A program made the position numbers and the translations under genes. Under the pieces are notes generated by a model, which was given only the letters and a program-made list of their open reading frames with translations, was not told the origin of the DNA and made no database searches. A stretch of 42,403 nucleotides of DNA from the NCBI GenBank assembly GCA_015663075.1, contig DQSV01000053.1, positions 1 through 42,403 on the forward strand. The letters are read 5' to 3'. This DNA is from Methanothermococcus okinawensis. Its GTDB lineage: Archaea; AGJL01; Methanococci; Methanococcales; Methanococcaceae. Of this stretch, positions 1-42,403 are shown piece by piece (position 1 is the stretch's first letter; each line of letters starts with the position of its first letter).

Positions 1-50
1 TATTTATTTTAGATTATGATTTTATAACATTATATGCTCAATTACTATAA

Positions 51-1580
51 TTATATTAAACTCTCTGCATTGGTTTTATTTTTAATTTTCAATACCACCT
101 CTGGAATAAAGGAAGTTATATAGGTTTTATCTGCATTTTTTAAAACCTCATCATCCTTTCCATTACATCCATAGGCATTTATTCCAGACTCATTTAATAT
201 TTTTACACTAACCCATTCCACCCATGGATTGGCATCACTGATATATATTTCCTCAGGCTTTAAGGCCTTGGCCATTCCCCAAGATATATATCTCCCTCCC
301 AATACTCCCAATTTATCAGTGGGTTCAATATCCTCCAAGGTTTTATTATAGTTATTCTCACTGTAAAGTTTGCTATTTTTAAGGGCTACCCAATGGGCAT
401 CCCCTATAAAATATTTCCCAAGGGTATTGGGATAAATCATGCTTTTTCCCTTGTAATTTAAGAATTTGCTCCCTTTTACTATAGCATTTAATAAGTTATA
501 ATTTAGTAGGGAAGTATTTAAATTGTTGGACTTAATCTCTTCATTTATTATATTTAAGACTCTTGGAACTCCAAAGTTTCCTCTTTTGGCAGTTTTAGGA
601 GAATATCCACACATATAACCATGATGATTACCACTAAAGCCACTTAGTATCACATTTAAACCACTTCTAAGACCGATTCTACATTCATCCTCATAGGCTC
701 CATTGGTACCTACCACCCCTCCCTTAACCAATATACGGCTTACTGCAGTGGATTTTGCAAATGCCTTTAATCTATCCTTTGAGCGATTAAAGGGAGCCCC
801 TTCTATAACAAACACATCAACATCCAATTGAATACAGGATTTTATACCTTCAATTAAATCATCATATCCATCTCCAATATGGAATATTCCTTCCAATCCC
901 TTACCTTGTTTTTTACTTTCCTCTGCCACGATTTTCATTTCCTCCAGTGGTGCAGCATGCTCCTTTCCCCCCTGCTCCTCCACCACATTTATGCATACAG
1001 TGGAGGATAGTTTTATCCATTCTGAAAATTCCTGAGAGTATTTCTTTTCCTTTTCAATGAGTCTTTCATGTATTCTATTCCTTGGACATCCAGTATGGGG
1101 GCCTCCCATGTAATAACATTCTCCATAACAATGAGTTATCTCCTTTGGAAATCTCATGGGCCCATACATCCCAAAATGATCAAGATCTATGGGCACCTTT
1201 ATTTTTTCATAAATCTTTTTAAAAATCTCTAAAGGAGATAATCCCTCTTTTTCCCCTATGTCTCCAAGGGCATAGGCACATATATGAATGGGAAATCCCA
1301 TATAATCAGATAATACACAGTTCTCAATAAGTTCCCTTAATGTTAATGATGATGCACAGGGACCTATTCCAATCTCTACAATATCACAACCTAAGGGGAA
1401 TCTTCTAAGGTTACTTCCAAGTTTTTGAATATCTTCCATACTTAAATCATCTACAGCATCCACTACCTCTATTATATCACTTTCAGATAATTTTTTATTT
1501 GTTATTTTTTTAATAACTTCCTCCCTTAATTGTAAGCAATCTTCCAAGTTATTAACAGCACTTTTTATTAAATCTTTCAT
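51..1580 (-). CDS. hcgG: Hmd (FeGP) cofactor biosynthesis protein, HcgG/HmdC family
   Basis: Protein of 509 residues that I recognise as the HmdC/HcgG family, which co-occurs with the iron hydrogenase Hmd (H2-forming methylene-tetrahydromethanopterin dehydrogenase) and is linked to assembly of its iron-guanylylpyridinol cofactor. Visible features are a conserved Cys/His-rich stretch at about residues 150-170 (CYGECYYMGGPHTGCPRNR), a Gly-rich block around residue 235 (FHIGDGYDDL), and a second Gly/His-rich block near 315 (SGFSGNHHGYMCGYS). The C-terminal third (GRYISWGMAKAL, then SDANPWVEW) resembles a nucleotide-binding fold and has been described as fibrillarin-like. The ATG at 1580 follows an AGAGG site. 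No other hcg gene and no hmd gene is present here, so the cofactor genes are scattered or continue beyond the left edge. The exact step catalysed is not shown by the sequence. Confidence 0.75.
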   Translation of the reverse strand: MKDLIKSAVNNLEDCLQLREEVIKKITNKKLSESDIIEVVDAVDDLSMEDIQKLGSNLRRFPLGCDIVEIGIGPCASSLTLRELIENCVLSDYMGFPIHICAYALGDIGEKEGLSPLEIFKKIYEKIKVPIDLDHFGMYGPMRFPKEITHCYGECYYMGGPHTGCPRNRIHERLIEKEKKYSQEFSEWIKLSSTVCINVVEEQGGKEHAAPLEEMKIVAEESKKQGKGLEGIFHIGDGYDDLIEGIKSCIQLDVDVFVIEGAPFNRSKDRLKAFAKSTAVSRILVKGGVVGTNGAYEDECRIGLRSGLNVILSGFSGNHHGYMCGYSPKTAKRGNFGVPRVLNIINEEIKSNNLNTSLLNYNLLNAIVKGSKFLNYKGKSMIYPNTLGKYFIGDAHWVALKNSKLYSENNYNKTLEDIEPTDKLGVLGGRYISWGMAKALKPEEIYISDANPWVEWVSVKILNESGINAYGCNGKDDEVLKNADKTYITSFIPEVVLKIKNKTNAESLI

Positions 1581-1986
1581 AATAATCCTCTTGTTATTTC
1601 CATTTTTTTATCAATATTAGTTCTAAAAATTATTTGTAAAACATATAAAAAAATAATAAGTGATAAAAAAAATAAAAAAATAATTTAAAAAAAAATAAAA
1701 GAATAATTAAAATATAAAATGAAATCTTCTAACTATTATTATATATTTTCTCTTTATTTATCAAAAATTATTGTTTTTATTTTATTTATATTTTTATATA
1801 AGTTTAAGATAGGATTGGCTAAATTTTATTAGATGTAGTAAAACATATAGAGCATTTTAAACTTATTATGAATATATTAACTCTAAGCTTGAAGAATTTC
1901 CTCAGATGTAGGTTTAAGAAATTTGGACTTCTTTTTTTCTATTTTAATGATTTTTTAAAGAATAAATTTTTATATTAATTTTTATT
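1581..1986. other. Intergenic spacer with a decayed repeat copy
   Basis: No gene is visible between hcgG and the DUF373 gene. A TATA-like stretch (TTTTATATAAG, about 1791) is followed by AGTAAAACAT (about 1838) and a decayed match to the intergenic repeat described at 34872 (about 1890-1965, containing GAATTTCC and ACTTCTTTTTTTC). The remainder is simple A/T-rich sequence. Confidence 0.4.
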
Positions 1987-3300
1987 TCATATATTTTTAT
2001 CCAATACTTCTTTCTTTGGCCTATAGAACAATATAATGGACAACAGAATGAGTATTCCAGTATATACTACAACGTATATCACAAGTACTACAAACTGGGT
2101 GTTTCCTTCTAAGAAACTTGAGAACATAAATAAAAGTTCCCTAAACATAAAAATAATTATTATCTTAAATAGGAATTTTTTCAATAACTCTAATATATTG
2201 CTATTGGAATATATTACATCATCTACAAAATGCACTATAACAACTATTAGTGTTCCCAGAACTAAGGGATTGGTAAAGTTATCTATAAAAACCCCAATTG
2301 ATTGAATTAATTCCATACCTCTGACCATATTATAGGAATACAAAAACCCTATAATAGTTATTAATATACCCAAGGTATTTCCTATGGGAGTAAGTTTTCC
2401 AAATTCAAGGCTTTTCTTACCTTCATCAAAGGATTTTTTTAAATCTCTAATTAATCCTGAGCCCTCTGAGAGAATATATAATCCAACAATACCGGCGATT
2501 ATTCTCCATCCAAGATCTGCAAATAGGGCATAAATAACCATGGCAAAACCTATGGATGTAAATATAAGGGGCACATATTGAGACATTGTTTTTTTAAGAA
2601 ATTCCTGAACTAAATAATAGGTGGATTCTAAGGATTCACTTTGTTTTACAACAACCCTCTTTTTCCACACAAATATATCTTTACTCTTTAAATACTTTAA
2701 TGCCAATTCATCCTCCATCCCATCGGATATAAAATATACAAAATTAGGCTCATATAGATACATTAAAAAATCCAACTGTTCTTTTATTTTTTTAGCACAT
2801 TCCCTAGATTCCACGTCTTTATGGCCAGATATTAGGGCCAATTCCACGTCGTTTCCATTTTTCTTTAACTCATCATAAAACTTTACCCCTCCAAGTATTG
2901 AATTTATATCCGTATCCCCGGGGTCAGATAGTCCCAATTTAATGGCTGCATTTATACAATCATCCCTGCCCAATATGGGGGTTTTAATATTGGCCTTTCT
3001 TCCCACATCATCATCCATATCCACAGTAATTATAAGGTATTTTTCCTTTTGATTCTGTTCTATTTCTCCATTTTTTAGGTATTTTTTATTATTTCCTCTC
3101 TTTTCCTTTGATGGGGTATCTCTACCAGTGCCCTTATTGTTGTCATACTTATTGCCATTCTTATTATTATTCTTATTATTATTCTTATTATTACTCTTAT
3201 TATTACTCTTATTATTATTTCCATTATTATGGTGATATTTAACATTAGGATTATTATAAACATTGTTAACAGAATTAAAATATATTTTGTACATCTCCAT
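1987..3300 (-). CDS. DUF373 integral membrane protein with Asn/Lys-rich N-terminal extension
   Basis: The 437-residue protein matches the archaeal DUF373 family, predicted membrane proteins of unknown function. A cytosolic domain at about 87-230 begins YLIITVDMDDD and includes LGLSDPGDTDINSI, ALISGHKD and YFISDGMEDE. About six membrane segments follow, between residues 245 and 430. Residues 1-85 are unusual: 31-50 are five tetrapeptides (KSNN, KSNN, KNNN, KNNN, KNGN) coded by a 12-nt repeat at 3151-3210. The family core needs none of this. The ATG at 3300 has only a weak G-rich site (GGGGT) upstream, so the real start could lie downstream of the repeat. No neighbour suggests a role. Confidence 0.75.
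   Translation of the reverse strand: MEMYKIYFNSVNNVYNNPNVKYHHNNGNNNKSNNKSNNKNNNKNNNKNGNKYDNNKGTGRDTPSKEKRGNNKKYLKNGEIEQNQKEKYLIITVDMDDDVGRKANIKTPILGRDDCINAAIKLGLSDPGDTDINSILGGVKFYDELKKNGNDVELALISGHKDVESRECAKKIKEQLDFLMYLYEPNFVYFISDGMEDELALKYLKSKDIFVWKKRVVVKQSESLESTYYLVQEFLKKTMSQYVPLIFTSIGFAMVIYALFADLGWRIIAGIVGLYILSEGSGLIRDLKKSFDEGKKSLEFGKLTPIGNTLGILITIIGFLYSYNMVRGMELIQSIGVFIDNFTNPLVLGTLIVVIVHFVDDVIYSNSNILELLKKFLFKIIIIFMFRELLFMFSSFLEGNTQFVVLVIYVVVYTGILILLSIILFYRPKKEVLDKNI
3151..3210 (-). repeat. 12-nt in-frame coding microsatellite (Asn-Asn-Lys repeat)
   Basis: On the plus strand, units of the form ATTATTATTCTT recur in tandem about five times. The repeat stays in frame within the DUF373 gene and encodes the KSNN/KNNN tetrapeptides. 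Slippage in 12-nt steps would lengthen or shorten the protein without a frameshift. Confidence 0.75.
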
Positions 3301-3716
3301 AATACCCCAAGTTCTTTATTTATGGTCCATACATAAGACCTTAAACTTATTTCCTAAGGACTTTAAAACACTAAAATGATTTATGGGCTTTATCTTTTAA
3401 AGTTAAAATTTTTTAAACCACATACATTCAAATTTAATTTTAAATTTTTTTTGTAATATATTTATTATTTTATATCATAGTAAAACATACAAATTTTAAA
3501 CTTATTATATATGTAATTATCCATAACTAAAGGATTTACTTCTTATATTTTTATAAATTTATTTTCCTTATATCTTATTATGATTTAGATTAATTTTATT
3601 ATTTTTATATATTACTTTTTTTATTTATTTTTATTTTTTTTATGTTGGCATATAGCAGGTTTAAAAAATTATGTTCTTGACTATAATATGTTATCAATTG
3701 GTATTTTAATATATTG
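3301..3716. other. Intergenic spacer with repeat blocks shared with other spacers
   Basis: No gene is visible. The block at 3394-3433 (CTTTTAAAGTTAAAAT...) matches 34630-34669 with few changes. The stretch AGTAAAACATACAAAT (about 3480), then AAGGATTTACTTC (about 3531), matches the arm of the repeat at 34872. The end, about 3659-3700, shares a GGTTTAA(A/G)A...TTGACTATAA block with the sequence just upstream of aroC. This spacer appears to hold a decayed copy that lacks the hairpin core. Confidence 0.45.
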
Positions 3717-4973
3717 TTATTCCCTATCCATTAATGTATTTATATACAACATTATTAACATTACTATTATAAAGCCATAGTTAATTCCAATTTCACACAT
3801 GGATAAAAGTATAGCGGCATATATACTGTATATTTTTTTATCTCCTTCGTATATTAATTTACTTGAAAATCCCAATAAACTTGCAAAGATTAATCCATAT
3901 ATCCCAAAATCCAAGTATATTGGCCCAAACATTGTAGATGTAAAATTATGGGAATAACCAAAGAGTAACTCTCCTATAAGACTTTCTCCCACAGGATTTA
4001 ATGTTATTTTTCCAAGCATTGGCGAAGAATAATTGATTATTTTTTCCAATACCATAATGTCAAAATAAGCCCTATATGAAAGCATTTCAAAAATTCCAAT
4101 ACTCCATTTTTGCCCAGAGTATTGTAGTATAACTTTAGCCATAATGGCTAAAAACACAAGTAATCCAACAATAGAGACAATTAACCATTTATAAGATATT
4201 CTTTTAGATTTATAGTTATATATTAAAAATGAAAAACACAGTATTAAAATTCCTGCTTTGTATCCCAATAAGAATAGTAATATAAATGCTACTATAAAGT
4301 AAAAGATGTTATCAATCCCCCCATAAACAAGGGCTCCTGTGGAGATAAGCCTTAAGGGATCACTTGAAATATTCATTCTAACAGTATAGTTTATTAAAGG
4401 TATGGCATTATAAATGATTAATAACAGCATGAATGAAATAATACCTATTGTAAATATAATATTATCCATATTTTTTAATAACTTAGAAAAAATTTTAGAT
4501 ATTGGTATTATTTTATTGAAAATATGGATATTCTTATTAAACTCCTCTCTACTTTTACTTTTACCCTTGCATTTGGCAAATATACTTGATATAAAGATTA
4601 CTCCCAAAGAATAGGCAACAGCGGGTAAAAGGGAATTTGTAAGAGTATATACGCCATGATATATTATTAAAAATAATAAGAGAGCATAAATAATAGGAAT
4701 AATATTTTTTAATTGGAACTTCAAATTTAGATTTTGATTTTTGAAGTATTTATGGAACTTTACATCAATAAAAAAAGGCATAGAATAAAATAAAATAAAT
4801 AGGGAAACAATTAAAAATATTTTTAAAAGGGAAATATAATTAAATTTATGATAATAGGGAATGGCAAGAAGAAATATTGCAAAATGCCCCATTATCACAA
4901 TAAACACTGGATGATCTAAAACATCCTTTAATTTAAGATTCCCTATTTTATTATATTCTTTTATAAATATCAC
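3717..4973 (-). CDS. Polytopic membrane protein, Wzy-like oligosaccharide repeat-unit polymerase
   Basis: Predicted 418-residue membrane protein with roughly ten hydrophobic segments and a basic cytosolic loop at about 130-165. The block near residues 350-380 (TSTMFGPIYLDFGIYG), preceded by SYRAYFDIMVLEKII, is typical of archaeal and bacterial oligosaccharide repeat-unit polymerases, which join lipid-linked sugar repeats at the outer membrane face. In an archaeon the product would feed surface polysaccharide or S-layer glycosylation. No glycosyltransferase gene is adjacent, so the role is inferred from the fold only. The start is a GTG at 4973, inside a GGTGAT sequence. A TATA-like box (ACTATAAATAA, about 4998-5008) puts transcription start a few bases upstream, so a near-leaderless mRNA is plausible. 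Confidence 0.55.
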   Translation of the reverse strand: MIFIKEYNKIGNLKLKDVLDHPVFIVIMGHFAIFLLAIPYYHKFNYISLLKIFLIVSLFILFYSMPFFIDVKFHKYFKNQNLNLKFQLKNIIPIIYALLLFLIIYHGVYTLTNSLLPAVAYSLGVIFISSIFAKCKGKSKSREEFNKNIHIFNKIIPISKIFSKLLKNMDNIIFTIGIISFMLLLIIYNAIPLINYTVRMNISSDPLRLISTGALVYGGIDNIFYFIVAFILLFLLGYKAGILILCFSFLIYNYKSKRISYKWLIVSIVGLLVFLAIMAKVILQYSGQKWSIGIFEMLSYRAYFDIMVLEKIINYSSPMLGKITLNPVGESLIGELLFGYSHNFTSTMFGPIYLDFGIYGLIFASLLGFSSKLIYEGDKKIYSIYAAILLSMCEIGINYGFIIVMLIMLYINTLMDRE

Positions 4974-5373
4974 CGAATAAAATATTATAATAAATATTTA
5001 TTTATAGTCAATTATTGGTATTAACTTAATCTATAACATAAATAACATAACAAAAAGGATAAAACATTAATAGAAAGAAACATTTTAAATCCATATAATT
5101 TAGATTAATATAATACCATATGGTAAATCCTTTAAGTAGAATTCTCCTTTCTTTCAGTGCTTAGGAGCATAAGATGAATAATGAAGACATTTCTACATTT
5201 TATGTTTTCCTTCTTCTTAATTATATTATAATTTTAGATTTTTTATTTTAATTTTAATTATACTTTATACTTTATTTTTATTTTTTTAATTATTCTCTTT
5301 TTTAGGAAGTACTAATGAGAATTAAATTTTTTATTGATTATAAGTAATTTAAGATTATATTTTTAATAATTTA
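4974..5373. other. Intergenic spacer with repeat copy
   Basis: No gene is visible. The spacer holds one good copy of the hairpin repeat (listed separately) and, at about 5298-5340, a second shorter block (TTTAGGAAGTACTAATGAG) that resembles both the repeat core and the sequence at 26575-26620. Confidence 0.5.
5125..5215 (+). repeat. Intergenic hairpin repeat, copy A
   Basis: The core AGTGCTTAGGAGCATAA (5156-5172) forms TGCT-TAGG-AGCA, a perfect 4-bp stem with a 4-nt loop. Like the other copies it is followed by a T-rich block (CATTTTATGTTTTCCTTC) and long A/T tracts, and preceded by AAATCCTTTAAGTAG. It lies just past the 3' end of the RimK-type ligase gene on the opposite strand. Confidence 0.6.
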
Positions 5374-6234
5374 TTATGATTTACCATATTCTATTAAAAA
5401 CTCTGCAATTTTATAATCTACATCAATGCCCAAGTACTTAAACCCCTTTATACCAGGTACTGCATTTGTCTCAATAACATAATAGCAATCATCCTTTGAT
5501 GGAAGTATATCTATACCCATTATGTCTCCCTTCATGGATTGAGCGCATTTTAATGCCAACTCATTTAACTCTTCATTTAGTTTTATAGGTTCAATGGTTC
5601 CCCCTAAGTATAAATTTGTAATGAAATTTTTACTAACTCGACTGTATCCTCCAACAACTTCTTCCCCCACTACAAGTATTCTAATATCCTTATAAATACC
5701 CTTTTTACTGAAATTTATATATTCTTGGACTAGTGTTCCCTCCCATATTGCATTTTTAGTGTATTTTTTTAATTCTTCATCAGAGGTTATCTTTTTAACA
5801 GTTATCCCACACTTGGAAAAGGAATTTTTTAAGATCACAGGGTATTCTAAGTTTTCCCTTTCCATAAATCTTTTGGCATCTTCGTAATCCCTTACTATGG
5901 CTGTTTTTGGAGTATTTATTTTATTTTTGGATAATATTTTGATGGTTTTAAACTTATCAGAAGAATCATACACTGTTTTAAGATTATTGATAAAAGTACT
6001 ACCCTCACATTCTAAGGAGTTCAACACTTGCCAGGAGTACATTGTTAATCTATCTAAATAATTGCCAATACCACACCTTGGATGTATTATATCACTATCT
6101 AAGCGGAAATTCTTATCTACTATTAAATTACTATCTGATAGTAATAAAATTTCACATCTACTTCCTAAATTCTCTATGGCTCTTTTTAGAGCCTCTGTTG
6201 TTGAACTACCCTCTGGAGTTACAATTGTTATCAT
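5374..6234 (-). CDS. RimK-type ATP-grasp glutamate ligase (MptN- or CofF-like)
   Basis: The 286-residue protein has the ATP-grasp layout of the RimK family: an N-terminal Rossmann-like part (residues 1-85), then PVILKNSFSKCGITV (about 136-150, ATP-binding lysine and loop), LVQEYI (about 172), KDIRILVVGEEVVGGY (about 185-200) and the metal-binding YVIETNAVPGIKG near the C-terminus. In methanogens two members of this size are known. MptN adds alpha-glutamate to tetrahydromethanopterin to make tetrahydrosarcinapterin, and CofF caps coenzyme F420 with alpha-glutamate. The sequence alone does not let me choose. The gene is divergent from fsr, an F420-using enzyme, but that is not proof. The ATG at 6234 has only a weak AGGT upstream. 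Confidence 0.75.
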   Translation of the reverse strand: MITIVTPEGSSTTEALKRAIENLGSRCEILLLSDSNLIVDKNFRLDSDIIHPRCGIGNYLDRLTMYSWQVLNSLECEGSTFINNLKTVYDSSDKFKTIKILSKNKINTPKTAIVRDYEDAKRFMERENLEYPVILKNSFSKCGITVKKITSDEELKKYTKNAIWEGTLVQEYINFSKKGIYKDIRILVVGEEVVGGYSRVSKNFITNLYLGGTIEPIKLNEELNELALKCAQSMKGDIMGIDILPSKDDCYYVIETNAVPGIKGFKYLGIDVDYKIAEFLIEYGKS

Positions 6235-6295
6235 GATATAACCTAAGAAGAATTTTATATTATTATAATTATTAATTCTATAAAATAATATAAAA

Positions 6296-6315
6296 GTTTA
6301 TATATAAGATATATA
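6296..6315 (+). promoter_or_regulatory. Predicted fsr promoter (TATA box)
   Basis: The sequence GTTTATATATAAGATAT in the 154-nt divergent spacer is a good archaeal TATA box. It would place transcription start about 25 nt downstream, some 50 nt before the fsr ATG. The ligase gene on the other strand has its own weaker ATTTTATAG box in the same spacer. Confidence 0.5.
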
Positions 6316-6388
6316 TTTATTTATTATTAATAATAAAAAAAATAAAAAAATAATAATTTATTAAATAAATTTTTTAACGGTGAAATTA

Positions 6389-8254
6389 ATGTATGAATGG
6401 AAATTAAATGAGATTGTAGATAATGATCTATGTGCCAGTTGTGGTACCTGTGCCATAGTGTGTCCAAACAATATAGTGGTTTTTGAAGATGGCCCTAAAT
6501 TAAAGGAGGAATGTTTGAGAAAGGGACATGGCATGTGCTATGATATATGCCCAAGGGTCTCTTCAGGGGGCTATCAAATAAGAATTAGAGGAGATTTTAA
6601 AGAAAAAGAGGAGTACTACTATGGAAAGGGGGATATTGAAGGTCAAAATGGAGGGGTGGTTTCAACATTTTTAAAATATCTATTGGAAAATAAAAAGATA
6701 GATGGGGCTATAGTTGTAGGGGATGAATGCTGGAAACCAGTATCCCTAATAATCCAAAACCCAGAGGACATTGAAAAATCTGCAAAATCAAAATATGCCA
6801 TTTCAATACTTGATGCCTTGAGGAAGGCTGGGGAGATTGGGATTGAAAGGGTTGCAGTTGTAGGTCTTCCCTGTCAAATATCTGGTCTTAGGAAACTTCA
6901 ATATTTTCCATACTTGGCTAAATACGATGGAGAACTTGGTAAAAATGGAAAGATATTAAAATTACCAAAGATTCAATATTTAATCGGGCTGTTCTGTAAT
7001 AAGAAATTTAAGCAGAGAAGTATAGAAGAAATCCTTGAAAAAAATAATTTAAATATGGAGGATATAGAGAAGTTTGATATTAAAAAGGATAAGTTTGTAA
7101 TAACAACCTACAACAATGAAAAATATAGTATTCCCTTGGAAGATATTGAATACTGTGAGGGATGTAATGTTTGTAGAGACTTTGATGCTCAGATGGCAGA
7201 TATATCTGTAGGATGTGCCGGAAGTCCGGAAAATTACTCCACAGTAATAATAAGGACTAAAAAGGGAGAGGATATTAAAAATGCCATTGAATTAAAAGAG
7301 GGAGTAAATATAGAGTTTATAGAAAAAATGAGAAAATTAAAAATGGACAGATTTAAAAGGGAAATAGAAAGGAGAAGAAATAGTGGGGAAAAGATATCCT
7401 ACTATTGGATTACAGATTATGGAGGAGTGGGTAAAAGGGCGGATAACACTTATTTTATAAGAATAAGAGCAAAACCAGGCGGTTGGTACTCTACAGAAGA
7501 AATCAACGAAATAATAAATACAAGTAAAAGGTATAATGGTAAAATAAAGATAACGAATAGAGGAGCATTTGAAATTCATTGTATAGATCCCTATTACGTA
7601 GAGGAATTAGTCTTAGAACTTAACAAAAGGAACTTTATTACTGGCTCCGAAGGACCCCTTGTAAGGGCCATCCTTGCATGTCCTGGTGGTGGAAATTGTA
7701 GTAGTGGATTAATAGATACTAGTGAGTTAGGTGTAATTATAGATGAAAGGTTCAAAGAGTATCCTGCTCCATATAAATTTAAAATCGCAATAAGTGGCTG
7801 TCCAAATAAATGTGTAAGACCTCAGATTCATGATATTGGAATAGTAGGTGTTAAATATCCTGAGACAAATGAAAATTGTAATGGATGTGGAAGATGTGCA
7901 GATGTTTGTAAGGTTGAGGCCATAGATGTTAGGGGAGAAACATCCTATACAAACTATAATTCATGTATAGGTTGTGGAAAGTGTATTAGGGCCTGTCCCA
8001 ATGAGGGAAGGGATATAAAGGAAGAAGGGTACATGATATATGTTGGAGGAAAATCTGGAAGAGAAATAATAGATGGTATATCCATGAAGTTAATGGATAT
8101 TGAGGGGATAATTAATTTAATAGATAAGGTATTAAAGGTATATACTAAATATGCCCAAAAACCTCAAAGAGAGAGATTGGGGGCAGTTATGCATAGGATT
8201 GGTACTGGAAAATTCTTAGAGGAAGTTAAATTGTTAATGGATGGTGATGTATAA
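6389..8254 (+). CDS. fsr: F420-dependent sulfite reductase (Fsr)
   Basis: Fsr reduces sulfite to sulfide with reduced F420, detoxifying sulfite and supplying assimilable sulfur in methanogens. Two enzymes are fused. The N-terminal half is FrhB-like (F420 oxidation) with cluster cysteines at 15, 18, 21, 25 and CEGCNVC at 256-262. The C-terminal half is a dissimilatory-type siroheme sulfite reductase, with cluster/siroheme cysteines C431 and C437 (CPGGGNC), C471 and C475 (CPNKC), and an inserted double ferredoxin module (about 497-540: CNGCGRCADVCK, CIGCGKCIRACP). All expected cysteines are present, so the enzyme looks functional. The start is ATG 6389, because GGTGA (6379-6383) sits 5 nt upstream; the in-frame GTG at 6380 is part of that site. 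The product is 621 residues, the usual family size. Confidence 0.95.
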   Translation: MYEWKLNEIVDNDLCASCGTCAIVCPNNIVVFEDGPKLKEECLRKGHGMCYDICPRVSSGGYQIRIRGDFKEKEEYYYGKGDIEGQNGGVVSTFLKYLLENKKIDGAIVVGDECWKPVSLIIQNPEDIEKSAKSKYAISILDALRKAGEIGIERVAVVGLPCQISGLRKLQYFPYLAKYDGELGKNGKILKLPKIQYLIGLFCNKKFKQRSIEEILEKNNLNMEDIEKFDIKKDKFVITTYNNEKYSIPLEDIEYCEGCNVCRDFDAQMADISVGCAGSPENYSTVIIRTKKGEDIKNAIELKEGVNIEFIEKMRKLKMDRFKREIERRRNSGEKISYYWITDYGGVGKRADNTYFIRIRAKPGGWYSTEEINEIINTSKRYNGKIKITNRGAFEIHCIDPYYVEELVLELNKRNFITGSEGPLVRAILACPGGGNCSSGLIDTSELGVIIDERFKEYPAPYKFKIAISGCPNKCVRPQIHDIGIVGVKYPETNENCNGCGRCADVCKVEAIDVRGETSYTNYNSCIGCGKCIRACPNEGRDIKEEGYMIYVGGKSGREIIDGISMKLMDIEGIINLIDKVLKVYTKYAQKPQRERLGAVMHRIGTGKFLEEVKLLMDGDV

Positions 8255-8489
8255 TATATTTTATAATTTTAAATTTTTGTTATACTTTAGTTCCAAGTAA
8301 ATTATACAAAAAAGGAATATATAAAGAGAATAATGTAGAATTTCTAATTTTCATAAATGTTACTTCTTTTTAGGTGTTTTAAAATTTTTTAATTTTTTAT
8401 ATTAATCTTAATTGTTCTTTATTTTTATGGAATTCTTTTAAATTAGGTTTTATTATTTTTTATACTATTTCAAATAAAAAAATAAAAAA
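8255..8489. other. Spacer after fsr with a decayed repeat block
   Basis: No gene is visible. At about 8320-8400 the sequence GTAGAATTTC..., then ACTTCTTTTTAGGTG and TTTTAAAATTTT, follows the right half of the intergenic hairpin repeat (compare 34935-34982). The TTAGGAG core itself is missing. The T-runs may terminate fsr. Confidence 0.35.
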
Positions 8490-8556
8490 TACACTATATT
8501 TACTACGAAATATAGTAGTAAAAAAATTCTCCTTATCCACCATGGAATAAGGATTA
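8490..8556 (-). terminator. Tandem terminator-like hairpins at the end of the str gene group
   Basis: Read on the minus strand after the S10 stop: hairpin 1 is CCTTATTCC-ATGGT-GGATAAGG (8552-8531), followed within a few bases by seven T. Hairpin 2 pairs ACTATATTT (8493-8501) with AAATATAGT (8508-8516), 9 bp around a 6-nt loop, followed by TGTATTTTTTATTTTTTT. Inside hairpin 2 a competing pairing of TACTAC (8501-8506) with GTAGTA (8515-8520) is possible. Both fit intrinsic-type termination of minus-strand transcripts from S10. For fsr transcripts no T-run follows either hairpin. Confidence 0.6.
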
Positions 8557-8632
8557 GAAAAAAATAATAATTTATTGCAATAAATTTTTTATTACAATAA
8601 TATAACTTGCTTATGAAAATTAAATTTTAAAA

Positions 8633-8941
8633 TTAGCTTCTTAATTCAATTTCAATTTGCACTGCTTCAGGGACCCTTATCTTCATAATATGTTTCATAG
8701 CCCTTTCATCCGCCTCAATATCTATTACTCTTTTGTGTATTCTCATTGTCCATCTATCAAAGGTGGATGATCCTTCTCCATCTGTTGATTTTCTTGTTGT
8801 AATCCTTAATTTTTTTGTAGGTAGAGGAATGGGCCCTGCCATATCCACTCCTGTTTTTTCAGCAATTGCCTTTATTTGATTGCATACTTTGCTCAATTCT
8901 TCATGATCTGTACTACTTAATTTTATTCTAGCCTTTTGCAT
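8633..8941 (-). CDS. rpsJ: 30S ribosomal protein S10 (uS10)
   Basis: Protein of 102 residues, the normal archaeal length, ending in the conserved [31 protein letters not shown] is the long loop that reaches into the 30S head. It is the last gene of the str group, 117 nt downstream of EF-1A, the standard archaeal order. The ATG at 8941 has a strong GAGGAGAG site upstream. Two terminator-like hairpins follow. Confidence 0.95.
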
Positions 8942-9058
8942 AAATTATCTCTCCTCATTTAATTTTTAACAAAAAATTAATTTTTACTTTATTATAACTT
9001 TAAAAATAAAAAAATAAAAAAATTAATCATTTAGATTTATTTCATTTCTGAATATTAT

Positions 9059-10345
9059 TTATTTGTTCTTTGCCTTAACATCAATACACATACCTGCTGC
9101 AACAGTCATACCCATATCTCTGATTGCAAATCTTCCAAGTTGTGGTATTTCTCTTACATTTTCAAGTACCATTGGCTTTGTTGGTATAATTTTAACAATT
9201 GCAGCATCTCCTGTTTTTAAGAAGTCTGGGTTTTCTTCCTTAACCTCTCCTGTAGCAGGGTTCAATTTCTTGAGAAGTTCTGCAAAGGTACAGGCCACCT
9301 GAGCAGTGTGGGCGTGGAATACTGGGGTATATCCTGCTGTAATTACTGATGGGTGCTGTAAAACTACAATCTGTGCTGTAAATTCAGCAGCCACTGTTGG
9401 TGGGTTATCAGGATGTCCTACAACATCCCCTCTTTTAATATCTTTTTTACCCACTCCCCTTACGTTGAAACCTATGTTATCTCCAGGTTCTGCTTTTGGA
9501 ATTTGCTCGTGGTGGGCTTCAATGGATTTAACTTCTCCTGAAACTCCTGCTGGTTCAAATACTACCTTATCTCCTGGCTTCATAACACCTGTTTCTACTC
9601 TTCCAACTGGAACAGTACCTACACCAGTAATGGTATATACATCTTGAATTGGAAGTCTTAATGGAAGGTCCACTGGTTTTTCAGGTGGATTAAATGTATC
9701 TATAACTTCAACTAATGTAGGTCCTTTATACCATGGTGTTTTGTCTGATTTTTTAACAACGTTATCTCCATGGTAGGATGCTACAGGTACAAAGTTAATG
9801 TTTGCTGGGTTATATCCCAATATTTTTAATAGTTGGTTGGAAAGCATGTCCTTCATGGCCTTGTAATCCTCTTCACTGTAGTTAACAGTATCCATCTTGT
9901 TTATTGCAACAGCCAACTGATTTACACCAAGGGTTCTAATTAGGAATAAATGCTCCCTTGTTTGTGGTTGTAATCCTGTTTTGGCATCATTTACATCAAC
10001 TACCAATATTGCAGCATCAGCCTGAGATGCCCCCGTAATCATGTTTTTAATAAAGTCTCTGTGCCCTGGACAGTCTACGATGGTTACATCATATTTCTTA
10101 CTCTCGAATTTTTTATGGGCTATGTCTATTGTAACTCCTCTTTCTCTTTCTTCCTTCAAATTATCCATAACATATGCAAACTCAAATCCTGCTTTACCCT
10201 TTTCAGCAGCCTCTCTTTTTAATTTTTCCAACAACTGTGGGTCAATAGCACCACTGTCTAACAATAATCTACCAACTGTTGTGGATTTACCAGCATCTAC
10301 GTGCCCAATAAATGCAACATTTAGTACAGGTTTTTCTTTTGCCAT
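9059..10345 (-). CDS. tuf: Elongation factor 1-alpha (EF-Tu, archaeal)
   Basis: GTPase that delivers aminoacyl-tRNA to the ribosome. At 428 residues it is full length. The G-domain motifs are GHVDAGKST (about 14-22), DCPGH, and NKMD (about 149), followed by the two beta-barrel domains ([18 protein letters not shown], then the C-terminal HAHTAQVAC). The ATG at 10345 follows a near-perfect AGGAGGT, consistent with very high expression. The 252-nt gap after EF-2 is A/T-rich and large enough for a separate promoter. Confidence 0.97.
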
Positions 10346-10597
10346 GCTTTTACCTCCTAATTAAGGTTTTATCTTTTATATTTAATTAATATATTATATT
10401 TTTTGACTATTTAATTTTATTTCTAATATTTATTCTTTATTTTTTTTAATATTTATTTTTTTATATTTTATATTATTATTTTTGTTTTATTATTTTTATT
10501 ATATGGGCCTATAACCTTATAAAAATATTTTTATTATAAATTGCAATATTCAATATTATAAAGGGATATATATAATTTGTGGTATTCCACAATATAT

Positions 10598-12781
10598 TTA
10601 ATCTGTTTTTAATCCCTTTCTTTCCCTTATCTCCTTAATGATTTTTGATTGTAATTCATTAGGTACCTTCTCAAATCCTGCAAACTCTATACTCCACAAA
10701 CATCTACCCTGGGTAGCACCCCTAATTGCACCAGCAAATCCAAACATTTCTGAAACAGGAGCCTTTGATTTAATCAATGTCATATCTCCCTCCTGTTCCA
10801 TATCCAATATTTGACCCCTTCTGTTACTAAGTTCCTTCATTGCATCTCCCATATATTCTTGAGGGGTATTGATAAATACATTTTGAATAGGCTCCAATAG
10901 CACAGGTTTGGCCTGGGTTATGGCATCTCTTATACCAAATCTTACAGCAGGTATTAACTGAGATGGACCCCTGTGGATGGCATCTTCGTGGAATACTGCA
11001 TCCACTAATTTAACCTTTATTCCCTGACACTTTTCAGCTGCCAATGGACCATTTCTAACAGCCTCCTTGAATCCCTCTATTATTAACTCTCTTGCCTCAT
11101 CCAATTGGACAATACCCCTGGTCATGTTAAGGAGCATATTTCCTTCATATATTGACATTACCCTTTTAGCCTCCTCTTTATCCATTCCTGCCTCAATTAA
11201 TACCTTTTCTACTTCAGGTAATGTTTTCTTTTTGAAATCCTCATCTTTGATCTTACCCTCTTTATATGCTTGGAATACTCCCTCCTCCAATGGCTCAACT
11301 ACAAAGTATAACTTATTGTGTTTATTAGGAGATTTACCCTCCACCTCAGGTGATTTTCCAGTTACTGTCTCCCTATATACTACAATGGGCTCCCCAACTT
11401 CAACCTCAATGCCTGCATCCCTTCCTATTTTTGTATTGGTTATGACCTCTATGTGGAGTTCTCCCATACCACTGATTAAATGCTCCCCAGTTTCTTCATT
11501 AATCTCTACTCTAACGGTATTGTCCTCTTTAGCTATCTGTCTAAGTACCTCAATTAATTTTGGAAGGTCCTTAGTATTTTTAGCCTCAATGGCCACAGTA
11601 ATTACTGGTTCACTTACGTGAGTAATTGATTCAAATGGAGGTTCAAGAATATTATTTGGACTACATATGGTTTCCCCTGCACTGGCCTCCTTCAACCCGG
11701 TTATTGCACAAATATTTCCTGCTGAAACACTTGAAACCTGTACCCTTTCAGCACCCATGAATATGGCTACCTGCTGAGCCCTTACCTTTTGCTTTAGTCC
11801 CACTAAGTATAGTTCATCTCCCTGCTTTAATCTACCACTGAATAATCTACATGCAGATATTGCACCAGCATGCTTATCCATTATAATTTTTGTTATTACT
11901 CCAGCCAATGGACCATTGGGATCACAATTAACCATGGCCTTACCAATATCTGATTCCAAATCTCCCTTCCAAATGTTAGGAATTCTGTACTTCTGGGCTA
12001 CTGTTGGATTAGGCAAGTGTTTAATTACAATATCCAAGAGTACCTCATGAAGAGGAGCCTTTTGAGCAAGTTCCTTTTGTTTGTCCTTTTCACAGTAATT
12101 TATAATATCATTAAAGGATATTCCAGTTTTTTTCATAAATGGCACAGAAATAGCCCAGTTATGATATGCTGAACCAAATGCAACACTTCCATCCATAACA
12201 TTTACAATCCATTCCTTTTTAAATTCCTCGGGAGCCATCTTTTGAATTAATTTATTAATATCACTTATAATCTTTGTAAATCTGTTCATTAACTCCTCAG
12301 GAGTTAATTTCAATTCATTTAATAACCTATCTACCTTATTAATAAATAAAACAGGTTTTACCTTTTCTTTAAGGGCCTGTCTTAAAACAGTCTCAGTCTG
12401 AGGCATAACCCCTTCAACAGCACATACAACAACAACTGCACCATCTATGGCTCTCATGGCCCTTGTAACGTCTCCTCCAAAATCAACGTGTCCAGGGGTA
12501 TCAATCAGGTTAATTAAATATTCCTTGCCCTCAAACTCATGCACCATTGAAACATTAGCAGCATAAATGGTAATACCTCTTTTAGCCTCCTCCTCATCAA
12601 AATCTAAGGCTAACTGATCTCCAGCAAGATCCTTGGAGATCATCCCAGCTCCTGCCAATAGGTTATCAGATAGTGTAGTTTTACCATGGTCTATATGAGC
12701 ACATATTCCAATATTTCTAATTCTGTCATGCATTTCCATTAAACTTTTAACTTTTTCAACCATCTTTGCTCTTCTTCCCAT
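10598..12781 (-). CDS. fusA: Elongation factor 2
   Basis: Translocation GTPase of 727 residues, the length of other methanococcal EF-2 proteins. GTP-binding motifs are AHIDHGKTT (about 33), DTPGHVD (about 95) and NKVDRL (about 147). The diphthamide loop DAIHRGPSQ carries the modified histidine at H603, so a diphthamide pathway is expected elsewhere in the genome. The N-terminus [15 protein letters not shown] is typical for the genus group. The start at 12781 follows GAGGAGG. It lies 331 nt from S7 with its own TATA box, so it is probably transcribed separately from L30e-S7. Confidence 0.97.
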
Positions 12782-13112
12782 AATTTCCTCCTCAAAATAA
12801 TAATTATTTTAAATTTATTCTGGTTATTTATATTTCTATGGAATATATCCTATTATTATATTACATAGGTTTTATGTACATTTATTTAGATTTTTATATA
12901 TAATATCATATTTTATGAAATATTTATTGCAAAAATACTCAATATTATATAAATTTTACAAACAATATATATAATTTTAATTATCCTTTAAATACCTTAA
13001 TGTATTACAATTCTGCATTTATCCACATTAATACTTATTTAAATTATAATTAATAAAAATTAAATAAAAATTTAAATTAATTTAATTATATATATTAACT
13101 TAATTAAATTGT
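12782..13112 (-). promoter_or_regulatory. EF-2 promoter and leader region
   Basis: This 331-nt spacer between S7 and EF-2 holds no gene. On the minus strand TTATATATAAAAATC (about 12890-12905) is a strong TATA box and would give a leader of roughly 90 nt. A weak hairpin in the leader (CCTAT ... ATAGG) is possible. No other structure is visible. Confidence 0.5.
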
Positions 13113-13679
13113 TTATCTTGCAGATTGTGCAACTCTTTCCTTTTCTTCTTTTTTTCTTACAGCATAACTTCTCTGCACATCTCCCTTTGAGGCAAAGATT
13201 ATCTCATCGGCTAAGCACTGAGCAAAGGATTTTTTATTTTTATGAGCAGATTGCAGTGCTCCAAGGGCAATATTTCTTAATGCAGTATCCAATCTTCTTG
13301 ATGGAGATACATCCACTGATTGTAGAAATGCTATTCCTCCATAGGATATTCTTGTGGTTTCTTCCCTAGGTCCTGCATTTTCCAAGGCATCGACTAACAC
13401 TTGGACAGGGTTCATTTTGGTTCTCTTTTCAATAATATCAAATGCCTCTTCAATGGTTTTTAGGGCCATTTGCTTTTTACCTGTGTTATGTTCCTTTCTC
13501 ATTAAATTATTAACCATTCTTTCTACTATGTTCATTTTGGCCTTGTCAAACATCTTTTTAGAGTTTCTTCCAGCACTATTGGGCACAATTATTGGGGCTA
13601 TGTTTATATAACTTCTCAAACTTGGGTCATTAACTACAACTTCAGTAGTATCCCATTTATTAAATAATTTTATTTCCAA
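13113..13679 (-). CDS. rpsG: 30S ribosomal protein S7 (uS7)
   Basis: Protein of 188 residues with KLFNKWD at the N-terminus and the conserved [18 protein letters not shown] and [13 protein letters not shown] blocks of S7, ending in a basic tail. The start is a TTG at 13679. GGTGAT (13688-13683 on the minus strand) lies exactly 3 nt upstream, the same geometry as aroC and aIF2-alpha, and no ATG or GTG is available nearby. It follows S12 by 58 nt. Confidence 0.95.
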
Positions 13680-13737
13680 TGTATCACCTTTTTATTTTTT
13701 AAACTATTTTTACATTTTTTTTAAATTATTTTATTAA

Positions 13738-14181
13738 TTACCTCTTTACCTTTTCCTGTCTTCCTCTAACAAGTTCCTTTAATGAGTTTTTACCTACCAT
13801 AATTACCTTATATCTAACTCCTGGAATGTCTCCTTTTGCCTGTCCCTTTGGACCTCCAATACCCTCAATAACTACCTCATCATGCTCATCTATGAAGTTT
13901 ATAGCATGGTTTCCAGGTGCAAATGCTGTAACTACCCTACCGTTTTTAATCAACTGCACCTTAACACACTTTCTAATAGCAGAGTTTGGCTGTTTTGCCT
14001 CCAATCCTACTTTTTCAATAACAATACCCCTTGCCATTGGAGCCCCTTCAAGAGGATCTGATTTTTCCTTTAACTTTAAAACCCTGTTTATGTATTTGTA
14101 TTGGTGCCATCTACTTTCTTTTCTTTTTAATACTAATTTTCTTCCTGCGAATTCTCCCCTTGGAGATTTACTTCCAGACAT
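13738..14181 (-). CDS. rpsL: 30S ribosomal protein S12 (uS12)
   Basis: Protein of 147 residues starting [16 protein letters not shown]. It carries the decoding-centre motif [15 protein letters not shown] and the GVRYKV/KGDIPG region. The frame opens three codons earlier at a GTG, but that GTG is part of the GGTGAG ribosome-binding site (14191-14186 on the minus strand). The ATG at 14181 is the start used in relatives. It is the third gene of the L30e-nusA-S12-S7 run. Confidence 0.96.
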
Positions 14182-14304
14182 TAATCTCACCTTTTTATTT
14201 TGTTATCATACCATTATGAAAAATTAAAGAATTATTATTTTATTTATTATAAATTTATAAATTTTTTATTTTTTTAATCATATTTTTTAGTATTTATTAA
14301 TTTT

Positions 14305-14919
14305 TTATTTATTATCCTTTTCATTTTCAGAGATATTATCCAATGATTCTCCTTTTAAGGTCTCATCCCCGTTATTTTTATCCCTTGTTTTTATATTATC
14401 TTCAGATGTAGGTTTTTTAACTGGTTTTTTATCAAATTTCCTAGGTTTTCCCCTATATCTTCCACCTGGTCCCCTTCTTAATTCCCTTCTCGGTTCTGAG
14501 ATTACCTTTATATTTTTAGCATCTGAAAGTCTAGATAATATATTCACAGCCCTATCTATATTTTTACCATTGATACCAATAATTGCCCTTCTAAGTTTTG
14601 GATGCACCCTGACATATACCACAAGTTTACCATTAAACTTCTTTAACCATACATCCTCCAACTTCAAGGGTTCAAAAATATTTCTTACAAATTTTTTTAT
14701 ATCACTAGAGTATTCTATAACATCTATTTTTTTATTAAATTTTTCCATGGCAGTCTTTACGTTTTCTCCACCTTTCCCAATTGCTGCACCAATATCTCCT
14801 TCCTTGACAATAAAGACAATTCTTTCATCGTCAGAAATACAATCCAATACATCAGCCTCTGTTATTTTTTCAAAGAGGCTAATCTTCATCATATCATCTC
14901 TATTTATCCTAACCTTCAT
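14305..14919 (-). CDS. nusA: NusA-like transcription factor with charged C-terminal tail
   Basis: Archaeal NusA consists of two KH RNA-binding domains without the bacterial N-terminal polymerase-binding domain. Both KH GxxG-type loops are visible: IGAAIGKGGENVK (about 47-60) and RRAIIGINGKNIDRAV (about 110-125). Relatives are typically around 140-170 residues. Here a further 40-50 residues after about 155 are hydrophilic: first basic (RRGPGGRYRGKPRKFDKK), then acidic and polar. The gene starts 10 nt after the L30e stop, with GGTGGT upstream of the ATG at 14919, so it is co-transcribed with L30e. The tail is probably disordered and its role unknown. Confidence 0.9.
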   Translation of the reverse strand: MKVRINRDDMMKISLFEKITEADVLDCISDDERIVFIVKEGDIGAAIGKGGENVKTAMEKFNKKIDVIEYSSDIKKFVRNIFEPLKLEDVWLKKFNGKLVVYVRVHPKLRRAIIGINGKNIDRAVNILSRLSDAKNIKVISEPRRELRRGPGGRYRGKPRKFDKKPVKKPTSEDNIKTRDKNNGDETLKGESLDNISENEKDNK

Positions 14920-14929
14920 TAAATACCAC

Positions 14930-15238
14930 CTAATGTTTTTCTTGTTTTATAATATTCAAGATATTTGAGTTTCCAGGTTCAACAATCAATAGTGCAGAAA
15001 CAGGGAAAGGCTTTCCGCAAATAGCCCCTAACTCCAATGATGTTGATTTGTGGATATAAATTGGTATATTTGATAATTTTGCATAATATTCTATGTCATT
15101 CATTGTATCCTTTGTACAATTTGCCGCCAATATTACCAATATACCTTCTCCATGTTTTACAGATTTTATGGTTTGTTTTGTACCTAATTTTACATTTCCA
15201 GTATCTACTGCAACCCTTATGGCTTTATTAATATCCAT
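14930..15238 (-). CDS. rpl30e: 50S ribosomal protein L30e (eL30)
   Basis: Protein of 102 residues of the L7Ae/L30e RNA-binding family, with [20 protein letters not shown] and the [19 protein letters not shown]-terminal block. In many archaea it follows rpoA2 at the end of the RNA polymerase operon. Here no polymerase gene precedes it; the next gene, aroC, is divergent about 800 nt away. The ATG at 15238 follows GGAGG. The leader has a TATA box near 15373-15384, a 12-nt direct repeat and a 12-bp hairpin, so the group seems to have its own promoter and possibly its own control. Confidence 0.95.
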
Positions 15239-15269
15239 AATATATACCTCCTTCTCATTTTTTACTCCA

Positions 15270-15303
15270 GAGGCTTCCTGACTATATTTTCAGTGAAGTC
15301 CTC
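15270..15303 (-). promoter_or_regulatory. Hairpin in the L30e leader
   Basis: On the plus strand GAGG-CTTC-CTGA (15270-15281) pairs with TCAG-GAAG-CCTC (15290-15303), giving 12 base pairs around an 8-nt loop with only two single-base bulges. On the minus-strand mRNA it sits about 32 nt before the L30e start codon, just ahead of the GGAGG site. No T-run follows, so it is not an obvious terminator. A leader structure controlling this operon is an inference. Confidence 0.6.
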
Positions 15304-15384
15304 GTGTTTAGATATTTGTTATGTGTTTAGATATTACTAACTTAGTTATAACCATAGCAGATAGTTGTAAGTTATTTTTATACT
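15304..15384 (-). promoter_or_regulatory. Predicted L30e-operon promoter and direct repeat
   Basis: On the minus strand AGTATAAAAATAAC (15384-15371) is a likely TATA box. Between it and the leader hairpin the 12-mer ATATCTAAACAC occurs twice (15334-15323 and 15315-15304), 19 nt apart, a possible regulator site or a leader repeat. Confidence 0.45.
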
Positions 15385-16029
15385 TTTTGTATATCTATGT
15401 ATTTGAATATTAAAAAACATATAAGAATTATTAGGCAATAGGAATATATTTTTTAATAAAAATTTTAAACAATTATTAAAATTAAAATATTTAAAAATAA
15501 TATTTAAATCAAAAAGAATAATTTAATGAACATATATTTTGTATAAAAATATGCCGTATATGTCATATTATATACTACAATTATATAAAAATATTGTTAT
15601 ACTAAGAATAAATATACTTTAAAGAGGTTAAAAATCTTTAAGAGGAATAAAAATATAAATATAATAATTCTACTTAAAGGTTTTCTTTTCACTTCCAGTG
15701 CTTAGGAGCGTAGGAGAAATGGAGATAGTAGTAGGGAACTTCTGCTTTTTTAGTATTTATTTTCTCATATATCTTTAAGTATTTTATTTTTTCTCTTATA
15801 TTTTAAGATTTAGATTATTTTATTATCTTTATTTTACTTATATTATTTTTTTATTATTTCATTTTTTATATTAGGGAGGGATTTAGAAAATAATATAAAA
15901 TTTATTTTTAAAAAAATTATTACATGCCTGAATAACAGCATATATATATTACTTTAATGTTTTTAGAAGTTTCTTAAAAAATAGGTTTAAGAGAGTATGT
16001 AATTGACTATAAATAAAATTGGTGATATT
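15385..16029. other. Divergent spacer between L30e and aroC
   Basis: No gene is visible. It contains a short block TTAAAAATCTTTAAGAGG (about 15628), related to blocks at 30893 and 36201, then repeat copy B, then A/T tracts. An aroC TATA-like stretch, GCATATATATATTAC, lies at about 15939-15953. The end shares the GGTTTAAGAG...TTGACTATAA block with 3659-3700. Confidence 0.45.
15675..15795 (+). repeat. Intergenic hairpin repeat, copy B
   Basis: The core CCAGTGCTTAGGAGCGTA (15695-15712) forms TGCT-TAGG-AGCG, the last pair being T-G. It is followed by GGAGAAATGGAGATAG, AGTAGGGAACTTCTGC and T-rich blocks in the same order as copies C and D, and preceded by AAAGGTTTTCTTTTCAC. Confidence 0.6.
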
Positions 16030-17157
16030 GTGAATACCATAGGAAAGGCTTTTAGAGTTACAACTTGGGGAGAAAGTCATGGAAAAGCCCTTGGAGCAGT
16101 GATTGATGGTTGTCCAGCCAATCTACCTCTCTCTGAGGATGATATTCAAAGGGAACTTGATAGAAGAAGACCTGGATATAGTATATTCTCCACCCCTCGA
16201 AGAGAACCTGATAAGGTAGAGGTGTTATCTGGGATTTTTGAGGGTAAAACCGCGGGAACTCCCATATCAGCCATAGTGTATAACAAAAATCAAAGATCCA
16301 AAGACTACAGTAAAATAAAAGATACTCCAAGACCTGGACATGGGGATTATACATACTATAAAAAATATGGTAATTATGACTATCGTGGAGGTGGGAGGGC
16401 TAGTGGAAGAACTACAATAGGCCATGTGATTGGGGGAAGTGTTGCAAAAAAGCTTTTAGAATATACCTACAATATCAAGATAATTGGATATACTATAAAA
16501 GTTGGAAAAATTAAGGGGGATTTTAATTATTATTCCAATCCAGAGGTATTCTCTGTTAACAAAGACATTGATAAAATAATAGAAAAAATAGAGAGCAATC
16601 CCCTTAGATCTCCCTCCTCAAATTCTCAGGAGATGATAGAGTATGTTAAAAATGCCATGGAGATGGGAGATAGTGTAGGGGGTATAGTGGAGTTAGTAGC
16701 ATTAAACCTTCCCTCGGGGGTAGGAAATCCACTATTTAGTAAATTAAGCGGAGAGTTAAGTGGAGGTATTATGAACATAAATGCTGTTAAGGGTGTGGAG
16801 ATAGGTGTAGGGTTTCAATCCACTGAACTTTATGGTAGTGAAATGAATGATGAATATATTTACGAGGATTCAATGCAATTAAAGACTAATAACTGTGGGG
16901 GAATATTGGGGGGCATAAGTTGTGGTTCTCCCTTGGTTATAAGGGTTGCAATTAAACCAACTCCTTCCATATCTAAAACCCAGAGAACAATAAATTTAAA
17001 GACAAAAAAAGAGGAAGATATTGAAATACATGGAAGGCATGACCCTATAATACTACCAAGGGCAATACCAGTACTGGAGTCTGTGGTGGCAATAGTTTTA
17101 GTTGATTTAATGATTAGAGGAGGTTTTATACATCCATGTAATTTGGATATAAACTAA
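16030..17157 (+). CDS. aroC: Chorismate synthase
   Basis: Converts 5-enolpyruvylshikimate-3-phosphate to chorismate, the last common step to aromatic amino acids, using reduced flavin. All three family signatures are present: GESHGKALGAVIDGCP near the N-terminus, GGGRASGRTTIGHV at about 125-140, and GRHDPIILPRAIPV near 345. The start is the GTG at 16030, giving 375 residues beginning (M)NTIGKAFRVTTWGESHG as in relatives. GGTGAT (16021-16026) lies 3 nt upstream. A longer frame from 16003 would add nine residues no relative has. Convergent with the fbp gene, with 74 nt between stops. Confidence 0.96.
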   Translation: MNTIGKAFRVTTWGESHGKALGAVIDGCPANLPLSEDDIQRELDRRRPGYSIFSTPRREPDKVEVLSGIFEGKTAGTPISAIVYNKNQRSKDYSKIKDTPRPGHGDYTYYKKYGNYDYRGGGRASGRTTIGHVIGGSVAKKLLEYTYNIKIIGYTIKVGKIKGDFNYYSNPEVFSVNKDIDKIIEKIESNPLRSPSSNSQEMIEYVKNAMEMGDSVGGIVELVALNLPSGVGNPLFSKLSGELSGGIMNINAVKGVEIGVGFQSTELYGSEMNDEYIYEDSMQLKTNNCGGILGGISCGSPLVIRVAIKPTPSISKTQRTINLKTKKEEDIEIHGRHDPIILPRAIPVLESVVAIVLVDLMIRGGFIHPCNLDIN

Positions 17158-17231
17158 AAAATAGAAAAAATAAGAAATAAAATAATTTAAAATAAAATAG
17201 AAAATAGAAATAAAATATTTAAAGAAAGTAA

Positions 17232-18377
17232 TTATTCCATATCTCCCCTTTCCCTTAACTTTTCAATTTTTTCAATTTTTTTAGTATTTACGAATCTATC
17301 CTTTAATCCCTCCAATATTTGAGGTACTGAGGTATACTCCATCATGGCCTCAGGTAATCTGTGGGGCTGGAAGGGCCCCATTCTCCTTATCATATCTGCC
17401 ATTTTCAATGCCTGTTCTCTGGCCTTATTAAATGAGATATCTTCAAATAAGTCATTAGGTCCAACCAATTTACCATCTGAAAGTTGGAAGCCCAACGCCA
17501 TAATCCTTGCAGGGCCATCGAATCTTGAAGGTCTTGCATCATCCTCACTAACTGGCATTAATGGTCCCCAATGACATCCCCTCATCCATCCCGGCACAAA
17601 ATTTGGAGTGGCAAAGGCCTCTAAAATTTCCCCTACTGCAGGCATTCCACTTTGGGCCCTTACAATTGCAACAGGGTCATCCTTACCCACATATTCTCCT
17701 GCTATTAAATTTAACTTTTCAGAACTTACAACTGCTGCAATTTCGTCATCTTTTGCTCTATGTACTCTTTTTACTGCGTATTTTTCTAAATTCCCAATTA
17801 AAGCCAGTAGGGAGTAGGTCTCCTCAGGGGTTTTTAATGTTATCTGTTTATCTTCATATATATCCAATACATCGAATTTAAACCCATCCTTCATGGATTT
17901 ATCATACACCAAACCTGCTGTATTGAATGGATCTGCAAAGATTTTATAAAGGGGCAGATTGAATGCAGTAGGATCTGTTTTATCACAGCAGAATACTATC
18001 ACTGGCTCACTTGGCCTTTCCACAAATTCCATCTCGGCACAGCCAGGCCCCATTCCTTTAACATTACCAGTGAATCCCTCTGCAAGTAAATCCTGCCCTG
18101 CTCCATACAATTTTAATTCTTTTGCAACCTCAGTAGCCTCTTCAAATGCCTTCCATGCCAATCCATGTATTTTTTCATTATCTACTCCCAATTTATGAGT
18201 CATAATTAGATCAATATCGTCTCCACATCTTGTAACGTAATAATCGATTAATATCTCATCTACGGCCTCATCAAGAACATATTCACATGCATCCAATAAA
18301 TCTTCTGGTGCTAAGGTATGGCCACAAAGCCCTCCAACATCTGCCTTAATAACACTCAATGTTATTCTTTCTTCCAT
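17232..18377 (-). CDS. fbp: Bifunctional fructose-1,6-bisphosphate aldolase/phosphatase (class V FBPase)
   Basis: Gluconeogenic enzyme of archaea that condenses triose phosphates and then dephosphorylates fructose-1,6-bisphosphate in the same active site. The 381-residue length and sequence are typical: the N-terminal VIKADVGGLCGH carries metal and substrate residues (D13, H20), CCDKTDPTAFN (about 130-140) binds metals, and GEYVGKDDP places the aldolase residues at Y229 and K232, the positions reported for this family. The ATG at 18377 follows GGAGTGAT. The downstream 74 nt are T-rich on the minus strand and could terminate the transcript. PEP synthase, another gluconeogenic enzyme, is also in this window but far away. 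Confidence 0.96.
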   Translation of the reverse strand: MEERITLSVIKADVGGLCGHTLAPEDLLDACEYVLDEAVDEILIDYYVTRCGDDIDLIMTHKLGVDNEKIHGLAWKAFEEATEVAKELKLYGAGQDLLAEGFTGNVKGMGPGCAEMEFVERPSEPVIVFCCDKTDPTAFNLPLYKIFADPFNTAGLVYDKSMKDGFKFDVLDIYEDKQITLKTPEETYSLLALIGNLEKYAVKRVHRAKDDEIAAVVSSEKLNLIAGEYVGKDDPVAIVRAQSGMPAVGEILEAFATPNFVPGWMRGCHWGPLMPVSEDDARPSRFDGPARIMALGFQLSDGKLVGPNDLFEDISFNKAREQALKMADMIRRMGPFQPHRLPEAMMEYTSVPQILEGLKDRFVNTKKIEKIEKLRERGDME

Positions 18378-19014
18378 TATATCACTCCTTAGTTTATAAT
18401 TTATGTGGTAGTATGTAGTATAAAATATTATGGTTTATAGTTATGGTATGTATTTATATTTATAATTTTATATCAATTGGTATTTTTTAAGTATATATTA
18501 AGTATATAAAATATACTATTATAATTGTAGCATAATAAAAACAATTATCAAAATTTATTTAAAATTATTTTTATTTTCTTATTTATTTTAAAATTTACTC
18601 TGATTCCTATCAAAAATATTCACTTAAAATACCAATATAAAGGTTATGAACTCATGGAAAAATACAGTATATTATCCACTTTACATTAACACTGAAAAAA
18701 GATGTTTAACCAGTTCAAGGGAAATGTCTTACTGAAGATTAAAAGGAAAAATCATTAATGCGATTAAAGGATAAGTGAGTAATAACTTCTCTAAAAAAAT
18801 AAAGAGGGAAATCTAATAAAGAGCGATACTGTAATCAATTATTCCAGATCTCTCTTTAAACTTGGGGAATTAAGATATAAGCCAGCTAATAAAAAGACTA
18901 ACTGTCAAGATTATTCTTTATTGTTACATTTTAATTTCTATTATTAATGAAGGATGGGAATTAAGATTTACTAATTTATCATTTGTTGATTATTAATTTG
19001 AATTGCAACATATT
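18378..19014. other. Long spacer, unexplained 350-nt less AT-rich stretch
   Basis: About 18600-18960 looks visibly less A/T-dominated than other spacers and contains no long open frame on either strand. Fragments such as CCAGTTCAAGGGAAATG and GAGCGATACTGTAATC do not match anything I recognise. It could be a decayed gene or a non-coding RNA. On the fbp side, TATA-like stretches suit its promoter. Confidence 0.4.
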
Positions 19015-19935
19015 CTATATCCAATTTAGTATAAAATCCTCCTCAATTTTAGTATAGTCCCCACTAGTAATTGTAATACTAACTACTTTATTATAGTTAT
19101 TTTTTTCACAGGAAATGATATATTTACTTCCATCACTTTCTATACCAACAATATTCCAACCTTCATTTTTAAGATAATCTTTATACCAATTAACTACATC
19201 CTGTGGATCTTTATCAGTTCCATATTCAATGTAGGTGTATTTTTTATCCCCCTCAATAAATACAGAATATTCTAACATAACTGAGCCAGGGTATCTTTTT
19301 ATAGGCTCTTCTCCTGAGGCTTTATCTGAAGAAGGTAACTGTGGTTTTTCCACTTCATAATTTGAGGTTGAAGACATTGGATTTTCTATCTCACTATATT
19401 CAGAAGATTGATTTGTTGAACCCAATAGTTTATCAACAGGGCCCTTGCCTACGAAATAGATGGTTCTTTCCTGGGTAGGTTCTGTCATTGCCCAAATTGC
19501 AATGGCATCATTCTCTTTTTTGAAGATTATCACACCGCCTTCAATACTGCCCTGGGGACTTGAAATTTTTGCAATGGTTGCATTTACAGCCACATTGTAT
19601 CCTAATGCCGTTAGTTTGTTTTCATACCACTTTAATATCTCTTTCACTGTAACTTTATTACTTGTTTCATATGTACTTAAGCTTATGCCTTCTGTGGTAA
19701 TTCCCATTATATTGTAGTAGTATCCTGGGACATTGCTATAAGGTTTTGAATTAGGATAGATAAGATTGGAATTCTCCTGTATAGTGTTGCCAGTACTGGG
19801 TTTATTGTTATTTGCATTATTATTACTTGTATAATCTTCTTCACTTCCCATACAACCAGATAGAGATATTGCCAGTATCAATAGAGAGGATATAAAAATC
19901 AAAGGAATGCCCCTCCCTTTTAAGATACTTTTCAT
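19015..19935 (-). CDS. Secreted lipoprotein with two copies of a small domain
   Basis: Protein of 306 residues with a lipoprotein signal: basic MKSILKGRG, hydrophobic stretch, then the lipobox LSGC at about 25-28, so residue C28 is probably lipid-anchored outside the cell. A low-complexity linker (Asn/Thr/Ser-rich, about 33-60) follows. Two related domains come next, each starting with a YP(N/G)S motif and containing a helix of the type ILKWYENKLTALGYNV (first) and VVNWYKDYLKNEGWNIV (second), separated by a Ser-rich linker. This looks like an internal duplication. No family name is recognised. The ATG at 19935 follows GAGGTG. Confidence 0.7.
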   Translation of the reverse strand: MKSILKGRGIPLIFISSLLILAISLSGCMGSEEDYTSNNNANNNKPSTGNTIQENSNLIYPNSKPYSNVPGYYYNIMGITTEGISLSTYETSNKVTVKEILKWYENKLTALGYNVAVNATIAKISSPQGSIEGGVIIFKKENDAIAIWAMTEPTQERTIYFVGKGPVDKLLGSTNQSSEYSEIENPMSSTSNYEVEKPQLPSSDKASGEEPIKRYPGSVMLEYSVFIEGDKKYTYIEYGTDKDPQDVVNWYKDYLKNEGWNIVGIESDGSKYIISCEKNNYNKVVSITITSGDYTKIEEDFILNWI

Positions 19936-20138
19936 AGTTGCACCTCATTAATATTTGACCAACTTCATGAGTTATATTATATTTAAATTCATAATAATAT
20001 TTATAATAATATCATTTAAAAATTATGATAACTAACAACAAAATGATTAATATCTTAAATAAAATTAATGTTAAATATTTATGAATGTATAAAATTAAAG
20101 GACTTTTAGGAAGTATCTATTATATATTAATTAGAAGT

Positions 20139-20168
20139 TCGTATATAATAAACTCGTATATAATAAAC
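20139..20168 (+). promoter_or_regulatory. Perfect tandem 15-bp duplication of a TATA box before mscS
   Basis: TCGTATATAATAAAC occurs twice back to back (20139-20153 and 20154-20168). Each unit carries a TATATAA box, and a third partial match (ATGTAATAAACT) follows at about 20182. Either unit would place transcription start upstream of the ATG at 20210, so the channel may have two alternative promoters. Confidence 0.65.
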
Positions 20169-20209
20169 AGTATACATATAGATGTAATAAACTTCTATTT
20201 CGGGAAAAA

Positions 20210-21220
20210 ATGATTGATAAAAAAATAATATTTAGAAGCAAATTTTTAATAAAGATTTTAATTTTATTAGTAATATTGTATTACTTGGGGAGTAAATTAA
20301 ATATATTTAAATATGTAATGCCTCTGGAAAATTATATAAATGAAGTAATTATAGTGGTTATTTTGATATTAGGGACATTGATATTTTTAGATATATCATT
20401 GGAATTAATAAAGAGATATTTTGAAAAAAAAGGAGAGTTGAGAGATTTTCCTATCTTTGCATCGGTATTTAAATATGTTACTTGGTTTATTGCAGGATTA
20501 ATTGTTATTTCATTGATATATAAGGATATTGGATCCTTGGTAATGTCCTTGGGTATTATTGGTGCTGCATTAACCTTTGCATTACAGAGGCCAATTATGA
20601 ATTTTGCAGGGTGGGTAAATATAATAATAACAAGGCCCTTTAAGATTAATGATAGGATATCCATAAAGGATATTGGAATGGGAGATGTGTATAAAATAGA
20701 TACTATGCATATATATCTAAGGGAGGTTGTATTGGAGCCCACTGGTAGAACTCTAATAATACCCAATGCCTATGTTCTAACAAATGCCATAACCAATTAT
20801 ACCAAGGGATCTCAGTATATATGGGACAATGTTAAGGTGGCAATTACCTATGAAAGCAATATAGAAAAGGCTAAGAAATTGGTTTTTATGGCTTGTGATG
20901 AGGTTGTGGGTACTACTATGAGAAGGTTGGCGGAAATCTGGATGAATAAACCTAGAATGTTTACAAAATCTAAAATTTTTGATAAACCTGTTATTAGAAT
21001 GAATTTTTTAGAGAGGGGAGTTGAAATAAAGGTGAGGTACTTAGTAGATGCCTATGAGTGGGCAGATATAAAGACCAAGATCATAAATAAAATAATTGAA
21101 AAGATTGATAAGGAGGAGGATGTTGAAATAGCCTATCCTCACATGGAAATAATACATAGAAATAAAGAGGACATTTATTTTAAAAAATATGGCATACACA
21201 TGGATGATCATGATAACTAA
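20210..21220 (+). CDS. mscS: MscS-family mechanosensitive channel
   Basis: Protein of 336 residues, close in size to the two characterised methanococcal channels (MscMJ and MscMJLR types). Hydrophobic segments lie at about 12-30, 42-62 and 85-105. The pore-lining helix SLGIIGAALTFALQRPIMNFAGW spans about 113-135 with the usual Gly/Ala pattern. The beta domain follows with RPFKINDRISI and GDVYKIDTMHIYLR, and the C-terminal vestibule with IPNAYVLTNAITNY. It opens on membrane tension and protects against osmotic downshock. The ATG at 20210 has only a weak GGGA upstream. The tandem TATA duplication suggests unusual promoter control. Confidence 0.93.
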   Translation: MIDKKIIFRSKFLIKILILLVILYYLGSKLNIFKYVMPLENYINEVIIVVILILGTLIFLDISLELIKRYFEKKGELRDFPIFASVFKYVTWFIAGLIVISLIYKDIGSLVMSLGIIGAALTFALQRPIMNFAGWVNIIITRPFKINDRISIKDIGMGDVYKIDTMHIYLREVVLEPTGRTLIIPNAYVLTNAITNYTKGSQYIWDNVKVAITYESNIEKAKKLVFMACDEVVGTTMRRLAEIWMNKPRMFTKSKIFDKPVIRMNFLERGVEIKVRYLVDAYEWADIKTKIINKIIEKIDKEEDVEIAYPHMEIIHRNKEDIYFKKYGIHMDDHDN

Positions 21221-21384
21221 GCATTATAAATAACATGACTTCAATATTTAATAGAAAATGCAGAAATTATAATTTATAATTATAAATTAAAAAATAATAA
21301 ATTATTAAAAAATTAATAAAATAAATATAAATAATAAAAATAATGGAATTTAATTATCATTTTAATTATATCAATTTAATTATA

Positions 21385-22077
21385 TCAATTTTGTTTTAAA
21401 AATCTATCAATCTCCCTATTTTCATTCGCAAGTATGGTGACTCTACTATCATAGAAATCATCCATCAATCTATAATGGGTAAGTTCCTCCGCCCTTTTAC
21501 TAAGTTTCAATATCTCCTCATGTTTTAACATGTCCCCTAAGTTTAGCCTCCTTCTGGAGTATTCCACATTCATGTAGGACTTTAACTCTATGAAATGTGT
21601 ATCTGTCTTCTCATAAAGAGGGAGGAACTTTTCAATGTTGGTGTTGTAATCCCTTATAAGTGTGGTCCTTATACAGACTCTCCTCTTAGATTCAAGTATA
21701 TCCAAGATATTTAATATATTTTGCCAATGTTCCTTTTTTCCCCCACATATCCTTTTATAACTATCCAAGTCATAGGCATCAAGGGAGATATACAGTTGTG
21801 TGGGATCTATTTCCTGAATAACCTCAGTTAGAATACCATTTGACACTACAAATGTGGAGAGGCCTCTCTTATGGAATAGATTTATCAGTTCCCCTAAATG
21901 GGGATAGAGGGTAGGCTCTCCAGAAAGGGATATGGCAACATGCTTTGGAGTCAATAACTCCTTAAACTTTTCCTCCCCTATTCTATCTAAGATGCCTTTA
22001 TATCCCATTATAACTTTCCTATGCATCTCAAAGATGTCCTCTATATCCTCCTTAGGTTCCTTCGTAATCAGCAACAA
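21385..22077 (-). pseudogene. 5'-truncated Taw1/TYW1-like radical SAM protein (wyosine tRNA modification)
   Basis: The 230 readable residues align with the C-terminal two thirds of archaeal Taw1 (4-demethylwyosine synthase for tRNA-Phe): PKHVAISLSGEPTLYPHLGE, STFVVSNG, TQLYISLDAYDLDSYKRI, RTTLIRDYN and FIELKSYMNV. Intact Taw1 is about 310 residues. Missing here is the N-terminal part with the CxxxCxxC motif that binds the radical-SAM iron-sulfur cluster; the readable part has only two isolated cysteines. The frame opens at a TTG without a ribosome-binding site, with an in-frame TGA shortly upstream and then repeat copy C instead of coding sequence. A dead fragment left by a rearrangement is the simplest reading, so a complete copy should exist elsewhere. 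A short functional derivative is less likely. Confidence 0.7.
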
Positions 22078-22389
22078 AAATAATATATATCAATAGAAAA
22101 AGATAAAACATCAATAATAAGTAATACTTTAAGTCCCTCTAACTTAATCTAATATGAAGTATTTAATAAATAATTAGGGAAAATTACTCTCTCCAGTACT
22201 TGAGAGCATATAATGAGATAATAATAGGATTTTTGCTTTTTATGTGATTCTCCCTTTTTGAGTATTTTAAAGCCTTATTATTTTTTTATTATTTTATTTA
22301 ATATTTATCCCATATTTTATTTTTTTATTATTTTTTAATAGGATTAAGATTGTTGTTATTTATTATGAATAGTTTAAAACCATAATTGA
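22078..22389. other. Spacer between truncated taw1 and AK6 gene
   Basis: No gene is visible. The lost N-terminal coding part of taw1 is not found here in any frame. The spacer starts with ATATATATCAATAG, then AGATAAAACATC (about 22102), and is filled mainly by repeat copy C and its A/T tail. Confidence 0.5.
22165..22275 (+). repeat. Intergenic hairpin repeat, copy C
   Basis: The core CCAGTACTTGAGAGCATA (22193-22210) has a loop of TGAG instead of TAGG and one mismatch in the stem. About 100 nt align with copy D: AATTAGGGAAAATTACTC before the core, and TAATAGGATTTTTGC, TGATTCTCCCTTTTTGAG, TATTTTAAAG after it. It directly abuts the broken end of the taw1 fragment. Confidence 0.6.
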
Positions 22390-23004
22390 TTATTTTTTTA
22401 AAAAATTATTTTTGTTACCACAATCCATCATAAAAAAGTAATCCTCTAACCAACTAACCATACCATATTTAACCTTTTTATTATTAATTGCCTCAATAAT
22501 TTCATATACAATGGAGTCTATATCCCTGTTGGTGGTATCTATTTCATATACTAATATATTATTGTTTTGGAGCCTTTCCAAGGACTCAATAAGGCAAATA
22601 TCTAATATTTCCCCTTCTACATTTTCATTGATTTTATTCTTTGAATAATTTCGCTTTTTTAACCTATCCTTTACTATTTCAGGGTTACACCTTAGAACCA
22701 CTATATAATCCACATCAAGTAAGTGGCTAACATGTCCATCAATAATTATAAGGTTTTTTTTATGATTTAAAGAATAATTGTTTATATGATTGTTAAGTTT
22801 TTGGAAATCTATTACATAGGAATCCATATCTTCGTCCTTTTCAGTATATAATTTATTTTCAATCACTACCTTAGTTATATCTACATATTTAATATCGACA
22901 ATGTCCTGAAATTTCCACTTATAATTTTTCGTTAATTTTTCCATGAGGGCTTTAGAAACTGTAGACTTCCCCACTCCAGGGGTTCCTGTTATGGCCAATT
23001 TAAT
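22390..23004 (-). CDS. AK6/Fap7-type adenylate kinase, possibly starting at ATT
   Basis: Nucleoside-monophosphate kinase of the AK6 (Fap7) family, linked in archaea and eukaryotes to small-subunit ribosome maturation. Walker A is GTPGVGKST at the N-terminus. IIIDGHVSHLL, then YIVVLRC, is the NMP-binding and core region, and RLKKRNYSKNKINENVEGEI is the lid with the family ENVEGEI-like signature. Relatives begin M(K/R)(L/I)AITGTPG. Here the matching position is an ATT codon (23004), 4 nt after GGTGG (23013-23009), which suggests ATT initiation. The alternative is an ATG at 23025 giving seven extra residues with no ribosome-binding site. The C-terminal about 30 residues (KVKYGMVSWLEDYFFMMDCG) extend past the usual family end. 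Confidence 0.75.
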   Translation of the reverse strand: MKLAITGTPGVGKSTVSKALMEKLTKNYKWKFQDIVDIKYVDITKVVIENKLYTEKDEDMDSYVIDFQKLNNHINNYSLNHKKNLIIIDGHVSHLLDVDYIVVLRCNPEIVKDRLKKRNYSKNKINENVEGEILDICLIESLERLQNNNILVYEIDTTNRDIDSIVYEIIEAINNKKVKYGMVSWLEDYFFMMDCGNKNNFLKK

Positions 23005-23086
23005 AATTCCACCAAAGTAGCACATTTAATTATTTATAAACATTTATTAATATTAAAATTTATAAGATATATTAATATCAATATTA

Positions 23087-23641
23087 TTAATTATTAATAT
23101 CCTGTTTAGCAATATTGGATTCAGATTTGTATCTATCAATATCCACTTCAGATTTTACTATTAAAATTACATTATCGTCAACCATCCAAAGAGAATAATT
23201 TAAGGTTTCCATATATCTTTTAAAATCCAAAAAGATTTTTTCAAATGCCTCAAGGGCTATTTCCTCATAATTTATAATAATAACATCATGATCAATAATA
23301 TTTTTCAAATTTTCAAATTCATGAGGGGATTTTAGCCTTGCAGTTAAAAGTTTAGGCACAATTTTTTGAGTAACTATTTTTACTTGAGATTCACTATCAC
23401 CAATTCCTTTATCACTTTCTCCAACAATTTTTTCCTTATATTCATCAATCAAATCGTGCTTTTTTCTTTCTATTTTTTTTATCTTTGATACTATATTGGA
23501 TTCTGGGATAGGTATTTTTTCATTTCCCTTTATCTCGTATGCCGATGCCTCTTCACCGATTACTACGTAATCATCCTCAACTGGAAGTTGGTTTGGAGGG
23601 TCATCATTTCCAAAAATTGCTCTTTTTATTTTTTTAAACAT
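23087..23641 (-). CDS. SepF-like protein (FtsZ anchoring), tentative
   Basis: Protein of 184 residues from the ATG at 23641, which has AGAGG 6 nt upstream; a TTG five codons earlier is less likely. The N-terminus MFKKIKRAIFGN is short, basic and amphipathic, like the membrane-targeting helix of archaeal SepF. A charged middle region (about 15-90) follows. The C-terminal domain (about 95-170) reads KLLTARLKSPHEFENLKNII, DHDVIIINYEEIA, then LNYSLWMVDDNVILIVKS. This matches the strand-helix pattern of SepF, where a short segment ends in a beta strand carrying V(I)NY/NL and the last strand binds FtsZ. No division gene is adjacent. Function is inferred from pattern only. Confidence 0.5.
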   Translation of the reverse strand: MFKKIKRAIFGNDDPPNQLPVEDDYVVIGEEASAYEIKGNEKIPIPESNIVSKIKKIERKKHDLIDEYKEKIVGESDKGIGDSESQVKIVTQKIVPKLLTARLKSPHEFENLKNIIDHDVIIINYEEIALEAFEKIFLDFKRYMETLNYSLWMVDDNVILIVKSEVDIDRYKSESNIAKQDINN

Positions 23642-23895
23642 GTTTATCCTCTCCAATCCCTATGGACTACCATTTAGCAAAAATAATTGTTATTTATTTT
23701 AAGGTATATTCTATATTTTATATTTTTTTAATATATTTTTTTATTTTTTAAAATTTATATTTTATTATAATACTTGTTCCACTTTTTATTTTTTTATATT
23801 TTTATTTATACTTTTGTTTTTACATCTATTTATAATGATTATTATTGATTATGGTTTAGTATATATAAACTATTTGTAATTAACCATAAAAAATT

Positions 23896-24321
23896 CTATT
23901 CCATAACTAAAAAAATACCTAAAAATACAAGAATACCTCCAAATAGTATCTTAATTGATGGAAGTTCTCTTGACAAAATGCTACTGGCAATTATTGTAAT
24001 AAATGGGTACATACTTGTAATTATTACAATCTTCGAAGGCGATGAGAATTTAAGGGCCCTATAAAATAGATATTGGGCTGTAACACCAGCCAATATTGAT
24101 ACTATTGCCAAATAAATAAATGGTTTAAGAGGTATGGATCCAAGACTATTCATGTTTATTTTACCCAACAGTATATAAACTGAAGATATTATGATAAAAT
24201 TCATAGATAATATAATAAACACTGCTGTTGAGGGATCTATGTAATTCAATGCCCTTTTTTCGATAATTGGGGATATTCCCCATAATATTGCTATTATTAA
24301 TGCTAAAATTTCTCCTTTCAC
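23896..24321 (-). CDS. Small EamA-family membrane transporter (single repeat)
   Basis: Protein of 141 residues with about five membrane segments, equal to one EamA (drug/metabolite transporter) repeat: ILALIIAILWGISPIIEKRAL at the start, and SSPSKIVIITSMYPFITIIAS and SRELPSIKILFGGILVFLGI at the end. One-repeat members act as homo- or heterodimers. The start is the GTG at 24321, since GAGTGAT lies 4 nt upstream; an ATG at 24339 would add six residues without a site. It is divergent from cbiG, but a cobalamin-related role is not shown. Confidence 0.8.
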   Translation of the reverse strand: MKGEILALIIAILWGISPIIEKRALNYIDPSTAVFIILSMNFIIISSVYILLGKINMNSLGSIPLKPFIYLAIVSILAGVTAQYLFYRALKFSSPSKIVIITSMYPFITIIASSILSRELPSIKILFGGILVFLGIFLVME

Positions 24322-24448
24322 GACTATCACTCTAAACATTATTGAAAATTAAAAAATTATTATTTTATATATTGGGATTAAATAAAAGATTTTACTGGAT
24401 ATATAAATATTTTAATTGAAGAAAATATAACTCCACTAGGTTGTTATA

Positions 24449-25438
24449 ATGATAAAAATAATATATATTACAGAAAATGGAAGTATATTAGCCCATAAAA
24501 TTAAAAATATTTTAAAATATTATTTATATGATTGTAGCATACATAATTTAAAAAAGTTTATAATTGAAGGTAGGGAAAAGGGATTTATTTTTATAATGGC
24601 CACAGGAATAGTAATAAGAAAGTATATTGATAAAATTAAGAGGGATAAAAGAGAGGACCCTTTTGTGATTACCGTTGATGAATTTGGTAAGTATGTAGTG
24701 CCTATGTTATCAAATCATCTTGGAGGAGGGAATTACTTCTCCAGATTAATTGGAAGGGAATTAGGGAGTAATGTGGTATTTACTACAGCAACAGATGTAA
24801 ATAATAAGGTTGGCATTGATGAACTTTCAAGAATCTATTTTTTAGAAAAACCCAATAGGGAGGACATTTTAAAGATTAACAGAAAAATTCTAAGGGAAAA
24901 GGTAAATTTACACCTCCCAAAAAATTGGAAACTAATTAACAACAACCTCTCCAATACCTATGATATAACCTATCATAAAGAGAACCATGTTATTGTAGAT
25001 AATGATATAATATTAAATCCAAAAAAGATAGTTGTGGGAATAGGTTGCCGAAAGGATATTGAACCCTATAAAGTTTATTGGACTGTTAAAAGAGCCCTTT
25101 ATTTAAGGGATATACCTCCTTGGAGAATAGATGGACTTGCAACTGTGGATATAAAAAAACATGAGAAGGGTATATTAAAGACCGGAAAAAAATTAAACAA
25201 AAGGGTTTATATTATAAGTAGGGAGGAGATAATTAACCTATATGCTCAGAGGAAGGACCTAAATAAATCATATTTTGTATTTAAGAGTATTGGAGTTTAT
25301 GGTGTATCTGAACCATGTTCCATTTTGGGAGTAAATAAGTTAAGTAATAATTATTACGAGGATAAATATAATAAAATAGAGTTAATTCTTAAAAAATTAA
25401 AAAATAAGGGAGTTACTGTTTCTATTGCCATGGATTAA
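24449..25438 (+). CDS. cbiG: Cobalt-precorrin-5A hydrolase
   Basis: CbiG opens the lactone ring of cobalt-precorrin-5A, releasing acetaldehyde in the anaerobic cobalamin pathway; methanogens need corrinoids for methyl transfer. The 329-residue protein has the N-terminal domain (FIMATGIVIRKY, DEFGKYVVPMLSNHLGGGN, FTTATDVNN) and the C-terminal CbiG domain (VGIGCRKDIEPYKV, SIGVYGVSEPCSIL, ending VTVSIAMD). The ATG at 24449 follows a weak AGGTTG. No other cobalamin genes are nearby, as is usual in Methanococcales where they are scattered. Confidence 0.92.
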   Translation: MIKIIYITENGSILAHKIKNILKYYLYDCSIHNLKKFIIEGREKGFIFIMATGIVIRKYIDKIKRDKREDPFVITVDEFGKYVVPMLSNHLGGGNYFSRLIGRELGSNVVFTTATDVNNKVGIDELSRIYFLEKPNREDILKINRKILREKVNLHLPKNWKLINNNLSNTYDITYHKENHVIVDNDIILNPKKIVVGIGCRKDIEPYKVYWTVKRALYLRDIPPWRIDGLATVDIKKHEKGILKTGKKLNKRVYIISREEIINLYAQRKDLNKSYFVFKSIGVYGVSEPCSILGVNKLSNNYYEDKYNKIELILKKLKNKGVTVSIAMD

Positions 25439-25644
25439 GAACTATTAGAATAATAAATAAGAAAAATAATCAGTAAATAGGACTAAAAATTAATAGGATT
25501 AAAAATTAATAAATAATTATTAAGATAAAAATAAAAATAATAAAATTTAAAAATACTAGGAATAATAAAAAATAAAAAAAATAGGCACTATAGGTTAAAG
25601 TTTAAAATATTTTTTATTCATTTGAGTATAAAAGTATAAAAAAA

Positions 25645-26469
25645 TTAAAAAAGTATTTGTAATATATTTTCTAATCCCTCTTTCTCATCTATTACTTGGG
25701 CCCTTACCTCCCGTAGAATTCTCTGAATTGTGAATTTTTTGTTTTTATTGTATTTGTGGGCCTTTTTTAGGAGAGGGCATCCATACTTTTGACTTATTTC
25801 GATATTGTATGTTTTTGATGCCAATAATCTATTTTCATTTTTTGTGAGAACCAAATAGGAGGGCATGTTTATTCTTAAAATATTTTCATCCTCCTTTACA
25901 ATGGACAAATACCCTGTTGATAGCATATCCCCATATATTATATAGTTAATATTGTTATCTTTGGCATAGTCTAAAATGGCCCTTTCAATTTTACCATGGC
26001 ATCTTCCACAGGGATGGTATTTTCCATTTAGGGTATCTATTTCAATATCCTCTAAATCTACATCTATGAATTTATGAGATATTCCCAACTTATCTGCAAG
26101 TGAGGATATATTTTTTTTACTTTCACTGTTCATTATTATGGGAGATTGAATGGTAATTCCTAAAACATTAAAAATTTTTTTGGAAATAATAACTGAAACT
26201 GTGCTATCTACTCCGCCACTAAATGCCACTATTGCCTTTCTTTTTTTATTCTCTTTATTAGTGCTAAAATTGTTATTATCATCACTACTATTATTACAGG
26301 CATTATTATTCGATAAATAGTTTATAAAACCTTCAAAGTCCTTACTTCTCACTGTTAAAAGATATTTTAAACTATGGTATAATTGAGGACCTATTTCCCC
26401 ATTTGCATATAAGTAATCTAAGTTTTTAAATGAGGATTTTATCCTAATCTCCCTTATTCTCTCATGCAT
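25645..26469 (-). CDS. PP-loop ATPase, LarE-like sulfur transferase candidate
   Basis: Protein of about 274 residues from the ATG at 26469 (MHERIREIRIKSS); a TTG at 26505 would add 12 residues. The PP-loop SGGVDST near residue 87 marks an ATP-pyrophosphatase that adenylates its substrate. Later HPCGRCHGKIERAILDYAK, with a CxxC pair, and YIIYGD correspond to the cysteine region of LarE-type sulfur transferases (RCxxCK pattern). KYGCPLLKKAHKYNKNKKF follows. A low-complexity Asn/Ser-rich insert (about 55-75) separates an N-terminal helical segment from the PP-loop domain. The substrate is unknown; it could act in tRNA thiolation or cofactor sulfur insertion. Convergent with cbiG. Confidence 0.65.
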   Translation of the reverse strand: MHERIREIRIKSSFKNLDYLYANGEIGPQLYHSLKYLLTVRSKDFEGFINYLSNNNACNNSSDDNNNFSTNKENKKRKAIVAFSGGVDSTVSVIISKKIFNVLGITIQSPIIMNSESKKNISSLADKLGISHKFIDVDLEDIEIDTLNGKYHPCGRCHGKIERAILDYAKDNNINYIIYGDMLSTGYLSIVKEDENILRINMPSYLVLTKNENRLLASKTYNIEISQKYGCPLLKKAHKYNKNKKFTIQRILREVRAQVIDEKEGLENILQILF

Positions 26470-26785
26470 ATTTTCACAGTGGTTTTCAATTTTAATAATT
26501 ATCAAATTTAATTATAAAAAAGATTCTAAGATTATAACTTTAAAAAATTTATTTATAATAATTATTTTTTACATTATTTTTTTTGGAATCCTTAGTGAGA
26601 ATTAAGGCATTTTTTTGTATTTTAATATAATAATTTGTTTAAATTAAAATAAAATTAAAAATAAAAATAAATATTAAAAAAATAAAAAAATGTTGGAAAA
26701 ATATTAACAAGAAAAATATAAAAAAATCAAAAATTAATTAAAACCTATTTAAAAATCCATTAAAAAAATATAGTATTGTGGTTTT
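26470..26785. other. Divergent spacer with hairpin CCTTA...TAAGG
   Basis: No gene is visible. At about 26590-26607 CCTTA-GTGAGAAT-TAAGG forms a 5-bp hairpin followed by CATTTTTTTG, a terminator-like arrangement on the plus strand with no gene upstream on that strand. The same block (GAGAATTAA flanked by T-runs) occurs at 5298-5340. A-rich sequence and a TATA-like AAAAATATAGTATTG follow before the NodU-type gene. Confidence 0.4.
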
Positions 26786-28378
26786 ATGATATTGGGTATT
26801 CATGATGGGCATAATAGTAGTGCTTCCTTAATAACAGATAATATTATAAAATATTCCTTAAGTGAAGAAAGATTCACAAGAAAGAAAAATCAACGAAGTT
26901 TTCCCAATAATTCCATAGAGTATATCTTAAATGAGTTAAATAATAATGACAAAAAAGAAAAAGAAAATATAAACATTATTGCAGTGGGGGGATTATTTAG
27001 AAGGGGAAAGAGATTAAAATACTTAAAAACCTTCCAAAAAAAAATGAATATCCCAATGCTCTATTTTAATCACCATCTATGTCATGCCTCACTTTATAAT
27101 TTATCTGACTTTAAGGAATGTCTAGTAATCACAATGGATGGAGGAGGGGATGGCCTTTCCTCAACAGTATCCATAGGTAATAAAAAAGGATTGGAGATTA
27201 TTGCCCAAAGTGATACTCTAGACTCCCTTGGGGATTTTTATGCCTCAATAACTGAAGTTTTAGGATTTAAGCCCATGGAGGATGAGGGAAAGGTTATGAG
27301 TTTATCCAGTTATGAATGTGGGGGAGAGGTTGATATTGATATTAAAGTTATAGACTATGATAGTAATATAAAATCCTTTAAAAATTATCTTGGAGTTATA
27401 GGCCATGAATCTACAAAGGCATTGAGGAATATATTCCATCTATGCAATATTAATTTAAATAGCGTGGATTTTAGGACCAAGGTATTAATATCCAAATATG
27501 CCCAAAAAACCCTTGAAAATACTGTTTTAAAGATGATAGAGGATTTTTCGAATGAAACAGGCATTGATAAAATAGTCTTCAGTGGAGGCGTGGCACAGAA
27601 TGTTTTATTGAATAAAAAAATAGGGGAGAATTATGATTTATATGTTCCTCCCTTTATGGGGGATGAGGGCCTCTCTGTTGGATCTGCCTTACTTATAAGG
27701 GAAAGAAGTAATAAAAACAAAATAAAAAATAAAAAAATAAATTTAAAAAATACCTATTTAGGCTATGAAATATTAAATAAAAATGTAGAGACTTTAATTG
27801 AAAATAATTTACTTAAAAATTATAAAGTTAATTTTATAGAAGATAAGGATATTCCAGAGGTTATTGGAAATTATCTTATAAATAATGGTATTGTATGTTT
27901 ATGTAGGGGAAAAATGGAATTTGGACCAAGGGCATTGGGAAATAGAAGTATTATAGCGTTACCAAATAAGGAGAATAAGGAGAGAATAAATAAATATTTA
28001 AAAAGGGACAGTTTTATGCCCTTTGCTCCCACAATACTTTATGAATACATGGAGGATTATTTAATAAGCCCAAAGTACAATCCCTTTATGACAACATTAT
28101 TTGACGTAAATAAAAACAACATAGAGATAATAAGAGGGGTTGTGCATGTTGATAATACAACAAGGGCCCAGATTTTAAAAAGAGAATTCAATAACCTATA
28201 CTATGATATAATAAACTACCTTTATGATTCAATAGATCTTCCTGTAGTATTAAATACAAGTTTTAATATACATGGAGAGCCAATTGTATGCAATGAGTTA
28301 GATGGGATAAAATCCTTTAAGTTCGTTGGAGATGTGTTATTACTTGGAAATTGGTTAATAGAAAAGATTAATTATTAA
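26786..28378 (+). CDS. NodU/CmcH-family O-carbamoyltransferase
   Basis: Protein of 530 residues. The N-terminal Kae1-like domain carries GIHDGHNSSASL, a HHLCHASLY metal-binding stretch (about 96), TMDGGGDGLSSTV, the DEGKVMSL motif and SGGVAQNVLLN. The C-terminal YrdC-like domain carries CRGKMEFGPRALGNRS and LNTSFNIHGEPIVCN. Such enzymes make carbamoyl-adenylate from carbamoyl phosphate and ATP and transfer the carbamoyl group to a hydroxyl of a sugar or small molecule. All core motifs are intact. The acceptor is unknown; in an archaeon a glycan or a cofactor is possible. The CofE-like gene follows after 12 nt, indicating an operon. Confidence 0.88.
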   Translation: MILGIHDGHNSSASLITDNIIKYSLSEERFTRKKNQRSFPNNSIEYILNELNNNDKKEKENINIIAVGGLFRRGKRLKYLKTFQKKMNIPMLYFNHHLCHASLYNLSDFKECLVITMDGGGDGLSSTVSIGNKKGLEIIAQSDTLDSLGDFYASITEVLGFKPMEDEGKVMSLSSYECGGEVDIDIKVIDYDSNIKSFKNYLGVIGHESTKALRNIFHLCNINLNSVDFRTKVLISKYAQKTLENTVLKMIEDFSNETGIDKIVFSGGVAQNVLLNKKIGENYDLYVPPFMGDEGLSVGSALLIRERSNKNKIKNKKINLKNTYLGYEILNKNVETLIENNLLKNYKVNFIEDKDIPEVIGNYLINNGIVCLCRGKMEFGPRALGNRSIIALPNKENKERINKYLKRDSFMPFAPTILYEYMEDYLISPKYNPFMTTLFDVNKNNIEIIRGVVHVDNTTRAQILKREFNNLYYDIINYLYDSIDLPVVLNTSFNIHGEPIVCNELDGIKSFKFVGDVLLLGNWLIEKINY

Positions 28379-28390
28379 ATTAGGGAAAGA

Positions 28391-29305
28391 ATGAATATCC
28401 ATCCAATACCCATAGAATCTAAGTATATTAAAAAAGGAGAAAATCATATAAATGAGATAATAACCTCACTAAAAAGGGAGATAAATAAAGGATTAAACAT
28501 TGAAGATGGAGATTTTATAATAGTAAGTGAGAAATTTGTTGCAACCGGGGAAAATAATCTTATAGATGAAAGTAATGTAAAAGTGGGATTTTGGGCTTAC
28601 TTCTGTTATTACTGGTCAAAGTATCTATGGGGCTATATTTTGGGGCCATTATTAAAAACAAGGCCCGATAGAATAAAAAATATTAGAAAAATGCCAAAAA
28701 AGGAAACTTTAAAGCATAAGCAAACTGTAATAAATTATGTTGGACTTAGATATGCTTTAAAACCTGCCTCTGAAGGAGGAGTGGATTTAACAAATGTTCC
28801 AGGAACCTATGCTGCATTACTTCCAAAGAATCCTCAAAAATCCGCAGAAAAAATATATAATGCCATAAAAAAAGAGTTAAATTTAGATATGGTAGTTATG
28901 ATAATAGATACTGATGCCACATATAAATTTTTTAAATGGTATATCACGGCATTACCCTGTGGAATAGAAGGCATCATCTCAAAGATTGGTGTTTTAGGTT
29001 ATATCCTTGGAAAATTGGCAGGTTTATTAAAGGTTGGAGGGCTATGTGGAGCCACGCCATTGGCCATTGCAGGAAATAGCATATATAAAAAATATTCCAT
29101 GGAGGAGATACTTTATATTGCCAATATGGCAGATAGATCCCAGGGGGAGCCCACAAAATCAATACATAATATAATGAAGAAATACAATACCTTTGAGATT
29201 ACTGAAGATATATTGGAAAAATTAAGCCATAAACCGATAGTATTTGTAAAAAATATAAAGAATATGGAGGAAAATGAACATAAATCTAATTTTAAGAATA
29301 TTTGA
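28391..29305 (+). CDS. CofE-like (F420-0:gamma-glutamyl ligase superfamily) protein
   Basis: Protein of 304 residues related to CofE, which adds glutamates to F420-0. The recognisable part includes INKGLNIEDGDFIIVSEKFVATGEN (about 33-57), corresponding to the CofE motif with SK and EG, and the Asp-rich MVVMIIDTDATY (about 175-188), followed by CGATPLAIAGN. It differs from true CofE (about 250 residues) by an insertion at about 60-115 (FWAYFCYYWSKYLWGYILGP, basic KNIRKMPKKETLKHK) and by a hydrophobic stretch near 205-225. A paralogue with another substrate is more likely than CofE itself. The coupling to the carbamoyltransferase gene suggests a shared pathway. Confidence 0.7.
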   Translation: MNIHPIPIESKYIKKGENHINEIITSLKREINKGLNIEDGDFIIVSEKFVATGENNLIDESNVKVGFWAYFCYYWSKYLWGYILGPLLKTRPDRIKNIRKMPKKETLKHKQTVINYVGLRYALKPASEGGVDLTNVPGTYAALLPKNPQKSAEKIYNAIKKELNLDMVVMIIDTDATYKFFKWYITALPCGIEGIISKIGVLGYILGKLAGLLKVGGLCGATPLAIAGNSIYKKYSMEEILYIANMADRSQGEPTKSIHNIMKKYNTFEITEDILEKLSHKPIVFVKNIKNMEENEHKSNFKNI

Positions 29306-29363
29306 AATTTTTATTATTAATAAATTAACGGGAATTAATATTAAAACTATAAACGACTCTTTT

Positions 29364-30500
29364 CTATATAAAAAATCTCCTCTTTAAATCAATGGCTCCA
29401 AATTCACACATTTCATGACAACAATAACAATTTATACATTTTTTTAAATCTATCTTCAAATTATCAATAGATATGGCCTCTACAGGGCATATATATTGGC
29501 AAACTTTACATTTTTTACATTTTTTTCTGTTTATTTTAGGTTTTTGAACCATTACTGAAAATATTAACTTTACAATACTTGGGGGCATTATGGAAGTTAA
29601 ATAGTATGTATCAGGCTTTTTAAATTTTATTCGATCTATTTCCTTAAAACTTACCTCCTTTTTAACATTCTTCTCTAATTTTATAATTTTATAATTTTCC
29701 TGCCAAATATCTCTTTTTTTATAGTTTCCATTGTTAATTAAAATTTTATTTGTTATAATATCCATAGGGTTGTATTTTATATAGTAAGATGCAAATATAT
29801 CCACTGCAAGGGCATCCTTGGATGCAATTACTATCTTAGAGTTTATGGGATTTCCATTGCTGGGTCCATTGCCCTCCATACCATATATACCATCCATTAT
29901 TGTAATCATTTCCCTATTTTTACCTATGATATTATATAGTTCTACTAAAAGTTCTGCAAAATTATATTCCTTAGGATATTGCCCATGAAGTTTTGGTTTT
30001 AATCCTCCAGGAATACAACCATATAGGTTTTTAATTGCTCCAGTGTATTTCATAAGAATATGGGTTTTTAACTTTGGAAGGTTTATTATTAAATCACTTT
30101 CAAGGACAGTTTTTGGAAGTATTATTTCCTCGGTATCCAATATCTTTACTTTAACAATCTCGTCCTTCTCAAAGGGTTTGCAATTTATATTGTACTTCCT
30201 ACATACTTCCTCTATTTTGGAAACTTCAAAGGATTTTTTTGTGGAATATCCTGAAGAATCTCCCACAATAATTTTATTTCTATCCACTCCCTTATTTAAT
30301 AGGTATTTAATAATCCACTCCAAAAACTTCGGATGTGTAGTAGCACACCTATCTGGAGGATATGGACCTAAAACATTTGGTTTAACAAGTATTTTGTTGT
30401 ATTTCTTTAGATTTATGTTTTTAAATACTAAATTTAATATTTCATCTTCATTATTAAGTAAATAATAATCTTCTATCTCTTCATAATATATATTTATCAT
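29364..30500 (-). CDS. DUF362 protein with C-terminal double ferredoxin domain
   Basis: Protein of 378 residues. The DUF362 part (about 1-280) shows KILVKPNVLGPYPPDRCATT, GDSSGYSTKKSFEVS, INLPKLKTHILMKYTGAIKN and MDGIYGMEGNGPSNGNP, all typical of the family. The last 60 residues hold two 4Fe-4S motifs, CKKCKVCQYICP and CINCYCCHEMC. The molecular function of DUF362 is not known; it is common in anaerobes. The ATG at 30500 is chosen because GGTGG lies 5 nt upstream; a TTG at 30512 is less likely. Convergent with the CofE-like gene (58 nt between stops). Confidence 0.88.
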   Translation of the reverse strand: MINIYYEEIEDYYLLNNEDEILNLVFKNINLKKYNKILVKPNVLGPYPPDRCATTHPKFLEWIIKYLLNKGVDRNKIIVGDSSGYSTKKSFEVSKIEEVCRKYNINCKPFEKDEIVKVKILDTEEIILPKTVLESDLIINLPKLKTHILMKYTGAIKNLYGCIPGGLKPKLHGQYPKEYNFAELLVELYNIIGKNREMITIMDGIYGMEGNGPSNGNPINSKIVIASKDALAVDIFASYYIKYNPMDIITNKILINNGNYKKRDIWQENYKIIKLEKNVKKEVSFKEIDRIKFKKPDTYYLTSIMPPSIVKLIFSVMVQKPKINRKKCKKCKVCQYICPVEAISIDNLKIDLKKCINCYCCHEMCEFGAIDLKRRFFI

Positions 30501-31052
30501 TATTGCCACCAATGGTACTATAGTAAATTCCGAGTATATTTATGACCAAATTAATAATTTTATAACAATTAAAAAAATATATTAAATTGAATATTAAATA
30601 TATATTAAAAAATTAATCTTAATGAAAAAATTATTAATGAAAATATAGTTAAGTGCTTAATATTAACTTACCTCCCAAGACTTTAAAAAAAGGGGAGAGA
30701 CTAAAATCTATTCCCTATAAAAAATTTGAAATGTTCCTCTGTTAGTTTATATGGCCTTTTCTATAAATTTTAAAAACAAATTTGTAGTGGTTATATATTA
30801 TATTCTCTATATTTTTATTTTTTAGTTGTAATTTTTATTTAAAATGTATTTCATATTAATATAAAAAATGGATCACAGTAGGTTGTATAATATATAAAAT
30901 CAAAACTATAGAAATCTTCGAGATGAATAAAAAAAGATATTAAGTAAAATACTTGTAGTAATATAATACTTAGACTTTTCTTAGAAAAAATAGTATATTC
31001 GACTACAACAATAAAATAAAAAAAATAATATATTAAGATTTGATTATTATTC
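30501..31052. other. Spacer with shared repeat blocks, no gene
   Basis: The spacer holds CTCCC...GGGGAG, a possible 5-bp hairpin (about 30672-30698). The block at 30736-30775 (CTGTTAGTTTATATGG...) repeats at 34718-34760. The block at 30893-30936 (AAAATCAAAACTATAG, then AATCTTCGAGATGAAT) repeats at 36201-36244 and weakly at 15628. TATA-like TATAATATATAAAATC precedes the last block. Confidence 0.45.
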
Positions 31053-31637
31053 TTACTTTCCTAATTTTTTATTTGCCCTAATACTTGGTCTTACTTTTTC
31101 AGCACCTTTACCCTTATTTCTTAATCCTCTACCTTTTTTACCTGCTGATGTTAATCCTCTAAATGCTCTACCCTTATGGGTTCCATTGCATAACCAATTA
31201 TACTTTGGATCTCTTTTAATTGAAGGATGATTTGGATCTACCAATATTACTTCGTACCATTTTCCCTTTCCATCTTCGCCTACCCAATAGGAATTTAATA
31301 CCTCCATGTTTGGATATTTCCTTGAGGCTCTCTCTTCTGCTATTCTTTGGATTGATTTAGCCATTGTAATCTTCTTTACTCCCAAGGTAGCGGGCTTTTT
31401 GGAACCTTTTGGCCTTGGTTTTCTTAGCCCTCCCCTTCTAACCTTAACTCTAACTACAATTATACCTTGTTTTGCCTTGTATCCTAATTTTCTGGCTTTA
31501 TCTATTCTTGTAGGTTTTTCAATCCTTACAACTGCAGGTTCCTTTCTCCACTCCTGCATTCTTGACCATAACAATTCCTTAACATAGGTTTTTTTTGGAG
31601 TTTTCCAGGCCTCTTTAACATACTTATACATACTCAT
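31053..31637 (-). CDS. rpl15e: 50S ribosomal protein L15e (eL15)
   Basis: Protein of 194 residues, the usual archaeal length. It has basic RNA-binding stretches: [20 protein letters not shown] at the start, [20 protein letters not shown] in the middle, and the C-terminal [20 protein letters not shown]. It sits in the large subunit near the exit region. The ATG at 31637 follows GGAGAT. It stands alone, not in a ribosomal operon, and is preceded by a long structured leader with its own TATA box. Confidence 0.95.
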
Positions 31638-31689
31638 AGTATCTCCTTTTTCATTCTTTTGCTTTATTTTTTCTCTAAAAAATTTTTAT

Positions 31690-31806
31690 TAGTTTAATCT
31701 CTGCAATCACTGTTTATGGGTTCAGCCCTTGGCCACATGCCCTACGGGTTTTATACCCGTCTCTGATACACTCTGTATAAAAATACTTAATAGGGTTTCC
31801 CTACAT
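31690..31806 (-). ncRNA. Structured RNA / leader upstream of L15e
   Basis: A G/C-rich island in very A/T-rich surroundings. On the minus strand, in order, it folds into TAGGG-AAA-CCCTA (31803-31791), ATACA-GAG-TGTAT (about 31781-31769), ACGGGT-ATAAA-ACCCGT (31760-31744), and a composite GGG...GGCC-AAG-GGCT...CCC (about 31742-31718). It ends about 50 nt before the L15e ribosome-binding site and begins just after a strong TATA box, so it is transcribed toward L15e. It could be an autoregulatory leader or a small RNA gene (H/ACA-like or new). It has no tRNA arms. Confidence 0.6.
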
Positions 31807-31823
31807 AGTATATTAATTTAACG

Positions 31824-31838
31824 GTTATTTATATATAC
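31824..31838 (-). promoter_or_regulatory. Predicted TATA box for the L15e leader RNA
   Basis: On the minus strand AGTATATATAAATAACC is close to the archaeal consensus. It would start transcription about 25 nt downstream, near 31806, at the first hairpin of the structured leader. Confidence 0.6.
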
Positions 31839-31986
31839 TGGTTGTATGATTATATTAATAAATAAAATATTTAATAATTGTTATATGTAAAACATAATGA
31901 ACATAAATTTATATAGTGCAATATTAATCTTTAAACATATCAGAATTATTTTGCAATAATTTCCATTTATTTTTTGGTGAGATACT

Positions 31987-32403
31987 ATGGATAATCAATA
32001 TGACTATGAGTTATTATTAAAAAGAGCCATTAGCCAACTTCCAGAGGAGGTATTTAAGGACGTAAGGTTTGAAGTTCCCTCTGCAGAGAGTTTTGTAGAG
32101 GGAAATAGAACAGTAATAAAAAATTTCAGAGATATTGCAAAGGTTATAAATAGAGATATCCAATTCTTTGCAAAGTATGTAATGAAGGAGTTAGGTACAG
32201 CAGGAGATGTTGAGGGCCAGAGATTATTACTTCAAGGTAAGTTTGGAAATTATATTATAAACAGTAAAATTAAAAATTTTGTGGAAGAATATGTATTATG
32301 TCCAGAATGTGGAAAACCAGATACTAAGATTATTAAGGAGGGCAGGATCCACTTCCTTAAGTGTATGGCCTGTGGAGCCATGAAACCCATTAGATTAATT
32401 TAA
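31987..32403 (+). CDS. eif2b: Translation initiation factor 2 subunit beta (aIF2-beta)
   Basis: Protein of 138 residues. The N-terminal helix (DYELLLKRAISQLPEEVF) contacts the gamma subunit. The alpha-beta core contains EGNRTVIKNFRDIAKVINRD and LGTAGDVEGQRLLLQGKF. The C-terminal zinc ribbon has CPECGKPD and CMACGAMKP. It is part of the aIF2 complex that brings initiator tRNA. aIF2-alpha is also in this window, at 35076, but transcribed from another unit. The ATG at 31987 follows GGTGAG. A TATA-like AAATTTATATAG lies at about 31905. Confidence 0.96.
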   Translation: MDNQYDYELLLKRAISQLPEEVFKDVRFEVPSAESFVEGNRTVIKNFRDIAKVINRDIQFFAKYVMKELGTAGDVEGQRLLLQGKFGNYIINSKIKNFVEEYVLCPECGKPDTKIIKEGRIHFLKCMACGAMKPIRLI

Positions 32404-32793
32404 AATAGTATTTTTTATATTACCTTATTTTTTAAGTGAATGGTAAAAAGGATTATTATCAAATCCATCTCTATTTTATCTTAACTGTACAGTTCACAAC
32501 TATATAGCCTAAAAAACCATATAATAGTTATAAACCTTAATTTCAAAGAAATCGCCATAAAAAATAATAATAAAATTTAAAAAAAATAAAAAAATAAGGA
32601 ATAATTAAAACAAAAATCTTAAGTATTTAGGTTATCTTTATTATTTATTTTTTAATTCGATTATACTTTTTTGAATTATTTTTATTTTTTTATATTGTAA
32701 ATTGTAGATTTAAGAATTATGTTTTTGATAAATTATTTATAATAGTTTCTCAAATTATAGTGACTCAAAATTTTTTATATTATACTATGAAAA
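32404..32793. other. Convergent spacer after aIF2-beta
   Basis: No gene is visible. T-runs directly after the aIF2-beta stop may terminate it. The segment about 32706-32745 (TAGATTTAAGAATTATG, then TTTTGATAAA) resembles the tail block shared by the 3659 and 15988 spacers. Otherwise A/T-rich simple sequence. Confidence 0.35.
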
Positions 32794-34239
32794 CTACAGC
32801 TTACCGAGGGCCCCTAAGAATTTTTTTGTTCTCTCCTTTTTTATGGAATTATATTCTTCTAATTTTTTTAGGTCTATATTATTTTTCTTTAAAATGGATT
32901 TTATTTCATCTATTGGTGCTATGCTACTTAAAATTTCTTCAACTTCTTTCCTATTATAGTCATACTTTTTAACCACATCCCAATCATGTACTAAATAAAG
33001 GGCTGCTCCTCCAATATTTTTTAAGGGAATGTTGTACTTTGGCAATACCCTTTCAAATAAAAACTTTATATCTAAAACATCTAAGGGATTTACTCCTTCA
33101 ATCCTCATCCATTTTAAATTAACCCGAGAGGGAGTAATAAGTATGGTGGGAAACATATTGGATCTAGCCCTTTCATCAGGAGTATTATATAGGTAGTACT
33201 TAAAAATATCTTGAGAAATATATTTTATAACTATATCAAAGGAAAGTTTTTCAGATATTTCCCTTTCAATCCTGAGGGATTTCTCCAACTCATGGATTGG
33301 CCTTCCTTCAATATATAGTCCCATTTTTTCCAATATTTCATTCATCTTTATTCTTTTTACTTTTAACTCTTCCATAACCCTAATGTCAATTATTCCCCCC
33401 TCTACTTCACCTTCTTCAAAATCTACTATTGTACTTCTATATTTATCAATCAAATTTCTTTGATGCTCTGATAATTCAATCTTTAACTTTTTTTCTATTT
33501 CATATTCCACTTCCTCCCAGTAGGCCATTAGGTATGTCAAAGATAGGGTTTTCTTTACATGGCTGTCAGTTAGTAGTTTATTCTTAGAATAATTTTTCTT
33601 TAATGAGGTTATTAGGGCATCCCCATAGTTTTTCTTAATATATTCTTCATAATCCTCATCTTCTATTTTTACCCTTTTAAAGGTTTTTTTTCCATTATTC
33701 ATTACAATAAGGGTCATGGTAATAGAACTTAATACCCCTCTTCCCTGGGATTCAAAGACATTTAAAAGTTTTTTACATGTTTTAATAAATAATGGAGACA
33801 TTTTAGACAATAATTCTTTATTTGAACCGTCATAAGGTAAAAAATATATTATTCTTTTGTTTCCAGCAGAATCCTGCAGGTGTCCTAATGCTATTTTATG
33901 TGCAATTATGGCATATTTTACTCTTTCCAGTACTCCTTTTTTTTCATCAACTATTCTTCGGAGATAGGACGAATAGGATTTTATTTCATAGATATCTCCT
34001 TCATCACATCCCTTTAATTTGCCCACTCCAACATAGGGGGTGTCAAAACCCTGCAATTCCATTTTTTCCTTTAATTCTTCCAATACTTCTAAATTTTTCT
34101 TTAATGTTTCTATAAGTTTATTATGTGTGCTATTGTCTAAGTTAGTATTCTTTGAAAATTTTGAGGAAATTTCTTCTCTAAATTTTAATAAATCATCTAA
34201 AAATTCGTTGCACTTTTTTATTAGAAGGCTACTGTCCAT
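32794..34239 (-). CDS. DUF530 family protein
   Basis: Protein of 481 residues, which I assign tentatively to DUF530, a family of large methanogen proteins of unknown function. It is hydrophilic, mostly helical, with a coiled-coil-like N-terminus (about 1-65, Lys/Glu/Leu-rich). No membrane segment, no metal cluster and no nucleotide motif is visible. The C-terminal part (about 335-440: ERARSNMFPTILITPSRVNLKWM, NIGGAALYLVHDWDVVKKY) looks the most conserved-like and compact. The ATG at 34239 has only a weak GTGA upstream. The neighbour Nop10 starts about 270 nt upstream in the same direction. Confidence 0.6.
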   Translation of the reverse strand: MDSSLLIKKCNEFLDDLLKFREEISSKFSKNTNLDNSTHNKLIETLKKNLEVLEELKEKMELQGFDTPYVGVGKLKGCDEGDIYEIKSYSSYLRRIVDEKKGVLERVKYAIIAHKIALGHLQDSAGNKRIIYFLPYDGSNKELLSKMSPLFIKTCKKLLNVFESQGRGVLSSITMTLIVMNNGKKTFKRVKIEDEDYEEYIKKNYGDALITSLKKNYSKNKLLTDSHVKKTLSLTYLMAYWEEVEYEIEKKLKIELSEHQRNLIDKYRSTIVDFEEGEVEGGIIDIRVMEELKVKRIKMNEILEKMGLYIEGRPIHELEKSLRIEREISEKLSFDIVIKYISQDIFKYYLYNTPDERARSNMFPTILITPSRVNLKWMRIEGVNPLDVLDIKFLFERVLPKYNIPLKNIGGAALYLVHDWDVVKKYDYNRKEVEEILSSIAPIDEIKSILKKNNIDLKKLEEYNSIKKERTKKFLGALGKL

Positions 34240-34346
34240 AATTTCACATGAGAAATATTGTAATTAAGGAAACTATACTGAGAGACCCTATTATTCAATT
34301 TATTTTAAAAATTATTAAATTAATATTTATTAAAGATTTCAAAGTT

Positions 34347-34508
34347 TTATTTAAGTCTTAAAGATTTTTTTAACATCCTTCTATATTTTCCATATCTATC
34401 CTCTATGGAGAATCTTGGTGGTTTAGTGGTTATGGTTTTTTCATTACAAAAGTTGCAATAGCCCTTTAAGGTATATCTATCGCATTTTGGGCACTTTCTC
34501 ATTCTCAT
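34347..34508 (-). CDS. nop10: H/ACA ribonucleoprotein protein Nop10
   Basis: Small protein of 53 residues that scaffolds the Cbf5 pseudouridine synthase in archaeal H/ACA complexes. The zinc ribbon is CPKCDRYTLKGYCNFC (two CxxC pairs), followed by the conserved PPRFSIEDRYGKYRRMLKK tail that lies on Cbf5. The start is the ATG at 34508 (MRMRKCPK), with AAAGGA 5 nt upstream; the open frame continues 16 codons upstream, but that part has no site and no homology. Nop10 is often paired with aIF2-alpha in archaea, and here aIF2-alpha is indeed the next gene upstream, but 567 nt away with repeat copy D between them. Confidence 0.93.
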   Translation of the reverse strand: MRMRKCPKCDRYTLKGYCNFCNEKTITTKPPRFSIEDRYGKYRRMLKKSLRLK

Positions 34509-35075
34509 AATATTCCTTTTAACATTTTTAGAGATAGTATTTATTAGATTATACAATATTAGATTATATAAAGTACATAGTCTTAACTTATATTCTCAAT
34601 AGATTAAAAAATATAGTATATTTTATTAACCTTTAAAGTTAGAATCTTTTAACCTATTACATTCTAAATATGGGTAAAGTAGAATCCTATACCTTGGTAT
34701 AATATAGATGGCAAGATTTTTCTGTTAGTTTAGAGGGTTTTCCTTTTAAAAATTTGAAAAATAAGTTAATTATGTTAATTATCCTTTTTACTTTTTATTT
34801 ATATATGAATAATAAAGATAGATGTTTTAAGTCCTACTTTAGTTTAAGTATAACATTCATAATACAATATAGCTAATCAAAGGATTTTACTCGTTCCCCC
34901 GGTATTTAGGAGTATTATGGAGATTAATGGTGGGAATTTTACTTTTATGTATGGATTCTCTTTTAGATATTTTAAAATTTTAAACTATTCTATTTTATTA
35001 TTTAATTTTTAATTAAATTTTTATTATTTTTTAGTATTATTATTTTTAATTTTATTTTTATCTTATTTCTTCAAA
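34509..35075. other. Spacer separating aIF2-alpha from Nop10, filled with repeats
   Basis: No gene is visible. Shared blocks are 34630-34669 (matches 3394-3433), 34718-34760 (matches 30736-30775) and repeat copy D. A TATA-like TTTATATATGAATAATAAAG (about 34796) precedes AGATGTTTTAAGTCC (about 34821), a block that is also in copy C. These two genes are often adjacent in archaea, so the spacer looks inserted or expanded. Confidence 0.5.
34872..34982 (+). repeat. Intergenic hairpin repeat, copy D
   Basis: The core GGTATTTAGGAGTATTATGG (34901-34920) forms TATT-TAGG-AGTA. Compared with copy A (TGCT/AGCA) the stem pairs G-C and C-G are replaced by A-T and T-G, so pairing is kept. TTCCC (34894-34898) can also pair with GGGAA (34932-34936). 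The right arm ATTTTACTTTTATG, GGATTCTCTTTTAGA, TATTTTAAAATTTT follows the same order as copy C. Confidence 0.6.
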
Positions 35076-35867
35076 TTAATTATATTCTCTGATAAAACTA
35101 CCCTTACCTCCCTTGTATTTTTTAATGTAATCTATGGCAGTATTTGCAACAGTTTTCAATACCTCTTCTCCACTTTTGTAATCAGGAGAAATAATTTCAA
35201 TTCTATACTTGGGAGCCCCAATATATTTTATATCCACTGTAACATCTTCATAAGGATTAGATTTTAAGGCCTTTCTAAGGGCATTTTTTATAATTTTAAT
35301 TCCATTTGGTTCTGTGGTAGTCAAGGTTAATATTCCATCTACTTTAACGTTTGTTAGTTCTATATTCTCCTTTGCTACCTCATACAATGCATTGGCCCAT
35401 TTCTCTGAAATGCCCAATTCATATAAAACCTCTTTACCTTCAATAACTATGTATTCCAAGGCCTCGTAAAGTTCGCCAAATTCCTCTTCCAATAGGATTC
35501 CAACTTCTTCCATGGATTCTTCAAGGGATTTTCCAAGTTTTTCTCCTGCAAATTGAAGTAATTTCTCGGCTCTTTGGAATCTTTTCCATTCCTGGATTTT
35601 AGCCTTCTTCTGCTGATCTGTAACTCTCTTTAGAGATAAATCAATCTGTCCCTTGTGTTTATTTACTCTCATTACTTTAGCCACAACTCTCTGACCCTTT
35701 TTAACATAATCTCTTATATTCTTTACCCATCCAGATGATACCTCTGAAATATGAACCATTCCTTCCTTTTTGGGGTAATCCAATAATTCCACAAAGGCTC
35801 CAAAGGGTTTAACATCTATAACAGTACCAATAACGATCTCTCCTTCTTCAGGAAAATCTCTTCTCAT
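35076..35867 (-). CDS. eif2a: Translation initiation factor 2 subunit alpha (aIF2-alpha)
   Basis: Protein of 263 residues: the S1 RNA-binding domain (about 8-85: GEIVIGTVIDVKPFGAFVELLDY, MVHISEVSSGWVKNIRDYVK), a helical domain (to about 170), and a C-terminal alpha-beta domain that binds the gamma subunit (VDIKYIGAPKYRIEIISPDY). The start is the ATG at 35867 (MRRDFPEEGE), because GGTGAG lies 3 nt upstream; the frame remains open 23 codons further but has no homology there. It is the first gene of an archaeal pair usually formed with nop10. Confidence 0.95.
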   Translation of the reverse strand: MRRDFPEEGEIVIGTVIDVKPFGAFVELLDYPKKEGMVHISEVSSGWVKNIRDYVKKGQRVVAKVMRVNKHKGQIDLSLKRVTDQQKKAKIQEWKRFQRAEKLLQFAGEKLGKSLEESMEEVGILLEEEFGELYEALEYIVIEGKEVLYELGISEKWANALYEVAKENIELTNVKVDGILTLTTTEPNGIKIIKNALRKALKSNPYEDVTVDIKYIGAPKYRIEIISPDYKSGEEVLKTVANTAIDYIKKYKGGKGSFIREYN

Positions 35868-36537
35868 AATCTCACCATAATTGATATGTTTTTTTGAAGG
35901 AATATAACTTATAAATAGTTTTTTATTATATTCCAATATTTTTTAAATTTTCAAAATTAATTATTATTTGGATTATCTAATTAATTTATCCAAGGTACAT
36001 ATCCCCATAAATAATTTATTTATACTACTTCCCATCAAAAATAATATACTAAACAACATATATAAAGATTATGAATCTAGGAGCAGGGCGTATCCACATA
36101 AGATAAAACATAATAGGGACTGTCGAGATGAAACATATAATAAAAATACTATAATAATAACTATATATTAACCTATAAATAACAGTTAGACCATATGATA
36201 AATAAAATCAAAACTAGGAAAATCTTCAAGAGAAATAAAAAAGACATTGACTGTTGATAAGGGACTCTAGTATATCTGGGCTTTTAAGGTTTTGAGATTA
36301 AGTATAAGTATGAAATCTTTGGTAGTAGAAATGCAGTTATGATTCTTCTCTAAGTTAAAGGAAGAATAAAGGGATTTTGAGAGAGATTTCCATAGTCTTC
36401 CTTTAATTGACTCATAGTAATAGAGAACTTTGTGGTGTTCTATAATCTCTGGAGGTCATTAATTTGATAGTTCTCCTTGACAATTTCTTAATTTGACAGT
36501 GCCTATAGAATTAAAGTAGAACTATTTTATATTTTAT
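35868..36537. other. Long spacer, unexplained less AT-rich region
   Basis: A 67-codon plus-strand frame at 35968-36171 lacks a ribosome-binding site and homology and is not accepted as a gene. The repeat block at 36201-36244 matches 30893-30936. At 36250-36520 the sequence looks less A/T-dominated than typical spacers. On the minus strand about 55 codons stay open (PPEIIEHHKVLYYYESIKG) without a start, a possible decayed gene. TTAATTTGATAGT (36459-36471) and TTAATTTGACAGT (36488-36500) form an imperfect direct repeat. Confidence 0.4.
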
Positions 36538-36879
36538 TTATATCTCAACAACATCCACCACTTCAAGGGGTATGTCCTTTAAGACCTTACCTATTGAGGA
36601 TTTTGATATTCTTATGGCATGTTCTACACTATCAGCATTAAATACCTTCATTGATAATAGCATTCCAACTATTGCTGTTTTAGCAACCACCAAAACACAA
36701 TCCATTGGCTCTCCACACTTTGGGCATATTGTTAATCCCACATCCACATCCACATACTCCATATTTTTTTTATTCAATATTTTCCCAATATGGGATACTG
36801 CTACACTTATGGCATCCTCAACATCTTCAACATTTTTTACAATATATGGGGCCTGTAAAGTCACATGATAATTTGCCAT
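36538..36879 (-). CDS. DUF555 (UPF0212) conserved archaeal protein
   Basis: Protein of 113 residues typical of the archaeal UPF0212/DUF555 family. A CPKCGEP zinc-type knuckle at about 52-58 is flanked by two similar halves: [18 protein letters not shown] at the start and [18 protein letters not shown] near the end, suggesting an internal duplication. Function is unknown. The ATG at 36879 follows GGTGAG. It lies 96 nt downstream of the DUF357 gene in the same direction, probably one transcript. Confidence 0.85.
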
Positions 36880-36975
36880 TTATTCTCACCAGAGTTTATC
36901 TCGCCAATAATTTTTATTATTTTTTAAGATGGTATATCTCCTATAGAATTTTTATTATTTTATTTTTTATTTACT

Positions 36976-37311
36976 TCATTTTGCCAAGGTAAATCTTACA
37001 TCATCTTCTCCAACATCAAATATGCCTAGACGGACTCCAGCATCTATCCAACCATAGGCGTAATTTAAGGATGCAAATCCATCTATGTAACTTCCTTTTT
37101 CTATAAATACCTTTGCATCATTAAAATAACACTCAATCATAGATAAGAAATCCAAGGCAATATCATACAATAAACTTCTCTCTGGAGGCATTCCTTTTTT
37201 AATTATGATTATGGCATCCTCAGTTTTCATTAGATATTCCTTTATTTTTTCATTGGTTATGATATTATCTATGTTGTGCACACTATTTCTATTGCATTTA
37301 AGGTATTCCAT
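36976..37311 (-). CDS. DUF357 conserved archaeal protein
   Basis: Helical protein of 111 residues with the DUF357 signature in its C-terminal half: [20 protein letters not shown], then [25 protein letters not shown]. Function is unknown; the family is widespread in euryarchaea. The ATG at 37311 follows GGTGA. It lies upstream of DUF555 and downstream of the ppsA stop in the same direction (about 210 nt gap). Confidence 0.85.
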
Positions 37312-37521
37312 ATGTTATTCACCATTTATTAAAAAACTAATAAAATTTTTTTTTAATTTTAATATTTTTAAATTATTATTTAGGTTATTAAGAATAAATT
37401 TTTTTAAAATCATATTTATTACTTTATTACTTTCTTTTATTGTTTTTTAGTTTTTCATATATATTATTTTATAAGCTATAACTTTTAAAAAATTAAAAGT
37501 ATGGTTATTATTTAATATTAT

Positions 37522-39825
37522 TTAATTTTTATTCTTACCCTCTCTAATCTCTTCCAGAATAATTCTCTGTTCTGTTCTTGCAACTGTTTTTCTTATGGTA
37601 TCTATGGCATCAATATTTGCAGAGATACTTGTAATACCCCATTTAACAAGTTTTTCCACAATGGAGGCTCTGCTACCTGCCTGACCACATATTGAGGTTT
37701 TTACTCCATGTTTCTTACAGGTCTTTATAACATACTTTATTAATTTTAATACAGCAGGGTGGTTTTCTTTGTAATACTTTGCAACATACTCATTGTTTCT
37801 ATCTATTGCTATGGTGTATTGGGTTAAATCATTAGTTCCTAAGGAAACAAAATCAATCCCTTCTTTTATAATATCCTCTATAATAAGGGCGGCAGCAGGA
37901 GTTTCAACCATTACCCCAAATTCAACATCATTTTCAAGATCCAAACCAACTTCGCAGGCTAACTCCTTCACTGCCCTAACTTCACTGGGGTTGGTAACTA
38001 AGGGGATCATCAACTTTATATTTTTATATCCCTCATTTCTCAATTTTTTGATAGCAAGCAATTCACACTTCAAAATTTCCCTTTGGTCCAATTCCCTTCT
38101 AATGCCCCTCCAACCTAACATTGGATTATGTTCTAAGGGCTCCTCCTCTCCTCCTTCCAATCCCCTGAACTCATCTGTTGGGGCATCCAAGGTTCTATAA
38201 GTTATAGGCCTTGGATAAAAGGCATCTGCCACCTTTCTAATACCATCGGCAAAGACATCTACAAGGGCCTCCTCTCCTTTCTCATTTAGGATTTTAATTG
38301 GATGGACCCCTGTACCAAGTATCATGTGCTCTGCCCTTAAGAGGCCCACTCCATCGGCTCCTGTGGCAGCGGCTCTTTCAGCAACCTCTGGCATGGAGAC
38401 ATTTACCATAATCTCAGTGGCAGTTATTATTATAGGGGCCTCCATGGCAACAGGAGGTATCTGAGAACTTTCTTCTTTCTTTTTAATTTCTCCTTTGTAT
38501 ATAATCCCCTTTTCTCCATCCACTGTAATTATCATATTTTCCTTTAAGGATTCTGTGGCATTCTGAGTTCCCACTACACAGGGAGTTCCCAATTCCCTTG
38601 AAATAATGGCTGCATGGCAGGTTAGTCCTCCATCATCAGTAACAATGGCATTGGCCTTCTTCATTGCTGGAACCATATCGGGAGTTGTCATCTTAGTTAC
38701 TAAGATATCTCCTTTCTCTATTTTATCTATCTCATTAATATCATGTAGTATTTTTACCTTACCAGAGGCCACTCCAGGAGAGGCTCCAATTCCCTTTAAA
38801 ATTATTTCTCCTTCAGATTCCCCAGATTCACATGATTTTTTTTCTTTATTTTTTTCTTCATTTAAGGTAGTTATTGGCCTTGCCTGGAGCATATATATCT
38901 CTTCATTTTCTATGGCCCATTCAATATCCATGGGTCTTTTATAATGTTTTTCAATAAATATTCCCTTTTCAGATAACCTTTTAAGCTCCTCATCGGATAA
39001 TACCCTCTTTTCCTTTAGATCATCAGGGGTTACTATTGTTTTGGTCTCTCCATTTTCATCCTTTATGAACATTATTTCTTTTCTTGCTATAGTCATGTTT
39101 TTGACAGATAGGTTATTTTTATCAACAATGTAGGTATCTGGAGTTACTGCACCACTTACTACCCCCTCTCCAAGGCCCCAGGCACCCTCTATAACCATTT
39201 CATCGTAATTTTGATTTATTGGATTTACTGTAAATAGCACACCTGCCTTTTCAGCATTAATCATCTTTTGAACAACTACTGCTAATGCCACTTTAAAATG
39301 GTCAAAATCCTTCTGTTCCCTATAAAATATTGCTCTTGGGGTAAATAACGAGGCAAAACATTTTTGGACTCCCTTAACAACCTCCTCTGCTCCTTTAATG
39401 TTTAAATAAGTATCCTGCTGTCCTGCAAAACTTGCATCTGGTAAATCTTCAGCAGTGGCGGAACTTCTAATTGCAACGAATACATCCTCTCCATTTCCAA
39501 AATCGTTGCATAACTTATTATAACTTTCAATAATACTTAATTCCAAATCCTTAGGCATTTTAGCATTTGTTATTAATTTCCTTATTTTTTCTGCCTTTTT
39601 ATGTAATTCTTCGGAATTATTTGCATCAATACCATTTAGTATCTCCTTTATCTTCTTATCTAACTTAGTTTCCTTTATAAAGTACTGATATGCATGGGCA
39701 GTTACTACAAATGCTGGGGGTACAGGTAATTTTGCATTCCACATTTCTCCAAGGGAGGCTCCTTTTCCCCCTGCAATATCAACATTTTCATTTGATAATT
39801 CATTTAACCAGGCTATTAACTTCAT
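37522..39825 (-). CDS. ppsA: Phosphoenolpyruvate synthase (pyruvate, water dikinase)
   Basis: Makes PEP from pyruvate and ATP for gluconeogenesis, essential for autotrophic methanogens. The 767 residues contain the ATP-grasp N-terminal domain (NVDIAGGKGASLGEM, AIRSSATAEDLPDASFAGQQ), the phosphohistidine domain with catalytic H404 in GGLTCHAAIISRELG, and the C-terminal PEP/pyruvate barrel (GVGLLRAEHM, GVMVETPAAALI, SLGTNDLTQYT, SICGQAGSR). No intein is present, unlike the M. jannaschii homologue. A polar linker (about 325-345: KNKEKKSCESGESEGE) separates the first two domains. The ATG at 39825 follows GGGAGGA. Confidence 0.97.
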   Translation of the reverse strand: MKLIAWLNELSNENVDIAGGKGASLGEMWNAKLPVPPAFVVTAHAYQYFIKETKLDKKIKEILNGIDANNSEELHKKAEKIRKLITNAKMPKDLELSIIESYNKLCNDFGNGEDVFVAIRSSATAEDLPDASFAGQQDTYLNIKGAEEVVKGVQKCFASLFTPRAIFYREQKDFDHFKVALAVVVQKMINAEKAGVLFTVNPINQNYDEMVIEGAWGLGEGVVSGAVTPDTYIVDKNNLSVKNMTIARKEIMFIKDENGETKTIVTPDDLKEKRVLSDEELKRLSEKGIFIEKHYKRPMDIEWAIENEEIYMLQARPITTLNEEKNKEKKSCESGESEGEIILKGIGASPGVASGKVKILHDINEIDKIEKGDILVTKMTTPDMVPAMKKANAIVTDDGGLTCHAAIISRELGTPCVVGTQNATESLKENMIITVDGEKGIIYKGEIKKKEESSQIPPVAMEAPIIITATEIMVNVSMPEVAERAAATGADGVGLLRAEHMILGTGVHPIKILNEKGEEALVDVFADGIRKVADAFYPRPITYRTLDAPTDEFRGLEGGEEEPLEHNPMLGWRGIRRELDQREILKCELLAIKKLRNEGYKNIKLMIPLVTNPSEVRAVKELACEVGLDLENDVEFGVMVETPAAALIIEDIIKEGIDFVSLGTNDLTQYTIAIDRNNEYVAKYYKENHPAVLKLIKYVIKTCKKHGVKTSICGQAGSRASIVEKLVKWGITSISANIDAIDTIRKTVARTEQRIILEEIREGKNKN

Positions 39826-40319
39826 AATTATCCTCCCAATAATTATTTAATTATTAATATTCACTATCTATAGATTATTCAACTAAATATAATGCTTTAA
39901 TACTTTTTAAATATGTATAAATATATAAAATTTATAAAAATATAATAATATATTATTTAAAAATAAAATTTTTTTAACTATTAACAATATAGTAATTTAA
40001 ATCTATTTATAGTTTATATTTATAGTTTATTGTAATTAAATCTATTTATAGTTTAAATATATGGTTGTTCATATCCTATGAATAAAATGTCATTATAGAA
40101 ACATTTATATATTATTGTCATATATAAAAGCACATGTGAAAATTGTTGAATATCTAAATTTAAATCTTAGGAGACTACTTTATTTTAAAAGTTATTATAT
40201 GAAGAATATATATGAAGAATACCAATTTATATGCATTGTTATTTAAGTTTATTGGTATATATTATGAATTAATTATGGGGTTAATTTTTCTTGCTAAGGA
40301 CTTATAAATTGGTGATACT
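39826..40319. other. Divergent spacer between ppsA and pstB
   Basis: No gene is visible in this 494-nt spacer. It holds the TTTATAGTTTA repeats (listed separately). A TATA-like ACATTTATATATTATTG at about 40098 and a second at about 40124 (CATATATAAAAGC) suit a pstB promoter. Confidence 0.5.
40006..40055 (+). promoter_or_regulatory. Three TTTATAGTTTA repeats on a 13-bp grid upstream of pstB
   Basis: TTTATAGTTTA occurs exactly at 40006-40016, 40019-40029 and 40045-40055. Starts are 13 and 26 bp apart, both multiples of 13. The first and third are embedded in a longer match, AAATCTATTTATAGTTTA. The position upstream of phosphate-uptake genes suggests an operator, possibly phosphate-related; that role is inferred. 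Confidence 0.5.
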
Positions 40320-41075
40320 GTGAATATGAAAATGGAAACCAAGGATTTGAATTTATACTATGGTGATCTCCATGCATTAAAGAATATAAACATTCCAATA
40401 TATGAAAAAAAAATAACTGCATTAATTGGTCCAAGTGGTTGTGGTAAAAGTTCCTTTATAAGATGTTTAAATAGGATGAATGACTTAGTACCTAATTCCA
40501 GAATTGAAGGAATAATAACCCTTGATGGTAAAAACATATATGACAAAGATGTAGATGTAGTGGATCTAAGAAAAAGGGTAGGAATGGTATTCCAAAAGCC
40601 AAATCCATTTCCAATGAGTATTTATGATAATGTTGCCTTTGGACCTAGGATACATGGTATAAAGGATAAAAAAACCTTGGATAAGATTGTGGAAGACTCC
40701 CTAAAAAAGGCTGCGCTATGGGACGAAGTTAAAAATGACTTAAATAAATCTGGATTTGAACTATCAGGGGGCCAGCAGCAGAGGCTATGTATTGCCCGTA
40801 CAATAGCCGTTAAACCTGATGTTATTTTAATGGATGAGCCCACCTCAGCACTTGATCCAATATCCACTCAAAAGATTGAGGACTTAATGGTAGAACTTAA
40901 AAAAGATTTTACTGTTGTAGTAGTTACCCATAATATGCAGCAGGCTAGTAGGGTATCAGACTATACAGCGTTTTTTTTAATGGGGGAAGTTATAGAGTTT
41001 GATGAAACCGAAAAGATATTCCTAGAACCTTCGAGGAAAGAAACAGAGGACTATATAAGTGGTAAATTTGGATAA
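40320..41075 (+). CDS. pstB: Phosphate ABC transporter ATP-binding protein
   Basis: Protein of 251 residues with the full ABC ATPase set: Walker [10 protein letters not shown] (about 38-46), the Q-loop [20 protein letters not shown] characteristic of PstB, signature LSGGQQQR, Walker [13 protein letters not shown], and the switch histidine in VVVTHNMQQ. It powers high-affinity phosphate import. The GTG at 40320 follows GGTGAT by 3 nt, the spacing used elsewhere in this window; an ATG two codons later is the alternative. The permease and binding-protein genes (pstS, pstC, pstA) that normally precede pstB are absent, and ppsA is divergent upstream. phoU follows after 41 nt. Confidence 0.96.
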
Positions 41076-41116
41076 TCCTGGAGAATCTATTCCATTGATA
41101 AAAACAAGGTGGTATT

Positions 41117-41821
41117 ATGTCAAAAGAAGTATTTTATTCTAAATTAACGAACGTGGAAAATGATGTTGTTAAAATGGGAGATATATGTATTGAATCAATA
41201 AAGAAATCTGTTGATGCATTTTTAAATTATGATATGGCCCTTGCAAAACAAGTGAGAATGGAAGATGATATTATTGACTTAAAGGAGATGGAAATTGAAG
41301 AAAAGTGTGTTAAACTTATAGCACTACATCAACCTGTGGCAACAGATTTAAGGACCATATTAACAATTATTAAGATTATATCCAAACTTGAAAAGATAGG
41401 AGACTGTTCTTCAAAAATTGCAGGTATAACATTAAACTCCAAATTGAATATAAAAAGAGAAAATGAAATAATATATGTAATGGTAGAGCGCCTTGATAAA
41501 ATGTTAAGTGATGCAATGTTATCCTTTAGAAATAGGGATGAGAAACTTGCTAGGGAAGTATATTCTCAGGATAAAAAAATAGACAGATTATATGAGCAAC
41601 TCTATAGGGAAATGATTAGTTATATTATTGAAGATCCAAGGGACACCACTATGGCAACAGAAACAATATTCATGGCAAAGTATTTAGAGAGAGCTGGGGA
41701 TTTAATATCCTCTATTGGAGATAGGGTTGTTTATATGATAACAGGGGAAAGAATAAAGGAAGAGGAGTTTGAAAGGAAATACAATGTGGAGAAAATAAAA
41801 TATATTAAAATTGATAATTAA
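41117..41821 (+). CDS. phoU: PhoU phosphate-uptake regulator
   Basis: Helical protein of 234 residues with the two repeated three-helix PhoU units. Metal-contact motifs are MEDDIIDLKEMEIEEKC in the first half and REVYSQDKKIDRLYEQLYRE in the second (both of the ExxxD type), plus LRTILTIIKIISKLEKIGD and MAKYLERAGDLISSIGDR. It restrains the Pst transporter when phosphate is plentiful. It forms an operon with pstB. The ATG follows AGGTGGT. An A/T palindrome (ATTATTTAAATAAT, 41828-41841) then GTATTTTTAG follows the stop and may terminate transcription. Confidence 0.93.
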   Translation: MSKEVFYSKLTNVENDVVKMGDICIESIKKSVDAFLNYDMALAKQVRMEDDIIDLKEMEIEEKCVKLIALHQPVATDLRTILTIIKIISKLEKIGDCSSKIAGITLNSKLNIKRENEIIYVMVERLDKMLSDAMLSFRNRDEKLAREVYSQDKKIDRLYEQLYREMISYIIEDPRDTTMATETIFMAKYLERAGDLISSIGDRVVYMITGERIKEEEFERKYNVEKIKYIKIDN

Positions 41822-42152
41822 ATATATTATTATTTAAATAATATGTATTTTTAGAGGCATAACAATAAATACATAATTATAGATACAATACATACAACAA
41901 CTTATGATTAATATATATAAACTCCGTTCTTCTATTTTGATATTTTTTGTATATACATACTTCTAAAAAAGGTTTTATAGTACTCCATTTTATATTAATT
42001 ATTAATAATAATTATGATTTTTAATTACTATTTTTGAAATATATATAATACACATTTCGATGTATTTAAATAATATATAAACAAAATATTATTTATGAAT
42101 ATATACTATAATAATTATTTTTTCCATATTATTATATTGGCCAGGGATTATT
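41822..42152. other. Spacer after phoU
   Basis: No gene is visible. It begins with the palindromic possible terminator noted for phoU. The TATA-like AATAATATATAAAC at about 42070 could serve the pilin-like gene that follows. Confidence 0.4.
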
Positions 42153-42403
42153 ATGCTAATTTTATCAAAATTAAAATCAAAAAAAGGATACATCTTCACC
42201 TTTGAGGCCATAGTTACAGTTATGATAATGCTTATGGTATTCTATATGGGATATTTTGCAATTACTCATAATATTTTAACAGTCCATGAGGAGAAAAGGG
42301 ATATTGAGGCCTTTGAAAAGAGTAATCTCATAGCTGATAAAATATTTAAGGATTATGAGTTTCCATCAGATTCCTATGTTCCAGATTATTTAAGATTTGT
42401 TGA
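42153..42403 (+). CDS. Pilin-like secreted protein, partial (cut by window end)
   Basis: An open frame from the ATG at 42153 (AGGGAT upstream) runs to the window edge without a stop, 83 codons. The N-terminus MLILSKLKSKKGYIFTFEAI, then a 20-residue hydrophobic stretch (VTVMIMLMVFYMGYFAIT), resembles archaeal class III prepilin-type signals: basic residues, a Gly before the cleavage site, and a Glu five to six residues later at the start of the hydrophobic helix. The rest is charged and soluble. A type IV pilin or pseudopilin-like surface protein is likely, but the rest of the gene is needed to say which. Confidence 0.65.
   Translation, partial: MLILSKLKSKKGYIFTFEAIVTVMIMLMVFYMGYFAITHNILTVHEEKRDIEAFEKSNLIADKIFKDYEFPSDSYVPDYLRFV

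Follow-up and report, generated by a model that had tools for sequence, protein, structure and literature searches.

Intergenic repeats of Methanothermococcus are very probably MITEs mobilized by an IS630-family transposase

Introduction

Prokaryotic MITEs, among them the Correia elements, ERIC, the Sulfolobus SM1–SM4 families and Chunjie, are depicted in the portion of PMC10969869 used here as short, non-coding, multi-copy and mostly intergenic elements that have inverted repeats, are mobilized in trans and include many truncated copies. According to the same portion, they are known from Sulfolobus, haloarchaea and other archaea, with 25–44 copies for each SM family and a maximum of 711 for ERIC, and no MITE family of the Methanococcales is named in it. 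No MITE description for Methanococcus or Methanothermococcus was found in the open-licence literature, and the paper on the AD-155 single-cell genomes leaves transposons unmentioned (PMC8417812).

Here, we analysed a stretch of 42,403 nucleotides from Methanothermococcus okinawensis (contig DQSV01000053.1, referred to as the window), in which a preliminary description had recognized four related spacers and had proposed that they were either a small-RNA family or decayed mobile elements. To judge from their sequences, these intergenic repeats are very probably MITEs of the IS630/Tc1-mariner type, mostly old and eroded copies, which would be mobilized in trans by an IS630-family DDE transposase sharing the same ends. 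They resemble the prokaryotic MITEs in all the properties listed above, in-trans mobilization being the probable case here, and differ from them in their density, which reached ∼0.32 per kb, or 7% of the sampled bases, in one close relative of the window's genome. Like repetitive extragenic elements and small-RNA families, they are intergenic, degenerate and multi-copy; unlike these, they lack a conserved fold and have transposon ends and empty sites. A candidate RNA family is thereby replaced by a transposon family with a partner enzyme, a target site and empty sites. MITEs are already known as a kind of element, and the present family is, to our knowledge, undescribed.

Results and discussion

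Anatomy of the element and its copies in the window

Young copies of the element were found in genome G007, which is that of Methanothermococcus sp. SCGC AD-155-C09, a close relative whose aIF2-alpha (contig C44) shares 94% identity with its counterpart in the window. These copies have sharp borders, inverted repeats of ∼28 bp (TATAGTCAAGnACATAAT...TTTAAAC), a length of ∼290 bp and no gene (42 aligned copies). The unit, designated as class I, starts with TATAGTCAAGnACATAATaaTTTAAAC and ends with GTTTAAnnAATTATGTtCTTAACTATA, the two being mutually inverted repeats, and the full TIR-paired copies of G007 (n = 49) measured 261–402 bp, with a median of ∼290 bp. The TIR pattern was counted 288 times in G007, 18 times in a second genome of the genus, G006, and 14 times in the window's own genome, with a count of 0 in the reversed control. 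A core, GTGCTTAGGAG, which is conserved in class I and class II alike, is located ∼75 bp inward from the left end; the right half of the element is its T-rich arm. Class II is an older and longer subfamily with an extra 5′ stretch, the ends of which are eroded forms of the class I TIRs. In the window, copy B was assigned to class I, the younger of the two, and copies A, C and D to class II; as the TIRs of these three are eroded, they are probable members, placed in the family by their degenerate ends and by the resemblance of their internal sequence to that of class I. The copies and fragments located in the window were as follows:

1836–1903, + strand: putative class I copy, 5′ fragment (class I HMM positions 3–67, E 2.4e-4)
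3477–3687, + strand: putative core-deleted class I MITE (HMM 3566–3684; sequence)
5022–5350, + strand: copy A, putative class II MITE (class II HMM positions 62–398, E 2.9e-47; model R1 5123–5232, E 1.4e-17)
8313–8434, + strand: putative class II copy, partial, spanning the core through the T-rich arm (class II HMM, E 2.5e-14)
15658–16011, + strand: copy B, putative class I MITE (class I HMM 15658–15889, E 2.7e-30)
22064–22423, + strand: copy C, putative class II MITE (class II HMM, E 5.2e-41)
32623–32728, + strand: putative class I copy, weak 3′ fragment (class I HMM positions 182–296, E 9.7e-5)
34808–35058, + strand: copy D, putative class II MITE, in the aIF2-alpha/Nop10 spacer (class II HMM, E 4.8e-33)

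The four spacers singled out in the preliminary description indeed belong to one family, all on the + strand and with the core and arms that it had reported. The ends it had drawn, at 90–120 bp, have to be moved outwards, since both flanks of the core align far between copies and the repeat unit thus exceeds this length: the elements measure 250–360 bp in the window and ∼290 bp in young copies, and the segment 5125–5215 is the middle of copy A. The partial copies suspected near 1890 and 8320 proved to be real, whereas the one near 5298 belongs to copy A as its tail and the one near 26575 was unrecovered by the profile HMMs. The 3′ inverted repeat of copy B at 15994–16011 (TIR pattern, 2 mismatches, − strand) abuts the 5′ end of the aroC ORF, and the core-deleted copy at 3477–3687 keeps an exact 3′ inverted repeat at 3668–3685 (TIR pattern, 0 mismatches). 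ORFs of at least 60 aa were overlapped by few copies, and such ORFs were mostly short.

Copy number and distribution

With a sequence-only model constructed from 21 copies, 114 matches at E ≤ 5 were obtained in the window's own 1.1-Mb assembly, ∼100 of them at E < 0.01. The core pattern occurred in the same assembly 27 times at ≤1 mismatch and 87 times at ≤2 mismatches, versus 28 times for the reversed-pattern control, which puts it far above chance. In the window alone the excess over chance was moderate (6 occurrences at 2 mismatches versus 2.35 expected), and the profile HMMs assigned 3.7% of its bases to eight copies or fragments.

Among the 40 related genomes searched, strong matches were confined to the genus Methanothermococcus, with many copies in G007, G006 and G001 and a single strong copy (L063) in G004, and the other Methanococcales gave weak scores close to chance. 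The sequence examined consisted of the stretches around copies together with 197 kb of G007 that were picked irrespective of copies. In the latter sample, 63 copies or fragments detected with the profile HMMs made up 7.3% of the bases, a density of ∼0.32 copies or fragments per kb or about one per 3 kb, and zero matches were obtained with the same HMMs on reversed G007 sequence. When scaled to 1.7 Mb, G007 would contain about 500 copies and fragments. The G007 copies were also younger and more uniform than those of the window's own assembly, and the family has undergone a massive amplification within one Methanothermococcus clade. With ∼7% of the sampled bases in one genome, the family is densely represented for an archaeon, and it probably breaks assemblies.

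Empty sites and a partner IS630 element

Two class I copies of G007 face empty sites in G006 with conserved flanks, where a single TA is present when the site is empty and a TA on both sides when it is filled. At the first of these (L152:5479-5782, filled, versus L182; flanks 93–96% identical), the empty site is AAATAAAATAATTATAAAA, i.e. AAATAAAA-TA-ATTATAAAA, and the filled site is AAATAAAA-TA[TAGTCAGG...TTTGACTA]TA-ATTATAAAA. The second (L147:2041-2301, filled, versus L186; AAAATAA-TA-ATTTATAAAA) led to the same outcome. Most of the flank pairs of L148 were repeat-versus-repeat and non-orthologous, and these were left out. The two comparisons thus place the ends of the element at TAGTC...GACTA and indicate that the TA is duplicated; no target duplication longer than TA was seen in the 49 full copies or at the empty sites.

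Among the five genomes of the genus searched, an IS630-type DDE domain was found in G007 only, and the window's own assembly (82% complete) yielded no recognizable transposase of IS630 type. The best DDE_3 match (G007:C32:2194-2595) is flanked by exact TIRs at 1595 and 2708, 1114 bp apart. This 1.1-kb partner element (L225 901-2016) scored 97 bits against Pfam DDE_3 (PF13358, E 9.3e-28) and contains two overlapping ORFs, 159 and 181 aa long, which align with residues 2–132 and 142–296 of NCBIfam NF033545 (transpos_IS630), ORF B reaching 126 bits (cut-off 100) and ORF A 97.6 bits on the complementary part. The ORFs overlap by 4 bases next to an A run, an arrangement that would suit a frameshift. 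Further copies are located at C12 and C44 of G007. Another DDE ORF of this genome is near-intact and several copies are decayed, and one to two of its IS630 elements are apparently complete.

The system resembles the IS630 family (NF033545, PF13358) in the TIRs common to the MITE and the 1.1-kb G007 element, in the two ORFs of the latter, which together cover the transposase model, and in the TA duplication seen at two MITE empty sites. It differs in that the window repeats carry no transposase gene and have the ends alone (∼20–28 bp) in common with the autonomous element, the MITE interior not being derived from the latter. The common ends point to mobilization in trans, in which the IS630-family transposase would recognize TAGTCAAGnACATAAT...ATTATGTnCTTAACTA and insert the MITE at a TA, duplicating it. 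Of the two proposals made in the preliminary description, that of decayed mobile elements is hence upheld in the form of IS630-type MITEs with TIRs, TA duplication, empty sites and an autonomous partner.

Conservation and folding of the core

The other proposal was that of a small-RNA gene family, in which a + strand transcript would form a stem-loop at the core and end in the T-rich tail. The conservation of the core in both subfamilies is consistent with such a family, as is the finding that copies detected by the left or right arm alone still had the core at a median of ∼2 mismatches of 13, and the T-tracts could end transcripts. However, RNAalifold predicted no pairs on 77 copies or on 29 copies and, on 21 copies, a 5-bp stem only, without double changes. 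The TGCT/AGYA stem paired in 87.1% of the cells versus 88.4% in shuffles (77 copies), with one double change against 7.5 expected; the stem had been described as covarying between copies A and D, and this change was not borne out, the 77 copies pairing no better than shuffled columns. Folds of single copies were likewise no better than shuffles (z −0.9 to +1.5), and no Rfam match above the gathering score was obtained in the window. The core was missing from 5 of the 54 TIR-defined copies, and its conservation in young copies, 93%, was about that of the 3′ inverted repeat (94%), which argues against a special constraint on the core. Such a constraint had been considered as a candidate in its own right and was rejected, as copies found by the TIR or by a single arm alone showed a mild excess at most. 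With transposon ends on the copies in addition, a small-RNA gene family is extremely improbable, and IS630-type MITEs are the reading retained here. The family can mislead small-RNA searches in the A/T-rich genomes of this lineage.

Orientation relative to neighbouring genes

Orientation was counted for 289 copies in three genomes that have a called gene on each side, the genes being called by ORF length only. In tandem gene pairs, 149 of the 181 copies were antisense and 32 sense (4.7:1, p = 3e-19), and there was little difference between convergent spacers (61 copies) and divergent ones (47 copies). This antisense bias accounts for the location of all window copies on the + strand, beside genes that are mostly on the − strand. 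On the + strand, there were 5.9 T5-tracts per copy versus 0.9 A5-tracts, and in Methanococcus maripaludis U-tracts, together with aCPSF1, are known to terminate transcription (PMC8716108). T-tracts on the + strand of the MITEs would terminate sense transcription and cut off downstream genes, so that sense copies between co-directional genes would be lost; the antisense bias is best explained by such selection against T-tracts in sense orientation. As the bias was equal in young and old copies, a bias at the insertion step is also a possible cause. The antisense bias of these T-rich copies offers a natural test of the constraint that U-tract termination places on archaeal spacers.

The one-sided T-tracts, the non-random orientation and the termination by U-tracts and aCPSF1 in Methanococcus (PMC8716108) would also suit copies domesticated as transcription terminators or insulators, i.e. 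copies retained by the host for T-tracts that stop transcripts or prevent read-through. In that case, sense copies would be expected to be favoured behind genes, yet these are the ones depleted; convergent and divergent places were used about equally, and copies were gained or lost between close species, which together make domestication unlikely. An improbable extension of the results is that the MITEs act genome-wide as orientation-sorted U-tract terminators which shape the borders of transcription units and antisense transcription in these methanogens, such that the operon structure of sister species would be altered by transposon bursts.

That copies might be kept for an outward promoter serving the gene on their 5′ side was suggested by a first count, in which the left neighbour pointed away in 46 of the 58 own copies whose two neighbours were known, and by the A/T-rich 5′ end. 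Across the 289 copies of three genomes, however, the bias was restricted to tandem gene pairs, and divergent places were not above convergent ones, contrary to what a promoter function would lead to; since divergent places are not enriched, this function is disfavoured and very unlikely.

Genes next to copies C and D

The repeats had been said to lie only between transcription units, which does not hold for two of the four copies, copy D lying inside the conserved aIF2-alpha/Nop10 gene cluster and copy C abutting a truncated tyw1-like gene. The aIF2-alpha/Nop10 spacer measures ∼530 nt in the window, with copy D, versus ∼20 nt and ∼130 nt in the relatives L091 and L090. The latter was rejected as a clean empty site for copy D because ∼70 nt of A-rich sequence in its 131-nt spacer can still be aligned with the spacer of the window and may be a remnant, and L091 is the cleaner comparison.

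Copy C is located upstream of a tyw1-like gene (21385–22077, − strand) that is missing its first ∼100 codons, and homology to the intact tyw1 genes of G006 and G007 begins at window position 22063, the left edge of copy C. In G007, the N-terminal part of tyw1 is intact, including the cysteine-rich radical-SAM region, and the G006 frame is long (325 aa). A related element occupies the corresponding position in G007, before the intact tyw1, suggesting that the insertion probably predates the truncation. A second, full-length tyw1 is present elsewhere in the window's own genome.

Distribution of MITE copies and of the IS630-type element

MITE copies of the window's IS630-type family were found in pairs, or with one subfamily adjoining the other, at the following sites:
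L055, 342-593
L157, 2366-2862
L137 and L147, near 2040-2760
This adjacency suggests that older copies have been repeated targets, with new insertions into or beside them. In the window's own assembly, near-identical copies of class I, the younger subfamily, lie at the contig ends of C3, C19 and C41 (L009, L013 and L018); the repeat therefore probably breaks this assembly, and the MITE copy number in it is a lower bound. The complete same-genus genome G004 carries a single strong class I copy, all its other MITE matches being weak:
L063, 1501-1621 (G004:C1:348018-348138)
This copy may be a lone or recent arrival.

The relative AD-155-C09 (G007) harbours an IS630-type element with two overlapping ORFs, where an A run could be the site of a frameshift:
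L225, 901-2016 (G007:C32)
Further copies lie on G007 contigs C12, C44, C20, C86, C102 and C79, several of them decayed. A pattern similar to the terminal inverted repeat (TIR) gave eight matches at L157 4559-4660 (G007:C73), each exactly 12 bp from the next; they form a tandem repeat whose 12-bp unit is similar to the start of the TIR.

In the window, a truncated gene adjoins the edge of MITE copy C (class II):
21385-22077, minus strand, tyw1-like gene, N-terminally shortened by ~100 codons
The lost N-terminal codons include the radical-SAM cysteine region. An intact paralogue is present in the same assembly (G000:C74:18324-18992; 318-aa frame, 69% identity).

Follow-up and report, generated by a model that had tools for sequence, protein, structure and literature searches.

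The structured RNA upstream of rpl15e in the window (the entire 42,403-nucleotide stretch analysed, from a contig of Methanothermococcus okinawensis) is a real, functional-looking element that belongs to the catalogued RF03144 leader family and is not a new kind of RNA. Judging from sequence comparison, it quite probably serves as an autoregulatory leader in the 5' UTR of rpl15e, through which free L15e would lower its own translation. A cmscan search, reported by E-value, matched positions 31714-31759 of the minus strand to Rfam RF03144, the eL15-Euryarchaeota ribosomal protein leader, with 30.9 bits and an E-value of 5.3e-4, and a whole-genome search gave 31.6 bits and 2.4e-4 for the same match. 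The alignment extended over positions 1-48 of the model, included both hairpins, was not truncated, and contained 0 flagged non-standard pairs. The gathering score of the family is 33.7 bits, and the window, at 30.9-31.6 bits, stayed below it; at 2.8 bits under the threshold, the cmscan match is missed by a default scan. Because G019 and G020, two genomes with the same architecture, reached 34.6 bits with RF03144, this is a miss at a curated threshold and does not mean that a structural feature is lacking. No Rfam family scored above its gathering score in the window, and the only other weak match, to snR78 on the plus strand, was rejected because its 21.2 bits fall far short of that family's gathering score, 48. 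No tRNA was found in the stretch by ARAGORN, in line with the preliminary description, which had noted the lack of a tRNA signature. That description had also taken the RNA for an unrecognised family and had named an Rfam hit as evidence against novelty; RF03144 is such a hit. Its suggestion of an L15e autoregulatory leader is well supported, as a predicted function, by the family match, by the conserved place directly before rpl15e in 30 of the 36 genomes of the order, and by the covariation described below.

The leader lies directly upstream of rpl15e (31053-31637, minus strand), the open reading frame of ribosomal protein eL15 (194 aa) and the regulated gene in the proposed reading, and it is on the same strand; the same arrangement was found in 29 relatives. 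The spacer containing it is bounded on the other side by a divergent gene (31987-32403, plus strand) that looks like aIF2 beta by sequence. A G/C-rich island, as described previously, was confirmed in this spacer, with a GC content of 0.43 at 31700-31799 compared with 0.12-0.28 at 31750-31949. The first of the two leader hairpins is P1 (31744-31760, minus strand), ACGGGU-AUAAA-ACCCGU, which is present in Methanococcaceae and not in Methanocaldococcaceae. The conserved core, hairpin P2 (31718-31742, minus strand), consists of an outer stem GGG/CCC, an asymmetric internal loop CAUGU/GAA, an inner stem GGCC/GGCU and a short loop, with covarying stems and invariant loop letters. It is followed on its 3' side by the A-rich strand AUAAACAG (31710-31717, minus strand), which is similar in Methanococcaceae, and an AYAAAC-like strand after P2 was also seen in Thermococcus. 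The Shine-Dalgarno sequence of rpl15e, read from the sequence, is GGAG at 31643-31646 (minus strand), and the distance from the end of P2 to the start codon (first ATG) is 80 nt. A single L15e orthologue was present in each of the 36 genomes of the order, with 77-98% identity in the relatives. The nearest named relatives of the window are Methanothermococcus sp. SCGC AD-155-C09 and AD-155-M21, with L15e proteins 97-98% identical.

Four consecutive hairpins had been proposed for this island. All four inverted repeats exist on the minus strand, but only two of them, 31744-31760 and 31718-31742, belong to the family; in the RF03144 alignment, these third and fourth hairpins fell on the model's own pair of hairpins. 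The other two, TAGGG/CCCTA and ATACA/TGTAT, are not part of it. The former, GTAGGG-AAA-CCCTAT (31790-31804, minus strand), occurred only in the window (G000) and in the near-identical G030 and G031, and the latter, the weak inverted repeat TATACAGAGTGTATC (31765-31779, minus strand), had the same restricted occurrence and was not conserved. Both were gone in G029 and G024, whose L15e proteins are 91-92% identical to that of the window. The repeat at 31790-31804 resembles a terminator in pattern only; it is outside the leader family and probably upstream of the transcription start.

The proof of the predicted leader structure is comparative and does not come from folding energy. The minus strand folded with a z-score of -1.36, which is not significant, since 22 of 200 shuffled sequences folded equally well, and the plus strand, slightly better at -1.76, was likewise not distinguished from shuffled sequence. 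Comparison of the spacers across Methanococcales, a check that had been proposed beforehand, showed that ACGGGU/ACCCGU and GGG..GGCC/GGCU..CCC are conserved and covary. Within the order, 94.3% of the alignment cells were paired and three pairs were altered on both sides, with a covariation score of 0.179 versus 0.113 for shuffled and at most 0.064 for slid alignments. For P1, five of the six base pairs formed in all 12 distinct relatives compared. Its third pair was G-C in 10 relatives and A-U in two, a compensated change found in G034 and G035, and its sixth was A-U or U-A in seven and unpaired in five. The covariation was strong over 22 euryarchaeal sequences from Methanococcales, Thermococcales, Methanobacteria, Methanosarcinales and others, in which 96.9% of the cells were paired, five of six pairs were altered on both sides, and the score was 0.567 versus 0.172 shuffled and at most 0.186 slid; these sequences were picked and trimmed by eye, which favours agreement of the loop letters and not compensating changes in the stems. 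The inner stem was GGCC/GGCU in the window, UCCC/GGGA in Thermococcus and GACU/AGUU in Methanosarcinales, and the letters AUGU and GAA, which face each other in the P2 internal loop, were invariant across all 22. The window carries the conserved AUGU/GAA internal loop and the covarying stems of RF03144.

The leader is far commoner in Methanococcales than the public Rfam model detects. Reading of the upstream sequences revealed the core AUGU-stem-GAAYCC before rpl15e in 30 of the 36 genomes of the order, including G009, whose variant core GGGGAUGUUGCC..GGCAGAACCC was missed by the first pattern. The RF03144 model itself matched four of the 36. R1, a covariance model for the P2 core that was made from Methanococcales sequences, scored 39-56 bits at a single place before rpl15e in every one of the 30 genomes, and its best match elsewhere in any genome was 23.4 bits. 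In the window, R1 scored 53.5 bits at 31710-31745, the window being in its training set. Because R1 was made from the same sequences, its scores tell us that the leader is unique and where it is placed, but they do not amount to an independent discovery; RF03144 is the independent witness. A phylum-wide search returned the same 36 genomes. In G034, the leader was found twice, on the ends of contigs C86 and C87, probably as an assembly overlap. Four R1 matches of 23 bits in G018 were rejected as leaders, since they fall inside a coding gene that is part of a tandem duplication. They lie on contig C1 at about 1057433-1073690 (L192) with a spacing of exactly 5405 bases, apparently a four-copy tandem amplification, and the first is within an open reading frame resembling a type II/IV secretion ATPase. 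Outside Methanococcales, RF03144 exceeded its gathering score upstream of L15e at six of 18 loci, from Thermococcus, Methanobrevibacter, Methanohalobium and Thermoplasmatota contigs.

Within the order, three arrangements of the 5' region were distinguished, and this order-level variation in architecture appears to be new. The 16 Methanococcaceae genomes with the leader carry both P1 and P2, at a distance of about 30-85 nt from the start codon; the window, for which this survey counted to a second ATG 6 nt after the first, is near the far end of that range. The 14 Methanocaldococcaceae genomes have P2 without P1, and in the 13 measured the gap between P2 and the start codon is 15-17 nt. Six genomes (G022, G025, G026, G027, G028 and G032) have neither hairpin, and a search for a hidden leader near their rpl15e genes gave no model match and only weak A/U folds. 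Their short 5' region keeps the promoter element. Because the six leaderless L15e proteins group together in the L15e tree, a single loss of the leader in this clade is suggested; the support is moderate (89/61), and the branching within the order is poorly resolved. The leaderless loci (L012-L017) also share the conserved string AAAACCA, located roughly where transcription is expected to begin, with a U-rich run after it.

Upstream of the leader, a conserved promoter element, CCGTTAAATTAATATA, was located at 31809-31824 (minus strand), and its exact form CCGTTAARTTAATATA was found in 29 of the 36 genomes. It occurred once per genome, before rpl15e, in 28 of them and twice in G034 (on two contigs, with the same leader), and near matches replaced it in most of the other seven; a control pattern, CCGTTAARTTAATATA read backwards, had 0 matches. 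No CCGTTAARTTAATATA-like element was found at the divergent control gene in 17 genomes, save the reverse complement of the rpl15e element where the two genes adjoin. Such conservation is unusual for a core promoter, as judged with one control gene. The order of GTTAAR and then TTAATATA is one that we take to be the BRE and TATA box of archaeal promoters. The element at 31809-31824 is therefore read as probably BRE plus TATA, which would place the transcription start at about 31783-31789, some 22-25 nt downstream and after the TAGGG/CCCTA repeat; if so, transcription begins past that repeat, and the RNA does not contain it. The TATA box recognised earlier, TATATATA at 31830-31837 (minus strand), is real, but comparison of the upstream sequences showed that it is not universal: a TATA-like sequence at this place was found in several, not all, Methanococcaceae and was missing from most other lineages. 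The main promoter is more probably the conserved core, and the upstream sequence may provide a second start site near 31806.

We infer L15e as the ligand, repression as the effect, and the regulated step as follows. When L15e is made faster than it is taken up by 23S rRNA, the excess free protein would bind the P1-P2 element of its own mRNA, with the AUGU/GAA internal loop of P2 as the likely recognition site, and would lower translation of that mRNA. Binding would cover or structure the Shine-Dalgarno region where this follows the element within a few nucleotides, as it does in most euryarchaea, Methanocaldococcaceae among them. Feedback by L15e is favoured because of the family, the association with a single gene, and the position of the motif near the Shine-Dalgarno sequence in most lineages; in Methanobacteria and Methanosarcinales, the leader adjoins it. 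With a spacing of 80 nt in the window, the case for simple occlusion of the Shine-Dalgarno sequence is weaker. Since the element in the window's lineage is separated from the start codon by about 80 nt, it would act at a distance there, by blocked ribosome loading, changed mRNA stability or early termination. No conserved switch partner for the Shine-Dalgarno sequence was found in the sequences compared, and helices that enclose the leader, or that join the stretch preceding P1 to the Shine-Dalgarno sequence, are possible in many sequences but were rejected since shuffled sequences equalled them (p 0.04-0.80, mostly 0.2-0.6). Against the leader reading counts the one six-genome clade that does without a leader.

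The same RF03144 leader might be recognised by a ligand other than L15e, such as another ribosomal protein or an assembly factor, or might be an element of mRNA stability or ribosome recruitment, a reading that we consider unlikely. Eckert and Weinberg (2020) predicted and described the family, with rpl15e listed as the sole regulated gene (PMC7247131); L15e was assigned as the ligand from this association, the binding of eL15 is a prediction only in that paper, and rRNA mimicry was called possible but unclear. In our sequence-level searches, mimicry of 23S rRNA was not found: nothing consistent came from matching literal strings, from scanning for internal loops with the strands in either order, or from the covariance model. 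In the 23S rRNA of Methanococcales, no convincing AUGU/GAA or AGUA/GAA internal loop was present, and the model matches were weak. A 23S match of 15.7 bits in G022 and G028 was rejected, as only AGGGGAUGU and CCCGUAAA were in common and the inner stem was not. These points leave room for a different ligand, but the element accompanies one gene only, both in 30 of the 36 genomes and in orders far removed from them, which is the usual pattern of self-control by ribosomal proteins.

Uridine runs end archaeal transcripts, and a U6 tract (31677-31682) lies between the leader and the gene in the window. Control at the level of transcription, in which bound L15e would stop RNA polymerase at this tract, is a still less probable account. 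The run downstream of the motif is present in the window, G030 and G031, but is not kept in G029, G024 and G023 or in relatives with shorter spacers, and Methanocaldococcaceae have no room for one; among the upstream sequences compared, no conserved U-run was found downstream of the leader. An independent small non-coding RNA lying beside rpl15e by chance, one of the possibilities first raised, would fit the leader's own promoter and compact fold but is very improbable, as the motif stays directly upstream of rpl15e in every carrier genome while the upstream DNA changes, keeps 15-17 nt from the start codon in Methanocaldococcaceae, and abuts the Shine-Dalgarno sequence in several orders.

Feedback by L15e would have a parallel in the same order. 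Ribosomal protein L1 of Methanococcus vannielii represses translation of its own mRNA (the L1 operon) at a site that mimics 23S rRNA and is inside the L1 coding region. Both cases concern an archaeal ribosomal protein and translation of its own mRNA, which for the L15e leader is predicted, but the L15e element is in the 5' UTR, its sequence is unrelated, and the sequence-level searches did not show 23S mimicry for it. The archaeal S15 and L4 leaders are likewise 5' leader RNAs before ribosomal protein genes, some of them followed by poly-U runs (PMC7247131); they differ from the L15e leader in structure and ligand, and rRNA mimicry is clearer in the S15 leaders. Compared with RF03144 itself, the window agrees in its position before rpl15e, the two hairpins, the AUGU/GAA loop, the covarying stems and the A-rich 3' strand, and differs in its short P2 loop, its score of 2.8 bits under the threshold, and its distance from the start codon, which is 80 nt and not close; the sister family Methanocaldococcaceae differs in having no P1. 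In the literature found, there was no experimental test of the predicted eL15 leader. The main text of PMC7247131 contains no word starting with "Methanococc", a paper on M. maripaludis operons mentions neither L15e nor leaders, and 21 ribosomal protein mRNAs with long 5' UTRs were reported for T. kodakarensis without L15e being named. This literature is extended by the survey across the order, by the three architectures and by the conserved promoter element, all of which are refinements.

An apparently unknown RNA is thereby taken off the list of unknowns, and the default Rfam scan is seen to miss the leader in most Methanococcales, with two of 36 genomes above the gathering score versus 30 of 36 in fact. 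Leader-carrying Methanococcus species are genetically tractable, which makes direct testing possible, and the leaderless clade provides a natural contrast. A tentative and somewhat doubtful wider reading is that one aptamer is wired to rpl15e in three ways within a single order, with a 16-nt promoter element common to all, which is perhaps a gene-specific transcriptional input. If the distant leader still represses, its output step must differ from that of the close version.
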